Assembly: GCF_020906275.1 (NCBI RefSeq)
Contig: NZ_CP086727.1
Span: 3,038,001 to 3,102,000, forward strand
DNA from: Parasphingorhabdus litoris DSM 22379
GTDB lineage: Bacteria > Pseudomonadota > Alphaproteobacteria > Sphingomonadales > Sphingomonadaceae
Length of the DNA: 64,000 nucleotides
Direction: 5' to 3'
Shown: in pieces, positions 1 to 64,000 of the stretch
Numbering within the stretch: the stretch's first letter is position 1
Layout of the letters: the number at the start of each line of letters is the position of its first letter
Position numbers and translations under genes: made by a program
Notes under the pieces: model-generated
What the model saw: the letters and a program-made list of their open reading frames with translations, nothing else
Database searches by the model: none
Told to the model about the DNA's origin: nothing

Positions 1-421
1 GCGGTGTTAGGAAAGCAATATCAACATCACTATGCGGTGCCATTTCCGCGCGCCCATAACCGCCGACTGCCATCACTGCGATGCGTTCGCCGGACGACGG
101 ATTATTCACCGGATATTGGTGACCCACCGCTATATCGTGGATGATCCGTACTAGCTGGTCGATCAGGAAAGATTGCGCGGCCGCCGCTTCATGACCCGCA
201 GACGGTTTTTCAATCAACCGCCGACTAATCTCCGCACGGCCATTGGCCAATGCTTCCTGCAGCAAGGGCAATATTTTGGGCCTGGCTTTGCTAATGCCAT
301 GTTCGGCGATCAGGGCCTCGACCGTTTCGGACAGTTTGCGGCGATCAATAATATCCCGTTGCCGGACAATCCGTTTTCCCGGATCTCCTGCCGGCGTGGG
401 TATATTGGCGCGCGCGTTCAT
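1..421 (-). CDS. glnD: GlnD, PII uridylyltransferase / uridylyl-removing enzyme (N-terminal part)
   Basis: Only the first 140 or so residues are in the window; the gene runs off the left edge. GlnD modifies and demodifies the PII signalling protein in response to glutamine. The frame read from the ATG at 421 contains the nucleotidyltransferase signature VGGYGRAEMAPHSDVDIAF near the edge, the usual G-G-x-G-R...D-x-D pattern of GlnD, preceded by an alpha-helical N-terminus rich in R, E and A. The ATG overlaps the stop of the upstream acyl-CoA synthetase gene by four bases (ATGA), suggesting translational coupling. The family call is firm from the signature; whether the C-terminal HD and ACT domains are intact cannot be seen. 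Confidence 0.88.
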   Translation of the reverse strand, partial: MNARANIPTPAGDPGKRIVRQRDIIDRRKLSETVEALIAEHGISKARPKILPLLQEALANGRAEISRRLIEKPSAGHEAAAAQSFLIDQLVRIIHDIAVGHQYPVNNPSSGERIAVMAVGGYGRAEMAPHSDVDIAFLTP

Positions 422-2124
422 CCCGTGGCAGCCAGCATTTCCCGATGTTTTTTCGCCAACACGATTTTCGCGATTTTCGCAGTGCCCAGCTTCGGCAGCG
501 GTTCGTCATATTGCCAGATATGCACTGGCATTTTAAACGGTGCGAGCTTGTCTTTCAGGAATTCCATAAGCTCGTCTTGCGGCAATGTTTCACCGTCTTT
601 GACATGATAAACCAGGCCGGGAACTTCGCCAAACCGCTCATCTTCGACGCCAAATATGCAAGCTTCTGCCACGGAGGTGTGGCTGTAAATCGCCGCTTCG
701 ACTTCCTGACAGCTGATATTCTCGCCGCCGCGAATGATAATTTCTTTCTTGCGGTCGACGATGAACAGATAGCCGTCTTCGTCGAGATAGCCGATATCGC
801 CAGTGCGGAAATAACCATCATCGGTAAATGCGTCTTTGGTCGCTTGTTCGTTATTCCAATAGCCGGTGAAATTGGCGGACGAGCGGATGCACACTTCGCC
901 GCGTTCGCCTTGCGGCACCTTGTTGCCATCATCATCCAATATGCCGACATCAACAATCGGCGGCGTGGCGCGGCCGGTGCTATCGGGCTTGGCGAGATAA
1001 TTTTCATTCTGGTTGGAACAGCCGACACCATTGGTTTCGGTCAGACCATAGCCAATGAGCGGAAAGCCCTTGCCCATGCCTTCCTTGATCCGTTTGACGT
1101 GCTCAACCGGACGCGGCGCACCACCAGCGGCCATCGAAACACAGGTGCTAAGATCATAGTCATTGACCTTGGGATGCGCGTAAATCTCCATACTCATCAG
1201 CGGAACGCCAACGAAATAGGTCACTTTTTCCTTTTCGATCAGGCGCATCGCCTCTTCGGCATCCCATTTTTTCTGCATCACCAGCTTGCGGCCAATCGCG
1301 TAGCTTACCAGCACCAGCGGCACCGAGGCTGTGACGTGAAATAGCGGCACAGCCACCAAAGCGGTCGGCTGAATATCCGGCAATGTGCCGGCTTTTTCCA
1401 TCAAATGCGCCATCACAGCAAAGGCGCCGACAAAGCTCATTGCGCCCTGAACGACCGCACGGTGTTCGGCATAGGCACCTTTCGACCGTCCGGTCGAACC
1501 GGAGGTGAACAATATCGTCGCATTATCCTCTGGTCCCATTTGCGGCAGCGGCGTTTCCGCATCTCCGCCTTTTTCCAGACAGGCCTTTAATCCTTCCAGT
1601 GGCGGAAGATCATGATCGAACAAAATAACCTCTGCGCCATGGTCGCGTCCCGATTCGCTCAGGCGCGCTGCGCGTTGCGCATCGGCAAAAACAATGGAAC
1701 AGCCAACATCTTCGATACCGTCAGCCAGCTCATCGCCTTGCCACCAACCGTTTAATTTGGTCGAGACACCGCCCGCCATGGTGATCGCCATATCAAGGAT
1801 GATCCAGTTCGCGGAGTTGCGCGCTGCAATACCGATCCGGTCACCTTTCTTGACCCCATGTCCGGCAACCAATCCGCCCGCCAAAACCCGTGCTGCGGCA
1901 TAAGTTTCCTTAAAAGTCAGTCGGATATCACCATCGACAAGAAATTCTTTGTCGGCATGCTGCATGCAGAAAAAGGCAAAAAAGTCCGAAACATTACTCG
2001 GCGCATTTTTGAATATCGGCATATCGACGCCGTATTTATTGACGGAGGAAAGCTCCAAAAGCTGTCCCGGCTGCGTCATGACGCCCAGGGTTTCGTCGAT
2101 CATAGCGTCTAATGGCGATGGCAT
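418..2124 (-). CDS. AMP-dependent acyl-CoA synthetase (class I adenylate-forming enzyme)
   Basis: About 568 residues. It activates a carboxylic acid to acyl-AMP and then acyl-CoA. Motifs in order: P-loop-like [13 protein letters not shown] around residue 205, GYGLTETNG near the middle, the [14 protein letters not shown] hinge block followed by [14 protein letters not shown], and [12 protein letters not shown] with the catalytic lysine close to the C-terminus. The substrate cannot be read from sequence; a fatty or aromatic acid is possible. I chose the ATG at 2124, because a GGGAG stands well placed before it; a TTG six codons upstream is the alternative. It is divergent from lgt and overlaps glnD downstream. 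Confidence 0.88.
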
Positions 2125-2187
2125 TTCAATTTTCTCCCGCAAAGTCAGTTTGGGTTTCTCTCTTGGTATCGGAGAATTTCCCGTTAT

Positions 2188-3090
2188 ATGCCCTTGCTAT
2201 ATGACGATGAAACCGGACGGGGAAAAGAGTTGATTGATATTATTCTTGCAAGCGCGGCACAATTTACGCGATTCGAGGAATTGGGACTATCTCCCAACGC
2301 GCTTGACCTCGGTTTCTTCCAATTGAAATGGTATTCGCTGGCTTATCTCGCCGGAATATTGATCGGTTATTGGTATCTGACGAAACTAATCAAAGAACCG
2401 GGCGCACCATTGGCGCGCCGCCATGCCGATGACATGATCTTTTACGCGACGCTGGGAATCATTCTCGGTGGCCGGCTGGGCTATGTATTTTTCTACAAAC
2501 CGGAAATCCTGCAAAATCCAGTAGAGATACTGCAGGTATGGAATGGCGGCATGTCGCTGCATGGCGGCGTATTGGGCGTCGTGCTCGCGATCTGGTATAT
2601 ATCGCGCAAAGAAAAGCTCAGTTTCCTGCGGATCTGCGACTATATCGCCTGTGTGATCCCCTTCGGATTACTCTTTGGCCGCCTCGCCAATTTCGTCAAC
2701 GGTGAGCTTTGGGGGCGTGCGACCGAAGTACCTTGGGCGATCATCTTTCCGATGGGCGGCGATGTGCCGCGCCACCCGAGTCAGCTCTACGAAGCGGGTC
2801 TCGAAGGGATACTCTATTTCATCATCACATCTCTGCTCTTCTGGAAAACCGATGCGCGCTATCATCCGGGCAAGCTGGTCGGTACTGGCCTGCTCGTTTA
2901 CGGCCTAAGCCGGTTTATCGTGGAATTTTTCCGCCAGCCGGATCAAGGCCTGGAAAATCTCAGCTGGGGCCTCACTATGGGACAAACATTGACCGTGCCA
3001 ATGCTGTTGCTCGGTGTCTATCTGGTGTTCACTTCCAAAGGCCGCCGCGTCCGCGTAGAGCCGACTGCGGGAGACAAGAGCATTGCCTGA
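2188..3090 (+). CDS. lgt: Prolipoprotein diacylglyceryl transferase Lgt
   Basis: Inner-membrane enzyme that moves diacylglyceryl from phosphatidylglycerol to the lipobox cysteine of prelipoproteins. The 300-residue, strongly hydrophobic protein carries the Lgt blocks [10 protein letters not shown], the signature [20 protein letters not shown] and [13 protein letters not shown]. Start uncertain: ATG 2188 gives a short hydrophilic leader, while TTG 2230, behind a GGGGAAAAG, would begin right before the hydrophobic start typical of the family. The window encodes several lipobox proteins that would be substrates (at 4170, 40675, 43036 and 53809). The next gene overlaps its 3' end by eight bases. 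Confidence 0.95.
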
Positions 3091-4147
3091 CAGTCCGTCG
3101 GCCGCGCATATTCTCGCTGAAAAAATTGACCGTGAAGGACCGGTTAGCCTCAGCGACTATATGGGCATAGCCAATGCCGCTTATTATGCGGCGAAAGACC
3201 CGATTGGCGAAGACGGCGATTTTGTCACTGCACCGGAAATCAGTCAGATGTTCGGGGAACTTGTGGGCATATGGTTGTCAGATCTATGGCTCCGTAAAGG
3301 CAGTCCCGCCCATGTTCATTATGTCGAGCTGGGCCCCGGCCGCGGGACGTTGGCAGCCGATGCGCTGCGCTCCATGGCAAAATTCGGCTGTAAACCGCAG
3401 ATCCATTTTGTCGAGACCAGCCCGCTATTGAAAGCCAAACAGGCCGCCCTGCACAACAGCGCGGCATGGCATGACAGCATCGACAGCCTGCCAACCGACG
3501 CACCGCTTTTGATTGTCGCTAACGAGTTTTTTGATGCGCTACCGATCGAACAATTTGTCTCCACCGAAGACGGATGGCGGCGCCATATGGTCGCGCGGGA
3601 ACGCAATAAATTTGTCGCCGTTCCGGGCGAGCAAACGATTGAAACCCCGGCTTCCAAATCATCTGCTGGCCTGCCCACAGGTACAATATTGGAAAGCTCC
3701 CCGGCCAGCGTCCAGATTTTGGGAGAACTGTCGAGCAGAATTGCCAAACAAGGTGGTGCAGCGCTGATTATCGATTATGGCTATGATCGCCCGGGGACTG
3801 GCAGCACTCTTCAGGCCGTTAAAAACCATATGCCGATCAGCCCGTTTGACAGCCCGGGAACATCGGATCTTACCGCCCATGTTGATTTTCACAGTCTCAG
3901 CAACATCGCCAAAACCCGCCTTTTGTCGGTTCACGGCCCAGCAGAACAGGGGCAATGGCTGAAGGCACTTGGTATTGACCAGCGTGCAAAAAAACTGGCT
4001 GAAGCCGCGCCCAAACAAGCCGAGGACATTCGCGCAGCGCATCATCGGCTTACACATGTTGATGAAATGGGTCGGTTGTTTCGGGTCATGGCCGCGACTT
4101 CTATCGACTGGCCCGAACCCGAAGGCTTTGTCTATGGAGAGGATTGA
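3083..4147 (+). CDS. SAM-dependent methyltransferase, MidA/NDUFAF7 family (DUF185)
   Basis: A 354-residue protein of the family whose mitochondrial member NDUFAF7/MidA methylates an arginine of a complex I subunit. Visible hallmarks are [22 protein letters not shown] near the N-terminus, the SAM motif [28 protein letters not shown] in the centre, and IIDYGYD followed by a conserved [13 protein letters not shown] block (here [12 protein letters not shown]). The start is a TTG at 3083 inside the end of lgt, so the two genes are probably coupled; lgt next to this family is a common alphaproteobacterial arrangement. The bacterial substrate is not established. Confidence 0.88.
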
Positions 4148-4169
4148 GCTCTATCGCGCTCAAATATGA

Positions 4170-4784
4170 TCAACCAACCCAGTCGGCTACTTCCAACACC
4201 ACTTTGTTAGCGGCACTATTAAGCGCCTCACCAACCGGGCCCGCCTCGGCTGCAAATACCGTCTCACTGGCCTCAAAGCGCCGCTTTTCAACCGGTTCGC
4301 CTTCGCGCATTTTCACGGCATCATAGGTCACCATGACCGTCAAGCTGGGACCATCCAGGCCGAAATTGACCAATTCGCCAGACAGATAAGTATCCGCTTT
4401 ACCGCCAGCCTGAACCGGGGTGAGCACCAGCCGGCTATTTTTCGCCGCTATGGTCTCGGTAAGCAGTCCCTGAAAAAGGCGAGCAGGCTTATCGACCCAT
4501 GTGGCTTCTTTTAGATAGGCGACCCCCGTAGCGCTGGTCTGGACCGGCACGCGGACATTGTTCAATTTTTGCGGCGTCGAAGGCAGCTGAACCACCAAAG
4601 CGCCAGCGCGTGGTCCGGCGCGCACCGCGCCAGCATCTACTGTGGTGTCAGGTGTCAGCGACAATAAAAAGGGCGGTGGCTCCGCTCCGCCAAAACTGAC
4701 GCAAGCACTCAAGACACCAAGGCTCGCCAATAGCCCAAAGGATTTTGTCTTGTGCAATATGGTTATAAATCCGTGCTTTTCCAT
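4170..4784 (-). CDS. ABC-type transport auxiliary lipoprotein (PqiC/ABC_trans_aux-like)
   Basis: A 204-residue lipoprotein: charged start, hydrophobic stretch and lipobox LSAC at about residues 25-28, then a compact domain with the LSLTPDT...LVVQLPSTPQKLNNVRVPVQ pattern of the auxiliary lipoproteins that partner MCE-type lipid transporters. It is last in the mlaE-mlaF-mlaD operon, ten bases after mlaD, which supports a role at the outer-membrane end of lipid trafficking across the periplasm. The family is recognised from the order of hydrophobic blocks and from context, not from a catalytic motif. It converges on the MidA-like gene with only 22 bases between the stops. Confidence 0.78.
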   Translation of the reverse strand: MEKHGFITILHKTKSFGLLASLGVLSACVSFGGAEPPPFLLSLTPDTTVDAGAVRAGPRAGALVVQLPSTPQKLNNVRVPVQTSATGVAYLKEATWVDKPARLFQGLLTETIAAKNSRLVLTPVQAGGKADTYLSGELVNFGLDGPSLTVMVTYDAVKMREGEPVEKRRFEASETVFAAEAGPVGEALNSAANKVVLEVADWVG

Positions 4785-4794
4785 GGGTGTCCCT

Positions 4795-5742
4795 CTATTT
4801 GCCCGGCTCGTAATCCGGCAGCGCTGGTGCCGATAGCAACGACCCTGCCCCGCCCTGATCCAGCCGTTCTGTCACCGATGTGAGCGATTTTGTCAGCGCC
4901 TGCATATCCTGAACCAGTTGATCCACTTCCGGAATTGTCTTGGTCCCCAATTGCTGCACGCCAGGCCGTGCATCATCCAGCACGGCGTTCAGCGCTGCCA
5001 TGCTTTTCTCCGCTGCCGCCAGCGTTTTCGTCAGATTTTGCGCCAATGGTTCGCCGTTATTGCTCAACAGCTGGTTGGCGTTATCCGCAACGGCAGAGAG
5101 CTTTTCTGCCGTTTCCCCGGCATTGCGGATGGCGACGGCTGATTCTGTCATCAAGGCTTCAAGATTGGGCGCTTGCTTGGCAAGGCTACCGGTCAACTGT
5201 TCGGTATTGTCCAATATGCCTTCGATCGATTCCTGATTCTTGTCGGATAACAGCAAGGTCAACCGGTCTGTCAAAGTCGCCAACCGCTCGACCACGAGCG
5301 GCGCGCTGTTCAGCAATTCGCCCAAAGCCCCAGGTTTTGTCGGAATCACCGGAACACCTTCCGGCCCCAGATCTTCAATTGGCGGTGCGTCTTTGACCGC
5401 GCCATCAAGCTGGATATTGGGCGGCGCCGTAAAACTGATGCTCTGGATTGTGGCCGTCGTGCCCTGCAAAATCGGGGTGGCTTCGCTAACGGCAATACGC
5501 ACCCGCACGAAATCCGGGTCTTTTTCCCAAAGTTCTACATCGAGCACCTGGCCCGACGGAACACCAGCAAATGTAACCCCAGTACCCTTGGCAAGGCCGC
5601 CAACGGATTGGGCAAAGAAAATGTCATATTCCTTTTGCACACCATCACCAAAGCGGACAATCCACACCAGGAATGCAGCCACTAAAGCCAGCAAGGTCAA
5701 GGTGATAACACCGACTAGAATATGATTGGACCGTGTCTCCAT
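4795..5742 (-). CDS. mlaD: MlaD-like MCE domain protein, periplasmic lipid-binding subunit
   Basis: A 315-residue protein with one N-terminal membrane segment (about 8-30) followed by a single MCE domain (about 38-115, with YDIFFAQSVGGLAKGTGVTF and a VRVRIAV strand), then a long helical tail rich in A, L, E and N that probably forms a coiled coil. This is the architecture of MlaD-type subunits that form a lipid channel on an ABC permease. It lies between mlaF (64-base gap) and the auxiliary lipoprotein. The tail is longer than in E. coli MlaD and resembles the extended alphaproteobacterial form, which may bridge more of the periplasm. Confidence 0.87.
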   Translation of the reverse strand: METRSNHILVGVITLTLLALVAAFLVWIVRFGDGVQKEYDIFFAQSVGGLAKGTGVTFAGVPSGQVLDVELWEKDPDFVRVRIAVSEATPILQGTTATIQSISFTAPPNIQLDGAVKDAPPIEDLGPEGVPVIPTKPGALGELLNSAPLVVERLATLTDRLTLLLSDKNQESIEGILDNTEQLTGSLAKQAPNLEALMTESAVAIRNAGETAEKLSAVADNANQLLSNNGEPLAQNLTKTLAAAEKSMAALNAVLDDARPGVQQLGTKTIPEVDQLVQDMQALTKSLTSVTERLDQGGAGSLLSAPALPDYEPGK

Positions 5743-5806
5743 TATTTCACCTTTATGGCCAGCCGTTCCGGCACCTGCAACAAATCTCTGTAATCAGACC
5801 GCATTT

Positions 5807-6622
5807 TCAACGTCCCGCCGCGTTCTGGGTTGACGCCATCCGTCCGCGTGGGCCGTTGAAATATTCCTGTATCCAGGGATGATCCAAGGCCAGCAGTTCC
5901 GGTATGGTACCAACGGCGATAACCTTTTGATCGGCGAGCACCGCAACCCGGTCACAAATTGCATGCAGCGTGTCGAGATCATGGGTGATCAGGAAAACCG
6001 TGAGCCCCAATGTCTGCTGCAATTCGCGGGTCAAATTGTCAAAAGCAGCCGCGCCGATGGGATCAAGCCCGGCTGTGGGTTCGTCCAGAAACAGCAATTC
6101 CGGATCCAGCGCCAGCGCTCTGGCAATGCCGGCCCGCTTCTTCATGCCGCCCGACAGTTCAGCCGGATATTTCGGCGCAGCTTCGGGTGGCAGTCCGGAC
6201 AGGCAAACCTTATATTTCGCGACCTCGCGCCGGAAATCACGGTCCATCTCGGGGAAAAATTCGCGGATGGGAACCATGACATTTTCAGCCACTGTCAACG
6301 TGGAGAAAAGCGCTCCGCCCTGAAACAGCACGCCCCAGCGTTTGCGCACATCAATTGTTTCGGCTTCCGATCGTCCCAACAGCGACTCACCAAAAACCTC
6401 GATTGCGCCTTCGTCCGGCTGCTGTAGACCGATAATCGATCGCATCAGCACCGACTTCCCGGTACCCGAGCCGCCGACAACTCCCAAAATCTCACCTTTA
6501 TGGACATCAAGATCGAGGCCTTCGTGAACCACCTGCTCACCAAAGCTGTTCCGCAATCCTTTGACGCAGATTATCGGACCGGAAAAGTCACGGTTCACAA
6601 TGATAGGATCTTCATCAACCAT
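5807..6622 (-). CDS. mlaF: MlaF-like ABC transporter ATP-binding subunit
   Basis: About 271 residues. It energises the MlaE permease for phospholipid transport. Walker A GGSGTGKSVLMR, the ABC signature LSGGMKKRAGIARALALDPE, Walker B LLFLDEPTAGLDPIG and the H-loop LITHDLDT are all present. I chose the ATG at 6622, which overlaps the mlaE stop by one base (TGATG) and starts MVDEDPIIV; the frame stays open upstream within mlaE, but those codons are shadow sequence. ATG 6631 is a close alternative. The GMKKRAG form of the signature, rather than GQ, is typical of MlaF/Ttg2A. Confidence 0.92.
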   Translation of the reverse strand: MVDEDPIIVNRDFSGPIICVKGLRNSFGEQVVHEGLDLDVHKGEILGVVGGSGTGKSVLMRSIIGLQQPDEGAIEVFGESLLGRSEAETIDVRKRWGVLFQGGALFSTLTVAENVMVPIREFFPEMDRDFRREVAKYKVCLSGLPPEAAPKYPAELSGGMKKRAGIARALALDPELLFLDEPTAGLDPIGAAAFDNLTRELQQTLGLTVFLITHDLDTLHAICDRVAVLADQKVIAVGTIPELLALDHPWIQEYFNGPRGRMASTQNAAGR

Positions 6623-7743
6623 CACGCCCATCCAATCCATGTGAAAAATACCGCGAAAAAGGCGTCGAGCACAATGACCAGGAATATCGCCTGCACCACG
6701 GCAGCCGTTGTCCTTTTGCCGACTTCCTCGGCATTGCCCTTGACCTGCATGCCTTGATAACAGCCACAAATCGCGATGATCGCACCGAATACCGGCGCTT
6801 TGACCAGGCCGACATAAACGTCGGTTATTGGAACGACTTCCCTGATCCGGGCAAAGAAGGTCGCCGGCGGGATATCCAGCTCGACCCAGCTGAGCAGACC
6901 GCCGCCAATTATCGCAACGATTGATGCATAGAAACCGAGCAGCGGCAGCATGAACACCGCCGCCAGAAAACGGGGGAGCACCAAAGCCTCCACTGGCGAC
7001 ACACCGATGGTCCGCATCGCGTCAATTTCTTCAGTCAGCCGCATCGTCCCAATCTGTGCTGCGAAAGCCGAGCCGGAACGTCCAGCAACCATGATTGCCG
7101 TCATCAGCACGCCCAATTCCCGTAACGTTAGCCGCCCGACCAGATTGACGGTAAAGACCTCGGCACCAAATTGCCGCAGTTGCACGGCTCCCTGTTGCGC
7201 AATCACCAGGCCGATGAGGAAGCTCATCAAGCCAATAATGCCCAGGGCCTTAACACCCACCACATCAAATCGCTGGATAACGGCATTCCATCTTATGCGC
7301 CCCGGATGGCGGACCAAGGATGCAGCAGAAATCATCACGGAACCGAAAAAACCAATCAAACCCGCTAGCGTCGTCAAGGCGATCATCGTCGCCTCGCCCA
7401 CTTCGTCGAGCACACGAACAATAGGATTGGGCGGATCTGGCCGCACGCCCGCTGGCTCAGCAACGCTGCTCACGGCGGCTATCAATCGCTCCGCTTCATT
7501 GTCCATCCCGACGATTTCGGCATCAACTTCACGGGCAGTTCGATAGATAAGCCACGCGCCTACCGTATCAACATAATCGATATCGGACAGGTCCAGCCGC
7601 TGCACATGCTCGCCATAGTCCCGCAGCCTTTCAGGCAGGTCACCAATCGCTGCGATCGACAAGTCACCGGAAAAACGAAGTACCGTTACTCCGTCTTCAG
7701 TCATTTCTTCGACAAAATCGCTCGGTACTGTCATCCCTGCCAT
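6622..7743 (-). CDS. mlaE: MlaE-like permease with N-terminal STAS domain
   Basis: A 373-residue inner-membrane permease. Residues 1-100 form a STAS domain (VLRFSGDLSIAAIGDLPERL, LDLSDIDYVDTVGAWLIYR); the rest is an MlaE permease with about five or six hydrophobic segments and the conserved blocks VNLVGRLTLRELGVLMTAI, MVAGRSGSAFAAQIGTMRLT and EEIDAM. In E. coli the STAS protein (MlaB) is a separate subunit; the fused form is common in alphaproteobacteria, so a separate mlaB is not expected here. First gene of the four-gene operon, divergent from the HAD phosphatase with 106 bases between them. Confidence 0.9.
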   Translation of the reverse strand: MAGMTVPSDFVEEMTEDGVTVLRFSGDLSIAAIGDLPERLRDYGEHVQRLDLSDIDYVDTVGAWLIYRTAREVDAEIVGMDNEAERLIAAVSSVAEPAGVRPDPPNPIVRVLDEVGEATMIALTTLAGLIGFFGSVMISAASLVRHPGRIRWNAVIQRFDVVGVKALGIIGLMSFLIGLVIAQQGAVQLRQFGAEVFTVNLVGRLTLRELGVLMTAIMVAGRSGSAFAAQIGTMRLTEEIDAMRTIGVSPVEALVLPRFLAAVFMLPLLGFYASIVAIIGGGLLSWVELDIPPATFFARIREVVPITDVYVGLVKAPVFGAIIAICGCYQGMQVKGNAEEVGKRTTAAVVQAIFLVIVLDAFFAVFFTWIGWA

Positions 7744-7849
7744 TGGTGACGGAAAATCACTGAAAGCTCAACCCATTATGATAAGTCATTTATTTGGTGC
7801 AATGTTGCAGTGATTGCTAATAGAGCAACAACATTGGAAATGAGGCGCA

Positions 7850-8521
7850 ATGACAAAATTGGCAATTTACGACATGGACCGGACAATCACGGTGCGGGGA
7901 ACCTACACACCGTTCCTGTTCCACATGCTGTTCGCACGTGCGCCATGGCGGCTGGTTTTCCTGCCGCTGCTACCGTTCGGATTTATCGGCTATGGTTTGA
8001 AACTGATTAGCCGCAAGAGCCTGAAAACCTATAATCAGAGACTGTTGCTGGGTAGCAAACCAAGCGTGGAAACGCTTGAGCCGCATATTGAACGCTATGC
8101 TGACAAAGTGATGCAGAGCAACAGCTATGCAAAAGCCATCGCTCAGGTCGAAGCCGACCGGGCAGAGGGCCGCAGACTTGTGCTCGCGACCGCATCCTAT
8201 GAACTTTATGTCAATGCAATAGCCGCGCGGCTGGGCTTTGATGATGTCATCGCCACTCGCCTTAAAATTGACGATCAAGGGCAGGTCTTACCGGAAATTA
8301 TTGGCGAAAATTGCTATGATGTTGCCAAGCTTGACCGGATCAAGGCCTTTCTCGACGAGCAAGGATTAGCGCGTGAAGGCATCCATATCCGGGCCTATTC
8401 TGATCATGTCAGCGATGCGCCCATGCTCGAATTTGCTGATGAAGCGGTTGCGACAACACCCAGCGCGCCGCTAAGGGCGCTCGCCAAAAAGCGGAAATGG
8501 AAGATACTGGATTGGCGTTAA
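7850..8521 (+). CDS. HAD-IB family phosphatase (SerB-like fold)
   Basis: A 223-residue protein with the HAD nucleophile motif YDMDRTIT (Asp8 nucleophile, Asp10 acid/base), motif II in LVLATASYELY and motif IV in AYSDHVSDAPMLEFAD. A hydrophobic stretch at about 24-50 sits where the cap begins. Members of HAD-IB act on phosphoserine, lysophosphatidate or related phosphomonoesters; the substrate is not predictable here. A GAGG precedes the ATG by seven bases. It is monocistronic, followed by a hairpin shared with the convergent cystathionine gamma-synthase-like gene. Confidence 0.82.
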   Translation: MTKLAIYDMDRTITVRGTYTPFLFHMLFARAPWRLVFLPLLPFGFIGYGLKLISRKSLKTYNQRLLLGSKPSVETLEPHIERYADKVMQSNSYAKAIAQVEADRAEGRRLVLATASYELYVNAIAARLGFDDVIATRLKIDDQGQVLPEIIGENCYDVAKLDRIKAFLDEQGLAREGIHIRAYSDHVSDAPMLEFADEAVATTPSAPLRALAKKRKWKILDWR

Positions 8522-8524
8522 CTC

Positions 8525-8543
8525 CTCTCCCTCAAGGGGAGAG
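8525..8543. repeat. Solo 19-bp REP-like hairpin between convergent genes
   Basis: The 19-mer CTCTCCCTCAAGGGGAGAG is an imperfect palindrome that folds into a stem of seven or eight pairs. It lies between the stops of two convergent genes and could stop transcription from both sides, though no clear T-run follows. The same 19-mer forms both ends of the 181-bp doublet at 22330-22510, so this is a solo member of a dispersed repeat family rather than a dedicated terminator. Confidence 0.75.
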
Positions 8544-8553
8544 GAATAAACCA

Positions 8554-9879
8554 TCAAACCGTTTCCAGTGCCTGTTCGAAATCGGCGATCAGATCATCGG
8601 GATCTTCCACACCGATCGAAATACGCACCAGATTATCGGTAATGCCAAGCGCCGCCCGGCGATCATCTGGCACGGACAAATGGGTCATCGCCGCTGGCAG
8701 GCTCGCCAGTGTTTCGGTTCCGCCCAAGCTGACGGCCAGTTTGGCAATTTTCAGGGAATCGAGAAAGCGGAACGCTTCTGCCTCTCCGCCCTTGATAAAG
8801 ACCGAAAAGGTCGAACCCGCGCCGCTGCAATGGCGGTCGTAGATATCCTGCTGTGACGCATCGGAAATGAAACCAAGATAGCCAAGCCCTTCGACCTTTG
8901 GATGATCACGCAGGAAAGCACATACTTTTTCAGCATTTTCACCAGCGCGAGTCATGCGCAGTTCCAGTGTCTCGAGACTGCGCATCAACATCCAAGCGGT
9001 ATTGGGATCGCATATCGTACCGATCGTATTCCGGATCGCCCGGATCGGATCCATATGGGCTTTAGATCCCAGGACACCACCGGCGACCAAATCGCTATGC
9101 CCGCCGACATATTTGGTCAGGCTGTAGATGACGATATCCGCACCATGTTTCAGCGGCTGCTGCCACAAAGGGCCAAGGAAGGTGTTGTCGATCGCAATTG
9201 GCGGCGCGGCATCGTCGCCAAAAACCTGGTTGCGAGCATCGGCAACGCCTTCGATATCGACCAGTGCATTGGTTGGGTTGGCCGGGCTTTCCAGATAGAT
9301 AATCGCAACCTTACCGCCATTTTCTGCGGCTTGCTGCTTGGCTTGTTCGAGTAAAGTCGAAACCTCGGCGGGGCTCGCTCCTGCCGGAAAATCGATGAAG
9401 GTCACGCCAAACCGTCCCAGAATCTTGTTTATCAGCGTTTCGGTGGCGGCATAAAGTGGTCCGCTGTGCACCACGACATCGCCCTGATTGACGTTGGCAA
9501 GCAAGATAGTCGCGATGGCCGACATACCGCTGGAGAATACAAGCGCATCTTCCGCCTCGTCCCAGATACTCAGCCGGTCTTCCAGAATTTCCTGATTGGG
9601 TCCGTTAAAACGTGAATAGACCAGACCATCGGCACCGCCAGGACGCTTGCCAGTAATCCCTTCAAAATGACGTTTGCCGGCCGCTGCATTTTCAAAAGCG
9701 AATGTGGAGGTTAGAAAAATCGGTGGCTTCAGCGAACCTTCGGACAGCACCGGATCATAGCCATGACCCATCATCAATGTCGCTGGCTTCAATTTGCGCC
9801 CACCAATTTCCTCAACCGGGGCCTTAGGCATTCGGCGCGGCGTTACGGGTACAATCGGGTCATCATTTTGATCGGACAT
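8554..9879 (-). CDS. Cystathionine gamma-synthase family PLP enzyme
   Basis: About 441 residues, fold type I PLP enzyme of the Cys/Met metabolism group. Visible: FSSGMSAIATILLANV with the substrate loop, LESPANPTN and IAIDNTF (PLP ring contact), and SLTKYVGGHSDLVAGG with the PLP lysine. Members make cystathionine or degrade sulfur amino acids (gamma-synthase, gamma-lyase, MetZ); sequence alone does not separate them. The length with an N-terminal extension (PRRMPKAPVEEIGGRKLKPA) resembles proteins annotated 'cystathionine gamma-synthase family'. ATG 9879 is preceded by GGAGAG at good spacing; a GTG five codons upstream is less likely. Confidence 0.87.
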   Translation of the reverse strand: MSDQNDDPIVPVTPRRMPKAPVEEIGGRKLKPATLMMGHGYDPVLSEGSLKPPIFLTSTFAFENAAAGKRHFEGITGKRPGGADGLVYSRFNGPNQEILEDRLSIWDEAEDALVFSSGMSAIATILLANVNQGDVVVHSGPLYAATETLINKILGRFGVTFIDFPAGASPAEVSTLLEQAKQQAAENGGKVAIIYLESPANPTNALVDIEGVADARNQVFGDDAAPPIAIDNTFLGPLWQQPLKHGADIVIYSLTKYVGGHSDLVAGGVLGSKAHMDPIRAIRNTIGTICDPNTAWMLMRSLETLELRMTRAGENAEKVCAFLRDHPKVEGLGYLGFISDASQQDIYDRHCSGAGSTFSVFIKGGEAEAFRFLDSLKIAKLAVSLGGTETLASLPAAMTHLSVPDDRRAALGITDNLVRISIGVEDPDDLIADFEQALETV

Positions 9880-9928
9880 CAGGTTTCTCTCCACCGTGAA
9901 ATTTGCTGGAAGGCTAATGCCTCAATAC

Positions 9929-11335
9929 TCAACTGATTACAAATGAAACCATCCAGATCGAACCGATAATGATCGGGATACCCGCGATATCGAGCAACAA
10001 ACCGGATTTTAGCATTTTCGGCAATTCGATATGATTGGTTGACCAGGCAATGGCGTTAGGGCCCGTACCGGAAGGCAGCATGAAGCCCCAGCTCGCCGCC
10101 ATCGCCGCTGGCATCGCGAGCAAGACCGGATCTACACCGGTGGCGAGTATCAGGCTCGCGACCACGGGCATGATCCCGCTGGCCGTGGCGACATTGGACG
10201 CAAATTCCGTGACAAGAATGACCAAGGCAACAAGCGCTATAGCAATCACGATGACCGGCACGGACTTCAGCGGCGACAGCGCCAGTCCCAACCAGTCGGC
10301 CAGACCCGACTCGATAATCCCAGCCGCCAGAGCCAGGCCGCCGCCAAACATCATGATCACGCCCCAAGGCGCGCGATCCGCTTCATCCCAATTGAGCAAT
10401 TTACGGCCTGTGCCATCGGGCAGAATAAACAGCAGCAAGCCGCCCAATATCGCGATGCTGCCATCATGCACCGCGCCCTCTGGCAGCACGGTCTTGATCT
10501 GCGGAAGGAACAACCAGCCGAGCATAACGAGGACCACGACCGGAACGACGCGCTTTTCGGGCAAGCTCCAGGGACCCGCCGAACCGATCGCGGCCTGTGC
10601 TCCTGCACCGTCAAAGCTGTCTTTACCAACCTTCTGAACCATGATCAGGATCGCCGCACAGACCGGCAAGCCAATAATCACAATGGGCAGACCAAAGCTC
10701 AGCCAGCTGAGAAAATCGATATCCATATCCAGAGTCTTGTTGATCAAACCCGCTGCGATAGCATTGGTCGGACTGCCGACCAAAGTGCCAAGCCCACCTA
10801 TAGAGGCGGCAAAGGCAACACCCATGATCAGTGCGCCGGCGAACCCCTCCGTCTCGCCATCCTTGACCCCACCGGCAACCAGCACGGCGACGGCAATCGG
10901 TATCATGATTAGCGTTGAGGAGGTGTTGGAAATGAGCATGCTGAGCAGCGCCGTGGCGAGCATGAAGGCGCATAATATGCCCCAGGCGCTCTTTCCAGAG
11001 AGGCTCACAATCGCCAGCGCCAGCCGTCTGTGCAGACCAACCCGCTCGATCGCCAGCGCCAGAAACGCTCCGCCCAGGATCAGGAACAATATCGGTGAAT
11101 AATATTGGCTGGCGGTTTCCCGAACATTCATGACATCCATGACCGGCAAGGCAAGAAACGGCAGCAGCGCGGTTGCGGTTAGCGGTACTGCTTGTGTCAT
11201 CCACCATGTCGCCATCAGGATCGTGAGTGCAGCGACATGCCAGGCTTGCACACTCATCGCAGCAGGGGCTGGTGACAATAGCATGGTCACAAAGACCGCC
11301 AGGCCTGCAAAAAGTCCGACGCGCTGCGCGTTCAT
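9929..11335 (-). CDS. DASS/SLC13 family anion transporter (Na+-coupled dicarboxylate or sulfate)
   Basis: A 468-residue integral membrane protein with about eleven to twelve hydrophobic segments. It shows the two SNT-type substrate and sodium motifs of the family, LISNTSSTLIMIPIA near residue 135 and a second re-entrant loop with EFASNVATASGIMPV near 375, plus GSPTNAIAAG and SGTGPNAIAWS. Family transporters take up succinate, malate, citrate or sulfate; the substrate is open. A GAGGAAG lies just before the ATG. No adjacent gene points to a substrate. Confidence 0.87.
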   Translation of the reverse strand: MNAQRVGLFAGLAVFVTMLLSPAPAAMSVQAWHVAALTILMATWWMTQAVPLTATALLPFLALPVMDVMNVRETASQYYSPILFLILGGAFLALAIERVGLHRRLALAIVSLSGKSAWGILCAFMLATALLSMLISNTSSTLIMIPIAVAVLVAGGVKDGETEGFAGALIMGVAFAASIGGLGTLVGSPTNAIAAGLINKTLDMDIDFLSWLSFGLPIVIIGLPVCAAILIMVQKVGKDSFDGAGAQAAIGSAGPWSLPEKRVVPVVVLVMLGWLFLPQIKTVLPEGAVHDGSIAILGGLLLFILPDGTGRKLLNWDEADRAPWGVIMMFGGGLALAAGIIESGLADWLGLALSPLKSVPVIVIAIALVALVILVTEFASNVATASGIMPVVASLILATGVDPVLLAMPAAMAASWGFMLPSGTGPNAIAWSTNHIELPKMLKSGLLLDIAGIPIIIGSIWMVSFVIS

Positions 11336-11376
11336 GTCCTATCTTCCTCCCCGCCCCTGTCTGCGCAGGGATAAAG

Positions 11377-12159
11377 CTAAGCTCGCAGTCCAATCAACGA
11401 TATTTGCCGACCATAGCCCGCTTCGCTGCGATGGCAAGAACGGCGATAGCTGTAATAGCGATCCTCATTGGCATAAGTGTCCAGCCCCAACTTATCGATT
11501 TGCGTGATTCCTGCCCTCGCCAAACGATCCGCCACATAGGATTCAATGTCGAATTGGAAATGACCAGGCTTACCGGCAGCAAAATATTGCGCATTGTCGG
11601 AGGTCTCCGCAACGAAGCGTTTTTGAAATCCCGCATCGACTTCATAGCTGACCTGCGCGATGCATGGCCCGATAGCACAAGCGATATTGTCCCGAGAAGC
11701 CCCGAGTTTTTCCATCGCGGCAATGGTATTGTCGGTGACGCCGCCAATTGCCCCTTTCCACCCGGCATGGGCCGCGCCAACCACCTGCGCCGATAAATCA
11801 CAAAACAGCACAGGCACACAATCTGCGGTCAATATGCCCAGCAACAGACCCGGCGTGTCGGTCACCATCGCATCAACATGAGGACGGGCATCAATTGCGA
11901 AGGGTTTGGTCACCGGAACCACATCCGCGCTGTGCACCTGATGCAGGGTGACAAGTTTGCTTTCTGGCAAAACCGCTGCTTTGGCAAGCTGGCGATTTTC
12001 GAGAATGGCGGTACGGTCATCATCACTGCCTAAACCTACATTAAGGCCTGCGTAGATACCTGTTGATAACCCGCCAGCGCGGCCAAGAAAGCCATGAGGC
12101 AAGCCTGCCAAGAGCGGTGATGTTGCGATATCCACCGCCGATGGACTTGGCTCAGGCAA
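11377..12159 (-). CDS. pgeF: YfiH/PgeF/LACC1-like purine nucleoside phosphorylase or peptidoglycan editing factor
   Basis: A 260-residue protein with the family's conserved metal-site motifs: VTLHQVHSADVV, ILTADCVPVLFCD, AAHAGWKGAIGG and CAIGPCIAQVSYEV, ending in YYSYRRSCHRSEAGYGRQISLI. Members were described as multi-copper oxidases, later shown to act on purine nucleosides or to remove misincorporated serine from peptidoglycan precursors (PgeF). The start is probably the TTG at 12159, overlapping the pepN stop by eight bases, so translation may be coupled to pepN. The gene symbol is used by family, not by proven activity. Confidence 0.85.
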   Translation of the reverse strand: MPEPSPSAVDIATSPLLAGLPHGFLGRAGGLSTGIYAGLNVGLGSDDDRTAILENRQLAKAAVLPESKLVTLHQVHSADVVPVTKPFAIDARPHVDAMVTDTPGLLLGILTADCVPVLFCDLSAQVVGAAHAGWKGAIGGVTDNTIAAMEKLGASRDNIACAIGPCIAQVSYEVDAGFQKRFVAETSDNAQYFAAGKPGHFQFDIESYVADRLARAGITQIDKLGLDTYANEDRYYSYRRSCHRSEAGYGRQISLIGLRA

Positions 12160-14764
12160 GGCTCTTGCTCACTTGTTCCGACACATCTTTCGACAGGTTA
12201 GGCGCTCCGGCAATTTTCTCCAAAGCCAGCCGCATCAGGTCCGACCGGCCGCGCTCGAAACGGCGCCAACGACCCAGTGACGGAATGAAGCGCGCTGCGG
12301 TTTGCGGATTCTGACCGTCCAGTTCAATCACCATATCCGCAATCATCTGATAGCCTTTGCCAGACGGGTCGTGAAAGCGAACCTGATTATTGGTAAAGCC
12401 AGCATAGAGCGCCCGCACTCGATTAGGGTTGGAAAGCGTAAATTCGGGATGATTGGCTAGCCGCTCCACTCGTTTCACCGTATCGCTGCGCTGTGACATC
12501 GCCTGCAGCGTGAACCACTTGTCAAGAACCAAGGCATTGTCCTTGAATCGCTTGAAGAAATCTTCCAACGCCCAGGTCCGCTCTTCAGCATCCATATGTG
12601 ACAAAACGCCAAGCGCGCCCTGCATGGCGGTCATATTATTGGCATCACGATATTGGTCAAAAGCTAGTGCAGCTGCATCCTCCACCTGCGATGCCGCAAT
12701 ATATCCAAGTGTTACATTACGCAGCTTCCGGTCGGCCCGCGCTGCTGCATCGAGGGAAAAGGCACCCGGTTCGCATTGGTTGTAGAGGCGGCGGAACTTG
12801 CGTTCAAACTGCACACCGATCTTGCCGCGCAACTTTTCGCGCGCATCATGAATGGTTTGCGGGTCAACCTCAATCATCTGATCGCCCAGAAATGCTTCGC
12901 TCGGCAGCTGGATCAATTCCGCTAGAAATGCGCGGTCAATTTTGTCATCTGCCAAGACGGCACCAATGGCCTGCAGAATGATATCGCGATCCGCCGGCGT
13001 GCCAGTCACCTGTGCGACCAAATAACTGGCCATCAACTGCTGCATCGCCTCGAAACGGGCAAAGGGATCATCATCATGGGATGACAGAAACGCAAGTTCT
13101 TCAGCGGTGCGACTGCTCTCTAATATGATCGGGGCCGAGAAACCGCGATTAATCGATAGGATTGGATGATCTTTCTGACCTTCAAAAGTAAAACTCTGCG
13201 CCGCTTGGTCGAGCGTCACGAGTTGCTCACCTTCATGTGCACCGGTTACTGGATCCAGCAAGGCGATTTTGATCGGTATAACCATTTCCGATGGTTGCTG
13301 CGGTGCACCGTTAGCGGACAGACTTTGTTTCAGGTCCAGCTTGGCCGTGCCAGTTTGCGGGTTGTGGCTCAGCTTCGCGGATACGCGCGGCGTGCCTGGC
13401 GTGCGATACCAGCCGCGAAATTTTCCAAGGTCGATCTCACCACCGTCTTCCATCGCAACAACAAAATCCTCACATGTCGCTGCTTCCCCATCATGGCGGT
13501 CGAAATAAAGGTCTGTACCCTTGCGAAACCGCTCGGCACCGAGCAACGTCGCCATCATTCGAATGACCTCTGCGCCCTTGTTATAAACCGTCGCCGTGTA
13601 GAAGTTGGATATCTCCTGATAACTTTCGGGGCGGATCGGGTGTGCCAATGGCCCGGCATCTTCAGGGAATTGGGCAGCCCGCAAGATACGGACATCTTCA
13701 ATCCGCTTAAGTGCAGCTGAGCCCATATCTGCCGAAAAACTCTGGTCGCGGTAGACAGTGAACCCCTCTTTCAGGCTCAGTTGAAACCAATCGCGGCAGG
13801 TGACACGGTTTCCTGACCAATTGTGAAAATATTCGTGGGCGACAACCCCTTCAATGCCGTCAAAATCGGCATCAGTTGCCACTTCAGGATCGGCCAATAT
13901 GTAGCGCGAATTGAAGATATTGAGGCCTTTGTTTTCCATCGCCCCCATATTGAAATCACTAACGGCAACGATGTTAAACAGCCCGAGATCATATTCGCGG
14001 CCATAGACTTCTTCATCCCAGCGCATTGAATCTTTAAGCGCCTGCATCGCGTGGCCGGTGCGCGGCAAATCGCCGTCGCGAACCCAGATATTGAGCTCCA
14101 CCGGTTTGCCAGAACGGGTGGTGAAGCTGTCCGTGTTTGCAACCAGATCACCGGCAACCAATGCGAACAAATAGCTGGGCTTGGGCCAGGGATCGTTCCA
14201 CTGCGCCCAATGACGACCATTGTCGACTTCGCCTTCCGCCACCTTGTCGCCATTACACAGCAGGACCGGAAAGGTCTTCTTATCGCCTTCCATCCGCACC
14301 GAATAACGGCTCAATATATCGGGCCGATCCGGAAAAAACGTGATACGGCGAAAGCCCTCTGCCTCGCACTGCGTACACAGCATATCCTGCGAAGCATAAA
14401 GGCCCATAAGCTGTGTATTAGTCGATGGATCAATCTCGACGGTAATTTCCACTTCATGAGCTGTGCCCGGTAGCGACAATTGCAGATTTCCGTCAATCAA
14501 CTGCCAATCGGTCCATGCTTCTCCATCCACCTTGACCGCTGTCGGGATCAAGCCGTCACCATCGAGAAGCAAAGGCTCTTCATATTTAGCCGATTTGGAA
14601 CGCCGCACGTCAAGCAGCGAGTGGACAACCGTGTGATCCAGGCCGAGCTGAAAATCGAGTGCGATTGACGGAATGAACCAGGCCGGAGGGCGATAATCTT
14701 CACGGCGAATAATGGTGGGCTGGGTCGCAGGCATGGCTGCATCGGTCTTTTGGATATCTGGCAT
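12152..14764 (-). CDS. pepN: Aminopeptidase N (M1 family zinc metallopeptidase)
   Basis: An 870-residue cytoplasmic exopeptidase. The exopeptidase motif GAMENKGLNIFNSRY is followed by the zinc site HEYFHNWSGNR with the third ligand glutamate in LKEGFTVYRDQ, the full M1 signature. An N-terminal beta domain (about 15-190) and a long helical C-terminal domain (about 540-870) match the E. coli PepN type, which is of nearly the same length. It removes N-terminal residues from peptides in the last steps of protein turnover. Upstream of and overlapping the YfiH-like gene; divergent from the epimerase-like gene. Confidence 0.95.
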   Translation of the reverse strand: MPDIQKTDAAMPATQPTIIRREDYRPPAWFIPSIALDFQLGLDHTVVHSLLDVRRSKSAKYEEPLLLDGDGLIPTAVKVDGEAWTDWQLIDGNLQLSLPGTAHEVEITVEIDPSTNTQLMGLYASQDMLCTQCEAEGFRRITFFPDRPDILSRYSVRMEGDKKTFPVLLCNGDKVAEGEVDNGRHWAQWNDPWPKPSYLFALVAGDLVANTDSFTTRSGKPVELNIWVRDGDLPRTGHAMQALKDSMRWDEEVYGREYDLGLFNIVAVSDFNMGAMENKGLNIFNSRYILADPEVATDADFDGIEGVVAHEYFHNWSGNRVTCRDWFQLSLKEGFTVYRDQSFSADMGSAALKRIEDVRILRAAQFPEDAGPLAHPIRPESYQEISNFYTATVYNKGAEVIRMMATLLGAERFRKGTDLYFDRHDGEAATCEDFVVAMEDGGEIDLGKFRGWYRTPGTPRVSAKLSHNPQTGTAKLDLKQSLSANGAPQQPSEMVIPIKIALLDPVTGAHEGEQLVTLDQAAQSFTFEGQKDHPILSINRGFSAPIILESSRTAEELAFLSSHDDDPFARFEAMQQLMASYLVAQVTGTPADRDIILQAIGAVLADDKIDRAFLAELIQLPSEAFLGDQMIEVDPQTIHDAREKLRGKIGVQFERKFRRLYNQCEPGAFSLDAAARADRKLRNVTLGYIAASQVEDAAALAFDQYRDANNMTAMQGALGVLSHMDAEERTWALEDFFKRFKDNALVLDKWFTLQAMSQRSDTVKRVERLANHPEFTLSNPNRVRALYAGFTNNQVRFHDPSGKGYQMIADMVIELDGQNPQTAARFIPSLGRWRRFERGRSDLMRLALEKIAGAPNLSKDVSEQVSKSLA

Positions 14765-14858
14765 AGCCTCATGCCATAAGAGCCATTTGCACCCCGCGCA
14801 ATTGCGTTTATGGTTGAACGACCGCGCCCACTGCCCATCGATAGGAAATCACGACCTC

Positions 14859-15659
14859 ATGCCGCACTTGCTGATTTTTGGACTCGGCTACACAACAAAG
14901 CGCCTTGCCGAGAGATTGCGCAGCGACGGCTGGCAAGTTACCGGCACGCGGCGAGAGGCTTCTGACGGCGCCATTGCGTTTGACAGTGAAGCCGAAGTTC
15001 GAGCGGCCATTGATGAGGCAACTCATATCATCTCGTCGGTCCCACCGGACCGCAATGGCGCAGAACCGGTGCTCGATCGTTACGGTGACAATATCAAAAC
15101 CGCATCACTGCAATGGACAGGCTATCTCTCTTCAACCGGAGTTTATGGAGACGTTAAAGGCGCATGGGTTGACGAAAGCGCACCCATTGGTTCCGGACGG
15201 CGCAAAGCCCGCAGCCGCGCTGATTTGGGCTGGCAGGCGCTGCGCGATGATGTTCGAGTGCTGCGCCTTCCCGGCATCTATGGTCCGGGCCGCAACCCGA
15301 TAACCCGCGTGCAGCAGGGCAGAGCCAAGCGGATTGATGTGCCTGGCCAGGTTTTCAGCCGCATCCATGTCGATGATATTGTTGCGGCGATCATCGCCTC
15401 TTTCGACGGTCCGGCGGGTGCCTACAATATAGCCGACGACCTCCCGGCACCGCAGCATGACGTTATCGCCCATGCAGCGCGGCTCATCGGTGTTGTTCCG
15501 CCTCCATTATTGTCCCTCGAAGACGCTGATCTGTCCGCTTCCGCCTTGGGATTTTATGAGGAAAACCGCCGGGTAGCGAATGGCAAAGCAAAAAGGCTGC
15601 TGCACTGGAAGCCCATATATCCCGACTATAAATCGGGCATGGCCGGGCTGGTTGAATAG
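14859..15659 (+). CDS. NAD(P)-dependent epimerase-like protein (YeeZ-type extended SDR)
   Basis: About 266 residues from the ATG at 14859, which has AGGAAA upstream. The frame is open further upstream but that leader lies in the divergent pepN promoter region. It begins LLIFGLGYTTKRLAERL, a Rossmann glycine motif (G-x-G-x-x-T), and has WTGYLSSTGVYGDVKGAWVDE (the catalytic S...YG region) and LRLPGIYGPGRNPITRV. This is the short YeeZ-like group of nucleoside-diphosphate-sugar epimerase relatives, for which no substrate is known. Monocistronic and convergent with the flavoprotein gene. Confidence 0.8.
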   Translation: MPHLLIFGLGYTTKRLAERLRSDGWQVTGTRREASDGAIAFDSEAEVRAAIDEATHIISSVPPDRNGAEPVLDRYGDNIKTASLQWTGYLSSTGVYGDVKGAWVDESAPIGSGRRKARSRADLGWQALRDDVRVLRLPGIYGPGRNPITRVQQGRAKRIDVPGQVFSRIHVDDIVAAIIASFDGPAGAYNIADDLPAPQHDVIAHAARLIGVVPPPLLSLEDADLSASALGFYEENRRVANGKAKRLLHWKPIYPDYKSGMAGLVE

Positions 15660-15691
15660 CCGCGCATAGGTTTCTACCGCTATGGCAGCGA

Positions 15692-16627
15692 TCAAGCCAA
15701 TATCATCTGGGCGAGCGCCCTGCCCGACAGCCACGCACATTCGATACGAGGCCCAATCATCCAGTCGCCACAAACCCCAAGCTTGTGCTCATCGCTATAC
15801 AGCGCGCTGGAATCTGTACGGCCCGATCGCGCATAGCGCCAGCGATGCGCCGAAACGACCAACGGGGGCGGGAGGGAAACGCCGGCCAGTTCCGCAAAAT
15901 GATCGGACAAGGCCGCAGTCACATCTTCTGGGCTGTCTTCCAAATGTACTCTGGACCACTCCGGTGACGCCTGAACAACCCATGTTTCCGGTCCGTCTCG
16001 ACCGGGCTTATCAGAGTTGCGCGCCGCCCAACCAATGGTCACGTCATCGCGAAATATCGGATCGGCTATTCCTGAAGGCTGATCAAAAGCCAGCATCAAT
16101 GTCCAACAGGGGTCGGAAAGGGTGGCAGAGGCAATACTCGCAAAATTGGGTTCCCACGGTAACAAAAGATCAGCCGCCTGTTCCGCGGGAATGGCACATA
16201 TCACCTGATCAAAAACTGTATCAATCAAACCATCGTCCGTCTGCAATTGCCAACCAGCATCCGCCTTGACCATCTTGATGATCCGCGTTGACCAAGTGAC
16301 ATTATGCCCTGCCGCAAGCGCCTTTATCGGCGCGTTCATGGCTGGCACACCTACCCACGCTTCATCACCCGCGACTGGCCAGCGCCCGGCAACGCCACTT
16401 TTTTCCCACTCGCGTACAATCGAAACAAAGGCCGGATCGCGGGCAGTGAAATATTGTGCGCCATGATCAAAACTTATGTCTCCGATAGCGCTTGCCATAC
16501 GCCGGGTAGACATTCTGCCGCCCGGGCCGCGGGCTTTGTCGAACAGTGCAATCTCATGCCCCGCGGCCCGTAAATGGTCGGCACAGGCAAGGCCGGATAG
16601 TCCGGAACCGATAATGGCGATTTTCAT
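15692..16627 (-). CDS. Renalase-like FAD-dependent NAD(P) oxidoreductase
   Basis: About 311 residues from ATG 16627, where the protein begins with the dinucleotide-binding motif MKIAIIGSGLSGLACADHL, then LFDKARGPGGRMSTRRM. The block SFDHGAQYFTARDPAF follows, characteristic of the COG3380 group related to renalase (oxidises aberrant NAD(P)H isomers) and more loosely to amine oxidases. It ends with LGVCGDWMIGPRIECAWLSGRALA, the second FAD-contact region. No signal peptide is visible. An alternative start eleven codons upstream would put non-conserved residues before the Rossmann strand. Confidence 0.84.
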   Translation of the reverse strand: MKIAIIGSGLSGLACADHLRAAGHEIALFDKARGPGGRMSTRRMASAIGDISFDHGAQYFTARDPAFVSIVREWEKSGVAGRWPVAGDEAWVGVPAMNAPIKALAAGHNVTWSTRIIKMVKADAGWQLQTDDGLIDTVFDQVICAIPAEQAADLLLPWEPNFASIASATLSDPCWTLMLAFDQPSGIADPIFRDDVTIGWAARNSDKPGRDGPETWVVQASPEWSRVHLEDSPEDVTAALSDHFAELAGVSLPPPLVVSAHRWRYARSGRTDSSALYSDEHKLGVCGDWMIGPRIECAWLSGRALAQMILA

Positions 16628-16759
16628 AATTATGTCTTTCAGCCGTATGGCGCTGCCCAAGCAAGACGGCCTATGCCGCTTTTTGATGGTTTGTTAATCC
16701 CGGAACCGGGCCTTTAACAACTATCAGCGACCGGGCAATATGTCCCAAAGAACGAGTAT

Positions 16760-17140
16760 GTGAAAATGGCCGAAGTTACAGTCTGGTATGACGGCAGCTG
16801 CCCCTTATGTGTGAGAGAAATTGCGTTGATGAAACGCCTGGACAGAAATAACGCCATTGAATTTATCGACCTTATGCGTTTTGAAACACCCTGCCCGGTG
16901 GACCGCAAATTGATGATGACACGCTTCCATGCATCGGAAAAAGGTACACTCCATTCCGGTGCGGCGGCTTTTGCAGCCATGTGGCGCGCAATACCGCTGC
17001 TACACCCGCTTGGGCTAGCGGCCAAACAGTCCTGGATTTTAAATCTGCTGGAGCGACTATATAACCTGTTTCTGCATGTCCGGCCGCACTTGCAAAAACT
17101 GGTTGGTGGAAGGAAAAATCATGATCAGACCAAAGCCTGA
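16760..17140 (+). CDS. DCC1-like thiol-disulfide oxidoreductase (DUF393)
   Basis: A small 126-residue thioredoxin-fold protein. The start VTVWYDGSCPLCVREIALMK carries the D-x-x-C-x-x-C signature of the DCC family, and the later blocks (EFIDL, HSGAAAFAAMWRAIP) match the family. It probably exchanges disulfides with an unknown partner. The annotated start is a GTG; an ATG two codons later is equally plausible. Its last 20 bases overlap the DUF427 gene, so DCC1, DUF427 and the ABC1-type kinase likely form one transcript. Confidence 0.82.
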   Translation: MKMAEVTVWYDGSCPLCVREIALMKRLDRNNAIEFIDLMRFETPCPVDRKLMMTRFHASEKGTLHSGAAAFAAMWRAIPLLHPLGLAAKQSWILNLLERLYNLFLHVRPHLQKLVGGRKNHDQTKA

Positions 17141-17618
17141 TCCAGTTCGCGAAGGGCAAGAAAGCGTCTGGGATTATCCGCGCCCGGCTATCGCAGAACC
17201 GTGCGCATCCCGGATCATGATCGAACATCACGGCGTGGTGATCGCCAACACACAGTCAAGCATTCGCACGCTCGAAACCAGCCACCCGCCGAGCTATTAC
17301 ATCGCTCCGCAAGACATAATGCCGGGCGTGCTGCACCGAGCGGAGGGCAGTTCCTTTTGCGAATGGAAAGGATCAGCCACCTATTGGGATGTGGTGATTG
17401 GTGACATCCGGTTGCCGCAGGTTGGTTGGAGCTACCCCAATCCCAGCGAAACTTTCGCCATGTTGCGCGACCATGTTGCATTTTATGCTGCGCCATTTGA
17501 TCGCTGCTCGGTTGACGGAGAAACGGTAACGCCGCAGCCGGGTGCATTTTATGGTGGCTGGATCACCAGCAAGCTGGCAGGTCCTTTCAAAGGTATTCCA
17601 GGCAGCAGAGGGTGGTGA
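17121..17618 (+). CDS. DUF427 domain protein
   Basis: About 165 residues from ATG 17121, preceded by GGAAGGA. One DUF427 domain is recognisable from TLETSHPPSYYIAPQDI, the conserved FCEWKGSATYWDV and the terminal GGWITSKLAGPFKG. The domain has a small beta-barrel fold and no settled biochemical role. It sits in a likely operon (20-base overlap with the DCC1-like gene, 3 bases before the ABC1 kinase gene). Nothing in the sequence points to a catalytic centre. Confidence 0.83.
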   Translation: MIRPKPDPVREGQESVWDYPRPAIAEPCASRIMIEHHGVVIANTQSSIRTLETSHPPSYYIAPQDIMPGVLHRAEGSSFCEWKGSATYWDVVIGDIRLPQVGWSYPNPSETFAMLRDHVAFYAAPFDRCSVDGETVTPQPGAFYGGWITSKLAGPFKGIPGSRGW

Positions 17619-17621
17619 GCA

Positions 17622-18953
17622 ATGGCAAGAGATAAGGGCGACCCCAAAAGCCGCTCGGTGCCGCGTGGTCGCTTGTCCCGGTTCAGTCAATTTGGACGGC
17701 TGGCCGGAGGTGTTGCTGGCGGCATGATGGCCGAAGGCGCGCGCCGGCTCGCCAATGGGGAAAGGCCTGCGGTACGGGACATGATGCTCACGCCCGGCAA
17801 TGTTTCAAGGGTTGCCGATCGACTGTCGCATCTGCGCGGCGCGGCGATGAAACTGGGGCAGATGATCTCCATGGATGCCGGGGATATGCTGCCGCCCGAA
17901 CTCGCTGAAATCATGGCAAAACTGCGTCAGAACGCTCATCGCATGCCGCCGCAGCAGCTACAAAAGGTTCTGGCGGAACAATGGGGACAGAACTGGCGAA
18001 AACGCTTTTCCCATTTCGGTGCAACCCCGATTGCAGCCGCTTCTATCGGGCAGGTGCATCGCGCCATGCCCGCTGATGGGCGCGATCTTGCGATCAAAGT
18101 CCAATATCCCGGTGTTCAGGAAAGCATTGATGCCGACGTCGACAATGTCGCTGCCTTGCTGAAAATATCCAATCTCTTGCCGCGCGAGCTGGATATCGGT
18201 CCGCTGCTGGCCGAGGCGAAGAAGCAATTGCATGAGGAAGCCGATTACCGCCGCGAGGGTGAATATCTCACGCGCTTCGGCACGCTGCTTGCCGGTTCAT
18301 CGGACTATATCATCCCCGTGCTCGATGAAGAGTTCACCACTGATCGTGTCCTGGCCATGAGCTTTGTCGACGGCAAGGCGATTGAGACATTGGTCGACGC
18401 GCCGCAAGAAACCCGGGACGCCACGATGCACCTGCTGTTTCAGCTTGTGCTGCGCGAGATATTCGAATTCGGCGTCATCCAATCGGATCCCAATTTTGCC
18501 AATTACCGCTATCAGCCGGACACGGGGAAGCTGATATTGCTGGACTTTGGTGCGACGCGGCCCGTCCGACCTGATATTGCCAAAGCCTATAAAAGGTTGA
18601 TTGAGGCCGCGTTTAACGGTGATCGCGACGCTGTCCGCAAAGCGGCCCTTGCCGCTGGATTTGTGAGCGAAACCGCCGTTGCCAAGCACCGTCCCCGCAT
18701 TGACCGCATGATCGATATCATCCTTGGTGAACTGAACCAGCCCGGCCTGTTTGACTTTAGCGATCGCAGCTTCGTCGAGGCCTTGAGCGATGAAGGTATG
18801 GACGTTGCAGCCGATAAAACCGCATGGCACATTCCGCCCACTGACCTGCTCTTCATTCAAAGAAAAATCAGCGGAACAGCACTGCTCGCAGCGCGCCTGA
18901 AAGCCAAGATAGATGTGCGCGCCATCGTGAGTGAATATCTGGATCTGGGTTAG
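17622..18953 (+). CDS. ABC1/UbiB-family atypical kinase
   Basis: A 443-residue protein of the ABC1/ADCK/UbiB group, which supports ubiquinone biosynthesis or lipid handling. The family-specific KxGQ motif is present (RGAAMKLGQMISMDAG), then the A-rich nucleotide loop AAASIGQVHRA, the lysine strand LAIKVQYPG, and the catalytic loop and metal motif QSDPNFANYRY...LLDFGATR. UbiB proper has C-terminal membrane helices; none is obvious here, so this looks like the soluble ADCK3-like or generic ABC1 subgroup rather than UbiB. It is the last gene before the GTA promoter. Confidence 0.87.
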   Translation: MARDKGDPKSRSVPRGRLSRFSQFGRLAGGVAGGMMAEGARRLANGERPAVRDMMLTPGNVSRVADRLSHLRGAAMKLGQMISMDAGDMLPPELAEIMAKLRQNAHRMPPQQLQKVLAEQWGQNWRKRFSHFGATPIAAASIGQVHRAMPADGRDLAIKVQYPGVQESIDADVDNVAALLKISNLLPRELDIGPLLAEAKKQLHEEADYRREGEYLTRFGTLLAGSSDYIIPVLDEEFTTDRVLAMSFVDGKAIETLVDAPQETRDATMHLLFQLVLREIFEFGVIQSDPNFANYRYQPDTGKLILLDFGATRPVRPDIAKAYKRLIEAAFNGDRDAVRKAALAAGFVSETAVAKHRPRIDRMIDIILGELNQPGLFDFSDRSFVEALSDEGMDVAADKTAWHIPPTDLLFIQRKISGTALLAARLKAKIDVRAIVSEYLDLG

Positions 18954-19013
18954 CGACTGAAGACAAAATGCCAATCGGCTCTCATGAAAAATAACCATAT
19001 AGGTAAAAATGGC

Positions 19014-19042
19014 TTGACATTTTCACGCTGTTTCGGTACATA
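19014..19042 (+). promoter_or_regulatory. Candidate sigma-70 type promoter of the GTA cluster
   Basis: TTGACA (19014-19019) and TACATA (19037-19042) are separated by 17 bases, a near-consensus housekeeping promoter in the 219-base gap before the terminase small subunit. Transcription would begin near 19050, leaving a leader of about 120 nt with no ORF I support. ATAACCAT at 18991-18998, 15 bases before the -35 box, differs by one base from a CtrA half-site (TTAACCAT). In Rhodobacter capsulatus the GTA is under CtrA and GafA control; that link here is inference. Confidence 0.6.
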
Positions 19043-19172
19043 ACAAGAACATCAAGAAATCGTGATTCGGGCCATGCGGCTCTGGACTGTCGGCAAGGCC
19101 CGCTTTCGGGTTGCCGGATATTTCAGCGCGCAGCCCCATTTTAACGTCCGCGATCCGGGCGGGAGGATAGAT

Positions 19173-19742
19173 ATGTCTGAAGCAGAGCGAAACAGGAAAC
19201 AACAATCCCCGAAACAGACCGAGAGGCCGCACAATCCGCGTGCAGAGCATAAGGCGGCCAAACAGGCTGTCTTTCTGGAGCAGCTGGCAATCACGTCAAG
19301 TATCAAGCAATCGGCGAAGGTGGCTGGCATTCCCAATTCCACTTTATATCTGTGGCAACAAAATGATCCCGATTTTGCCGCTGCCTGGTTGAAGGCGCTG
19401 GCAGAGGGATATGCGCTGCTGGAAATGGAAATGCTGGAGCGCGCCCGGCAAGGCGTGGAGCGCAAGATTTTCTATCATGGCAAGCATGTCGAGACAGTGC
19501 GCGACTATGACCACAGAATGGCGCTGCAACTGCTGCGCTTGCACAAGGAAACTGTGGCAATGGTCCGTGCGGCACAGGCAGAGGCGGCCGCAGAACCGGA
19601 AACCGTGCACGACACGCTGGATGAAAAACTGAAGAAGATCAACGTGCGGTTGCGCGCTTTTCAGGCGGAAAAACGGCGTAAGAAGCTGGCCGGAAAAAAG
19701 CCCAATCACGGCGAAAGGAATGGTGCCGTGCATGGAGCATGA
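19173..19742 (+). CDS. GTA gp1-like terminase small subunit
   Basis: About 189 residues from ATG 19173, which has GGGAGGA eight bases upstream. The N-terminus is highly charged, then a helix-turn-helix-like block TSSIKQSAKVAGIPNSTLYLW (the DNA-recognition domain expected of TerS), a helical oligomerisation region (LKALAEGYALLEMEMLERAR), the DYDHRMALQLLRLHKE block and a basic tail. It should bind DNA and dock the packaging motor. An earlier GTG at 19062 is rejected because it would lie only about 12 bases after the predicted transcription start. First gene of the cluster; its 3' end overlaps TerL. Confidence 0.8.
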   Translation: MSEAERNRKQQSPKQTERPHNPRAEHKAAKQAVFLEQLAITSSIKQSAKVAGIPNSTLYLWQQNDPDFAAAWLKALAEGYALLEMEMLERARQGVERKIFYHGKHVETVRDYDHRMALQLLRLHKETVAMVRAAQAEAAAEPETVHDTLDEKLKKINVRLRAFQAEKRRKKLAGKKPNHGERNGAVHGA

Positions 19743-21066
19743 TGATCGTGATGTAATCACCGCGCAACAGATTAACCGGCTGGATGACAAATCTCGCGCG
19801 TTCTTTCTGGACGCATTGGGAGCGCACCATCGCCTTGAATATGAAGCGAGCTGGCACAAATGGGCGCGCAAGGAGCAATTGGCGCCTGCCGGTGACTGGA
19901 CGGTGTGGATGATCATGGCCGGCAGAGGCTTTGGCAAAACCAGGGCCGGCGCCGAATGGGTCCGTGAAATTGCTGAGGCCGATGGCAGCGCGCGCTTCGC
20001 ACTGATCGGGGCCAATTTTGCTGAAGCGCGGATGGTGATGGTCGAAGGAGAAAGCGGCCTGCTGTCAATTGCGCCTGCGAAGACCCGGCCGCAATGGGAG
20101 CCGTCGCTGAAACGCCTGCGCTGGCCGGGCGGAGCGGAAGCCTATCTCTATTCAGCCGCAGAACCGGAAGGGCTGCGCGGGCCGCAACATAGCCATAGCT
20201 GGTGCGACGAAATCGCCAAATGGCCGAACAATAGCGGGCAAGCGCTGGCGGCGTGGGACAATCTGAAAATGGGATTGCGGCTTGGCCAAGCGCCGAAAAT
20301 TACCGCCACGACAACGCCCAGGCCAGTGCCGCTGGTGCGATCACTGGTCGGCGATCGCGGCACGGTCATCACGCGCGGCAGCACCAAGGATAATGTCGCG
20401 AACCTGCCCGGCGCGTTCATCAAGGTCATGGAAGCGGACTATGGTGGAACCCGGCTGGGACGACAGGAACTGGACGGGGAGCTGATTGAGGAGCTGGAAG
20501 GCGCTTTGTGGACACGGGCGATGCTGGAGGATTCGAGGGTTGATCCTAACGAAGCCAGCCAGACCGAACGCATTGTCATCGGTGTTGATCCACCCGCTTC
20601 CCAGAACGGAGACGCCTGCGGAATCATCGTCGCTGGCTTGCGCAGGGATAAAAAAGCCGTGATCCTGGCCGATGATAGCGTTGCCAAAGCCAGCCCGGAA
20701 ACATGGGCACGAGCGGTTGCAAAAGCGGCGCGCAAATGGAGCGCCGACCGGGTGATTGCCGAGGCCAATCAGGGCGGCGCGATGGTGAAGTCGGTCCTGC
20801 AAGCGGCGGACATTTCTTTGCCCGTTCGGTTGGTACATGCCTCGCGCGGCAAGGTCGCCCGGGCAGAACCGGTCGCGGCGCTGTATGAAGCGGGACGGGT
20901 GCTGCATGCGGGCGCTTTTCCGCGCCTTGAGGACGAGCTGTGCGGGCTGCTAATCGGTGGCGGTTATGAAGGCCCGGGGCGATCACCGGATCGCGCCGAT
21001 GCGCTGGTATATGCGCTGACGGAATTAATGCTCGGCAAGAGGCGCGAACCGCGCGTGCGGGTTTAG
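19720..21066 (+). CDS. GTA gp2-like terminase large subunit
   Basis: A 448-residue DNA packaging ATPase-nuclease. Walker A is MAGRGFGKTRAGAEW (about residues 65-79), Walker B with the coupling acid is SHSWCDEIAKWP, motif III lies in KITATTTPRP, and the nuclease half shows VIGVDPPAS (first acidic residue) and the terminal PDRADALVYALTEL (last acidic residue), the family pattern. GTA terminases package about 4-5 kb of random host DNA rather than the phage genome. The start may be ATG 19720 or ATG 19732, which has AAGGA further upstream; both lie inside TerS. Confidence 0.93.
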   Translation: MVPCMEHDDRDVITAQQINRLDDKSRAFFLDALGAHHRLEYEASWHKWARKEQLAPAGDWTVWMIMAGRGFGKTRAGAEWVREIAEADGSARFALIGANFAEARMVMVEGESGLLSIAPAKTRPQWEPSLKRLRWPGGAEAYLYSAAEPEGLRGPQHSHSWCDEIAKWPNNSGQALAAWDNLKMGLRLGQAPKITATTTPRPVPLVRSLVGDRGTVITRGSTKDNVANLPGAFIKVMEADYGGTRLGRQELDGELIEELEGALWTRAMLEDSRVDPNEASQTERIVIGVDPPASQNGDACGIIVAGLRRDKKAVILADDSVAKASPETWARAVAKAARKWSADRVIAEANQGGAMVKSVLQAADISLPVRLVHASRGKVARAEPVAALYEAGRVLHAGAFPRLEDELCGLLIGGGYEGPGRSPDRADALVYALTELMLGKRREPRVRV

Positions 21067-21083
21067 GGTGAAGTTAGAGTTTT

Positions 21084-21160
21084 GTGCTCCGCACTTGATG
21101 CGGAGCCCAGGGTAGACGGGCGTGACAGCCATCCCAGGCTCCGCATCAAGTGCGGAGCAC
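21084..21160. repeat. REPIN-like doublet 1 (24-bp perfect inverted arms)
   Basis: Two 24-base arms, 21084-21107 and 21137-21160, are exact reverse complements, and each arm is itself a hairpin: CTCCGCA, a five-base loop, TGCGGAG. Hairpin units in inverted pairs are the layout of REP doublets (REPINs). It fills most of the 124-base gap between TerL and portal. The RNA could fold into one long stem or two short ones and might attenuate or stabilise the transcript; no T-run follows it. Confidence 0.85.
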
Positions 21161-21190
21161 GGCAGCGCGGAAATATAACAAGGAAATAAG

Positions 21191-22327
21191 ATGACATTTT
21201 GGCAAAACCTAACCCTCGCCTTCAAGGGCGGTGGGCAGCAAACACGGCCGCCTTTGGGGCGCAGCTATATCGGCACCTATGGCGGTGCTTCCTTTACCGG
21301 CGAGGCGCCTTTTTCTTATGAGGGCCAGGTCCGCGAGGCTTATGTCAGCAACGCGGTTGCGCAGCGCGCTGTGCGGATTGTCGCGGAAGGCGTCGGCGGG
21401 GCGCCGCTTGCACCGATGGATGACGCGCTCACATCGCTCATCAACGCCGCCAGCGCCGGCCAGTCCCTGCTCGAAACCATCGCTGCGCATCTGCTCTTGC
21501 ACGGCAATGCCTATGTGCAGCTCATATGCGGTGCCGAGGATCAGCCTGCCGAGCTTTTCGCGCTGCGGCCCGACCGGATCACGATTGAATCCGATACCAA
21601 AGGCTGGCCGGTTGCTTATGTCTATCGTGCGGGCGAACATCAGACCCGGATAGCGGCACAGGATGAAAGGGAGCGCCCCGCGATCATCCATATCAAAGCC
21701 TTTCACCCGACCGATGACCACTATGGCCTCGGCTGTCTCGGCGCGGCGGCCAAGGCGGTGGCGGTGCATAATTCGGCGGCGCAGTGGAACAAGGCGCTGC
21801 TCGACAATGCCGCGCGTCCGTCTGGCGCTTTGGTATTTGATCCCGGGCCGGATGGGTCGGTCTTGTCGGCGGACCAGTTTGATCGGTTGAAGGCCGAGAT
21901 GGAGGCAAGCTTTGCCGGTTCCGGCAATGCCGGACGGCCGATGCTGCTCGAAGGCGGCCTGAAGTGGCAATCGATGAGCATGACGCCGGCGGACATGGAT
22001 TTCGTTGCGTTGAAAGCCGCCGCTGCCCGGGAGATCGCGCTGGCTTTCGGCGTCCCGCCAATGCTGCTCGGGCTGCCGGGGGATAATAGCTATGCGAACT
22101 ATAAAGAAGCCAATCGCGCGCTGTGGCGGCTTACCATATTGCCGCTGGCGGGCAAGATTTTGGACGGACTGGCTGGCGGTCTGCGCCTGTGGTGGCCCGA
22201 TGCAAAACTTACCATCGATCGCGATCAGATACCCGCGCTGTCCGAAGATCGGGAACGGCTGTGGAACCAAGTGAGCGGGGCGGATTTTCTGTCGCCTGAG
22301 GAGAAGCGGGAAATTTTGGGATTATAG
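21191..22327 (+). CDS. GTA gp3-like HK97-family portal protein
   Basis: A 378-residue portal, the dodecameric ring through which DNA enters the capsid. Recognised by VREAYVSNAVAQRAVRIVAEGVG, HLLLHGNAYVQLI, LFALRPDRITIE, the FHPTDDHYGLG block and ALAFGVPPMLLGLPGDNSYANYKEANRALWR, the classic HK97-family core, followed by LSEDRERLWNQV and FLSPEEKREILGL. Length is close to the usual GTA portal of about 390 residues. Start ATG 21191 follows AAGGAAATAAG. Flanked on both sides by repeats. Confidence 0.93.
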   Translation: MTFWQNLTLAFKGGGQQTRPPLGRSYIGTYGGASFTGEAPFSYEGQVREAYVSNAVAQRAVRIVAEGVGGAPLAPMDDALTSLINAASAGQSLLETIAAHLLLHGNAYVQLICGAEDQPAELFALRPDRITIESDTKGWPVAYVYRAGEHQTRIAAQDERERPAIIHIKAFHPTDDHYGLGCLGAAAKAVAVHNSAAQWNKALLDNAARPSGALVFDPGPDGSVLSADQFDRLKAEMEASFAGSGNAGRPMLLEGGLKWQSMSMTPADMDFVALKAAAAREIALAFGVPPMLLGLPGDNSYANYKEANRALWRLTILPLAGKILDGLAGGLRLWWPDAKLTIDRDQIPALSEDRERLWNQVSGADFLSPEEKREILGL

Positions 22328-22329
22328 TT

Positions 22330-22510
22330 CTCTCCCCTTGAGGGAGAGAAAAGACTTGGCTTGGCAGCTTGCTGCCTAGCAAGTCTTAGAGAGGGGGCAG
22401 CGACAATCGCAGACCTTTATCTGTGCCGCCCACCCCTCTCCAAGTTTCGCTAGCGCCCCTGGACAAGCCCAGAGCCGCAAGCTTCACTTTCCTCTCCCTC
22501 AAGGGGAGAG
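22330..22510. repeat. REPIN-like doublet 2 (19-bp perfect inverted ends, internal hairpin)
   Basis: A 181-base unit bounded by 19-base perfect inverted repeats at 22330-22348 and 22492-22510; each end is itself palindromic and identical to the solo copy at 8525-8543. A further strong stem-loop with AAGACTT/AAGTCTT arms and a nested GGCAGC-TT-GCTGCC lies at 22351-22387. It starts three bases after the portal stop. Together with element A it occupies almost all of the 499-base gap 22328-22826, in which I see no gene. Confidence 0.8.
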
Positions 22511-22576
22511 GAGTTGTTTATTTAACCGCGTCTTTATTTAACCTCAGGCGCCGGGCGCGGGGAGGAGTCTTTATTG

Positions 22577-22806
22577 AACCTCAAGCGCCGGGCGGGCACA
22601 TCCGTGCCCTTGGCTATCGCGCCATACGGCGCGGCGGCCGGTCGGCCTTGCCTCGCTGTGCTCGGACGATGCTCTTTGACGTTTCGTAGAAGGTCGCGCT
22701 GATCCGAAGCGAAGCGGAGGCAAGCGCGACCGCGCGCCAAATAATATAGGCTCGCTTTTGCGAGGAAAGCCAAGCGGGCGGAGGCCCGCGCCCGGCGCCT
22801 GAGGTC
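22577..22806. repeat. Inverted-repeat element, copy A
   Basis: About 230 bases with inverted ends: ACCTCAAGCGCCGGGCG on the left, CGCCCGGCGCCTGAGGT on the right. Inside, a left half (CTTGGCTATCGCGCCA..., GGCCTTGCCTCGCT) and a right half (GAGGCAAGCGCGACCGCGCG, then GCCAAG) are imperfect inverted copies around a variable centre. A duplicated left end (22530-22566) stands directly before it. The ribosome site of the next gene starts only a few bases after the right end. Copies B, C and D are at 23528, 26213 and 27960. Short frames within it are not genes. Confidence 0.85.
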
Positions 22807-22826
22807 AGAAAAAGGAAACCCAAATT

Positions 22827-23135
22827 ATGCAAAACGAAGAAATGCTCGCCCGCCTCGTGGCGCAGGCGGAAGGCGATGGGGCGGATTTGGTCACGCTTCG
22901 CGCGATAGTGGAGGAAGCGACCGATAGCGGCGCGGCACGCGTGCTCGACCGGCTGGGTCTCGCCGATCACAAGGCACAGGATGATCTCGACGAGTTGCGC
23001 GAACTCTTGCGTGCCTGGCGTGATGCCAAGGCGAGCGCGTGGAAAGCGGCGATAACCTGGGTCATTCGCGGCGCGCTGGCGCTGCTGTTGATCGGCATCG
23101 CTATGCGCTTCGGTTTCGGGAACTTGGTTACATGA
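22827..23135 (+). CDS. Small DUF6127-like GTA protein with C-terminal membrane segment
   Basis: A 102-residue protein between portal and protease, where GTA clusters often carry a small gene (position of orfg3.5). An acidic helical region (MLARLVAQAEGDGADLVTLRAIVEEATDSGAARVLDRLGL) is followed by a heptad-like stretch DDLDELRELLRAWRDAK and one hydrophobic helix near the C-terminus (WVIRGALALLLIGIAM). I associate it with DUF6127 from memory and position; its role is unknown, perhaps head assembly at the membrane. Its stop overlaps the protease ATG by four bases (ATGA). Confidence 0.7.
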   Translation: MQNEEMLARLVAQAEGDGADLVTLRAIVEEATDSGAARVLDRLGLADHKAQDDLDELRELLRAWRDAKASAWKAAITWVIRGALALLLIGIAMRFGFGNLVT

Positions 23136-23578
23136 GCGTGATCCGCTTTGCTGGCTATGCCGCGATCTTCAACCGCATCGACAAGGGCGGTGACATTATC
23201 CGGCCCGGTGCCTTCGGGACACTGGCCAAAGGACAGTCGCTGCCGCTGCTTTGGCAACACAGCCCGGAAAAACGTATCGGTACAATTACTTATGCCCACG
23301 AAGACGAGCGCGGCCTCAGGGTGATCGGCAATTTGTTGACCACGACAAGAGCGGGACGCGAAGCAGCAGCGATGCTTACCGATGGTGCGGTAAAGGGGCT
23401 GAGCTTTGGCTATCGCGTGAAGCAGGCGATCGGACAGCGGCCCAGAGAGCTATGCAATCTCGACGTCGCGGAAATATCGCTCGTAACCTCTCCGATGCAA
23501 CCACTGGCTCGGGTGCATTGTTTATTGGACCTCAAGCGCCGGGCGCGGGCCTCCGCCCGCTTGGCTATCCTCGCATAA
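23132..23578 (+). CDS. GTA gp4-like HK97 family prohead protease, C-terminus replaced by repeat element
   Basis: About 148 residues from ATG 23132 (ATGA overlap with the preceding gene). It cleaves the capsid scaffold region during head maturation. The family core is clear: FAGYAAIFNRIDKGGDIIRPGAF, LPLLWQHSPEKRIGTI (catalytic His), GAVKGLSFGYRV (catalytic Ser) and NLDVAEISLVTSPM. From residue 133 (Asp at base 23528) the last 16 residues DLKRRARASARLAILA are encoded by element B, so the native end was lost or replaced. All catalytic segments precede the junction, so activity may be kept. Confidence 0.88.
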   Translation: MSVIRFAGYAAIFNRIDKGGDIIRPGAFGTLAKGQSLPLLWQHSPEKRIGTITYAHEDERGLRVIGNLLTTTRAGREAAAMLTDGAVKGLSFGYRVKQAIGQRPRELCNLDVAEISLVTSPMQPLARVHCLLDLKRRARASARLAILA

Positions 23579-23743
23579 GCTCGGGCGCGCGGTCGCGCTT
23601 GCCTCGCTGCGCTCGGAACAGCGCGACCTTCTCGGCAACGTCCAAGAGCATCGTCCGAGCGCAGCGAGGCAAGGCCGACCGGCCGCCGCGCCTTATTGGC
23701 GCGTAGCCAAGGCGACGGATGTCGCCGCCCGGCGTCTGAGGTC
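23528..23743. repeat. Inverted-repeat element, copy B (overlaps protease 3' end)
   Basis: A 216-base copy with GACCTCAAGCGCCGGGCG on the left and CGCCCGGCGTCTGAGGTC on the right. Its interior is flipped compared with A: the half containing CTCGCATAAGCTCG lies on the left, and the half with GGCCGACCGGCCGCCGCGCC on the right. The left end lies in frame within the protease gene and provides its stop at 23578. The rest fills most of the gap to the antisense gene at 23760. Confidence 0.85.
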
Positions 23744-23759
23744 AAACAAAAAATACCTA

Positions 23760-24875
23760 CTAACGCGGCGGCAGCGGTTTGACCCCTTCCGAAGCCGGCA
23801 CACCATTGGCCATATTGGCATCCAGTCCGGCAATAATCGCCGCACTGCAGCCGAACTCTTTCAGCTCAGCGGCGATACGCGGATCGCTTTGGGTCGGAGA
23901 GACAACCTGCGGAAAGTAAAATTCATTTTGTTCGTCTTGCTGGCACAAATTGCGGCGCGACAGGCTGTTGAAAGTCTTTAACTCGGCCAGTACGCCATCA
24001 TAATCTTTCCGGCCTGCCAATATGTAGATTTTGAGAATCCGGATCGGATAATAGACCAAATCTTGATGGCGACTGTGGCGCTCTGTTTTGTCTAGGAACA
24101 TATTGATGGCGGTGAGCGCGCGATCCTCGTCTTTCGCGATAATCGCGTCATAGGCAATCAGTTCGGCATGTTCGACATTGGATATCATGTCGATCGGCTC
24201 GCGGTCGGCAAGCGCGGTTGCAGCGGTGAAATTGGCCAGCGCTTCATCACGGCGTCCCAATTGGAGGAGATATTCGCTTTTGTCTTTATAGAGATAGCCG
24301 CGCAGGAATGTCGGATTGTTCATCAGGGTGCGTCCCTGCAGCGCAATATAGTCGCTATGGGCAGCGATGGCGGCCTCATCATCGTCAAATGCTTTCAGCA
24401 TATTGATCAACAACGGATAGCCCATTTGCGCGACTTGGCTTTGCATCGGCCAGCGGCCGTCCGCATGTTGTGAATGAAGCTGTTTGGCCAAAGCCAGCGC
24501 GCGGTTTTTGGTGGCTATGGCATCGGGCGCCTGACGTTCGTGCTTGGCAATGGCCGACCTGCTGGCACCGCGCAGCCGGATCAGCGTCTTATAGGCTTGC
24601 AGGACCGGCCAGCAGTTTTTGGCAACAAATTCGATCGACCGCTTGTCGCGGCTGGCGCAGTCTGAAAGGTCGCTGCGCTTCTCGAGTGGAATGTCATAGC
24701 TGAGCATCTTGTTCGGCGGACGGCGCGGTCGCGGAATGACCACAGTCGCATTGGGCGACGGTGTCGCCGCTTGTTGCGGGGCCGGCTTGTCGGTTTGTGC
24801 GGCCAAGGGAGCCGCTGGAAAAATTGCGATCAGGAAGAGAGCAGCCAGCGCTGCCAAGCGGTTCAGATAATGCAT
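23760..24875 (-). CDS. Exported TPR-like protein of unknown function, antisense inside the GTA cluster
   Basis: About 371 residues from ATG 24875; a longer reading to 24935 adds a non-conserved leader. Signal peptide: MHYLNRLAALAALFLIAIF then a cut after APLAA, followed by a Q/P-rich linker with RPRRPPNK. The mature part is alpha-helical with TPR-like helix pairs (AAHSDYIALQGRTLMNNPTFLRGYLYKDKS, SEYLLQLGRRDEALANFTAA, HAELIAYDAII). No enzyme motif is recognised. It lies between protease and capsid on the opposite strand, which is not part of the canonical GTA order, so it is probably an insertion or cargo gene. Periplasmic location is inferred. Confidence 0.72.
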   Translation of the reverse strand: MHYLNRLAALAALFLIAIFPAAPLAAQTDKPAPQQAATPSPNATVVIPRPRRPPNKMLSYDIPLEKRSDLSDCASRDKRSIEFVAKNCWPVLQAYKTLIRLRGASRSAIAKHERQAPDAIATKNRALALAKQLHSQHADGRWPMQSQVAQMGYPLLINMLKAFDDDEAAIAAHSDYIALQGRTLMNNPTFLRGYLYKDKSEYLLQLGRRDEALANFTAATALADREPIDMISNVEHAELIAYDAIIAKDEDRALTAINMFLDKTERHSRHQDLVYYPIRILKIYILAGRKDYDGVLAELKTFNSLSRRNLCQQDEQNEFYFPQVVSPTQSDPRIAAELKEFGCSAAIIAGLDANMANGVPASEGVKPLPPR

Positions 24876-24942
24876 GGGCCCATGGCTATAGCCGCAGCCG
24901 ATGCTTGTCGACCCCAATATGCAGAACAAACACACACTAGCC

Positions 24943-24965
24943 GCCTGATTTCAGGCCACTTTTTA
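24943..24965 (+). terminator. Possible weak intrinsic terminator or hairpin before the capsid gene
   Basis: GCCTGA-TT-TCAGGC (24943-24956) is a perfect six-pair inverted repeat followed by CACTTTTTA. On the plus strand it resembles a short intrinsic terminator, 36 bases before the capsid start; if active it would cut the cluster in two and require a separate capsid promoter. It could equally be an operator in the divergent gap between the antisense gene and the capsid gene. Confidence 0.3.
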
Positions 24966-25000
24966 CCCCAGAGAATTTTCACTCACTAGAAAGGAATAGC

Positions 25001-26170
25001 ATGGATATTTCCAATACCCCCCTCGAAACCAAAGCCGATACGCTGGAGGATAGTTTTGACACGGTGCTGATGGCCGAAGATATCGCGGAACTGCGCAGTG
25101 ATGTTGATGGACTCAAGACCCAGATGGCCGACATCTCGAAAGCATCGGCGCGGCCCGTTTTGGCCGGAGATGATGAAGGCACAAAAGGCATGGCGTCTTC
25201 CCTTGCTGCGCGCAATTTCACATCCAAATATCTTCGTCGCGGCGATCATAGCGGTGTTGAGCTGAAAAGCTTTTCCGGCGCATCCGGTCCCGAAGGCGGC
25301 TTTGCGGTGCCACAAGAAATTGATGCGCTGATCGGCCGGACGCTGAAGGACATCTCGCCCATCCGTTCGCTTGCGACCGTGGTGCAGACCGGCAGCGCCG
25401 GCTATCGCAAGCTGGTCACCAATGGCGGCACGCCGTCGGGCTGGGTTAGCGAAACCGCCGGACGGCCGGAAACCGACACCCCCAATTTCAACGAAATCGC
25501 CCCGCCGACCGGAGAGCTTTATGCCAATCCGGCGGCGTCTCAGGCGATGCTTGATGACGCGGCCTTTGATGTCGAGGCTTGGCTCGCCGATGAAATTGCG
25601 CGGGAATTTGCGCAGGCCGAGGGAGCCGCCTTTGTCGGCGGTTCCGGGGTCAACCAGCCGCGCGGTTTTCTGAACGCGCCGGTCACCGATGAAGCGGATG
25701 ATGTGCGCAGCTTCGGGTCGCTGCAATATGTGCCATCGGGCGCGGTTGGCGGTTTTGCCGGAGCGGATGGTGAAGATGCGCTCGTTGATCTGGTCCACGC
25801 GCTGAAACCCGCTTACCGGCAGGGCGCAAGCTTTGTGATGAACAGCGCCACATTGGCGCAGATCCGCAAGTTCAAGACCGCGGATGGCGCGTTCCTGTGG
25901 CAGGCATCGCTGGCATCGGGTCAGCCGGATATGCTGCTCGGCTATCCCGTGATTGAAGCGGAGGACATGCCGGATATCGCGGCCGACAGCCTGGCGATCG
26001 CCTTCGGCAATTTCCGCGCCGGTTACCTGATCGCCGAACGCAGTGCGACCAGCATCTTGCGCGATCCGTTCACCAACAAGCCGTTTGTGCATTTCTACGC
26101 CACCAAGCGCGTTGGCGGTCAGGTGATGAACAGCGAAGCGATCAAGCTGATGCGCTTCTCTGTGAACTAG
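25001..26170 (+). CDS. GTA gp5-like major capsid protein (HK97 fold)
   Basis: A 389-residue capsid precursor. Residues 1-70 are acidic and helical (the delta scaffold region, ending near SLAARNFTSKYLRRG), where the gp4 protease should cut. The HK97 core follows: GPEGGFAVPQEIDALIGRTLKDISPIRSLATVV, GWVSETAGRPETDTPNFNEI, ELYANPAASQAMLDDAAFDVEAWLADEI, FVGGSGVNQPRGFL, FVMNSATLAQIRKFKTADG and the terminal YATKRVGGQVMNSEAIKLMRF. Length matches GTA capsids. Start ATG 25001 follows GAAAGGA. No neighbour on the same strand for 1.4 kb upstream, because the antisense gene intervenes. Confidence 0.95.
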   Translation: MDISNTPLETKADTLEDSFDTVLMAEDIAELRSDVDGLKTQMADISKASARPVLAGDDEGTKGMASSLAARNFTSKYLRRGDHSGVELKSFSGASGPEGGFAVPQEIDALIGRTLKDISPIRSLATVVQTGSAGYRKLVTNGGTPSGWVSETAGRPETDTPNFNEIAPPTGELYANPAASQAMLDDAAFDVEAWLADEIAREFAQAEGAAFVGGSGVNQPRGFLNAPVTDEADDVRSFGSLQYVPSGAVGGFAGADGEDALVDLVHALKPAYRQGASFVMNSATLAQIRKFKTADGAFLWQASLASGQPDMLLGYPVIEAEDMPDIAADSLAIAFGNFRAGYLIAERSATSILRDPFTNKPFVHFYATKRVGGQVMNSEAIKLMRFSVN

Positions 26171-26212
26171 GTTTTTATTTTTTGAACCTCAGGCGCCGGG
26201 CGGGTTTTTTTG

Positions 26213-26428
26213 GACCTCAAGCGCCGGGCGGCGACATCCGTCGCCTTGGCTACGCGCCATAAGGCGCGGCGGCCAGTCGGCCTTGCCTCCGCTTCGCGTC
26301 GGTCTGGTGCCAATCTTGAGAGCATTGTCCGAGCACAGCGAGGCAAGCGCGACCGCGCGCCAAATAATGTTGGCTCGCTTATGCGAGGAAAGCCAAGGCG
26401 ACGGATGTCGCCGCCCGGCGCCTGAGGG
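26213..26428. repeat. Inverted-repeat element, copy C
   Basis: A 216-base copy between capsid and gp6, in the same internal orientation as A (left half GGCTACGCGCCATAAGGCGC, right half GCGACCGCGCGCCAAATAAT). As in A, a duplicated left end (26184-26207) stands directly before it. It starts 14 bases after the capsid stop, counting the duplicated end. It accounts for most of the 306-base gap 26171-26476; only about 48 bases after it carry the leader of the next gene, and I see nothing else there. Confidence 0.85.
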
Positions 26429-26476
26429 AATAAACAAAACCTCTCCCCCACCCCCCATTGAAAGGATGCCCCACAA

Positions 26477-27022
26477 GTGAGCTTCCCCTCTGAAGACCTG
26501 CCCGCTTTGCCGGCAGAGTTGATCCAAGATGTGAAACATTTCCTGCGCATCGACCATGGCGAAGATGATGGTGCGATTACGCAGTTCACTCAAAACGCCG
26601 CCCATTTATGCGAAAATTTCATCGGCCAGTTGTTGATTGCACGGACAGTGTGTGAGCGGATCCCCGCTCGCAAGGAATGGCAGAAACTGAAAAGGCGGCC
26701 AGTGCAGGCGATTACGCTGGTCGAAGCCGTGGCATCAAATGGCGTCAGAATACCGCTGCCTGCCAGTGACTATGCGATCGATATCGATGCCGATGGCACC
26801 GGCTGGGTGAAACTGCATCCGGCGACTGATGCAACCCGAATTGCCGTGACCTATGAAGCCGGGCTGGCGGTGGATTGGACGACGATTCCGATGACCTTGC
26901 GGCAGGGCGTCGTGCGATTGGCGGGTTATCTCTATACCCATCGCGATGGCGTCGATGCTGGTCGCCCGCCCAGCGCGGTTACCGCCCTGTGGCGACCGCA
27001 TCGCCGAATGAGGTTGGCATGA
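26477..27022 (+). CDS. GTA gp6-like head-tail connector protein
   Basis: A 181-residue protein starting at a GTG. It is recognised as the gp6-like connector from LPAELIQDVKHFLRIDHGEDDGAITQFTQNAAHLCENFIGQLLI, the pattern of phage gp6-type adaptors (helix, D-D..I..L...A), followed by beta strands (ITLVEAVASNGVRIPLP, DYAIDIDADGTGWVKL) and a final WTTIPMTLRQGVVRLAGYLYTHRDG helix. It forms the ring below the portal. Its stop overlaps the ATG of the next gene by four bases. No Shine-Dalgarno with good fit precedes the GTG. Confidence 0.83.
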   Translation: MSFPSEDLPALPAELIQDVKHFLRIDHGEDDGAITQFTQNAAHLCENFIGQLLIARTVCERIPARKEWQKLKRRPVQAITLVEAVASNGVRIPLPASDYAIDIDADGTGWVKLHPATDATRIAVTYEAGLAVDWTTIPMTLRQGVVRLAGYLYTHRDGVDAGRPPSAVTALWRPHRRMRLA

Positions 27023-27348
27023 ACGGGCCCGAATTTGCCGGTGACCTACGAGAGCGTATCCGCATTGAGCGGCAGTCGGCCGCGCGCGATGCCTTGGGAT
27101 CAGCGGTCGATCAGCGCGAGCATATTGGTGCATTCTGGGCCGCAGCGCAGCCCATGGGTGTCGGCGATGAAGCCTTAGCCAATAGTCGTTCGGCCCTGCC
27201 GCGATGGCGCTTCACCATGCGACAAACCAATGCAGTGCGTCCGGGGGATCATCTGATCTGGAACCAGCGTAACATGATCGTCCAGTCGGTATCCGCCGAT
27301 CATCGCCTGATCCCCAGAACCTTTCTGCAAGCCGAGGAGATACGATAA
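27019..27348 (+). CDS. GTA gp7-like head closure protein (head-tail adaptor)
   Basis: A 109-residue protein from ATG 27019 (ATGA overlap). The layout GDLRERIRIERQSAARDALGSAV, then GAFWAAAQPMGVGDEALANSRSALPRWRFTMR, VRPGDHLIWNQRNMIVQSV and a terminal TFLQAEEIR is the phage head-tail joining family (SPP1 gp16-like, L-R-x-R-I-x-I-Q...W....G...). It caps the connector and joins head to tail. Coupled on both sides: it also overlaps the next small gene by one base (TAATG). Confidence 0.82.
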   Translation: MNGPEFAGDLRERIRIERQSAARDALGSAVDQREHIGAFWAAAQPMGVGDEALANSRSALPRWRFTMRQTNAVRPGDHLIWNQRNMIVQSVSADHRLIPRTFLQAEEIR

Positions 27349-27566
27349 TGGATACTCTAAAACAGAAGGTCGAGGTCTTGGCAGAGGCCAAACTTCAAAA
27401 AACCAAAGCGACCCTGAAAGAAGCGCTGGCGGAAGAATTATCGGATAAACTGTCGGTCGAAGAAACCAGCGATCAAGTGGTGGTTTCGGGGCACATGCTG
27501 GGCCAAGACTTGCTCCACAATAGCAGCCTGCGCGATGTCGCCTTTTTGATGCGCGGTGTCCGATGA
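27348..27566 (+). CDS. Small GTA-cluster protein of unknown function
   Basis: A 72-residue protein tightly packed between gp7 and gp8 homologues: its ATG overlaps the previous stop (TAATG) and its stop overlaps the next ATG (ATGA). It is lysine- and glutamate-rich with a long predicted helix (KVEVLAEAKLQKTKATLKEAL), then a VVVSGHMLGQDLLH strand-like part and an arginine end. Tight coupling on both sides strongly supports that it is real. It could be a tail-completion remnant or a small assembly factor; I do not recognise a family. Confidence 0.7.
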   Translation: MDTLKQKVEVLAEAKLQKTKATLKEALAEELSDKLSVEETSDQVVVSGHMLGQDLLHNSSLRDVAFLMRGVR

Positions 27567-27961
27567 GCAGCGCATTGGAGACGGTGCAGCGAAGCCTGGT
27601 GATGGCGTTGAAGGCGCATCAGCCGCTGAGCGACGTGATCAGCAATGTCTATGACGGGCCACCCCCGCGCGCGCCATTTCCCTATATCGCCCTGGCAACA
27701 GGCGCCTCGCTGGACTGGGGTTTCAAGGGCGGCGTCGGCCGCGAACTCAGCCTGGCGCTGTCCGTGCATGACGATGGCCAAAGCGCTGGACGCCTGCACC
27801 GGATCATGGCCCTGGTGGAAGAGGCGCTGGCAGGTGGTTTGGCAGACCCGGCCGACTGGCAGATCGTAACCTTTGATTTTCGCCGGAGCCGGATTTTGCG
27901 AAATGCAACGAGCCCGTGGAGCGGATTGATCGAATATCGTGCGCGGGTGTTGTTTATTTAA
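27563..27961 (+). CDS. GTA gp8-like tail terminator, DUF3168
   Basis: A 132-residue DUF3168 protein: LKAHQPLSDVISNVYDGPPPRAPFPYIALATG near the N-terminus, then LALSVHDDGQSAGRLHRIMALVEEAL and a terminal strand with LIEYRARVLFI. It should form the ring that ends tail polymerisation. The stop TAA at 27959-27961 runs into the left end of element D (TTTATTTAACCTCAGG), so the end of the reading frame is set at the element junction; few or no native residues seem lost since the last strand R-x-R-V-L is present. Confidence 0.87.
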   Translation: MSSALETVQRSLVMALKAHQPLSDVISNVYDGPPPRAPFPYIALATGASLDWGFKGGVGRELSLALSVHDDGQSAGRLHRIMALVEEALAGGLADPADWQIVTFDFRRSRILRNATSPWSGLIEYRARVLFI

Positions 27962-28165
27962 CCTCAGGCGCCGGGCGCGGGCATCCGCCCGCTTGGCTGC
28001 GCGCCATAAGGCGCGGCGGCCGGTCGGCCTTGCCTCGCTTCGCTCGGTCGGATCACCTCCAGGTTGCCGCCAGTCCGACGCATAGCGTCGGCAAGCGCGA
28101 CTGCGCGCCCGAGCTTATGCGAGGATAGCCAAGGGCACGGATGTGCCCGCCCGGCGCCTGAGGTT
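27960..28165. repeat. Inverted-repeat element, copy D
   Basis: A 206-base copy with AACCTCAGGCGCCGGGCGCG on the left and CCCGGCGCCTGAGGTT on the right, followed by CAATAAAGACTCCTCCC, which is the reverse complement of the sequence preceding copy A's left end, so the full element ends extend beyond the GC-rich core. Internal orientation is as in A and C. It fills most of the 288-base gap before the tail tube gene; the remaining 80 or so bases (28170-28249) hold only the leader of that gene. Confidence 0.85.
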
Positions 28166-28249
28166 CAATAAAGACTCCTCCCAACCCAGCTCTCAAAGTC
28201 CAACAAACATTACCACCCCCTCAACCCCAACCCAATAAAGGAACCAACT

Positions 28250-28657
28250 ATGCCAGCAGAAAAAGGCAGCGCCTTTCTTCTTAAAATCGGTGACGGGCAG
28301 GACCCGGCGACCTATTCGACCATTGCAGGGCTACGGACGACGCAGCTGTCGGTGAACGGCGAACCCGTGGTGATCACCAACAAGGATAGCGGCGGCTGGC
28401 GAGAGCTTTTGTCCGGCGCGGGGATACGCTCTGTTTCGGTATCGGGGGCCGGGGTGTTCACGGGTTCCGACGCCGAACTGCGGATCAAGAACCATGCGCT
28501 GGCCGGACTGATCGATGCTTATGAACTCAGCTTTGAAAGCGGCGATCGGATGCGCGGTGATTTTCTGGTCACGCGGCTCGACTATAGCGGCGATTATAAT
28601 GGCGAACGCAGTTATACGCTGAGCCTCGAAAGCTCCGGCGCGGTTTCTCATGTCTGA
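28250..28657 (+). CDS. GTA gp9-like major tail tube protein
   Basis: A 135-residue protein of the TP901-1 type tail tube family: EKGSAFLLKIGDG near the start, TQLSVNGEPVVITNKDSGGWRELLSGAGIRSVSVSGAGVF (the characteristic loop), then FESGDRMRGDFLVTRLDYSGDYNGERSYTLSLESSG. It polymerises into the hexameric tail tube. ATG 28250 follows AAAGGA. Its 3' end overlaps the next gene by eight bases. It is the first tail gene after element D, so its expression depends on read-through of D or on a promoter in that gap. Confidence 0.9.
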   Translation: MPAEKGSAFLLKIGDGQDPATYSTIAGLRTTQLSVNGEPVVITNKDSGGWRELLSGAGIRSVSVSGAGVFTGSDAELRIKNHALAGLIDAYELSFESGDRMRGDFLVTRLDYSGDYNGERSYTLSLESSGAVSHV

Positions 28658-28964
28658 GCGCGCGAATAGCCTGCGCGGCGAGGCCGAGCTATTGGTCGGT
28701 GATCGGCGGCTCATTTTGCGCCCCAGTTTCGCAGCATTGGTGGCCGCCGAAGAAGAGCTGGGCTCGCTATTTGATCTGGTCGAACGGGCCGCAAACGGAC
28801 GGTTGATGCTGTCGGAAGTGGCGGGGCTTTTCTGGCATGTGATCCGGGATCGACCAGCTGACCTGACGCGCAATCAATTGGGCGAAGCGATGATGGCGCT
28901 GGGGCTGGCAGGGGTGACGCCTGTCCTCAAAATCCTGCTCAAACAGATATTGCAGGGACGGTAA
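28650..28964 (+). CDS. GTA gp10-like gene transfer agent family protein (tail assembly chaperone)
   Basis: A 104-residue protein recognised as the GTA gp10 family from RGEAELLVGDRRLILRPSFAALVAAEEELG and LFDLVERAANGRLMLSEVAGLFWHVI. In siphophages the two genes between tail tube and tape measure encode assembly chaperones made by frameshift; in GTAs they are separate frames, as here. Its stop overlaps the next ATG (TAATG), which keeps coupling to the following chaperone gene despite the repeat inserted there. Confidence 0.87.
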   Translation: MSERANSLRGEAELLVGDRRLILRPSFAALVAAEEELGSLFDLVERAANGRLMLSEVAGLFWHVIRDRPADLTRNQLGEAMMALGLAGVTPVLKILLKQILQGR

Positions 28965-29329
28965 TGGCAATCCCGTATCCCTGCGAAGGCAGGGATCCAT
29001 CTCCTGATCCATCGGCGATCAGCAACGGCATTGGTGAGCGCCAGTCTCCGAGTAAGAGCACCCCCTCTCCGGTGCCGTCAGGTGCAATGGCAAGAGATGG
29101 GCTCCTGCCTGCGCAGGAGCACTGCGGCTTCCGCACCTCAGCCGCCCGCCTCGCTGGACTGATACCCGCCACTATCGGCTGGACGCCCGATCAGTTCTGG
29201 ACCGCAACGCCCGCTGAACTTGCCGCGATCCTTGTCGCGCTATCGCCAGCGTCGCCAGCATCGGCAAGCACACAACCGCTGGACAAAATCCAACTCCAAA
29301 AACTGAAAGAAACCCTCGATCATGGATGA
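28964..29329 (+). CDS. GTA gp10.1-like tail assembly chaperone with REPIN-derived N-terminus
   Basis: A 121-residue protein whose last 60 or so residues carry the conserved core SAARLAGLIPATIGWTPDQF and ATPAELAAILVAL, typical of the small GTA tail chaperone (usually about 60-70 residues). The first 52 residues, rich in P, S and G, are encoded by the REPIN-like doublet at 28977-29120. The insertion length kept the frame and the upstream TAATG coupling, so a longer protein is expected. Internal ATGs at 29086 and 29095 (MARDGLLP) might give shorter forms. Overlaps the tape measure gene by eight bases. Confidence 0.78.
   Translation: MAIPYPCEGRDPSPDPSAISNGIGERQSPSKSTPSPVPSGAMARDGLLPAQEHCGFRTSAARLAGLIPATIGWTPDQFWTATPAELAAILVALSPASPASASTQPLDKIQLQKLKETLDHG
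28977..29120. repeat. REPIN-like doublet 3, inside a coding sequence
   Basis: Two related hairpins in inverted order: ATCCCTGC-GAAG-GCAGGGAT at 28977-28996 and GCTCCTGC-CTGC-GCAGGAGC at 29101-29120. Read outward, both share the tail GAGATGG before the stem (29094-29100, and the complement at 28997-29003), so they are two copies of one REP unit facing each other around about 90 bases. The doublet lies within the open frame of the tail chaperone gene and is translated without a stop. Confidence 0.82.
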
Positions 29330-29900
29330 AGAAATTGAACGTCTGGTCATTGCTGTCCAGGCCGATACCAACGGATTTGCCAGAGATGTCGCGGACATGA
29401 AGTCTCAGCTGGATGGGCCGCTTGCCAGCGGCATGGAGCGTGCCGGTTCGGCTCTGGAAACCAGTCTGAGCCGAGCGATCCGTCGCGGGTCGCTGGATTT
29501 CCAGGATCTGAAAGGCGTCGCGCTGTCGGTCATGGCGGATATTGCGAATGCGGCGGTCAATAGCGGCATCGGCAGCTTGCTTGGAGGCGGTGGCGGCAAG
29601 GGTTTGCTTGGTCTGGGAACTTCGATACTCGGCGCTGCTCTGGGCGCACCGGGGCGAGCAACTGGCGGTCCTGTTGCCGGCGGCCGTGCCTATATGGTTG
29701 GCGAACAGGGACCCGAATTGTTTGTGCCAACCGCAGCGGGACGGATTGAACCCCATGGCGCGAGCGCCGCTGCACCAAATGTCCGTTTGACCATCAATAT
29801 CTCGGACAATGGCCAGAGCAGCGCCCCCGACCAGATGCGGCGATCCAGCCGGCAAGTGGCCCGCGCGGTGCGCAGTGCGCTGGCCTATCGGGAGGGCTGA
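29322..29900 (+). CDS. GTA gp11-like short tape measure protein
   Basis: A 192-residue tail protein. N-terminal DEEIERLVIAVQADTNGFARDVADMKSQLDG, then a helical part and a glycine-rich region (GIGSLLGGGGGKGLLGLG), and the end ATGGPVAGGRAYMVGEQGPELFVPTAAGRIEP typical of tape measure proteins. Tape length sets tail length; 192 residues fits the very short tail of GTA particles (the Rhodobacter homologue is about 220 residues). Start ATG 29322 overlaps the chaperone gene. Followed after four bases by the long gp12 homologue. Confidence 0.88.
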   Translation: MDEEIERLVIAVQADTNGFARDVADMKSQLDGPLASGMERAGSALETSLSRAIRRGSLDFQDLKGVALSVMADIANAAVNSGIGSLLGGGGGKGLLGLGTSILGAALGAPGRATGGPVAGGRAYMVGEQGPELFVPTAAGRIEPHGASAAAPNVRLTINISDNGQSSAPDQMRRSSRQVARAVRSALAYREG

Positions 29901-29904
29901 ACCC

Positions 29905-32262
29905 ATGGGTTTCTGGCTGGCGAACAAACGCACCTCACAGCAGACAAATTTTATTCAGCGGTTCGATCCGCGCTTCTGGACCGTCAATTTTCCGCGCCCG
30001 ATGATGGCATCCGTAGTGACCACCGCGCCGGATGCGCTGCGTGTGGATGCGGTTTTCTATAATTCGGATGATCTGGCGGGGCTGATCTGGGACAGTGAAG
30101 ACACGCTCGATCATCCGCTGCTCGCTTATGAGACAAGCCGCGATTATGCGCGGCTCAGCCTGCAGTTTCACTGGCGCTCTTCGGGGATCATGCCGCTGGA
30201 TCAAGTCAACGGTCCGACCCTGACGATTGAGGGTCGGGATGCGGCGGGCAATCCAAAATCCTGGTTTGTCCGGCTGTGGAACTATGCCAGCGGCACGCCG
30301 ACCGACGCGACCATCAATCTGGAATTTTCCAGTCTGGACGGCGGTTTTCTGCTGCCGGGAGAAGCGGACCCGGTCCACCCGCAGGATATCGACCGGATGT
30401 TTATTTCAATCATACCGCCGGACTATGATGGCGCGGGCACGCGCTATGACACGCCCCAGATCGGTTGGGTCGAGATGAGCAAGATCAATGCCGATGGCGG
30501 CGGCGCGATTCTGGAAATTGGCGATATCTTGGTGCCGGAAAACGGCCTGTCCATGGCCACAGGCTATGACGACAGTTTCAACCAGACGCCAGAACGCCTG
30601 CTGCGGTCGATCCGCGCGCTCGGCTATCGCGGCGCGATCAACCATTATGTCGGGATGAGCCACTATTTCCGGCTCGAGACCAATGGCGCAGGGCTCTATG
30701 TCAGCCTGTCCGTGCCGCGGCCCGGAGAGGAATTTGCGGCGATCAATCAGCCTTGCACCGCATGGCACCGCGATTTCGTCACGCGAGCGGAGGCGATGGA
30801 TTTCACGGTCATATTCTCGTTATCCTACGAGCTGTTCGACGCCCATTGCTGGAACAATTGGAAACAGCGGGCAGAAAATGGACAACCGGCGCTCACTGGC
30901 TGGGTGCCACCATCAACCTTGCTGTCGCCCGCACGCCGGCCAGCGATGCGTTATTTGCAGGCCGTTGCCAGGGCCTTCACGGCCATTGCCCGCGATGCTG
31001 GTGCGGCAATCCAGTTTCAGGTTGGCGAACCATGGTGGTGGATCATGCCGGAGGATGGCCGTATCTGCCTCTATGACGCAGCGGCTAAAGCGGCCTTTGG
31101 TGACGCGCTGGTCAGCATATCGGACATACGCGGGCCGAAAACGGCGGCGCAAAAGGCGATGCTGGATATGGCTGGCGCGATGCTGGCGCAGTCGACCGCT
31201 GATCTCGTCGCTGCGGTCAAGAATGAAGCACTGGGTGCGCCGGTTGAAACGTTCCTGCTCGCCTATCTACCGACCATATTGGATGAGGCGGCACCGGAAG
31301 CAAAGCGCGCCAATCTGCCAGTGGGCTGGGCCAGTCCCGCTTTCGATATCCTGCAGCTGGAGGATTATGACTGGGTGATTGCCGGCGATCAGTCCGCCAC
31401 CCAGCGTGGTATCGATCTGGCGACCGAGCGGCTCAGTTATCCGATGGATCGGCAGCAATATTTTTCCGGCTTTGTGCTGCAAGCCGAAGACAGTTTCATC
31501 TGGGCCAATATGGTGGATGCCGTTGCCGCCGCACGAGCCCGCGGCACGCCCGATATCTTCATCTGGGCGCTGCCACAGGTCGCCCGAGACGGCTTTACCT
31601 ATTTTCAGGAACAGGAGGACGATATGAACGCCTTTGACGATGTGCAATTCCCGATTGCAATCGGTAGCGGTGCGACGGTTTCGCCGCGCTTCTCAACCGA
31701 TATTGTCACAACCCTTTCCGGTCATGAAAAACGCAATAGCGATTGGGCAGACGCGCGGCTGGAATTTGACGCCGGGCCGGGTGTGCGGTCGGAAGAGGAA
31801 TTGCGGACATTGATCGCTTTTTTCCGCGGGCGGCGCGGCGCGGCGAAGACGTTCCGGTTTACCGATCCCTATGACCATAGCAGCCGTGATATGGTCGATC
31901 CGCCAACCCCAACCGATCAATTTATTGGGATTGGCGATGGCAATCAGAGCCGCTTTCAACTGGTCAAAAATTACGGCGAAGCAGGGGACGAGACAGAAAC
32001 GCAGCAGCGGCTGATCACGCGGCCGGTGCCCTCGTCCATACGCGTTTCTGTTAACAGCACACTGGTCAGCAACTGGTCCTTAGGCCCGCTCGGACAGGTC
32101 GTTTTTGATAATCCGCCACCAGTGGATGCTGAGATCAAGGCTGGTTTCCTGTTCGATGTTCCAGTGCGCTTTGCCGACGATCAGTTAAACGTCAGTGTTC
32201 ATAGCTTTTTGGCAGGAGAAATTCCCGAGGTCCGCCTTATCGAAGTGCGGGAAACGCCATGA
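29905..32262 (+). CDS. Enlarged GTA gp12 homologue: N-terminal beta and TIM-barrel-like region fused to DUF2460
   Basis: About 785 residues from ATG 29905, though gp12 proteins are usually near 210. Residues 574-785 are the canonical part: VQFPIAIGSGATVSPRFSTDIVTTLSGHEKRN, LEFDAGPGVRSEEELRTLIAFFRGRRG and FRFTDPYDHSS (DUF2460, distal tail). Residues 1-573 are extra: a beta-rich region (about 1-215) and then a segment with glycosidase-barrel character (YRGAINHYVGMSHYF, DFTVIFSLSYELFD, AIQFQVGEPWWWIM, FDILQLEDYDWVIAG), resembling the TIM-barrel parts seen in other tail proteins. An AGGAGG and ATG at 31613-31626 would start the 212-residue gp12 on its own. Role in sheath or receptor binding is inference. 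Confidence 0.82.
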   Translation: MGFWLANKRTSQQTNFIQRFDPRFWTVNFPRPMMASVVTTAPDALRVDAVFYNSDDLAGLIWDSEDTLDHPLLAYETSRDYARLSLQFHWRSSGIMPLDQVNGPTLTIEGRDAAGNPKSWFVRLWNYASGTPTDATINLEFSSLDGGFLLPGEADPVHPQDIDRMFISIIPPDYDGAGTRYDTPQIGWVEMSKINADGGGAILEIGDILVPENGLSMATGYDDSFNQTPERLLRSIRALGYRGAINHYVGMSHYFRLETNGAGLYVSLSVPRPGEEFAAINQPCTAWHRDFVTRAEAMDFTVIFSLSYELFDAHCWNNWKQRAENGQPALTGWVPPSTLLSPARRPAMRYLQAVARAFTAIARDAGAAIQFQVGEPWWWIMPEDGRICLYDAAAKAAFGDALVSISDIRGPKTAAQKAMLDMAGAMLAQSTADLVAAVKNEALGAPVETFLLAYLPTILDEAAPEAKRANLPVGWASPAFDILQLEDYDWVIAGDQSATQRGIDLATERLSYPMDRQQYFSGFVLQAEDSFIWANMVDAVAAARARGTPDIFIWALPQVARDGFTYFQEQEDDMNAFDDVQFPIAIGSGATVSPRFSTDIVTTLSGHEKRNSDWADARLEFDAGPGVRSEEELRTLIAFFRGRRGAAKTFRFTDPYDHSSRDMVDPPTPTDQFIGIGDGNQSRFQLVKNYGEAGDETETQQRLITRPVPSSIRVSVNSTLVSNWSLGPLGQVVFDNPPPVDAEIKAGFLFDVPVRFADDQLNVSVHSFLAGEIPEVRLIEVRETP
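31613..31626 (+). promoter_or_regulatory. Internal Shine-Dalgarno and in-frame ATG for stand-alone gp12
   Basis: AGGAGG at 31613-31618, five bases, then ATG at 31624-31626, in frame with the long protein. A perfect Shine-Dalgarno at ideal distance is rare by chance within a coding sequence, and it stands exactly where the canonical gp12 begins (MNAFDDVQFPIAI). It therefore looks like the original start of gp12, kept after fusion to the upstream frame, or used to make a second, short product. Confidence 0.7.
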
Positions 32263-33077
32263 GCATCGCCTGGCTGGACCTCCCGCTGACCACCAGCTGC
32301 TATGCCTGGCGACTGGAGCGAGCGGACGGTGTCACATTGGGTTTCGTGTCACATGACCGTGACCTTATCATCGATAGCTTGCGCTACCGCGCCGCGCCGG
32401 GAATGGTGCCTTCGACCATCGCGCTATCCGACAGTCTGGAGATGGACAGCGTCGATATTGAAGGCGTGATGACAAGCGCAGCCATTTCCGAGGCCGACTT
32501 GATGTCCGGCCGCTGGAATGGAGCCATGTTGTCGATATCTTTCGTCAACTGGGAAAGTCCGACAGAGGACCCGCTCCATTTGATAAGCGGCGAATTTGGT
32601 GAGATCACGCGTTCCGGCGACGCTTTTCGTGTGGAAATGCTGGGCGGAACATCTTTTCTTGACGAGGCGATCGCGCCGCTGACCTCTCCCACATGCCGTG
32701 CGCGGCTAGGTGACCGGGCCTGCAAGGTCAGCCTGGCAAAGCATCAGGCTGAGATGAAAGTGACACAGATTGCTGACAGCTCCCTCGAATTTTCTGAATT
32801 GGGCGGACAGGCAGCCGATTACATCTTCGGCGAGCTGCGCTGGTTGAGCGGGCAAAATTGCGGCCTCAGCTTTGCGATTATCGGAGGCGAAGGTGATACG
32901 ATCCAGCTGGCTGAACAACCGGCGCAACCCGTGTCGATCGGAGATCGGGCGCTTTTAACCGCTGGCTGCGACAAGAATTTCTCAACCTGTCGGGACCGAT
33001 TCCAAAACAGCATAAATTTTCGTGGTGAGCCGCATCTACCCGGCAATGACCTGCTCACCCGCTATCCAGGAGCATGA
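32259..33077 (+). CDS. GTA gp13-like DUF2163 baseplate hub protein
   Basis: A 272-residue protein: TTSCYAWRLERADGVTLGFVSHDRDLII at the start and the C-terminal domain with CRARLGDRACKVSL and the block LTAGCDKNFSTCRDRFQNSI followed by NFRGEPHLPGND. The four cysteines of this last region are known to hold an iron-sulfur cluster in the GTA hub and related lambda gpL-like tail-tip proteins. It begins with an ATGA overlap on gp12 and is followed three bases later by the peptidase gene. Confidence 0.88.
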   Translation: MSIAWLDLPLTTSCYAWRLERADGVTLGFVSHDRDLIIDSLRYRAAPGMVPSTIALSDSLEMDSVDIEGVMTSAAISEADLMSGRWNGAMLSISFVNWESPTEDPLHLISGEFGEITRSGDAFRVEMLGGTSFLDEAIAPLTSPTCRARLGDRACKVSLAKHQAEMKVTQIADSSLEFSELGGQAADYIFGELRWLSGQNCGLSFAIIGGEGDTIQLAEQPAQPVSIGDRALLTAGCDKNFSTCRDRFQNSINFRGEPHLPGNDLLTRYPGA

Positions 33078-33080
33078 TCA

Positions 33081-33512
33081 ATGGCATCAAATGATTCTGA
33101 AACCGACCATTCCGGCATGATTGCTGAAATGGCATTGCAACTTTGTGGCAGCGATTTTCGCTTGCATGGGCGCAGTGCGGATCACGGTCTCGACTGTATC
33201 GGGCTTGCGGCACAATGTCTGGCTGCTGCTGGTATCCAGTGTGATATACCCACTGGCTATTCTATCCGTAGCGGGTCGGTGGAGCAGATCGAAGAGGCCA
33301 TGTCATTGGCTGGATTTACCGCTTTGTCGCCTGGTAACCCAGAGCAAGAGGGCGACATCATACTGGTGCGTCCCAGTCCGATTCAATGGCATCTGATGGT
33401 CAAGACCGAAGATGGTTTTGTCCATGCCCATGCCGGGCTTGGTCAGGTGGTTTTTACGCCAGGTGCAACGCAATGGCCGATAGAAAAGATCTTCAGATTG
33501 ACGGAGCGCTAG
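33081..33512 (+). CDS. GTA gp14-like NlpC/P60 cell-wall peptidase
   Basis: A 143-residue peptidase of the tail tip that opens peptidoglycan during DNA delivery. The catalytic Cys lies in DHGLDCIGLAAQCLAAAG and the His in GFVHAHAGLGQVVF, with the strand EGDIILVRPSPIQWHLMVKT between them, the NlpC/P60 arrangement. Length fits GTA gp14. Immediately followed by the tail-tip gene with no gap (TAG then ATG). Confidence 0.88.
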   Translation: MASNDSETDHSGMIAEMALQLCGSDFRLHGRSADHGLDCIGLAAQCLAAAGIQCDIPTGYSIRSGSVEQIEEAMSLAGFTALSPGNPEQEGDIILVRPSPIQWHLMVKTEDGFVHAHAGLGQVVFTPGATQWPIEKIFRLTER

Positions 33513-35714
33513 ATGGCAACTTTGGTTTTGACCGCCGTGGGTACAGCGTTGGGCGGGCCTATTGGTGGTGCGCTGGGCGGGCTGCTGGGGCAGCAATTTG
33601 ACCAGAACATTCTCTTCAAGCCCAAAAGTGTAGATGGGCCGCGCCTACAGGAACTGGCGGTGCAGACATCCAGCTATGGATCACAGATCCCCCGTATCTT
33701 CGGTAAGATGCGGGTGGCGGGTTCCGTCGTGTGGGCCACCGACCTGAAGGAAACAAGAGAGACAAGTGGCGGCGGCAAGCGTCGCCCGCGCAGCACGACA
33801 TACAGCTATTCCGCAAGTCTAGCAGTTGCACTGTCCAGTCGGTCCATCAAAGCGATTGGACGGATCTGGGCGGACGGGAAAATTTTGCGCGGTAAAGCCG
33901 GTGATTTCAAAACCGAAACAGGTTTTCGCTTTTATAATGGCCATGAGGACCAACGCGTCGATAGTCTTATCGCCAGTGTTGAAACTATGGCCGGTACACC
34001 GGCCTATCGCGGACTCGCGCTAGCGGTTTTTGAGGACATGGATCTAACCGACTATGGCAACCGCATCCCGTCGCTGACTTTTGAAATCATTGCGGATGAC
34101 GGGACGGTAAGCCTTGGGATCATTCTCGATGATATTTCGGGGGAAAGGATATCGGCATCGGCAGATCAGGCGCTTGACGGATTTTCCGCTGCTGGACCGA
34201 ACCGCCGTGAGGTTTTGAACTTGATCAGCGATAATTATTCCCTGTCTTTTCAAACCAAAAGATCGGGAATGATAGCGTCAAAGTCACGCGAACTGGATCC
34301 CGATCACACAATATTGGCGGTGAAAGACACGCTATTGTCGGTGCATAATGATCACGCTGTAGATCCTGCCGAATCGCAGATAGTGCCAGAAACGAAATTG
34401 CCTCGGCAATTTGCCTTGCGCTATTATGATCCAGAGCGAGATTATCAATCCGGCCTCCAAAATGCATTCCGGCCCGGGCAAAGCCGGGTCGTGCGCAATC
34501 GCGACTTTCCAGCGGCGATGTCGGCCGGGCAGGCAAAGCGGCTTGCGCACGCGAAACTATGGTCGCTTTATCAGGAGCGTGCCACTGCACAGGTGCACAT
34601 AGCAAGAACAGTACAACCGGTATCACCAGGGGCTTTTGTCCGGATAGATGATAGCGATGACATTTGGTCGGTACGCAATGTGGAACTGAACCGTTCGAGC
34701 ATGGCTCTAGGTCTATCGAAAGCGACCAGCATTTTGGCGGTTGCAGACAGGCCCACAGACAATGGCCGTCCGATCAGGGAACAGGATGCGCTGGCTGGGC
34801 CCACACGTCTAGCGCTTGTCGATCTGCCATTTGCTATCGAAGCGCCAACTCAACCATCCGACCGCGCGAAACTTTATGCCGCTGCGGCGGGAAATGTGGG
34901 ATGGCGTAATGCGCAGCTATATGCTTCGAGCACCAATGGCAGCGCGACGGATTATATCGGACAGGTTGCTGCACCAGCGATCATAGGTACGGCTGAGGGG
35001 GCCTTGGGATCGAGCGGTCACCATATAATCGATCGGAAGAATCGCTTGGTCGTGCAATTGCACAACCGAACTATGATGCTCAATGATGCAAATAGCGAGC
35101 AATTGTGGAACGGCAATAATATGGCGGCTGTCGGTGAGGAGCTGATCCAGTTTGGCTTTGCCGAACCAATTGGCAATGGCCGCTATCTGCTGTCCCATTT
35201 ATTGAGAGGCTTGGGCGGTACAGAGCATGAAATGGATAGGCATGCTACCGATGAGGATTTTGTCCTTTTGGATGGCCCTGGTTTGACCAAGATTGATGAT
35301 CGGCATTTTACGCCATTTCAACCCTTTGAGTTGACTGTGATCGGGCGAGGAGACGCGGCGCCAGTGCTGCAATCGATCGACCTGCCGGGACGCGCCCTAA
35401 AGCCATGGTCTCCGGTACACCCACGGCATCGTTTCACGGTGAATGGAGACTTGGAAATCGACTGGACCCGGCGGTCGCGCGCCGGATTGCTATGGCCCGA
35501 TCATATCGAAACACCATTGGCGGAAGAAACGGAACGTTACCGCGTGTCAGTCAACCCCAGCCTCGTGCACGAACCAAGGCAACCATCAATCACCATCTCG
35601 GCCGATGTCGTTCAAGAATATCGGGAATCGGGGGTGAGTATCTTGTCGCTCGAGATCCGGCAAATCGGCCGTCACAACATCTCGGAACCACTGTCTCTCG
35701 CCATTGCCATCTAG
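33513..35714 (+). CDS. GTA gp15-like tail-tip protein, short form without TIM-barrel segment
   Basis: A 733-residue tail protein. It starts with a glycine-zipper stretch (ALGGPIGGALGGLLGQQF) then LQELAVQTSSYGSQIPRIFGKMRVAGSVVWATDL, the gp15/megatron beginning, and later shows the Phage-tail_3-like central part (LRYYDPERDYQSGLQNAF, MSAGQAKRLAHAKLWSLYQERAT) and the distal domain AQLYASSTNGSATDYIG...LLRGLGGTEHEM. The Rhodobacter homologue is about 1300 residues and has a TIM-barrel domain near its N-terminal third that I do not see here. It probably forms the receptor-contacting fibre tip. Confidence 0.86.
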   Translation: MATLVLTAVGTALGGPIGGALGGLLGQQFDQNILFKPKSVDGPRLQELAVQTSSYGSQIPRIFGKMRVAGSVVWATDLKETRETSGGGKRRPRSTTYSYSASLAVALSSRSIKAIGRIWADGKILRGKAGDFKTETGFRFYNGHEDQRVDSLIASVETMAGTPAYRGLALAVFEDMDLTDYGNRIPSLTFEIIADDGTVSLGIILDDISGERISASADQALDGFSAAGPNRREVLNLISDNYSLSFQTKRSGMIASKSRELDPDHTILAVKDTLLSVHNDHAVDPAESQIVPETKLPRQFALRYYDPERDYQSGLQNAFRPGQSRVVRNRDFPAAMSAGQAKRLAHAKLWSLYQERATAQVHIARTVQPVSPGAFVRIDDSDDIWSVRNVELNRSSMALGLSKATSILAVADRPTDNGRPIREQDALAGPTRLALVDLPFAIEAPTQPSDRAKLYAAAAGNVGWRNAQLYASSTNGSATDYIGQVAAPAIIGTAEGALGSSGHHIIDRKNRLVVQLHNRTMMLNDANSEQLWNGNNMAAVGEELIQFGFAEPIGNGRYLLSHLLRGLGGTEHEMDRHATDEDFVLLDGPGLTKIDDRHFTPFQPFELTVIGRGDAAPVLQSIDLPGRALKPWSPVHPRHRFTVNGDLEIDWTRRSRAGLLWPDHIETPLAEETERYRVSVNPSLVHEPRQPSITISADVVQEYRESGVSILSLEIRQIGRHNISEPLSLAIAI

Positions 35715-35758
35715 GCGCAATCACCCCCGTCCGAATATGTCAAATCAAAGGAACGCAA

Positions 35759-36211
35759 ATGACAATATTTGAAACCCCCCGCTTTTCATTGCCCCTATTG
35801 GCTGCCGGTCAGGCGCATAAGGAGCTATTTCACAATGAGGCACTGCTTTTACTTGATTTTCTGGTTCATCCGGTCGTTCAGGCCATTGTCGATGATCCGC
35901 AGATATTGGTACCGGAGGCTGGACAATGTTGGCTGGTCGGACCTTCCGCCGTTGCAGAATGGAGCGGCAAAGACAAGCAGATTGCCGGATGGTCATCCGG
36001 GGGATGGCATTTCATTAAACCACAGGAAACAATGAAGATTATGGTATTGGAGGCTCAGCAATTAGCGATTTACAAAAATGATGCCTGGCAGTTTGTGGAT
36101 GGCGTGAATGCACCAACTGGCGGTGAAAAAATTGATCAGGAAGCGCGATCCGCGATTGATTCGATTTTGGAAATTCTAAGAATAGTAGCGATTTTACCTC
36201 GAATACCCTGA
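35759..36211 (+). CDS. DUF2793 protein at the end of the GTA cluster
   Basis: About 150 residues from ATG 35759 behind AAAGGA. FSLPLLAAGQAHKELFHNEALLLLDFLVHPVV and PEAGQCWLVGPSAVAEWSGKDKQIAGWSSGGWHFI are the DUF2793 core found at tail ends of GTA clusters and phage tail fibres. It probably is a head- or tail-fibre accessory used in cell contact (inference). Frame is open upstream inside gp15, but the ribosome site and homology start here. Last gene before OmpA; a 183-base gap follows. Confidence 0.82.
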   Translation: MTIFETPRFSLPLLAAGQAHKELFHNEALLLLDFLVHPVVQAIVDDPQILVPEAGQCWLVGPSAVAEWSGKDKQIAGWSSGGWHFIKPQETMKIMVLEAQQLAIYKNDAWQFVDGVNAPTGGEKIDQEARSAIDSILEILRIVAILPRIP

Positions 36212-36325
36212 GACAAATCCGATTATGGCTAACAATTTACCCTGATTGCAGCACCTTAGAGGGCATTTTTTCAGTTAAATCACGAAAATGGCGACATTTT
36301 CGCAACAGTTACACGATTTGTCGGC

Positions 36326-36354
36326 TTGCACTGCTCTAGGGGACAGGTTACAAA
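36326..36354 (+). promoter_or_regulatory. Possible promoter of the OmpA-family gene
   Basis: TTGCAC (36326-36331) and TACAAA (36349-36354) are 17 bases apart, 40 bases before the ATG at 36395, which itself follows GAGAAGGGGAA. The boxes are partial matches to the sigma-70 consensus; the spacing and the lack of another candidate in the 183-base gap support it weakly. Nothing else is recognised in that gap. Confidence 0.35.
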
Positions 36355-36394
36355 GCGCCGTGAATTCAGAACCTAAATGAGAAGGGGAATATAA

Positions 36395-37501
36395 ATGCGG
36401 AAGCTTGCCTTAGGATTGGCTCTTGCCTCCACGGCCCTCGCTTCACCTGCCCTGGCCCGCGACGGCCAATGGTATGTTGGCGTAGAAGGCGGCGCAATGC
36501 TGGTTGAGGATATTACGTCCGACATTGGCACGAATGATAATGCATCAGAAGTAGATCATGACGCCGGTTATGATTTTGGTGGTATCGTCGGTTATGATTT
36601 CGGCGGTTTCCGTCTGGAAACAGAAGTTGCTTACAAAATGGCAGCGGCTGATCGACTTCAGATCGGTGCACCAGGAATTCCTACCAATGCGAACGGAACC
36701 GGAACTTTCGCAGGCGTCACGGACATTAACGGCGAAGTTAATGCTCTGAGCTTCATGCTCAACGGCATGCTGGACTTCGGTGACGATGACGGCATTCAAG
36801 GCTTTGTTGGCGGCGGTGTTGGTGTGGCTCGTACCGAGATTACCAACATTTTTGCTGGCCCTTACCTTGACGATTCCGACACCGGTTTCGCTTGGCAGGC
36901 CATTGCGGGTATCCGCGCGCCATTGAGTGATAGCTGGGACGTTGGTCTGAAATATCGTTTCTTTAACGCGGACAAAATCGATCTTGTTGATCAGGTTGGT
37001 AACGATGTCAGCACCCGTCTGCGTACCCATTCTATCTTGGGTAGCTTGATCTATAACTTTGGCGGCGAGCCGGATGCACCACCACCGCCTCCACCTCCGC
37101 CACCGCCACCACCGCCTCCACCACCACCGCCGCCTCCACCGGCTGCTGTGTGTGCACCTGGACCGTATATTGTGTTCTTTGACTGGGATCAGTCAGACAT
37201 CACACCAGAAGCTGCTACAGTTCTGGACAACGCGGTTACGGCTTATGGTGATTGTGGTTCGGCTCAGGTTATGTTGGCAGGTCACGCTGATAAATCTGGC
37301 TCCGCCAGCTACAACGTTGGTCTGTCTCAGCGTCGTAATGCTTCGGTTCGGGCTTATCTCGAATCACGCGGCATCAGCGGCGGAGCGATCTCCAGCGAAG
37401 CCTTCGGTGAATCGCGCCCTCGCGTTGAAACCGCAGACGGCGTTCGCGAGCCACAGAACCGGCGTGTTGAAGTTATGTACGGTCCTGGTTCAGGAAACTA
37501 A
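36395..37501 (+). CDS. OmpA-family outer membrane protein with a 21-proline linker
   Basis: A 368-residue outer-membrane protein. Signal peptide about 1-22 (ending SPALA-RD). Residues 23-230 are an eight-strand OmpA-like barrel (YVGVEGGAMLVEDI, YDFGGFRLETEVAYKM, LKYRFFNADKIDLVD, SILGSLIYNFGGE). Then PDA and 21 consecutive prolines, coded by mixed CCA/CCG/CCT, then the OmpA C-terminal domain that binds peptidoglycan (YIVFFDWDQSDITPEA, LSQRRNASVRAYL, ENRRVEV-type end as QNRRVEVMYG). It anchors the outer membrane to the wall. A clear terminator follows. Confidence 0.95.
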   Translation: MRKLALGLALASTALASPALARDGQWYVGVEGGAMLVEDITSDIGTNDNASEVDHDAGYDFGGIVGYDFGGFRLETEVAYKMAAADRLQIGAPGIPTNANGTGTFAGVTDINGEVNALSFMLNGMLDFGDDDGIQGFVGGGVGVARTEITNIFAGPYLDDSDTGFAWQAIAGIRAPLSDSWDVGLKYRFFNADKIDLVDQVGNDVSTRLRTHSILGSLIYNFGGEPDAPPPPPPPPPPPPPPPPPPPPPAAVCAPGPYIVFFDWDQSDITPEAATVLDNAVTAYGDCGSAQVMLAGHADKSGSASYNVGLSQRRNASVRAYLESRGISGGAISSEAFGESRPRVETADGVREPQNRRVEVMYGPGSGN

Positions 37502-37524
37502 TAACTTCGCCACTCGAGTTAATG

Positions 37525-37556
37525 AAAAGGGCTGGTCTTCGGGCCGGCCCTTTTTG
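37525..37556 (+). terminator. Intrinsic terminator after the OmpA gene
   Basis: AAAAGGGCTGGTC, a tight TTCG loop, then GGGCCGGCCCTTTTTG: a stem of nine or so pairs (with one G-T and small offset) ending in a T-run of five. It lies 24 bases after the OmpA stop and is the most convincing intrinsic terminator in the window. Confidence 0.85.
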
Positions 37557-37655
37557 TTTGGGGGTCTGCCTGTGGGTTAGGCGGAGATTGCAATATTGCA
37601 GTCCGCTTTCCATCAATTCCATTGATACTTGACCGAAAGATGTAATTCATCCTTC

Positions 37656-38171
37656 ATGGTCAAGAAGGCCATGACCCGTTTTTCAAAGATAAACCGGAAG
37701 AACGCGGACGGCTATAATCCGCATTATCAACGCCATCATCTGATACCCTTGCAAGCGGGCTCCATTGATGATGTTGCTGTTCCGCTCCATCGAGAGATGG
37801 AAGGTGGTTTCGATTTTGATGACTTTGACAAGAACGGCATTTTGCTGCCTTCCAACGAACGCGTCGCACTGCAAACAGGGCGCCCGCTTCATCGCGGACC
37901 CCATCCGCGTTACAATGAATTGGTCATTGATCGTTTGCTGCTCATCATCAAATTAAGTGAGCAGATCGAAAGTCTATTTCAGCGCCAATCATTTTTTCGA
38001 TTCAGGGTGAGCTTGCTGCAGTTTACGCTTCGGCGAGCGCTGTTGGGCAGAAATATGGCAACCCTCCGTCTAAACAAACGAGATCCCGGAGTGACGTCTG
38101 AAGCGTTCCGTGATTTGGACGATTGTGTCGATATATTATGTGTGCAAACACAATGGCCGCCCGTTAAATAG
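37656..38171 (+). CDS. AHH-type HNH/endonuclease VII superfamily nuclease candidate
   Basis: About 171 residues from ATG 37656; a TTG nine codons upstream is possible. The block RHHLIPLQ at residues 26-33 and then GGFDFDDFDKNGILLPSNE with HRGPHPRYNELV at about 55-95 match the AHH nuclease pattern (conserved His pair, LP..., H...Y). AHH domains are usually the toxic tip of large polymorphic toxins; here it is alone, with no export signal, no toxin N-terminus and no evident immunity gene (the next gene, purQ, is convergent). It may be a housekeeping or phage-derived nuclease. Family likely, function open. Confidence 0.7.
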   Translation: MVKKAMTRFSKINRKNADGYNPHYQRHHLIPLQAGSIDDVAVPLHREMEGGFDFDDFDKNGILLPSNERVALQTGRPLHRGPHPRYNELVIDRLLLIIKLSEQIESLFQRQSFFRFRVSLLQFTLRRALLGRNMATLRLNKRDPGVTSEAFRDLDDCVDILCVQTQWPPVK

Positions 38172-38178
38172 GCGCTGT

Positions 38179-38835
38179 TTAACCCAAAAGGCTTTCGAAT
38201 AGCCTTAGGCCGTCTGATCCACCATGTTTGCTGTCAATGGCTCGTTCGGGATGTGGCATCATACCAAGGACATTGCCGCGCTCATTCAAGATACCAGCAA
38301 TATTTCGCACCGATCCATTGACATTGTCAGTGTAGCGAAAAGCTATTTGATCCCTATCTTCCAGATCGTTCAGACAATCATCATCGGCGAAATAATTACC
38401 ATCATGATGGGCGACGGGAATAGTGATAGTCTCATCTTTTGCATAGCCGGATGTGAACACAGAACGGTTCTGTCCGACCGACAGTGCTACATCCTTGCAG
38501 ATAAACTCGATATTCTCATTGCGCATCAGCGCACCAGGTAACAGGCCAATTTCTGTTAAAATCTGGAATCCGTTGCAAACGCCGAGTATCTTTACCCCTT
38601 TTTCAGCAGCCTGCACGACCGATCCAATGATATTCGCTCGAGAGGCCATCGCACCGGATCGCAGATAGTCGCCATAAGAAAAGCCCCCCGGAATTGTGAT
38701 TATGTCGAGGTCGTCTGGCAACGCGCTATCGCCGTGCCAGACCATATGCGGCTTCTGCCCAGTTACAGTTTCCAGAGCGACAGCCATATCGCGATCGCAG
38801 TTGGAACCAGGAAAGACTAAAACAGCTGATTTCAT
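38179..38835 (-). CDS. purQ: Phosphoribosylformylglycinamidine synthase subunit PurQ
   Basis: A 218-residue class I glutamine amidotransferase that feeds ammonia to PurL in purine synthesis. [15 protein letters not shown] at the start, [17 protein letters not shown], the nucleophile Cys in [21 protein letters not shown], and the His-Glu of the triad in MPHPERAID. Length agrees with the small-subunit form that requires PurS, encoded three bases upstream. Convergent with the AHH-like gene, eight bases apart. Confidence 0.95.
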
Positions 38836-38838
38836 GGG

Positions 38839-39093
38839 TCAGGCTTCTCGTGCGGCTTGATCGGTCGGCCTCTCAATCTCGAAATTCTCGATCACTGTGT
38901 TGGCCAGCAGTTTTTCGCACATTTTCTCGATATCGCTATCACTCGTCCCGTCATCCACATCAAGTTCGATGAGCTTTCCGGCGCGCACATCATTAACCCC
39001 TTTAAAGTCCAAGCTTTCCAAAGCATGATGAATGGCTTTTCCCTGAGGGTCGAGGACACCGTTTTTTAGTGTCACGAATATTCTTATCTTCAT
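38839..39093 (-). CDS. purS: Phosphoribosylformylglycinamidine synthase subunit PurS
   Basis: An 84-residue protein: KIRIFVTLKNGVLDPQGKAI then HALESLDFKGVNDVRAGKL, the PurS signature. It bridges PurQ and PurL in the three-part FGAM synthase. Three bases separate it from purQ. A 118-base gap then separates it from the Slam gene upstream; that gap carries a small palindrome (CCGATGATCGG, 39177-39187), but no promoter is obvious to me. Confidence 0.93.
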   Translation of the reverse strand: MKIRIFVTLKNGVLDPQGKAIHHALESLDFKGVNDVRAGKLIELDVDDGTSDSDIEKMCEKLLANTVIENFEIERPTDQAAREA

Positions 39094-39211
39094 GGATCTC
39101 GCTCTTTTGAGTGGCCGACAGGATGCGCTATTTCCTATAGCGCCGTCGTCACAGGGAGCAAGAGATGGTTATGATCCGATGATCGGAATAATTACCATAA
39201 TCCGATCAAGA

Positions 39212-40666
39212 TCAGAAAAATTTAGCAAATTTGAAATTCACCCGGTGGCGGTTCATTTGATACAGGTCGTAATTGCTGTCGACACGTGAATAGTTATAAT
39301 CGATGGACGGCGAGAATCCGAGCACCTTGATCTTGCGACTACCAATATAAGCTCTTGCGAAGCTGCGCCAATCATTGCGCTTTTCCGTTGAATAGAGCTG
39401 TATCGCCTCGTCATATTTTGAACGACTGACGCTTCCGGAAATACCGGCATTCAAACCGAAGGGTAGCTCACCACCAACGCCGACATTAACACCATAGTTG
39501 ATACTCGAAAACCCGTCCGAATTGAGCAAGTCGCGGCGGGTAAAGACGCTTGCGGAAGCGATCAGTGATTTTCCAATTAGATGCTCATAGGTAACATTCG
39601 CGCCCAATTGCCAGCCACTGAAACTATCGCTTAGCTTTGAGTCCTTGCGGCGACCGTCCAGCTCGATGCCAATTCTCTGACCTTGGCTGAGCGCGGCCTG
39701 AAAGCCCAGCCGCCCTCCATATTCCCGTGTAGCCAGCTTTCCACCAAACCACCGTTGCTGACCGACGGCTTGCAAAGAAACGCTGGCATAGCGCGCAATC
39801 CGAAATTCCGGACCAGCCGCAATTTGCCCAACAATGTCATCAGCATCCTTGCCGCGATAGTTGATGACTTTGCTGTCAGCATCGAACAGAAAAGCGAGCT
39901 TATCGCTGGCTTTCAAGCGAACACCGCCAGAGAAACCGGCAATTTGTCCAACCCCGGATTTTCGCCGTGCATTTTCATCTAGCTCCAGTTCGCCTTGCGC
40001 ATCGCCGAGCACGGGAAAAATCGCACCAAAATTGACGTCAATTGTTTCGGCATTGGTTGCACCGTTGATATTGGTATCAGGAGCGAAACCGAAATCAAAA
40101 CTGAACCGCCAAACCCGCTGATCTCTTAAAATGCTGCGGGTATTGCGGATCGTCCGCGCTATTTCATCCGGCAGATTTTCGTCATTTTGCGCCAGACGAA
40201 AATGATAATCTGCACTCGCTTCTTTTCCGCTCATTAGATAGGCTCTTGCGAGCTCAAGCCGCACTCTTGTTTGACCAGGGTTATTGTCCAGAATTGACCG
40301 AAAATTCTTGATGGCTGTTTTCAGTTCGCCGGTCTCTACCGCAATGTAACCAGCAAGAAATTGCTGTTGCATTTGCAGATGCGGTACCTGGCCCAACGCC
40401 TGAACGAGCGGAAGGGCGCGGTCATATTGTCCAGCTTGGACCAGCGCTTCGGCTTTGGCCAGTAACTGCGCCGGGGTGATTTGAAAGCGACATGTACCAG
40501 CGGTATCGCATCTTGGTTTTGCCGCTGGAGCTACCACATCAACCACGGCTTCGGCATCCGCATCTTCACCTATTCCCGCTTCAGCAGATGCGGGAACCGC
40601 GCATAGCGAGGTGGCGAGCCCACTTCCCAAAAGAAACGCTCGTTTTTTTGCAGCCTGTATGGACAT
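39212..40666 (-). CDS. Slam-type surface lipoprotein assembly modifier (type XI secretion translocator)
   Basis: A 484-residue outer-membrane protein. Signal peptide about 1-28 (ends VPASA-EA). Residues about 65-170 are TPR-like helix pairs (LLAKAEALVQAGQYDRALPLVQAL, QQFLAGYIAVETGELKTAI, VRLELARAYLMSGKEASADYHF), a linker with RRSILRDQRVWRF-like sequence, then a beta-barrel (about 185-484) ending in the outer-membrane motif NFKFAKFF with a final Phe. This N-terminal TPR plus C-terminal 14-strand barrel (DUF560) is the Slam design, which moves lipoproteins to the cell surface. Directly downstream of a TbpB-like lipoprotein gene, eight bases apart. Confidence 0.84.
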   Translation of the reverse strand: MSIQAAKKRAFLLGSGLATSLCAVPASAEAGIGEDADAEAVVDVVAPAAKPRCDTAGTCRFQITPAQLLAKAEALVQAGQYDRALPLVQALGQVPHLQMQQQFLAGYIAVETGELKTAIKNFRSILDNNPGQTRVRLELARAYLMSGKEASADYHFRLAQNDENLPDEIARTIRNTRSILRDQRVWRFSFDFGFAPDTNINGATNAETIDVNFGAIFPVLGDAQGELELDENARRKSGVGQIAGFSGGVRLKASDKLAFLFDADSKVINYRGKDADDIVGQIAAGPEFRIARYASVSLQAVGQQRWFGGKLATREYGGRLGFQAALSQGQRIGIELDGRRKDSKLSDSFSGWQLGANVTYEHLIGKSLIASASVFTRRDLLNSDGFSSINYGVNVGVGGELPFGLNAGISGSVSRSKYDEAIQLYSTEKRNDWRSFARAYIGSRKIKVLGFSPSIDYNYSRVDSNYDLYQMNRHRVNFKFAKFF

Positions 40667-40674
40667 GTTAGCCT

Positions 40675-41979
40675 CTAGTTGCCGCGGCCGACAAAGGTTC
40701 CCAATATATCAATACGCTCATCTGGCGTTCCGCCGACAATACGGTATCCGCCGCCAATTTCCTCGCCATTGGGACCATAGAACGCGCCGTCGATGCTCGA
40801 TCCAGCAATGTTCACGTCGAGGCGAGCCCCGCCGGGATTCACAAACCAGGCTTCGTTAAACTGACCAAAAAAACCGCCAGCTGCTACGAGGTCAATCTGG
40901 CCTGCGCCATTGGCGCGAAACTGAGCATTCTCCAGCACACTTTGTCTTCCACTAGTGCCATCGAATAAGGGTGCACCAACGGTACCGTCGAGCGATAAGG
41001 CGAATGTGTTGGCACCAAAATCCACATTGGTTGTTGCCCGTCCGGCTATCCATTGGAAATAGGTATCCCTATTGCCTAGTAAATCGGGTTGATCATTAAA
41101 GACCATCGACGCGAGCATTGTGCCCTCAAACGAACCGGTGCCGCTGGTTGGTACGTTGTCATTGGCGCTTAGCTCTCCATAAGCAAATGCACCGCGTTCA
41201 AATGTATTCTGTTGCCCGGGATGCTGCGCAACGGTAATTCCGTCTGCCTGTATGAAATCTCGCTGCGTTACGCTGGCCGTATTTCTCAAATACCCTGCAA
41301 AAGTAACATATTGTGTTTCAGTTCCTGGTGTTTGGTAGAAAAAAGTGGTGGAGTCATAGCTGCCAGGGGCAGAAGGGTCGATGAGATCAAAGACAAATTC
41401 TCCAGGTATCCTGCGGTCGAAAACCACATTGTCGCTAGCTCCAGATTCTAGATAGTTGATACCGGGAAGATTCCACTGGGCAGATCCCAAATTGGGAGTG
41501 CCAAATTGAGGCTCGATTGCTCCTCCAAAATTGGTACGGTGCAAGGGGTCTTGAAATCGGCTTGCGCCCGATGTTCCTGCTAGGCCGTTGCTGAAACTCA
41601 CATTAAAGATTGCATCGCGCGGATTATAATCAATGCTGAGATTGCTATTGCGAACGGTTGTCGCATTCCCTTGATAGAGCTGACCATCTTGACGGGCTAT
41701 CCGCGTTGCATAGCTGCCATCTGGATTTAGAACCGGGTTCCCATCTGCATCGAACGCCATCAAGTCGGGCCCTGCGTCGTACGAATAGCTATGGGAAGAA
41801 CCAACAGCGATATAAGTTCTCTGCTCAGTCGGATTGACAAAACTATGTGTCTCTCCGCTACCGTCGCCGGAACCGCCGCCAACAGTGGGTGGTGGCGCTG
41901 CGCTGCCGGCAGATTGGGGGCCGGCACCGCCGCATGCGGCAAGCATTGTTGTACTGGCTAACAAGATCAAAAGACGCAT
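40675..41979 (-). CDS. TbpB-like surface lipoprotein, probable Slam substrate
   Basis: A 434-residue lipoprotein: signal MRLLILLASTTMLAAC (lipobox LAAC, Cys16), then a G/P/S-rich tether up to about residue 45 as in TbpB-type anchors. The last 150 residues show the barrel pattern of the TbpB/HpuA-like domain: GSFEGTMLASMVFN, FGANTFALSLDGTVG, GFFGQFNEAWF and finally DGAFYGPNGEEIGGGYRIVG, the F-Y-G-P-x-x-x-E-x-G-G hallmark. Such lipoproteins bind transferrin, hemoglobin or heme-type ligands at the surface; the ligand here is unknown. Transcribed with the Slam gene as a two-gene unit. Confidence 0.82.
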   Translation of the reverse strand: MRLLILLASTTMLAACGGAGPQSAGSAAPPPTVGGGSGDGSGETHSFVNPTEQRTYIAVGSSHSYSYDAGPDLMAFDADGNPVLNPDGSYATRIARQDGQLYQGNATTVRNSNLSIDYNPRDAIFNVSFSNGLAGTSGASRFQDPLHRTNFGGAIEPQFGTPNLGSAQWNLPGINYLESGASDNVVFDRRIPGEFVFDLIDPSAPGSYDSTTFFYQTPGTETQYVTFAGYLRNTASVTQRDFIQADGITVAQHPGQQNTFERGAFAYGELSANDNVPTSGTGSFEGTMLASMVFNDQPDLLGNRDTYFQWIAGRATTNVDFGANTFALSLDGTVGAPLFDGTSGRQSVLENAQFRANGAGQIDLVAAGGFFGQFNEAWFVNPGGARLDVNIAGSSIDGAFYGPNGEEIGGGYRIVGGTPDERIDILGTFVGRGN

Positions 41980-42133
41980 CGGACAAATTCCTCACATGAG
42001 TTCCACATGAGGGCGGTGCTATCAGTCTAATGGTTAAATTCGCGTAAACCATCGCGCTACTTTAAGGCTGCATAGCCCGCCCTTTCCGCGGACAATGCAC
42101 ACCATCATTTAAGAATAGCCCGAAAAGCTATGG

Positions 42134-42913
42134 TTACTTTCCGCGCTTTTTCCGTTCACTATCCAGGTCGAGTACTTCACTCAGCCCTCCTTCCGGAAGG
42201 AGGCCCATGCGCCGGGCAACCTCTTGATATGCCTCAGCTTCTCCGCCAAGATCACGGCGGAACCGGTCCTTGTCCAGCTTTTCGTTCGTCTCGATATCCC
42301 ATAGTCGGCAACCATCTGGACTGATTTCATCGGCCAAGATGATGCGCGAAAAATCACCGTCAAAAAGCCGGCCAAATTCCAGTTTGAAATCTACCAATTT
42401 TATTCCGATTCCCGCAAACATACCCGCCATAAAGTCGTTTATGCGGATCGCCATGGCCGAAATATCCTGCATTTCTTCCTGCGTCGCCCAACCGAAACAG
42501 GCAATATGCTCTTCTGCCACAAGCGGATCACCCAGAGCATCATCCTTGTAGCAATATTCGAGCAGCGTGTGCGGTAGCGGTGTACCTTCTTCAATGCCCA
42601 GGCGTTTGCTCAAAGAGCCAGCGGCGACATTGCGCACGATGACTTCAATCGGAACAATCTCTACCTGTTTCACCAATTGTTCGCGCATATTCAGGCGGCG
42701 AATGAAATGGCTGGGAATACCAATATGGTTGAGCAGCGTAAAAATATGCTCGCTTACCCGGTTATTGATCACGCCCTTGCCGTTGATCGTGCCCTTTTTT
42801 TCGGCATTGAAGGCTGTTGCATCATCCTTGAAATATTGAATGATAGTGCCTGGCTCTGGTCCTTCATAGAGGATCTTGGCCTTGCCTTCGTAAATTTGGC
42901 GACGACGGGACAT
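42134..42913 (-). CDS. purC: SAICAR synthetase PurC
   Basis: A 259-residue enzyme that joins aspartate to CAIR in purine synthesis. [34 protein letters not shown] opens it; [17 protein letters not shown] and [32 protein letters not shown] are the two PROSITE-type SAICAR signatures. Purine genes purC, purS and purQ are normally neighbours in alphaproteobacteria; here the surface lipoprotein/Slam pair stands between purC and purS, all on one strand. The 154-base gap before the lipoprotein start may hold a promoter that I cannot pinpoint. Confidence 0.96.
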
Positions 42914-43035
42914 ATTATGTTCCTACTCACAGGAAGAAGCTTAGAAAAACCAAGCCCCGATCGTGCGAATCAAGCGGACTCGAACAAATCGGGGCAACTG
43001 GTCTCTTCTATAAGCCAAAGCATGGGGCGGTGCAA

Positions 43036-44040
43036 TCAATCCTCTGTCGGTGACGGAGGTTCGATTTTTCGGCCCCAGAATGTGCGGTCCGCTCCCTTGA
43101 ACCGGCGGCGCAAATAGATGACCAAGGCCAGAAGCACTATCCAGGGGAGCGTGACCGTCAATATTGTTATCAGTGCGCCGATAGACGATCCCAACATACT
43201 TGAAATATTGTTCCATGCGCTTCGGATAGGAGCGGTGAAGCTACCCGCACCGGGCGCGTTTGATTCATAGTTAACAATGACTTTGCTGAACGTAATCCGT
43301 CCCCGCATTTCGGCAAGCCAGCTGCGGGCTTTGTCAATTTCCTCGTTGACTTCTGTGACCGCTCGCTCAGCTCTCACCAGCTCTTGAACACTTCCGCTGC
43401 GTGTGCGAAGCAATTCGGTCAACCGTTCGGAAAGCAGCTCCCGGCTACGCAAACGCGCTTCAGTGTCGACAATCTGCTTGGACAGGTCTTCCCCCTCAAT
43501 GGCTGTAGAGGCTTCATATCCACCAGCTTCCTCAACGATATCTGTAAGGCCGGTGCCGAACCCCTTGGCCTTGGGCGCTGCGACTTCGAGGTGAAGCATT
43601 GCATAGGCGTAGTTTGCCTCATCACCGCTGCGCCTTAAGTTGATGACACGGCAGATAGATGGGCCCTGTTCCTCGCAATAGCTGGCATGTTGCTTTTGGA
43701 CTTTGGAAATCTCTCCCGCAGAAACGCGATATCCAAATTCGTAACTATAAGCGATTTGCGGTTTGGAAACGGGAATATCATTACTGTTTGCGGTGTCGTC
43801 TGGCGCTTCTGATGCAGTATTACTGGAAGACTGTACCTCAGCTTTTGCATTGTCACGGGCAATTTCGCTAGCTGAACGCGCGCGCGCCTCAAAAAAGCCA
43901 AATTGGTTCTCAGGAGCCGCTGCTTTATCTGAGTCTGCCGAAACATAATCGGCGGCCTCATATTCCGCTGAATATTCACTGCCGTCGCTACACGCAGTCA
44001 GAGCGCATAGAGCCACTACGCAAAAAAATGAAGTTCGCAT
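43036..44040 (-). CDS. DUF4349 lipoprotein with coiled coil and C-terminal membrane helix
   Basis: About 334 residues from ATG 44040. Lipobox LTAC (Cys near residue 17), low-complexity A/E/S part to about 110, then the DUF4349 core: YSYEFGYRVSAGEI, LHLEVAAPKAKGF, GGYEASTAIEGEDLSKQIVDTEARLRSRELLSERLTELL, a coiled coil up to SWLAEMRGRITFSKVIVNYE, and one membrane helix (GALITILTVTLPWIVLLALVIYL) with a basic tail. The layout suggests a protein anchored at both ends in the inner membrane or lipid. Function is unknown for the family. Single gene. Confidence 0.82.
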   Translation of the reverse strand: MRTSFFCVVALCALTACSDGSEYSAEYEAADYVSADSDKAAAPENQFGFFEARARSASEIARDNAKAEVQSSSNTASEAPDDTANSNDIPVSKPQIAYSYEFGYRVSAGEISKVQKQHASYCEEQGPSICRVINLRRSGDEANYAYAMLHLEVAAPKAKGFGTGLTDIVEEAGGYEASTAIEGEDLSKQIVDTEARLRSRELLSERLTELLRTRSGSVQELVRAERAVTEVNEEIDKARSWLAEMRGRITFSKVIVNYESNAPGAGSFTAPIRSAWNNISSMLGSSIGALITILTVTLPWIVLLALVIYLRRRFKGADRTFWGRKIEPPSPTED

Positions 44041-44211
44041 AAGTCCCGTTCCTCTCTTCGGGGAGCCTCCAGAGCTATTGTAGCAACAATATATCGTCAA
44101 CGATAAAACGTGTAGTATGAAAGATGAACAGATAATGGATCAAATTTTTACTGATAAAAGACAGACGCTTTCCTAAATCTGTTTCCATTTCACAAACTGC
44201 AGGGTCTTAAA

Positions 44212-44652
44212 ATGACGAAATATACCACCATCGATGAGGTCATGGAAACACTCTATGATTGCATTTCCGGGCCGCCGGGCGGACAAGAATGGGAGCGTGA
44301 CCGGGAAATCTATCATCCCAAGGCGCTGATCAATCGTACGCGGATCGTTGATGGCAAGCCGGTCATCTTTCCCTTCAGCTACGATGAATTTGTCGAGGCT
44401 ACCATCCCGCTGCTGGCGGGGCGGTCGTTCTATGAGATTGAAATTGGCCGCAAGACAGATGTCTTCGGGCAGATCGCCCATGTCTATTCAACCTATGAGG
44501 CACGTGAAACACCCGACCATCCGGAGATCCAGTTTCGCGGTGTGAACATGGTGCATTTGTGGAATGACGGATCACGATGGTGGATCATGGCGATGATCTG
44601 GGACAATGAGCGTGAAGGCGTGGATCTGCCGAAAGAATGGCTTAGCCAATAA
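44212..44652 (+). CDS. NTF2-like/SnoaL-like protein
   Basis: A 146-residue protein with the NTF2-like cone fold pattern: an N-terminal helix (TIDEVMETLYDCISGP), a loop with WERDREIYHPKALI, a second helix (YDEFVEATIPLLAG) and strands FYEIEIGRKTDVFGQIAHVYSTYEARE, VNMVHLWNDGSRWWIMAMIWDNE. Such proteins act as small enzymes or ligand-binding accessories; no catalytic residues can be assigned. It stands alone, 42 bases before parC, and may be cotranscribed with it. Confidence 0.72.
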   Translation: MTKYTTIDEVMETLYDCISGPPGGQEWERDREIYHPKALINRTRIVDGKPVIFPFSYDEFVEATIPLLAGRSFYEIEIGRKTDVFGQIAHVYSTYEARETPDHPEIQFRGVNMVHLWNDGSRWWIMAMIWDNEREGVDLPKEWLSQ

Positions 44653-44694
44653 TCCCTCTCCACAAGCGGAATCGACCCTGCTATCGCTCATCGC

Positions 44695-46968
44695 ATGAGT
44701 GATGTAACCGATCCGCCCGAAGCGGCACCCGAAGATGAATTTGACGCGATAGTCGATGCTCCTTTTGATTCTGCTCTTTCCGAGCGATATCTGATCTATG
44801 CGATGTCGACGATCACGGCGCGGTCGCTGCCGGACCTGCGCGATGGGCTAAAGCCCGTGCACCGGCGCCTGCTCTGGGCGATGCGGTTATTGAAGCTCGA
44901 TCCTTCACAGGGCTATAAGAAATGCGCGCGGGTGGTCGGCGATGTTATCGGTAAATATCACCCGCATGGCGACCAGTCGGTCTATGATGCGATGGTCCGT
45001 CTCGCTCAGAGCTTTGCGATGCGCTACCCGCTTGTCGATGGGCAAGGGAATTTCGGCAATATCGATGGCGATAATGCGGCCGCCTATCGCTATACTGAAG
45101 CGCGCCTGACACGCACAGCGATTGAGTTGATGCACGGGCTGGACGAAGGCACGGTCGATTTCAAGCCCACCTATAATGGCGAAGATGAAGAGCCGGAAGT
45201 CATGCCCGGCCTGTTTCCCAATCTGCTCGCCAATGGTGCGAGCGGGATCGCGGTTGGCATGGCGACCAGCATTCCGTCGCATAATGTAGCCGAAGTTATC
45301 GATGCCGCGACCTTGCTGATTGAACGCCCCAAGGCCGAACATGCGGAGATTATGGAGATCATCAAAGGGCCTGATTTTGCAACCGGCGGCACGCTCGTCG
45401 ATCCGAAATCGGTTATCGACGCAGCTTATGAAAGCGGGCGCGGCGCGATGCGCGTGCGGGCCAAATGGGAGAAAGAAGACGCCGAAGGGCGCGGTGCCTG
45501 GCAGATTGTCGTCACCGAAATTCCCTATCAGGTGCAAAAAGGCAAACTGATCGAACAGATTGCCCAGATTATTGCCGACAAGAAACTGCCTATTCTCGCC
45601 GATATTCGGGATGAATCCGATGATCAGATCCGCATCGTGCTCGAGCCCAAAAGCCGGGCAGTAGACCCCGATGATCTCATGAACGCCTTGTTCCGGATGA
45701 GCGACCTTGAAAATCGCTTCTCGCTCAACATGAACGTGCTCGACAAGGATCGCACGCCCAAGGTCATGGGCATTGCCGAAGTATTGCGGCACTGGATCAC
45801 CCATCAGATCGAAGTGCTGGTACGCCGTTCGCAGCACCGGATCGACAAGATTGATGCGCGGCTGGAGCTGCTCGAAGGCTATATCATTGCCTATCTCAAT
45901 CTCGACCGTGTGATCGAGATTATCCGCAATAATGACGAACCAAAGCCACTTTTGATGGATGAGTTCAAGCTTAATGATCGTCAAGCCGAAGCGATCCTCA
46001 ACATGCGGCTGCGATCCTTGCGCAAGCTCGAGGAAATGGAGCTGCGGACGGAGCGTGACAAGTTGCTCGAAGAACGTGATGGCCTGGCGAAGCTGATCGA
46101 AAGCCCGGCGCGCCAGAAGACAAGGCTGAAAAAAGACCTTGCTGCGATGCGTAAACTTTACGCCGAGGACACAGAATTGGGTGCTCGCCGCACCATGCTG
46201 GAAGAAGCAGCGCCAGCACGCGAAATTTCCCTCGAAGCCTTTATCGAGAAAGAGCCGGTTACCGTGATCATGTCACAGCGCGGCTGGATCAAGGCGATGA
46301 AGGGCCATGCTGATCTGTCCAAACCAGAATCCTTCAAATTCAAAGAAGGCGACGGGCCGAAGTTCGCTTTTCACGCCCAGACAACTGACAAACTGCTCAT
46401 GTGCTGTAAAAATGGCCGCTTCTACACCATAGGCGCGGACAAATTACCTGGCGCGCGCGGCTTTGGTGAGCCGGTTGCCTCCATGGTCGATATGGATCCG
46501 GGAACGGAACCAATTGCGATGATGGTTGCCGACATGAAGGCGAAGCTGCTGATCGCCTCGTCATGGGGCCGCGGCTTTGTCACCAATATCGCCGATGTGG
46601 TTGCGGAGACCAAAAAAGGCCGTCAGGTCGTCAACCTGAAAGGCGACGCTAAATTGCTGGTCGTCCGACCGGTGCCCGAAGGTGCGGATCATGTCGCCGC
46701 CATTGGAGAGAACCGCAAGCTAGTGGTCTTTGCCCTGTCCGAAATGCCGGAAATGGCCAAGGGTCAAGGCGTCATGCTGCAACGCTATAAAGATGGCGGC
46801 CTGTCAGATGCGACCGTGTTCAAACTGGAAGAAGGCCTGAGCTGGGCCATGGGCGGCGATACTGGTCGGACCCGTACCGAAAATGACCTGACCATGTGGC
46901 GGGTTGCGCGCGGTGCGGCGGGACGACTTCCGCCTACGGGGTTCCCGAAGAGCGGTAAGTTTGATTAA
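44695..46968 (+). CDS. parC: DNA topoisomerase IV subunit A
   Basis: A 757-residue type II topoisomerase subunit that unlinks daughter chromosomes. The breakage-reunion domain is intact: [47 protein letters not shown], and the catalytic tyrosine in [11 protein letters not shown]. The coiled coil ([26 protein letters not shown]) and C-terminal beta-propeller ([28 protein letters not shown]) follow. Length and the short propeller fit ParC rather than GyrA, whose tail has a GyrA box; none is seen. Its 3' end overlaps the convergent TetR gene by 35 bases. Confidence 0.94.
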
Positions 46969-47599
46969 GTTTTGTTTCGAGAAAAGCTTCCAGGCCATCG
47001 GCTGACAGATTGGCAAAATCCAACAGTGCCTCTGGCGACAGGCCGGTACGCGCACTAGCGGAAAGACCAGCCAGGGCGATCATTGTCAGATTGGCGACCC
47101 GCTTGCTTTTGTCAGGATATTCAGTGGCGACAAAGTCAGCAATATGAGATTCGGTCTCGCAGCGCTTTTCGAAACAGATGTCACTCGCACCATTTTCATA
47201 ATTGCGGTGCGCGCCTTCCAGCACCATGCAACCGGCAGTCTCCCTGTTTCGACTGTAAATTTCAGCGCCTGAAATCAATATACCGCGCAGCCCTTCTCGT
47301 ACAGATGAGCTGCTTTCGATGGCTTTGGCGATAAACTGACCCTCGCGCGCAGAATATCGCTCCACCACAGCATCAAACAGGCCGCGCTTATTACCAAAGG
47401 CCGCATAGAGGCTGGGTGGTTTCATTCCGAATTCAGCGGTCAGTTGAGCGATGCCAACACGGTCGTAGCCCTGCGCATGGAAAAGATGCTGGGCGCGGTC
47501 CAGCACTTTTTCCGTGTCAAATTTTCTAGGGCGTCCACGGCCTTTGGCCGCGGGTTGTGCTGCCGCGCTGCTCACAGATTTTTCTATTTTTTTAGTCAT
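46934..47599 (-). CDS. TetR-family repressor, BdcR-like
   Basis: A 221-residue regulator with a basic N-terminus, then GRPRKFDTEKVLDRAQHLFHAQGYDRVGIAQLTAEFGMKPP-type HTH (about 22-70) and a ligand domain with GCMVLEGAHRNYENGASD. The overall layout, including G-R-P-R-x-F and A-G-C-M-V-L-E-G, resembles E. coli BdcR, the repressor next to bdcA. Divergent from the BdcA-like gene across a 77-base gap containing a palindromic operator. Its end overlaps parC's end by 35 bases. Confidence 0.85.
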   Translation of the reverse strand: MTKKIEKSVSSAAAQPAAKGRGRPRKFDTEKVLDRAQHLFHAQGYDRVGIAQLTAEFGMKPPSLYAAFGNKRGLFDAVVERYSAREGQFIAKAIESSSSVREGLRGILISGAEIYSRNRETAGCMVLEGAHRNYENGASDICFEKRCETESHIADFVATEYPDKSKRVANLTMIALAGLSASARTGLSPEALLDFANLSADGLEAFLETKLNQTYRSSGTP

Positions 47600-47614
47600 C
47601 GCTATAAATTTCTC

Positions 47615-47655
47615 TTGAATTTTAATTTTCGCTGTTTATGTAGCAATCACTACAT
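47615..47655 (+). promoter_or_regulatory. Promoter and TetR-type operator of the BdcA-like gene
   Basis: TTGAAT (47615-47620), 16 bases, TATGTA (47637-47642) give a plausible promoter for the gene at 47677. The perfect palindrome ATGTAG-CAATCA-CTACAT (47638-47655) overlaps the -10 box. A TetR dimer bound there would block transcription, and its own promoter on the other strand could be covered as well. Binding by the divergent TetR protein is inference from position. Confidence 0.6.
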
Positions 47656-47676
47656 TAATTGACAAGGACATATATC

Positions 47677-48390
47677 ATGACAGATTTTACCAACAAGAAT
47701 ATCCTCGTAATGGGCGGTAGTCGCGGTATTGGCGAAGCCATAGTGAAGCGTTTTGCGAAAGACGGTGGCGATGTGACTTTCACCTATGCCCACTCATCTG
47801 ATCGGGCCGAACAGCTTGCGGCGGAAACGGATAGCAAAGCTATGCAATCGGATAGTGCCGAGCGGGATGGCGTGATTGAAACGGTGAAACAATTAGGAGC
47901 GCTGGACGTCATCGTGGTCAATGCGGGTGTTCTGGAAATGGGTGATCCGTTGGAACTCGATCCCGATGCCATTGACCGGATGATCGATATCAATGTGCGC
48001 GCACCTTATCATGCCTTTGTCGAGGCAGGCCGGCAGATGAACGAAAATGGCCGGATGATCGTGATCGGTTCCACCAATGCAGACCGTATGCCCTTCCCTG
48101 GCGGAGCGGCCTATGCGCTGAGCAAATCAGCCATGAAGGGCATGGTGCAAGGGCTAGCCCGGGATTTCGGCGAACGCAGTATCACGGTAAATGCAATCCA
48201 GCCGGGGCCGGTTGATACCGAAATGAACCCAGCTGACGGCCCAATGAAAGATATGATGCATGGGTTCATGGCGATCAAACGGCATGCCCGTGCAGATGAA
48301 ATCGCTGGGATGGCAGCTTATCTTGCCGGCGAGGAAGCGGGCATCGTCACAGGAGCGTCTCATACAATAGATGGCGGCTTCGGTGCCTAG
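47677..48390 (+). CDS. bdcA: SDR oxidoreductase, BdcA-like (cyclic-di-GMP-linked biofilm dispersal protein family)
   Basis: About 237 residues from ATG 47677, with AAGGA upstream. NAD(P)-binding GGSRGIGEAIVKRF, NAG motif VVNAGVLEMGD, catalytic S...Y...K in VIGSTNADRMPFPGGAAYALSKSAMKGM and the end GIVTGASHTIDGGFGA. Sequence and partner gene match E. coli BdcA, an SDR reported to bind c-di-GMP and affect biofilm dispersal. The identity is by recognition of the pair; other SDR roles remain possible. The GGDEF-EAL protein at 58655 shows that c-di-GMP signalling operates in this organism. Confidence 0.78.
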   Translation: MTDFTNKNILVMGGSRGIGEAIVKRFAKDGGDVTFTYAHSSDRAEQLAAETDSKAMQSDSAERDGVIETVKQLGALDVIVVNAGVLEMGDPLELDPDAIDRMIDINVRAPYHAFVEAGRQMNENGRMIVIGSTNADRMPFPGGAAYALSKSAMKGMVQGLARDFGERSITVNAIQPGPVDTEMNPADGPMKDMMHGFMAIKRHARADEIAGMAAYLAGEEAGIVTGASHTIDGGFGA

Positions 48391-48509
48391 ATCCCGGGGC
48401 TAGTGATCCCATCTCCAAAGGAAAATCATTGTTCTGCCCCAACCGCCATCTCACGGGGACCGGGTGGAGCGATGGTTTTCTTGCCGCATCACATCATTCT
48501 GCATTCCAC

Positions 48510-48938
48510 CTATTTTTTCATATACCATAGGGCATTCACGATAAGCCATTTTCCGTCAAAATTACCCATGTGGAAATAGTCGACAAACCACGGCGTTTCG
48601 AGCCGGACCGAAGCGGCGTTTCCGGTTACATCAAGAATTTTGCAGGTGCGGTCCCACTCGTCTGGAGGCGTTTTGAGCGCGCCCTGCTTAGTAAGAGAAA
48701 CAAGCTCTTCTTTGCTCATCCGCCGCAACCCGAAGTTTTCATATTGCTGGTTTCCAATCACCGCTCTTTTGGCAAGGTCAGGGTGCAGCGACCGCGCTAC
48801 CCTATCAGCATCTCCTTCAAGTTGTCCGTCGACATAATCGTGACAGGTCGCTTCAATGGCAGCGAGCGTTGCCGTATCTGCCCCGCTTGGCTGAGTTGCA
48901 GCCGTGGCTGCTGCGACAACAAGAGGAATGAATTCCAT
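48510..48938 (-). CDS. NTF2-like protein of the putative lumazine-binding group
   Basis: A 142-residue protein, possibly with a short cleavable leader (MEFIPLVVAAATAATQPSG). Core: AIEATCHDYVDGQLEGDADRVARSLHPDLAKR, a middle strand VTGNAASVRLETPWFVDYFHMGNFDGKWLIVNALWYMK, the pattern of the 'putative lumazine-binding' NTF2-like family. Ligand and reaction are not established. It is downstream of the SDR gene (35 bases apart) on the same strand, likely one operon. Confidence 0.75.
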   Translation of the reverse strand: MEFIPLVVAAATAATQPSGADTATLAAIEATCHDYVDGQLEGDADRVARSLHPDLAKRAVIGNQQYENFGLRRMSKEELVSLTKQGALKTPPDEWDRTCKILDVTGNAASVRLETPWFVDYFHMGNFDGKWLIVNALWYMKK

Positions 48939-48973
48939 GATCTGACCTTTCCTTTGAAATCATATTATCGGTC

Positions 48974-49813
48974 TTAAACCTCATCCTTCTTCTGAAACGC
49001 CGGAAATTCTGCGCAAGCATCATAATCCGCCTTGACCATTGCATAGCGTTGGCCAATCCCGCCGGCGAACTCGGGATGGGTGAAGATGTAGAGGCGATCC
49101 GCCTCAACACATTGTGCCGTCCATTCGGCAACGTCGGCGGGATCGATCCCGCCATCGATAACCGCCGCCATCGCCTGAAATTGTGGATCGCTCTCACTTC
49201 CGCCGCCAGTGGGTTTGGTCAAGGCGCTCCGGTGGATATTCGTTTTCACCCAGGCCGGGCACAGTATACTGACACCGATATTGCTTGGCGCCAGTTCTTG
49301 CTTCAATGCTTCCGAATAACCGACAACGGCGAACTTGGTTGCGTTATAAGGTGCCATTCCGGGAGCGGCGCCATGGCCAGCCATGGACGCAGTGTTTATG
49401 AAATACCCGCCTTCGCCATGGCTCTGGATCAGCGGTGTGAATATCTCCACACCATGGGCAACACCAATCAGGTTGATTTCAACAATCCAGCGCCAGTCTT
49501 TCATATCGATTTCGCCAGGAACGCCGCCTAGGGCAACGCCGGCATTATTGACCACAATATGGACTTTGCCAAAACGATCAATTGTCGCCTTGGCTGCGGC
49601 GCGAACTTGCGCTTCATCCGCGACATCGCACAGGACCGTTTCAACATCGGCACCATCCGCGCTAAGCTCTGCGGCGGCCTGATTGAGCTTCTCTTCATCG
49701 ATATCCGCTAACATGATCTTGACCCCTCGGGCCGCAAATGCATGTGCGATGGCAAGGCCGATACCCGCTGCCCCACCGGTTATAAAACTGACCATATCTT
49801 TGTTGATTTTCAT
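48974..49813 (-). CDS. Short-chain dehydrogenase/reductase
   Basis: A 279-residue classical SDR: FITGGAAGIGLAIAHAFAARG (cofactor motif TGGxxGIG), ADIDEEKL (acidic residue favouring NAD), VNNAGVALGG, catalytic INTASMAGHGAAPGMAPYNATKFAVVGYSEAL, then CPAWVKTNI. The long C-terminal helix part (AEWTAQCVEADRLYIFTHPEF) is typical of the alphaproteobacterial group acting on hydrophobic alcohols or ketones; the substrate is not predictable. Upstream of the NTF2-like gene, with which it may act on the same substrate (inference from adjacency). Confidence 0.83.
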   Translation of the reverse strand: MKINKDMVSFITGGAAGIGLAIAHAFAARGVKIMLADIDEEKLNQAAAELSADGADVETVLCDVADEAQVRAAAKATIDRFGKVHIVVNNAGVALGGVPGEIDMKDWRWIVEINLIGVAHGVEIFTPLIQSHGEGGYFINTASMAGHGAAPGMAPYNATKFAVVGYSEALKQELAPSNIGVSILCPAWVKTNIHRSALTKPTGGGSESDPQFQAMAAVIDGGIDPADVAEWTAQCVEADRLYIFTHPEFAGGIGQRYAMVKADYDACAEFPAFQKKDEV

Positions 49814-49842
49814 ATATCTATCCTTTGTGATCAGCTGGTGGA

Positions 49843-51042
49843 TTAGCTGCTCTTGATTATGTCGTGCGCAAGTGCACGCACTCGGTCTTCATCGGGAAAA
49901 TGTTCGGCGATCCAGGCTGTTTCTATGGCCTTCAAGCTTTTGGCCACAATCGGTCCAGGCATCAGCCCCATCTCTATCAGATCGCCCCCGGTAATCGGGA
50001 ATACGGGTTTTGACCAGTCTTTGAGCTTGGCAAGACTGGTGCCCAGCTCGTCATCCGCAGCAAAAAGCAGCATTATGTCTTGCGCAGCATCTACTCCATG
50101 ATGGTAAGCAATAGCCTGGATGTCCGATAAAGCGGGTTTCAATGCCGTCAACCGATCAGCAACAGCGCGACGTAATTTTTTGGAACATCGAAGGCTAGTT
50201 ACAATCTGCGCCGTCTTGTCAGGATCTTTGGGAAGCAAACCGACCAGACGGCGCATGGGATCGGGTGCGATATCGTGGGCTTCCTCGCGCAGGACCAGTG
50301 TGGCCAGCAAGGGACCAGCTTCGGGATCGATCTCCGCGACAATATTGGCAAAAACATCCGCTTCGATCATCTCCTGCACAGCATAGACAGGATCAGCAGC
50401 GCTCAACAGTTTTATAAGCTCGTCCGCCACACGTTCGCGCGATAGCTTGGACAATTCACGCGCGGCTTTTCGGCATGCGTCAAACGTCTCCTGATCGACA
50501 TCATGTTGACCAAACCGCGCGAGAAAGCGAAAATAGCGCATGATCCGGAGATGGTCTTCAGCGATCCGTTGCTCGGCAGAACCGATAAAACGGATATGCC
50601 GATTTTCGAGATCGGTTAGCCCGCCAAAATAGTCATAAATTTCCAGTGTTTCGGGATCAGCAAACAGCGCATTAATGGTAAAGTCACGGCGTGCTGCATC
50701 TTCTTTCCAATCATCGCTAAATGCGACTGTGGCCCTACGCCCGTCGGTTGAAACGTCGCGGCGCAAAGTGGTAATTTCAACGGGGCCATCTTCGGTAACG
50801 GCCGTTACCGTGCCATGTTCAATGCCGGTGGGGACAGCCGAAATATTCGCATCTTTCAGCCGTGCCATAACCATATCGGGTTTTAATATAGTGGCGAGAT
50901 CAATGTCCTTTGCCGGGATCGAAAGCAATGTATCCCGCACGGCACCGCCGACAAATCGTGTCGCACCGCGATGGCCGTCAAGGACAGCAATCAAGTCTTT
51001 AAGCGATTGTCGCTGATGCCAGGGTGCCTCAGGTAGCTTCAT
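49843..51042 (-). CDS. cca: CCA-adding tRNA nucleotidyltransferase / poly(A) polymerase family
   Basis: About 399 residues from ATG 51042 (overlaps the NudL stop, ATGA). RFVGGAVRDTLLSIPAKDIDLAT holds the G-G-x-V-R-D and D-I-D motifs of class II nucleotidyltransferases; ARRDFTINALFADPETLEIYDYFGG and RIMRYFRFLARFG complete the core. It adds or repairs the 3'-CCA of tRNAs. It is in a three-gene unit DUF1285-NudL-CCA common in alphaproteobacteria. The frame extends upstream of 51042, but those codons lie within the NudL gene and show no conservation. Confidence 0.92.
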   Translation of the reverse strand: MKLPEAPWHQRQSLKDLIAVLDGHRGATRFVGGAVRDTLLSIPAKDIDLATILKPDMVMARLKDANISAVPTGIEHGTVTAVTEDGPVEITTLRRDVSTDGRRATVAFSDDWKEDAARRDFTINALFADPETLEIYDYFGGLTDLENRHIRFIGSAEQRIAEDHLRIMRYFRFLARFGQHDVDQETFDACRKAARELSKLSRERVADELIKLLSAADPVYAVQEMIEADVFANIVAEIDPEAGPLLATLVLREEAHDIAPDPMRRLVGLLPKDPDKTAQIVTSLRCSKKLRRAVADRLTALKPALSDIQAIAYHHGVDAAQDIMLLFAADDELGTSLAKLKDWSKPVFPITGGDLIEMGLMPGPIVAKSLKAIETAWIAEHFPDEDRVRALAHDIIKSS

Positions 51043-51650
51043 GAATACCAATCCAACCGCTTTGACAAGTTGACCAATATACCGGCCGTAATTCCCCATA
51101 TCCGGCGATTTTGCCAGTTAATTTGGTAATATTGGCGGCGATCCCCGCGCCACTCCCCAACATGAGTATTCTGGTTCCGTGGATCGAGCACAAAGTCGAG
51201 CGGCGCTTCAAACCAATCATCCACTTCCTCTGGACTGGGAACCAGCGGCAAGTCCGGCGGGATCACGCCGATTATGGGCTGGATATTATATCCGCTACCC
51301 GAATGATAGCGGTCCGTTGGCCCGATAATATCGACGGCCGCAGGGTCGAGCTTCACCTCTTCTTCAGCTTCCCGCAAAGCGGCATGAACCGCATCTCTAT
51401 CCTCTGGATCAATCTTGCCACCCGGAAAAGCAACTTGTCCGGGATGGTTTCGCATATGATGAGGACGCTGGACCAATATCACGCCTGGGTCGGGTCGATC
51501 GGTTATCGCGATTAAGACCGCGGCATTACGCAAACTGTTCAAGTCTTTGATAAAATCGCGCTCGTCAGACAAGGCATGATCGAGATTATTGGCATGACCA
51601 CTGCGCAGCGCCTGCGAAAGCTTTGTTTTGAGATTGCCGGGATAGGTCAT
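51039..51650 (-). CDS. NudL-like CoA pyrophosphatase (Nudix hydrolase)
   Basis: A 203-residue Nudix protein. Upstream of the box is the UPF0035-type motif ILVQRPHHMRNHPGQVAFPGG, then the Nudix box GGKIDPEDRDAVHAALREAEEE (the G-x5-E...REAxEE pattern with a one-residue variation). This NudL subgroup hydrolyses CoA and acyl-CoA at the pyrophosphate. Its start overlaps the DUF1285 stop by four bases and its stop overlaps the cca start, so all three are coupled. Confidence 0.88.
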   Translation of the reverse strand: MTYPGNLKTKLSQALRSGHANNLDHALSDERDFIKDLNSLRNAAVLIAITDRPDPGVILVQRPHHMRNHPGQVAFPGGKIDPEDRDAVHAALREAEEEVKLDPAAVDIIGPTDRYHSGSGYNIQPIIGVIPPDLPLVPSPEEVDDWFEAPLDFVLDPRNQNTHVGEWRGDRRQYYQINWQNRRIWGITAGILVNLSKRLDWYS

Positions 51651-52213
51651 GTCGGGCGATCAATCGGAAAAAAGGTGCCATTGCTCCACAGGCCAAACGG
51701 GTCGAGATCATCGGCCAAAGCATATTCCGCCAACTCATAATATACCGGCCGGGCTAATATTGCTTCCAGTCCGCGGCGCACCTGCAGATATGGCTGAGGT
51801 GCCTCGACCTCTGCGGGGAAACGCAGCGGATGCTCCGCATCAGCAACTACCAGATGGTCGGTATTGAGCCGGAACGCGATATTTCGATCTCGCCCTTGCC
51901 CTTCACTCTCCATCTGAACAGCGATGAATGGCGCATCCTCCACTTCTATGCTGAGCTTTTGATACGGTGTGACCAAGGCAAAGCTGCCGTCTGCTTCACG
52001 TCGCAAGAGTGTTGAAAAGGCCCGCACCATGGCTGGTCGGCTGATCGGTGATCCCTGATGCAGCCAGCTGCCATTGGCATTGATCCGCATTTCACTATCA
52101 CCGCTTTCCTCTGGCTGCCATTCTTCCACCGGCGGCAATTTCTGTTCTTCTGCCAATTTGGCAATTTCAGAAAGGGTTAGCGAGGCAAGTTCGGGAGGTG
52201 GTGCATAGGGCAT
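51647..52213 (-). CDS. DUF1285 protein
   Basis: A 188-residue protein with PPVEEWQPEESGDSEMRINANGSWLHQGSPISRPAMVRAFSTLLRREADGSFALVTP, the DUF1285 opening, then VEDAPFIAVQME and ATLHFGLNTDH-like strand (here NIAFRLNTDHLVVADAEHPLRF) and a YYELAEYAL end. Probably two similar beta domains; biochemical role unknown. First gene of the coupled unit with NudL and CCA. Confidence 0.87.
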   Translation of the reverse strand: MPYAPPPELASLTLSEIAKLAEEQKLPPVEEWQPEESGDSEMRINANGSWLHQGSPISRPAMVRAFSTLLRREADGSFALVTPYQKLSIEVEDAPFIAVQMESEGQGRDRNIAFRLNTDHLVVADAEHPLRFPAEVEAPQPYLQVRRGLEAILARPVYYELAEYALADDLDPFGLWSNGTFFPIDRPT

Positions 52214-52255
52214 ATCAATATGGCCTATTGCGGCAAGCCGCTTTTGTAAACGGGT

Positions 52256-52837
52256 TCAGTTATTTGTGGGACGCGCCCATGGCCCCAACTTCCCCTTTTC
52301 GGGCAATATCGCGTCTTTCGATGCCCGTACCAGCAATCGTTCCGGCTCCCAAGGGCCGGGCAGCGACCAACCGCCAGTCCGTTCCGGGGAGAAGTCAAAG
52401 AAGCGGTCATAATAGGCGGGATCGCCGATCATGACGAGCGGCAGACTTTCATCCTGTTGCAGTTCTTTTAGCAAACCGGTCATCAGTGCCTGGCCAATGC
52501 CTTCTCCCTGACATTCGGGATGGACGGCCACTGGGCCCACCATGATCATTGGGTGCATTTTACCGGCATCGTCGGTCAGCGCGACGGGCCAGCATTGCAA
52601 TGTACCGAGCAATTCGCTTTCCGCCATATTCACGGCGGCGACACTTAATCCCTCCAGCATCTCCATACCCTCGCGCACCTTATATGCCGTGCGTTCGCTG
52701 CGCTGTTTGCCAAAAGCCGCATCAAGCAAGTCTTCAACCAGCGCTGGGTCAATTTCGGCAAGAGGAATGATGGTGGTCAATTTGTTGGTTCCGATATTCG
52801 ATATATTCGTAATTGGATCGTGCGCGTGTAACGGCAT
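52256..52837 (-). CDS. GNAT family N-acetyltransferase (YhbS-like)
   Basis: A 193-residue acetyltransferase with a central MIMVGPVAVHPECQGEGIGQALM, the acetyl-CoA motif Q-x-x-G-x-G/A, then LPLVMIGDPAYYDRFFDFS and a terminal ERLLVRA. The YhbS subgroup acetylates small molecules or tRNA-related substrates; the target is unknown. The first 20 residues look non-conserved and an internal start is possible, but there is no earlier good ribosome site. Divergent from the DUF1499 gene. Confidence 0.83.
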   Translation of the reverse strand: MPLHAHDPITNISNIGTNKLTTIIPLAEIDPALVEDLLDAAFGKQRSERTAYKVREGMEMLEGLSVAAVNMAESELLGTLQCWPVALTDDAGKMHPMIMVGPVAVHPECQGEGIGQALMTGLLKELQQDESLPLVMIGDPAYYDRFFDFSPERTGGWSLPGPWEPERLLVRASKDAILPEKGKLGPWARPTNN

Positions 52838-52950
52838 TGTTCAGTGCTGTCGAGCGCCAGAATAACGGACGGAAAACGCAGCCATATGCCTATGATTGCC
52901 AGATCGCAAAAGGCGGTCTAAAAGACTGACTTTATACAGGAGTTTGCTCG

Positions 52951-53802
52951 GTGGATAATCAAGAAAACGCGACCAATCCAGCTACTGAGGGCGCTGTCGC
53001 AACCAAGACGGGACGGCTGGCATCGCTGCGCAAAGATCCCAAGGGCTGGACCGTTCTTGCTCTGGCTGTCGCTGCAGTTATCGTATTTTTTGGTTCCGCT
53101 TTTGGTGCAGGCATAGGTCTCTGGGGTTGGCAGGCCGGTCTTTCCGCACTGCCCTGGACCGGTTTGGTTGCATTGATCGCTTTGATTGTTGCCATTGTCG
53201 GCATCCTATTGGATCGCCGTAAGGAGCGTAAGACACGTTGGCGGCTGCTGGGCTTGGGGACGATCGTTTCACTCGGCTTTATCGGCTATCTCGCAAGCTA
53301 TGCGATGACCCTTGCATCGCTTCCCGCCATTCATGACATTACGACGGATCTTGCCGACCCGCCGGAATTTTCTGCCCTGACCCTGCGCGCCGACAATTGG
53401 GACAATATCCCCGGCGCCGATGATAGTGCGATGCGCGGTATGAACCCACGTCAGCGCTGGGCCACGCTGCATCAGGATGCTTATCCTGACATTCGTTCGG
53501 TGCGCATCAACCAGCCAGTGGCCGAAGTTATCGAAAAATCCAAACGTTTGGCAGAAGACCGCGGATGGGAAGTCGCCAATGTCGATCCCGCATCCGGTCA
53601 TCTGGAAGCGACCGCCACGATTTCCCTGTTTCGCTTTAAGGATGATGTGGTCATTCGCGCTCGCGCTGCAGAAAACGGCCAAGCCAGCATTATCGATATG
53701 CGGTCGGTGTCACGGGTCGGCATTCATGACCTTGGTGCGAATGCAAAACGGGTGCGTCAATTCCTGAGTGATTTGTCAGGAACCACCACCACCGCCTCTT
53801 GA
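52951..53802 (+). CDS. DUF1499 membrane protein
   Basis: A 283-residue protein starting at GTG 52951 after ACAGGAG. About three hydrophobic segments at 33-63, 70-87 and 105-125, then the soluble DUF1499 domain (from about 145): FPDI-type start here HQDAYPDIRSVRINQPVAEVIEKSKRLAEDRGWEV, EATATISLFRFKDDVVIRARA and the end RVGIHDLGANAKRVRQFLSDL. Function unknown; the domain is probably periplasmic or cytoplasmic next to the membrane. Convergent with the sugar dehydrogenase gene. Confidence 0.84.
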   Translation: MDNQENATNPATEGAVATKTGRLASLRKDPKGWTVLALAVAAVIVFFGSAFGAGIGLWGWQAGLSALPWTGLVALIALIVAIVGILLDRRKERKTRWRLLGLGTIVSLGFIGYLASYAMTLASLPAIHDITTDLADPPEFSALTLRADNWDNIPGADDSAMRGMNPRQRWATLHQDAYPDIRSVRINQPVAEVIEKSKRLAEDRGWEVANVDPASGHLEATATISLFRFKDDVVIRARAAENGQASIIDMRSVSRVGIHDLGANAKRVRQFLSDLSGTTTTAS

Positions 53803-53808
53803 ACAAAG

Positions 53809-54996
53809 CTATTTTGGCGGCGTGAGCTTCAGCAACCTGCCGCCTTCACCGTCTTCCAAGACCCATAGGGCACCTTCTGGTCCCTGTTCGACTTCGCGGA
53901 TCCGTGTGTCCATGGCGTAACGTTCGGCTTCCTGTGCGGTTTCGCCGTCGAAAGATACGCGAATAATTGCTTCACTTGCCAATCCGCCGATAAAGGCACT
54001 GCCTTTCCATGCGGGGAAGAGATCATCGGAATAAAAGATCATACCGGATGGGGCGATGGTGGGAACCCAAGCCACTTTGGGTGCAGCAAATTCAGGGCGC
54101 GTATCATGGTTTGGAATTTTCTTGCCATCATAATGATCGCCTTCCGAAACGATCGGGTAGCCATAATTGGCTTTCGGCTGCACGAGATTGAGCTCGTCGC
54201 CATCTCTGGGGCCCATTTCCTGATTCCAAAGCCGGCCCTCGCTATCAAAGGCCATGCCAAGAATATTGCGGTGTCCGAGCGACCAAATTTCCGGCAGCAC
54301 ATTATCTTCACCGACAAATGGATTGTCGTCTGGAACGCTGCCATCGGGATATAAACGGATAATCTTGCCCAGATTGCCCATCATATCCTGTGATGGATCA
54401 AATTTCTGACGCTCTCCTGATCCAATGAACAGATATTTGCCATCCGGTGAAAACACCATCCGGTGGGAATAGTGGCCGCGGCCAGTGGTTTTGGGATTCT
54501 GCGTCCAGATGGTTGTAAGATTGGCAAGCGCTGGTGCTTCTGCTTCTACGCCGGGTTCGTTTGGAGCCAAAGAAAGATCGGCATGTGCCACAACGGCACC
54601 GCGCGTATTATCGTCACCCGCTTCAACCCAGCTCAAATAGATACGCCCACTGGTTGCAAAATCGGGAGACAGAATGACATCACCAAATCCGCCTTGCCCG
54701 CCATAGTCCACCTCTGGAACATTGAAAATCTCAGTTTTCTCACCCTTCTGGTCAACCAGAAACAGTTTCCCTTTCTTCTCGGTAACCAGCATTCGGCCAT
54801 CGGGCAGGAAGGTCATAGCCCAAGGTTCATCGAAACTTGCAACTTCAGCCTTTTCAAAAGGTTTGCGATCAACCGGTGAGATATCAGTCGTGGCCTGATT
54901 TTCTGCTGTCGCACCCTGTGTGGCCTGTGCATCGTCGCCATTGCTGCAGGCGATAAGAACGACAGATAATCCGGTGGCAAGTGTAAGATTTCTCAT
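53809..54996 (-). CDS. PQQ-dependent sugar dehydrogenase-like lipoprotein (soluble aldose dehydrogenase type)
   Basis: About 395 residues from ATG 54996, preceded by GGGAAC at suitable distance; this start gives a clean lipoprotein signal ending LIAC. The beta-propeller is recognised by [108 protein letters not shown] and APSGMIFY, the YliI/Asd-type glucose/sorbosone dehydrogenase family. It would oxidise aldoses in the periplasm if PQQ is available; no PQQ genes are in the window. Confidence 0.88.
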
Positions 54997-55153
54997 TTTT
55001 GTTCCCATGATCATTTAATATGTTGTTCCAATAAGTTGCTGAACCAAGGCTTGCGCAAGAATATAACGGATTGCCGTAATAATTCATAGAATATTCGGGC
55101 TTGAAAACGATGTTCACGGCTTACTTACCATTTCTGGTTAAAGCGCAGGACTT

Positions 55154-56473
55154 ATGTTCGCACGAAAATCAGATGCCGATGATCCGCGTCCGCCGTCTGC
55201 GGTGTCCAGCGGCGTGGGTGTTGCTGGCCTTATTGGATTATTTTCGTGGATATTGATCGCACGTCAATATGGCATGGATGGCCCTTACTCCGCGCTGGTT
55301 GCTTGCGCCGCTTGCGGCGGCCCCATGGTGATCTGGTCATTGCTGTATGAAAAAGTCCATTTGCGCGCTTCGACCGGTATTGACTGGAAAAATCCAAAGC
55401 CGCTCAAGCAGACTTTTGACGTCAGTGTGGCCAAAATTGCAGGGCTATGGGCAACGTGGGCGATAATCGCCTTAATCTACTGTGTCGGCCGCTGGTATTG
55501 GACCGGCCAATATCAATTCTCGATGAAGATGATGGAAATGGCAGCCCCTTTCCTGCTTGTCCTTTCTATTCCTTATGTAATCTGGATGGATCGGCGATTT
55601 GTCGAACCACGTGACGGCGCCTGGCACTTCGGACAATTCCTGATGGGTGCGCGCGGCGCATATGATGCTGAACAAATTTATCATCATTTGCGTGCCTGGG
55701 CGGTGAAGGGTTTTTTCCTCGCGTTCATGATCTCCATCGTGCCAGGCGGCTTTGGGGACATCGTCAGGCTCGATATTGCGCAGGTTATGCAAAACCCGGT
55801 TGCCATCGCTCATTGGCTGATCATTGCGATGTTTGTCGTTGATGTGCAATTTGCCACTGTCGGCTATCTGCTGACCATGAAGCCCCTTGATGCTCATATC
55901 CGCACCGCCAACCCCTATATGGCGGGATGGGTCGCCGCTTTAATCTGCTACCCGCCATTCATTCTTATGGATGGCCCGCTCAACTATCATGTCAACACAG
56001 CTGACTGGGCCTACTGGCTCGATGGACGTCCAACGATCTTAGCCATTTGGGGCGGTCTGTTGGTCGTTCTTACTGCCATTTACGCCTGGGCTACCGTTGC
56101 TTTCGGTTTGCGCTTCTCGAACCTCACGCACCGCGGTATCCTGACCCATGGGCCCTATCGGTTCACCAAACACCCTGCCTATGTCGCAAAGAATCTTTAT
56201 TGGTGGCTGGCTACCATGCCGTTTCTAGTCACATCCGGAAGCTTTACCGACATGGTGCGTAACACGGTTATCATCGCTGCGGTCAGCGGCGTCTATTATT
56301 GGCGTGCGAAGACCGAGGAAAAGCACCTTTTGAGTGATCCTGCTTATAAAGAATATGCCGAATGGATGGATCGTAACGCGCCAATTCCGCGTGCAATCAA
56401 TTGGGCGAAAGTAAAAATCGGCTGGTGGCCGTCAACCGGTAAAGCAGAGCCCGAAATACAGCCGGCCGAATAG
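55154..56473 (+). CDS. Isoprenylcysteine carboxyl methyltransferase-like membrane protein
   Basis: A 439-residue protein with about eight to nine membrane segments. The last 110 residues carry the ICMT/phospholipid methyltransferase signature GILTHGPYRFTKHPAYVAKNLYWW and TEEKHLLSDPAYKEYAEWM, the SAM-binding region. The N-terminal 300 residues are extra membrane helices not found in typical ICMT. Known relatives methylate lipids or isoprenoid-modified groups; the substrate is open. Monocistronic and separated from tag by 50 bases. Confidence 0.78.
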   Translation: MFARKSDADDPRPPSAVSSGVGVAGLIGLFSWILIARQYGMDGPYSALVACAACGGPMVIWSLLYEKVHLRASTGIDWKNPKPLKQTFDVSVAKIAGLWATWAIIALIYCVGRWYWTGQYQFSMKMMEMAAPFLLVLSIPYVIWMDRRFVEPRDGAWHFGQFLMGARGAYDAEQIYHHLRAWAVKGFFLAFMISIVPGGFGDIVRLDIAQVMQNPVAIAHWLIIAMFVVDVQFATVGYLLTMKPLDAHIRTANPYMAGWVAALICYPPFILMDGPLNYHVNTADWAYWLDGRPTILAIWGGLLVVLTAIYAWATVAFGLRFSNLTHRGILTHGPYRFTKHPAYVAKNLYWWLATMPFLVTSGSFTDMVRNTVIIAAVSGVYYWRAKTEEKHLLSDPAYKEYAEWMDRNAPIPRAINWAKVKIGWWPSTGKAEPEIQPAE

Positions 56474-56523
56474 TAACGCGATGGAGGCTTCCCAAAGCCG
56501 AAAGACGATCTTAAGCTGCCCCG

Positions 56524-57099
56524 ATGACAGTCATAGGTACAGATGGAAAGCGTCGCTGTTTTGGCGGACAAGCGGGCAAAGAATTTTACGGCGTTTATCA
56601 TGATGAGGAATGGGGCATTCCAGAACATGACGACCAGAAACTTTTCGAAAATCTGATATTGGAAGGCGCACAGGCAGGTCTGAGTTGGGAAACCGTGCTC
56701 AGGAAACGGGATGGCTATCGCCGCGCTTTTCATGGCTTTGATATCGCCCGTGTGGCCGCCATGTCTGATTCCGAGCTGGAAGCATTGCGAGAGGATGAGG
56801 GGATTATTCGCAACAAACTCAAAATCTACTCTGCGCGCAAAAATGCCTCGGTCTTTCTAGATATGCAGAGGGAATTTGGCAGTTTCGACAGCTGGCTATG
56901 GGCGCATGTAGATGGTGTGCCTGTTATCAATCGGCCCAAAGAACCGTCGGATATGCTCGCAACATCGCCGGTTAGCGATGCCATTTCAAAAGATCTCAAA
57001 AAGCGTGGAATGAGTTTCGTCGGTACCACGATTATTTATGCCTATATGCAGGCGGTTGGGATGGTGGATGACCATATGGCGGACTGCTGGCAGGCCTGA
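56524..57099 (+). CDS. tag: DNA-3-methyladenine glycosylase I
   Basis: A 191-residue base excision repair enzyme. RCFGGQAGKEFYGVYHDEEWGIPEHDDQKLFENLILEGAQAGLSWETVLRKRDGYRRAF is the Tag signature with the catalytic-pocket residues, and the zinc site has its N-terminal Cys and His (RC..., YHDEEWG) and its C-terminal pair in VDDHMADCW (H-x3-C). Removes 3-methyladenine. It is followed by the photolyase-like gene, so a DNA-repair grouping is plausible. Confidence 0.93.
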   Translation: MTVIGTDGKRRCFGGQAGKEFYGVYHDEEWGIPEHDDQKLFENLILEGAQAGLSWETVLRKRDGYRRAFHGFDIARVAAMSDSELEALREDEGIIRNKLKIYSARKNASVFLDMQREFGSFDSWLWAHVDGVPVINRPKEPSDMLATSPVSDAISKDLKKRGMSFVGTTIIYAYMQAVGMVDDHMADCWQA

Positions 57100-57170
57100 T
57101 CGAAACGTCTACGCCCACCTGTCCAATCAGTATAGTTGGCAAGTTTCGCTGTTGCTGCGATAGGGCAGAA

Positions 57171-58385
57171 ATGACATATCCCCAACCGACCAGAAATGCC
57201 GCTCTATCCCGGCTCTCAGATTTCGCTGCGAACATGGGACATAATTACGCACATAAGCGAAATTTTGACTATGGCGCGAACGCCAACGTCGCTGAGGATC
57301 TCTGGCGCGATAATGTCTCTCGGCTGTCGCCATTTATAAGGCACAAGCTGATCACAGAGCAGGAGCTAATCGCTGCAGCCATAGCGACCCATGGCGCGCA
57401 AGGTGCGGATAAATTCATCTCCGAAGTGCTTTGGCGCGGTTATTTTAAGGGCTGGTTGGAGCAACGACCGCAGGTCTGGACAGACTATGTCACCAACAGA
57501 GATGACAAGTTCGCGCAGCTAAAGACGCAGGGCGGTCTGCGGAAAATATATGAACAGGCGACTGAGGGGCGTACGGGTATTGATGCGTTTGACCACTGGG
57601 CAATGGAACTTGTTGAGACAGGCTATCTTCACAACCACGCCCGAATGTGGTTCGCGAGCATCTGGATATTCACTCTCAAACTGCCGTGGGAGCTCGGCGC
57701 AGATTTCTTTTTGCAGCATCTGATAGATGGCGATGCGGCATCCAACACTTTGTCATGGCGCTGGGTTGGCGGATTGCACACAAAGGGCAAAACCTATCTG
57801 GCAACCAAAGAGAATATTGCGCAATTTACTGATGGTCGCTTCAACCCCACAGGTCTCGCTGCAGAAGCGATACCGCTGGAAGAAGATGTAAGTTACAAAC
57901 TACGTCCCCTGAAAATACCACCGGTTCCGCCTAATGCGGCAGCCTTCGCGCTGCTCGTTCATGACGAAGATTGTCATCCTGAAAGCCTGACCTTGCCCGG
58001 CAAACCAGCATTGCTCATTGGGTCAACAGGAGCAGATAGCAAAAGTCCCAATGGGGTTTCGGACAACGTCCGCACATTTGCAAATAGTGCTGTAGCCGAC
58101 GCCTTGGCGCGTGGCGCCGAGCATTTTGGTTGCAAAGCGGTGATGTGGGAAAAAGGTGAAAAGCTTGGTTCGATTATGGCGAAGGCGGGTCTGGAACGGC
58201 TATTATCGCCATGGCTGCCGGTCGGCGCGCTGAAAGATGCGATTGGTGGGGAAATTGGCGGTAACAATGTACGGTGGGTGATGCGCGACTATGACGCCGC
58301 AATCTGGCCGTTGGCAACCAAAGGGTTCTTTCCGGTTAAGAAAAAAGCACCGGATGCCCTGCGGGCTTTGGGGATGGAATTATGA
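57171..58385 (+). CDS. Photolyase/cryptochrome-like FAD protein with permuted domain order
   Basis: A 404-residue protein. Residues 1-235 match the helical FAD-binding half of photolyases (LSPFIRHKLITEQEL, FISEVLWRGYFKGWLEQRPQ, TGIDAFDHWAMELVETGYLHNHARMWFASIW, DGDAASNTLSWRWVGGLHTKGKTYLAT). In classical photolyases an alpha/beta antenna domain lies before this half; here the protein begins directly with it, and an alpha/beta domain (AFALLVHDEDCHPESL...ALLIGSTGAD...FANSAVADALARG) follows at about 250-404. Light-driven repair or a signalling role is possible. The ATGA overlap couples it to the next small gene. Confidence 0.78.
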   Translation: MTYPQPTRNAALSRLSDFAANMGHNYAHKRNFDYGANANVAEDLWRDNVSRLSPFIRHKLITEQELIAAAIATHGAQGADKFISEVLWRGYFKGWLEQRPQVWTDYVTNRDDKFAQLKTQGGLRKIYEQATEGRTGIDAFDHWAMELVETGYLHNHARMWFASIWIFTLKLPWELGADFFLQHLIDGDAASNTLSWRWVGGLHTKGKTYLATKENIAQFTDGRFNPTGLAAEAIPLEEDVSYKLRPLKIPPVPPNAAAFALLVHDEDCHPESLTLPGKPALLIGSTGADSKSPNGVSDNVRTFANSAVADALARGAEHFGCKAVMWEKGEKLGSIMAKAGLERLLSPWLPVGALKDAIGGEIGGNNVRWVMRDYDAAIWPLATKGFFPVKKKAPDALRALGMEL

Positions 58386-58564
58386 CAAAAGAACGTTTTG
58401 AACGGCACAAACAGCCATGGAATAGCGAAGAAATTCAGAAGCTACATGCTTTTGCGAAAAAAGGCATGACGCTGAAGGCAATATCCAAAGCCCTCACCCG
58501 CAGCGAAGAATCGATCAAGAAACGCGCCAAGGCCGACAAGCTGAAAATCGCGAAAAAACGGTAG
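58382..58564 (+). CDS. Small basic helix-turn-helix protein (SANT/Myb-like)
   Basis: A 60-residue basic protein: PWNSEEIQKLHAFAKKGMTLKAISKALTRSEESIKKRAKA resembles a single Myb/SANT-like or resolvase-type HTH with W-x-x-E-E-I at the start and a recognition helix TRSEESIKKRA. Its ATG overlaps the photolyase-like stop by four bases (ATGA). Probably DNA-binding; it may regulate the preceding gene or act with it. No known family assigned. Confidence 0.75.
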   Translation: MTKERFERHKQPWNSEEIQKLHAFAKKGMTLKAISKALTRSEESIKKRAKADKLKIAKKR

Positions 58565-58654
58565 CGATTTCACTGTAAAGCTATGTAAAATAGGGAAAAT
58601 AGTAAAATATTTACGATTGTTCGTTACCCCGCGCATCGTGGGGTTTAAACGATT

Positions 58655-61000
58655 ATGAATATTGAAGCTGGAGAGCTGGGGCACTCCGACGAAGATTTGA
58701 TATTGCGAGAGCAGTTGACGGAACACCGTAAGTCCGTTCGCATCACCGTGTTTGCCAATATCGTCAATGCACTCATATTGTCTTTTCTCTTCTTTGATCA
58801 GACACCTTTTGCGATGCATGTTCTTTGGTATTGCATGTTTGCCTATCTTTCGATCACACGCCTACATTTGGCTGAGCGTTCAAAGATCATGAATCTTTCT
58901 CGCCAAGACATGCTCAAGTTGAAAAAACGGATTACATTCAACGCGGCTGGCTATGCCCATATGTGGGGTGCCGGTGTGGCTTGCCTGTTGCCTGTTGCAA
59001 CATCCAATCAGCTTATGCTGCTGGCGATTATTGGCGCAGGCAAGATGAGTACGGCCGTGGTTTCTTATCGGCACATTCCAGAAGCTTCGAGAGCCTGGAC
59101 CTTGATTGTCTGCGTCGGCCTTACGGCTGGATTACTCTATCTGGGCGGCATTGAAAGTTATGCCGCAATCGCGCTACTCATAATGTTCGCGTCAGTTCTC
59201 TATGTGAATTGCGGAAATATTTTCGACAATTTTGCCAAACAACTGGTGACAGGCCAAGAAATTCAACGATCTGCAGAGACGGTCAAATTGCTCCTTAATG
59301 ATTTTGAGGAGCAAGCATCGAACTGGCTATTTTCCATCGATCAAGATGGCCGGTTGGTTGACGTCTGCGATCGTTTTGCCGAAGTTTCCCAGCGCCCCCG
59401 TGAAACGATGAACGGGATGGAGCTTGTAACGCTCATTGAAAATGAAGAGCATCAGCGGCAATTGGCCGATCATATTGCAAATCGTCGTTCCTTTCGGGAT
59501 CTCACCGTTTCTGTCGATGTCGGCGGTGAAGAAAAGTGGTGGACAATAAGCGCCCGCGCTGCCGAAGAATCTTCCGACTCTGATAATGTGGCCATTCGCG
59601 GTGTGATCGAGGATATCACCGCACAGAAAAATGCCGAAGCAAAGGTCAGTTACATGGCCCATTTTGACGGCCTGACGGATCTGCCGAACCGGCGCCTGTT
59701 TACCGAAACACTCAATCGCACGATCCATAGGACAACAGCGGATGATGACGTCTCCTTGATTTTTTTCGACCTCGACCATTTCAAGGCAATTAATGATACG
59801 TTGGGACACCCGATTGGCGACAAACTGCTTCAAATGATCTCACGTCGACTTGAAGGTCTTTCAAAACCCGGTGATCTTCTCGCTCGCATTGGGGGCGACG
59901 AGTTTGCGCTGCTACTAACCGGTGCAAGGTCAAAATGTGCACCTGATGTGGCCGAAGCGATCGTTGATCAAATTGGCAAACCGTTTTTGGTCGACGACCA
60001 TAATGTGATTACGGGGGTCAGCGTAGGCGTAGCAACATGGACGTCCGAGATGAAGGACGCCAATCAGCTTTTAAAATATGCCGATCTAGCGCTCTATTCC
60101 GCAAAAGGTGCCGGCCGCAACCGTGTCGCCTGTTTTGAGGAAGGCATGGATGTCGCGGCACAAGCGCGGCGCAATCTGGAACTGGATTTGCGTGCATCCC
60201 TGGGCCGCGATGAAATGCGTTTGCATTACCAACCGCTCGTTGACCTGAAAACGCAAAAGAAAATCGGCTATGAAGCGCTCTTGCGCTGGGAACATCCTGA
60301 GCGCGGCGTTGTCATGCCGGATGACTTTATTTCTGTCGCTGAAGAAACCGGGATGATTGTCCAGTTGGGTGAATGGGTCATTCGCAAGGCGCTTGATGAT
60401 GCAGCAACCTGGGATGACAAATTGACGGTAGCGATCAATTTGTCGCCGACCCAGATGCGCAGCGCAAGCCTTGTATCAACTATCGTCAGCGCTTTGGCAC
60501 ATTCCCGTGTAGACCCCAGCCGGTTGGAGCTGGAAATCACCGAGAGCATATTGATGCACGATAGCGAAGCGAATATCCGGACGCTGCATACGCTTCGCGA
60601 CCTGGGCATCCGCATCTCGCTGGATGATTTTGGTACTGGCTATAGTTCGCTCAATTACTTGCGCAGTTTCCCGTTCGACAAAATCAAGATTGATCGCTGT
60701 TTTGTGAGCGAGATTGATACGCGCGAAGACTGCCGAGCGATTATACGTTCCGTGATCAATCTTGCCCAAAATCTCGGCATGACAACAACAGCAGAAGGCG
60801 TCGAACGCGAGGATCAGGTCGAAGAGCTGCGTATCGAAGGCTGCGACCAAGTACAGGGATTTCTATACGGAAAAGCGGAAGCTTTGAACGAATATACCGA
60901 TTTGCGATCCAGTGATAAGCAGGCCCCGAACGTCGGCACAATTTATTTGCCGGCGGCGGAAGTTCCCATTACTCCGGGTCAGAAGCGGAAAAAGGCCTGA
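58655..61000 (+). CDS. Membrane GGDEF-EAL protein with PAS domain
   Basis: A 781-residue c-di-GMP protein. Residues 25-185 hold about five to six membrane segments (MASE-like), a PAS domain at about 210-330 (WLFSIDQDGRLVDVCDRFAEVSQRPRE, NVAIRGVIEDITAQKNAE), GGDEF at about 340-505 (LTDLPNRRLFTE, DLDHFKAINDTLGHPIGD, RIGGDEFALLL) and EAL at about 515-770 (YEALLRWEHP, ITESILMHD, LDDFGTGYSSL, KIDRCFV, TAEGVE). Both the cyclase active-site (GGDEF) and phosphodiesterase (EAL) motifs are intact, so either activity is possible. No clear Shine-Dalgarno precedes ATG 58655. Confidence 0.93.
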   Translation: MNIEAGELGHSDEDLILREQLTEHRKSVRITVFANIVNALILSFLFFDQTPFAMHVLWYCMFAYLSITRLHLAERSKIMNLSRQDMLKLKKRITFNAAGYAHMWGAGVACLLPVATSNQLMLLAIIGAGKMSTAVVSYRHIPEASRAWTLIVCVGLTAGLLYLGGIESYAAIALLIMFASVLYVNCGNIFDNFAKQLVTGQEIQRSAETVKLLLNDFEEQASNWLFSIDQDGRLVDVCDRFAEVSQRPRETMNGMELVTLIENEEHQRQLADHIANRRSFRDLTVSVDVGGEEKWWTISARAAEESSDSDNVAIRGVIEDITAQKNAEAKVSYMAHFDGLTDLPNRRLFTETLNRTIHRTTADDDVSLIFFDLDHFKAINDTLGHPIGDKLLQMISRRLEGLSKPGDLLARIGGDEFALLLTGARSKCAPDVAEAIVDQIGKPFLVDDHNVITGVSVGVATWTSEMKDANQLLKYADLALYSAKGAGRNRVACFEEGMDVAAQARRNLELDLRASLGRDEMRLHYQPLVDLKTQKKIGYEALLRWEHPERGVVMPDDFISVAEETGMIVQLGEWVIRKALDDAATWDDKLTVAINLSPTQMRSASLVSTIVSALAHSRVDPSRLELEITESILMHDSEANIRTLHTLRDLGIRISLDDFGTGYSSLNYLRSFPFDKIKIDRCFVSEIDTREDCRAIIRSVINLAQNLGMTTTAEGVEREDQVEELRIEGCDQVQGFLYGKAEALNEYTDLRSSDKQAPNVGTIYLPAAEVPITPGQKRKKA

Positions 61001-61071
61001 TAAGATAGCTGAATATCCGGCTGGTCAATCATGATCTTGACGCAGCCGCTGGTTGGCAGCATGGCCATCTC

Positions 61072-62073
61072 ATGCGATTTTTTTCTGACAATGCGGCATC
61101 CGTCCATCCCAAGGTGATGGCGGCACTGACCGAAGCCAATGACCAGGACACCGCTTATGACGGCGATGCTCTGAGCGCACAGCTAAGCGGCGCGTTTTCT
61201 GATCTTTTTGAGACGAACGTAGAAGCTATGTGGGTGGCAACCGGCACGGCGGCTAACTCACTGGCATTGGCAGCTTTATGTCAGCCACATCAGGGCGTAA
61301 TCTGTCATGAAGAAGCGCATATTGAGCAGGATGAAGCTGGCGCGCCCGGCTTTTACACGGGTGGGGCTAAACTAATGCTGGCCAGTGGTGCAGGTGCCAA
61401 GCTTTCACCGGACACCATTGATACCATGTGTGCCGCCATTCGGGATGATGTGCACCAGGTGCAGCCCGCCGCCGTATCGATCACCAATGCATCGGAATAT
61501 GGCCTCGTCTATCGACCAGAGGAAGTCACAGCCGTCGCGGACGTTTGCAAAAAACGCGGCTTGGGGTTGCATATGGATGGCGCGCGCTTCGCCAACGCCA
61601 TTGCGACTCTGGATTGTCACCCGGCCGATGTCACTTGGAAGGCTGGCGTCGATGTGCTGAGCTTTGGTTTTGTCAAAAATGGCGGCATGGGCGCCGAAGC
61701 GTTAGTGTTCTTTGACAAGAATTTGTCATCGGAAACCCACTATCTCCGCAAACGTGCTGGCCATTTGCAATCCAAGGGGCGCTATCTTGCCGCGCAGATT
61801 TTGGCGATGCTGGACGGCGATCTGTGGCTCGACAATGCCCGTGCCGCCAATCAGGGCGCGCAGATCATCGCTGAGGCAGCGGGCGAGCGATTGCTTTATC
61901 CGGTCGAGGCGAACGAAATATTCATCACCCTATCCGCAAGCGAAGCGGAAACGCTTCGTCGGGCCGGGTTTGATTTTTACGACTGGGGAGAGGGGCAAGC
62001 ACGGCTGGTGACCAGCTGGAACCAAAGTGCGGAAGATATTCGCCCGCTGGCAGAGGCTATCGGAGCCTTATGA
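61072..62073 (+). CDS. ltaE: Low-specificity L-threonine aldolase / beta-eliminating lyase family
   Basis: A 333-residue PLP enzyme: FFSDNAASVHPKVMAAL at the start, WVATGTAANSLALAAL, HEEAHIEQDEAGAP, HMDGARFANA and the PLP lysine in LSFGFVKNGGMGAEALVF. It splits threonine or allo-threonine into glycine and acetaldehyde. The gene symbol is used by family. The EamA gene overlaps its stop by four bases (ATGA), suggesting amino-acid or metabolite export is linked to it. Confidence 0.86.
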   Translation: MRFFSDNAASVHPKVMAALTEANDQDTAYDGDALSAQLSGAFSDLFETNVEAMWVATGTAANSLALAALCQPHQGVICHEEAHIEQDEAGAPGFYTGGAKLMLASGAGAKLSPDTIDTMCAAIRDDVHQVQPAAVSITNASEYGLVYRPEEVTAVADVCKKRGLGLHMDGARFANAIATLDCHPADVTWKAGVDVLSFGFVKNGGMGAEALVFFDKNLSSETHYLRKRAGHLQSKGRYLAAQILAMLDGDLWLDNARAANQGAQIIAEAAGERLLYPVEANEIFITLSASEAETLRRAGFDFYDWGEGQARLVTSWNQSAEDIRPLAEAIGAL

Positions 62074-62996
62074 ACGCACAGCCCAGCGGCGAACCAAGTT
62101 TATTGGCGCCGCGCATATTACTCCCTTTTCTTTTGGTCTCGCTGATCTGGGGATCGACCTGGCTGGTCATCAAGGACCAGATTTCCGAGGTGCCGCCAAG
62201 CTGGTCCGTCAGCTATCGCTTCGTCATCGCATCACTGGCGATGTTCGCGCTAGTTGGTTTCAAACGATTACCCTTCCGCTTGGGCGCAAAGGGTCAGTTT
62301 TGGGCCATTTTGATCGGCGTCGCGCAATTTTCATTCAATTTCAATTTTGTCTATTATGCGGAACTATACATTACATCCGGTCTGGTTGCGGTTCTATTTG
62401 CGCTGCTGATGGTGCCCAATGCCTTATTGGGGCGGATCTTTCTGGGACAACAGATTAACGGCGCTTTCATGGCAGGATCCGCCATTGCAGCAGTCGGGAT
62501 CGCGCTGCTCTTCTGGCATGAATATGAAAGCTCACCGGCCACGCTTGCGGATGTCTTATTGGGTGTGGCGCTGACGGTCGCTGGCATTTTGTCCGCCTCG
62601 ATTGCCAATGTGATGCAAGCCTTGCCAAAGCTGAAAAGCTACCCGATTCTGACGCTACTGGCTTGGGCTATGTTCTGGGGCGCGGCGATCAATATATTGC
62701 TGTCATGGGTTACGGCGGGACCACCGGTTGTCGAAATGCGGGCGGCCTATTTTGGCGGTATCATCTATCTCGCCATTGTCGGTTCGGTCATCACCTTCCC
62801 GCTCTATTTTTCGCTTCTGCGCGAAATTGGTGCGGGTAAAGCGGCTTACTCCAGTGTGCTCGTGCCAATTGTTGCGATGATATTATCCACGCTTTTTGAA
62901 GGTTATGTCTGGACCGCATTGCCGGCGTCTGGAGCACTTTTGGCGATGGCGGGACTGCTAGTGGCATTGCGCTCACGCAAGCCCAAGGCAAAATGA
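62070..62996 (+). CDS. EamA/DMT family transporter
   Basis: A 308-residue protein with ten hydrophobic helices in two EamA repeats. FLLVSLIWGSTWLVIKDQISEVPPSWSVSYRF is the classic start, and the second repeat has ITFPLYFSLLREIGAGKAAYSSVLVPIVAMILSTLFEGY. DMT transporters export metabolites such as amino acids, purines or drugs. Coupled to the threonine aldolase-like gene by an ATGA overlap. Substrate unknown. Confidence 0.9.
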   Translation: MNAQPSGEPSLLAPRILLPFLLVSLIWGSTWLVIKDQISEVPPSWSVSYRFVIASLAMFALVGFKRLPFRLGAKGQFWAILIGVAQFSFNFNFVYYAELYITSGLVAVLFALLMVPNALLGRIFLGQQINGAFMAGSAIAAVGIALLFWHEYESSPATLADVLLGVALTVAGILSASIANVMQALPKLKSYPILTLLAWAMFWGAAINILLSWVTAGPPVVEMRAAYFGGIIYLAIVGSVITFPLYFSLLREIGAGKAAYSSVLVPIVAMILSTLFEGYVWTALPASGALLAMAGLLVALRSRKPKAK

Positions 62997-63059
62997 CTGC
63001 GGCTGTTGATACGGCAATTGATTCCAGATTGATTCAATCACCTGCCTTAGCTCGTCAAC

Positions 63060-64000
63060 CTAGTTTAAATTTGCATCTGAGGTAACGCTCACGCAAGTGC
63101 CCTTGCCGCGCTCAGAGATGACTTCAATGCGCAGCTGGTTTTGTTTGGCTAGTTCATGGCATATCGCGAGACCCAATCCTTCGCCAATTGAATCGCTACT
63201 TTTTTGATAGGCGGATTGAAACCGGATAATCTCCTCGTCCGACATTCCTGGACCACTGTCCAACACCATGATCGAAAAACCGTCCGTGCGTCTCCTTGCT
63301 CCCACTAACACCTTCCCGGTCACGGTATATTTAATGGCGTTAGAAACAAGATTGCTGACCATCCGCATCAAGACGAGCGGAGGAACCGAAGTTTCGACAC
63401 TGCTGTCTACGATATGTAGCTGGAGTCCCTTCGATATTGCTTCTTCGTTGAACATTTGACTGACGGTCTGGAATATCATCGAAAGGGGATAAGCCTCGCC
63501 TGAATATTCTGGTTCATGGGTCGCCGGCACAGCTGGATCTGGCCGACTTTCAACCAGATAATCACCTGAAAGGGATTCCAGATAATCAAGAGCCTCGCGA
63601 AAACTCTTCTCCGTATCATCACCCATATTGGCTGACGCAGCATCCAGACTCATACGCAGGCTGCTGAGCGGCTGTCTTATGTCGTGGGATGCGCTAGCAA
63701 GCTGGCGCTGGCGCAGTGCAGCTTGATCGCGCGCACGGGAATAGTTTTTCTCCGCCTCCAATAGGCGCTGACTTTTTTCAGCATCTTCTTTGAGAATACG
63801 AATTTTTTCCTCTTGTGCCCGATCATGCTCCCTGCGCAGAGAAAAAATGCCATAAGTCAGCCCCAGCATGACCAATGTTCCGATCACAATGAATGTCGTT
63901 TTGGCAAAATTGCGCAGGACGATCTGGTTTTCCAGGTAACCGCTGAACATCAATGTGGCATAGATCAGAAACGCGATAAAAATGATGATCAGTCCAGCCC
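63060..64000 (-). CDS. Sensor histidine kinase, C-terminal part
   Basis: The frame is open to the right edge, so the N-terminus is missing. Visible: two hydrophobic segments (the first ending at IYATLMMFSGY, the second at about 14-35 of the visible frame, TTFIVIGTLVMLGLTYGIF), a coiled-coil region, the phospho-acceptor ASHDIRQPLSSLRMSL, N-box VSNLVSNAIKYT, and the ATP-lid glycines VLDSGPGMS and GEGLGLAI. It is a membrane kinase of a two-component system; the partner is outside the window. The S-H-D-I-R-Q-P form of the H-box is common in hybrid-type kinases. Confidence 0.87.
   Translation of the reverse strand, partial: AGLIIIFIAFLIYATLMFSGYLENQIVLRNFAKTTFIVIGTLVMLGLTYGIFSLRREHDRAQEEKIRILKEDAEKSQRLLEAEKNYSRARDQAALRQRQLASASHDIRQPLSSLRMSLDAASANMGDDTEKSFREALDYLESLSGDYLVESRPDPAVPATHEPEYSGEAYPLSMIFQTVSQMFNEEAISKGLQLHIVDSSVETSVPPLVLMRMVSNLVSNAIKYTVTGKVLVGARRRTDGFSIMVLDSGPGMSDEEIIRFQSAYQKSSDSIGEGLGLAICHELAKQNQLRIEVISERGKGTCVSVTSDANLN

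Follow-up and report, generated by a model that had tools for sequence, protein, structure and literature searches.

Gene transfer agents (GTAs) need very different amounts of their proteins from, in RcGTA, a single transcript: an excerpt of PMC9765227 describes the RcGTA genes as served by one promoter and the capsid protein as the most numerous product. A preliminary description of the 64,000-nucleotide stretch analysed here (the window) listed hairpin repeats at most spacers of such a cluster, and proposed that the cluster either tolerates insertions because its expression is conditional or carries elements that act there, for instance in RNA processing or attenuation. We therefore asked whether the repeats are really concentrated in the GTA, and whether they are useful to it or tolerated by it.

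The window derives from a single-contig genome of 3.61 Mb in the marine Parasphingorhabdus group and holds an intact RcGTA-like head-tail operon. Pfam matches to TerL, portal, DUF6127, protease, capsid, gp6, gp7, gp8 (Tail_completion_gp17), gp9, gp10, gp10.1 (TAC_6), gp12 (sheath/DUF2460), gp13, gp15 and DUF2793 follow each other in order and in open frames. The earlier claim that homologues of g1 to g15 are present, open and in canonical order was thus borne out by Pfam and by relatives, with g1 and gp7.1 matching below cutoff only, and gp11 and gp14, which have no Pfam match, recognised through counterparts matched in relatives. The antisense gene between protease and capsid had no match in Pfam or NCBIfam; its named homologues are from Parasphingorhabdus cellanae and Sphingorhabdus sp. 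EL138. The dN/dS ratios of the GTA genes range from 0.05 to 0.29 against the closest relative, G031, and from 0.04 to 0.42 against L064; dS often lies close to or over 1 in both comparisons. The ratios against G031 indicate purifying selection on the GTA genes, and on the two ranges decay of the GTA was rejected as the cause of tolerated repeats.

Seven hairpin repeats lie in the cluster (Table 1), namely four copies of a composite palindrome, here called E, and one doublet from each of three other families (Rgct, Rctc and Rccc), the families being judged unrelated by eye from their motifs. All seven repeats of the preliminary description proved real and sit at the gaps it named, and its solo 19-mer as the only further copy in the window was upheld by a mismatch-tolerant search: outside the GTA, at up to 2 mismatches (up to 3 for Rccc), the window yielded nothing but this solo Rctc arm. 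Placement in spacers only holds for most of the repeats but not for two. The E copy that overlaps the protease encodes about the last 15 protease residues and the stop codon, following a conserved ARVH, and the protease of G031 likewise terminates within E. The gp10.1 doublet forms part of the reading frame, in an N-terminal extension that L065 shares and L060 lacks. The E sites in the GTA follow stop codons, the one at the protease overlapping the stop itself.

Table 1. Features of the GTA cluster and its repeats, in positions of the window
Feature	Position	Strand	Remarks
GTA head-tail cluster	19062..36211	+	g1, TerL, portal, DUF6127, protease, capsid, gp6-gp15, DUF2793; from Pfam, ORFs and relatives
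Rctc solo arm	8525..8543	+	sole further copy found in the window
Rgct REPIN-like doublet, GCTCCGCACTTGATGCGGAGC	21084..21160		TerL-portal spacer; 8 loci in the genome, 1 in the GTA
Rctc REPIN-like doublet, CTCTCCCC / CTCTCCCCTTGAGGGAGAG	22330..22510		portal-DUF6127 spacer; 19 loci in the genome including solo arms, 1 in the GTA
E, arms A then B	22579..22804		portal-DUF6127 spacer; additional outer end box 22542-22557
E, arms B then A	23530..23741		protease-antisense spacer; overlaps end of protease ORF
Antisense gene, 391 aa	23760..24935	-	between protease and capsid
E, arms A then B	26215..26427		capsid-gp6 spacer; additional outer end box 26187-26202
E, arms A then B	27962..28163		gp8-gp9 spacer, immediately 3' of gp8 stop
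Rccc REPIN-like doublet, CCCTGCGAAGGCAGGG / CCCTGCGAAGGCAGGGATCCA	28980..29117		gp10.1 start; 11 loci in the genome, 1 in the GTA

The architecture of E was derived from 74 complete copies taken from fetched loci, 67 of which could be parsed and measure 190-238 bp. Their ends read CCTCA[AG]GC...GC[CT]TGAGG, both carry CCTCA[AG]GCGCCGGGCG, and the 16-bp termini stand in inverted orientation as terminal inverted repeats. The internal boxes TTGGCT and TTGCC set small hairpins apart. The two arms are unlike: the alleles of stem 2 and of stem 3 differ between the arms in 66 of 67 copies each, where 31.0 and 28.2 copies, respectively, would carry the same allele at random. In the predicted fold the outer ends close and the small hairpins branch inside (z of -11.5 and -8.6). 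Comparison of the copies together with this fold shows E to be a composite palindrome of about 190-240 bp with two non-identical arms and a predicted 16-bp outer stem.

The terminal hairpin of E was compared across 44 distinct versions, drawn from this genus and other genera of the order by means of the boxes and a GGA loop. The stem sequence varies freely and pairing is maintained in 92.0% of cells versus 59.7% after shuffling; the covariation score is 0.742 versus 0.176 for shuffled sets (sd 0.027), with 0.155 as the best score of any slid structure. The terminal hairpin therefore keeps its pairing by compensatory changes. A looser loop pattern still returned GGA in 43 of 46 variants, a constancy that is partly by construction because the loop searches demanded a G-rich loop (or GGA), while pairing was not demanded. 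CsrA was rejected as a reader of the GGA loop, as PF02599 matched in 0 of 31 genomes, our own included. An Rfam search of positions 17000-38000 gave 14 matches with an E value of at most 5, all under their gathering scores.

We mapped all copies across the genome, with the loci of E, Rgct, Rctc and Rccc merged by hand. The GTA region amounts to 0.48% of the genome (count window 17.3 kb) and holds 4 of 12 E copies, where 0.06 would be expected (P=2.5e-7), and 3 of 38 loci of the other families (Rgct 1/8, Rctc 1/19, Rccc 1/11), where 0.18 would be expected (P=8e-4). It is the densest 17.3-kb window of the genome, with 7 of 50 loci (6 of 44 when counted as sites); 44 sites placed at random reach 5 at the 99.9% point. 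Four loci per 17 kb also occur at 1895 kb and 3106 kb. Ordinary gaps do not share the density of the GTA, the rest of the genome being far sparser. GTA clusters of four orders are described in an excerpt of PMC9836097 as lying far from repeats over 800 bp; that statement is qualified here by its length threshold, since the cluster in the window is, in contrast, the densest spot of these short repeats in its own genome.

The clustering of hairpin repeats in the GTA extends across the genus. Among 23 genomes, 41 of 154 E clusters, recognised by exact E ends, lie within 17.3 kb around the capsid gene versus 0.75 expected, a count inflated by shared descent because the relatives are not independent, so that 4 of 12 in the single genome is the fairest figure. 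These 23 genomes are those with a capsid match (G013 and G016 were excluded, the capsid not being found), and merging at 400 bp splits two long elements of our own genome, giving 14 clusters for 12 elements. At least one E lies in the GTA in 18 of the 23 genomes, and exact matching finds none there in G006, G001, G004, G014 and G022. G012 has 1 of its 13 E clusters in the GTA, and its densest E window (4/13) begins at 162.8 kb, outside the GTA. Rccc has 9 of 66 loci in the GTA, against 0.33 expected, in four genomes that were selected because their GTA holds Rccc. The crowding of hairpin repeats into GTA gaps suggests that a hairpin is useful there.

A different explanation of such crowding is that repeats insert, or arise by conversion, mostly after stop codons, survive where they are nearly harmless and hop or convert into neighbouring gaps, the GTA being a permissive place, expressed in few cells, where founders spread. 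We take this seriously as a possibility, although not as the probable one, and it is a close rival of the mRNA-based reading preferred below. All eight non-GTA E sites of our genome begin 2-37 nt past a stop, in tandem or convergent gaps by simple ORF calls, and E forms local groups elsewhere, at 168.0/170.9 kb in our genome and as three elements within about 4 kb in L163. Duplicate outer end boxes lie beside elements, and the elements sit at gaps between coupled blocks, where insertion is tolerated. Copies inside and outside the GTA are about equally intact: a difference in upkeep was sought through the pairing of stem 1, and none was found (fully paired in 55 of 62 GTA arms and 73 of 86 other arms, unparsed arms counted). 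They are also unoriented, with 16 AB and 11 BA elements in GTAs. Local spread likewise accommodates the empty spacers of some GTAs and four sites in relatives (L142, L149, L164 and L171) that look divergent by simple ORF calls. E does not mark GTA genes elsewhere, a role that we discarded because its other sites in our genome flank ordinary or Pfam-less genes. Judged by ORF sizes, the E loci of our genome at Na/Ala symporter-VTT, subtilase-dxs-MerC and aminotransferase-msrA recur with E in several relatives, the last being backed by Pfam in L160 and, for msrA, in L159. Long persistence is therefore shared with sites elsewhere; what sets the GTA apart is how many sites one operon has.

Chance landing with local spread nevertheless needs a separate founder for each of the three further families that are also enriched (Rccc in selected genomes as well), and it sits uneasily with purifying selection on the GTA genes and with what is found when spacer contents are mapped on a tree of concatenated GTA proteins, namely that different families substitute at the same spacer. 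Across relatives, the TerL-portal spacer contains E, Rgct, Rccc, combinations of these, an unclassified hairpin (L068) or nothing. The portal-DUF6127 spacer holds mostly E; Rccc takes its place in L065, L070 and L072 and an unclassified hairpin does so in L071, and the spacer of L063 is empty. The gp8-gp9 spacer holds E, Rccc, Rgct plus Rccc, Rgtc or little, by lineage. Short, empty spacers occur at TerL-portal in L061, L069 and L073, at portal-DUF6127 in L063, and at gp8-gp9 in L068, L069 and L073. Most genus members have a native double hairpin between capsid and gp6; in our genome, G031, L064 and L065, this hairpin is missing and E is present (the L065 copy is without a right end, and an apparent native hairpin in L064 is a chance match within E). 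E has probably replaced the native hairpin in some lineages. The four genomes lie near each other on the tree, the support between them being low (0.48, 0.63), and a single replacement that was later reversed would account for their pattern as well as repeated replacement would. No close relative has identical spacers, the same spacers being filled by different copies or families, and neither of the two results named as refutations in the preliminary description was obtained.

The spacers are also unusually structured. Over four boundaries, 70 of 78 genus spacers fold at z<=-3 relative to shuffles (TerL-portal 17/19, portal-DUF6127 17/18, capsid-gp6 19/21 and gp8-gp9 17/20, from 22 GTAs), versus 5 of 33 control tandem gaps (Fisher P 3e-14); the controls comprise 2/16 gaps of the window outside the GTA and 3/17 E-free gaps at other loci, with gene ends from a simple ORF caller. 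Spacers of 25-400 nt were folded at loci where both flanking genes were matched, and 7 genus and 136 other-genus spacers at the four boundaries fell outside this range. The protease-capsid boundary reaches z<=-3 in 4 of 13 genus members. Further boundaries that were folded lie outside these sums, for example gp10-gp11, which contains gp10.1 and reaches z<=-3 in 3 of 20 in the genus and 7 of 58 in other genera. In those other genera, capsid-gp6 reaches z<=-3 in 28 of 40 spacers versus 25 of 93 for the other four boundaries (P 5.5e-6), and the capsid-gp6 spacer is thus, by predicted folding, structured across the order. Within the genus, each E-free capsid-gp6 spacer shows a hairpin (in L061 and L063 with z of only -2.5 and -2.2), and a hairpin of some origin or other is found there in each of the 22 GTAs, which counts against local spread. 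Outside the genus, 6 of 64 GTA loci contain E-type arms, at capsid-gp6 in L103, L104, L105, L116 and L138, additionally at gp11-gp12 in L104 and L105, and at protease-capsid and gp6-gp8 in L124; twelve genomes, six of them selected because their GTA held E, have 0 to 11 such arms genome-wide. Occupation, enrichment, exchange of families and folding together show that GTA spacers are kept filled with strong hairpins supplied by several sequence-unlike repeat families.

How one hairpin comes to stand in the place of another could be explained by site-directed insertion, in which a putative transposase or single-stranded DNA mechanism would target an existing hairpin or element end, old elements being lost and end scars left. 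An additional outer end box often adjoins an E element, so that partial outer ends stand beside complete elements as if earlier E copies had been replaced. E stands where the native capsid hairpin once stood, and Rctc copies lie within or between E ends at 189.9, 1650.1 and 2321.2 kb. At protease-antisense, our genome and G031 share an identical junction with differing interiors in opposite orientation. A simple inversion of the interior was dismissed because the centres are not reverse-complement matches by eye, and replacement by another copy appears likelier than inversion. However, gene conversion between copies also explains swapped interiors. No clear target duplication was seen by eye at the junctions of filled versus empty spacers, and the search for a transposase, made with PF01797 (Y1 transposase, RAYT domain), found none in our genome or in 17 of the 31 others. 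The 14 of 32 genomes with a match, our own being among those searched, may carry other Y1 transposases. A RAYT-driven REPIN origin of E was rejected for want of a PF01797 match in our genome, and insertion directed to such sites seems improbable to us.

Our best reading, held with a confidence that stays a little under even, is that exchangeable intercistronic hairpins act in a REP-like manner on mRNA ends. REP sequences affect mRNA decay, and translation when they lie within 15 nt of stop codons, according to an excerpt of PMC12306157. In the polycistronic GTA mRNA, spacer hairpins would form REP- or BIME-like 3'-end structures behind each translationally coupled block, where they might protect the segments upstream against decay from the 3' end and reduce translation or read-through; a single GTA transcript would then behave as several units differing in abundance. 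A hairpin would be most strongly expected behind the capsid gene, and capsid-gp6 is indeed structured order-wide. Four points lead us to favour a REP-like function: the GTA genes are under purifying selection, several families are enriched, one hairpin replaces another, and the capsid-gp6 hairpin occurs order-wide. Several observations weigh against it: equal stem 1 pairing in and out of the GTA means that the constraint is not GTA-specific, orientation is mixed, E also occupies a few ordinary loci in the genus, clustering occurs elsewhere and in G012 exceeds that of the GTA, a 3'-end role makes no sense at the apparently divergent sites, and some spacers are empty, with 5 of 23 non-independent genomes having no exact E end in the GTA.

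Intrinsic termination is a separate matter. The four E copies of the window have, on the + strand, a T-rich flank before the left end and an A-rich one after the right end; a role of E as intrinsic terminator was rejected for these copies because no U-run follows the stem in gene direction, which makes intrinsic attenuation by E alone unlikely. A terminator scan found 23 candidates versus 17.8 expected (sd 4.1), those within E being on the minus strand. The largest terminator-like site, at 22489-22513 on the + strand, consists of the right arm of Rctc and the T-rich stretch that follows, and attenuation at portal-DUF6127 by the Rctc doublet is possible. By eye, several of the structured capsid-gp6 spacers listed for other genera, L104, L105 and L139 among them, have a U-run and resemble intrinsic terminators. 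Of the two proposals of the preliminary description, tolerance due to conditional expression loses weight through the purifying selection and through the enrichment of more than one family, yet it keeps some plausibility. That the elements do something there gains from the replacement of hairpins, chiefly at capsid-gp6, but loses in the matter of attenuation by E alone, and neither the mixed orientation nor the upkeep of the GTA copies, which is no better than elsewhere, speaks for it.

A role at the level of DNA deserves mention as well. Binding of gyrase or nucleoid proteins has been proposed for BIMEs, and such binding could relieve supercoiling during a burst of GTA transcription. It would agree with the absence of an orientation preference and with composite palindromes at the ends of gene blocks, but nothing tested points to a binding protein and the hairpins at the same sites are unlike in sequence; we regard it as very improbable. 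On the REP-like reading, a wider proposal can be framed, which we offer as conceivable but doubtful: GTA operons of the order may be segmented by exchangeable hairpins, selection favouring a strong hairpin behind each block, the capsid above all, and whichever family is mobile in a lineage supplying it, so that selfish palindromes would be recruited and replaced as stoichiometry elements of a domesticated virus. If spacer hairpins set dosage, the genus is a natural experiment, in which the same spacers carry E, other families, native hairpins or nothing. The pattern would then also be a plain example of repeat families standing in for one another at fixed operon positions, on which REP-like recruitment can be tested against tolerance.

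No earlier description of E or of the GTA-spacer pattern was found in the open-licence PMC literature searched, in which 'Parasphingorhabdus' together with 'gene transfer agent' gave no match; the terms 'gene transfer agent' and 'repetitive extragenic palindromic' occur together in PMC6006769 and in PMC3862640. The cluster has the same gene content and order from g1 to g15 as the RcGTA-like GTAs of Alphaproteobacteria, and differs from them by the antisense gene between protease and capsid. In Rickettsia palindromic elements, a palindromic repeat is read in frame within a protein, as are the repeats at the N terminus of gp10.1 and the C terminus of the protease; unlike in Rickettsia, the in-frame reading concerns gene ends only and may be incidental. 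Correia/NEMIS elements and the rhizobial RIME are MITE-like palindromic intergenic repeats of about 100-250 bp with terminal inverted repeats. E shares their terminal inverted repeats, size range, intergenic sites and capability to form hairpins, but no target duplication was recognised by eye and no parent transposase with PF01797, its stems change in a compensatory way around boxes that are conserved, and its arms are heterodimeric. The REP, REPIN and BIME sequences of E. coli and Pseudomonas are likewise short multi-copy intergenic palindromes near gene 3' ends that can form RNA hairpins; E lies between genes near gene 3' ends as they do, and the doublets of the window resemble REPINs in consisting of two inverted copies at a fixed distance. 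However, REP units measure 20-40 bp with GTAG or CGTC at one end, whereas E, at 190-238 bp, has no such tag at its ends when tested for it and is built from two unlike arms of several hairpins; with no PF01797 match and only 12 copies in our genome, it has a third of them in one operon.

Across Sphingomonadales genera, the GTA capsid gene carries a strong hairpin immediately at its 3' side, in the capsid-gp6 spacer (loci L104, L105, L112 and L139, among others), and in some of these loci the hairpin is followed by a U-run. In the GTAs of Sphingorhabdus and in related GTAs (L075, L077, L079 and L080), the capsid and gp6 matches lie 1.3-2.3 kb apart, an interval that may hold an extra gene.

On the other side of the capsid gene, the antisense gene of the window (see table) occupies the same position in L060, L061, L062, L064, L090 and genome G031. 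It had at least 10 database matches, its own entry counted, one of which, from P. cellanae, is annotated as a tetratricopeptide repeat protein, and no match in Pfam or NCBIfam. This gene is possibly a passenger of the GTA. The GTA clusters of two relatives look truncated.

Antisense gene, apparently truncated GTA clusters and local groups of the composite palindrome E
Feature	Location	Strand	Remark
Antisense gene, 391 aa	window 23760-24935	(-)	between protease and capsid
GTA cluster, truncated look	L065 14949-17435		gp13, gp14 and most of gp15 without match
GTA cluster, truncated look	L078 11221-13061		gp7 to gp15 without match
Small local E group	L163 2308-5778		around 193-208-aa gene
Small local E group	L145 1761-2824		around 193-208-aa gene

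The gene amid the E groups of L163 and L145 would, by its size, be the VTT gene adjoining the Na/Ala symporter, and several relatives have such groups around it, at a distance of about 9-17 kb on the upstream side of the capsid gene. In the Parasphingorhabdus litoris genome itself, E ends contain or bracket arms or doublets of the REPIN-like family Rctc at 189.9, 1650.1 and 2321.2 kb, so that repeats of one family apparently insert into those of another.
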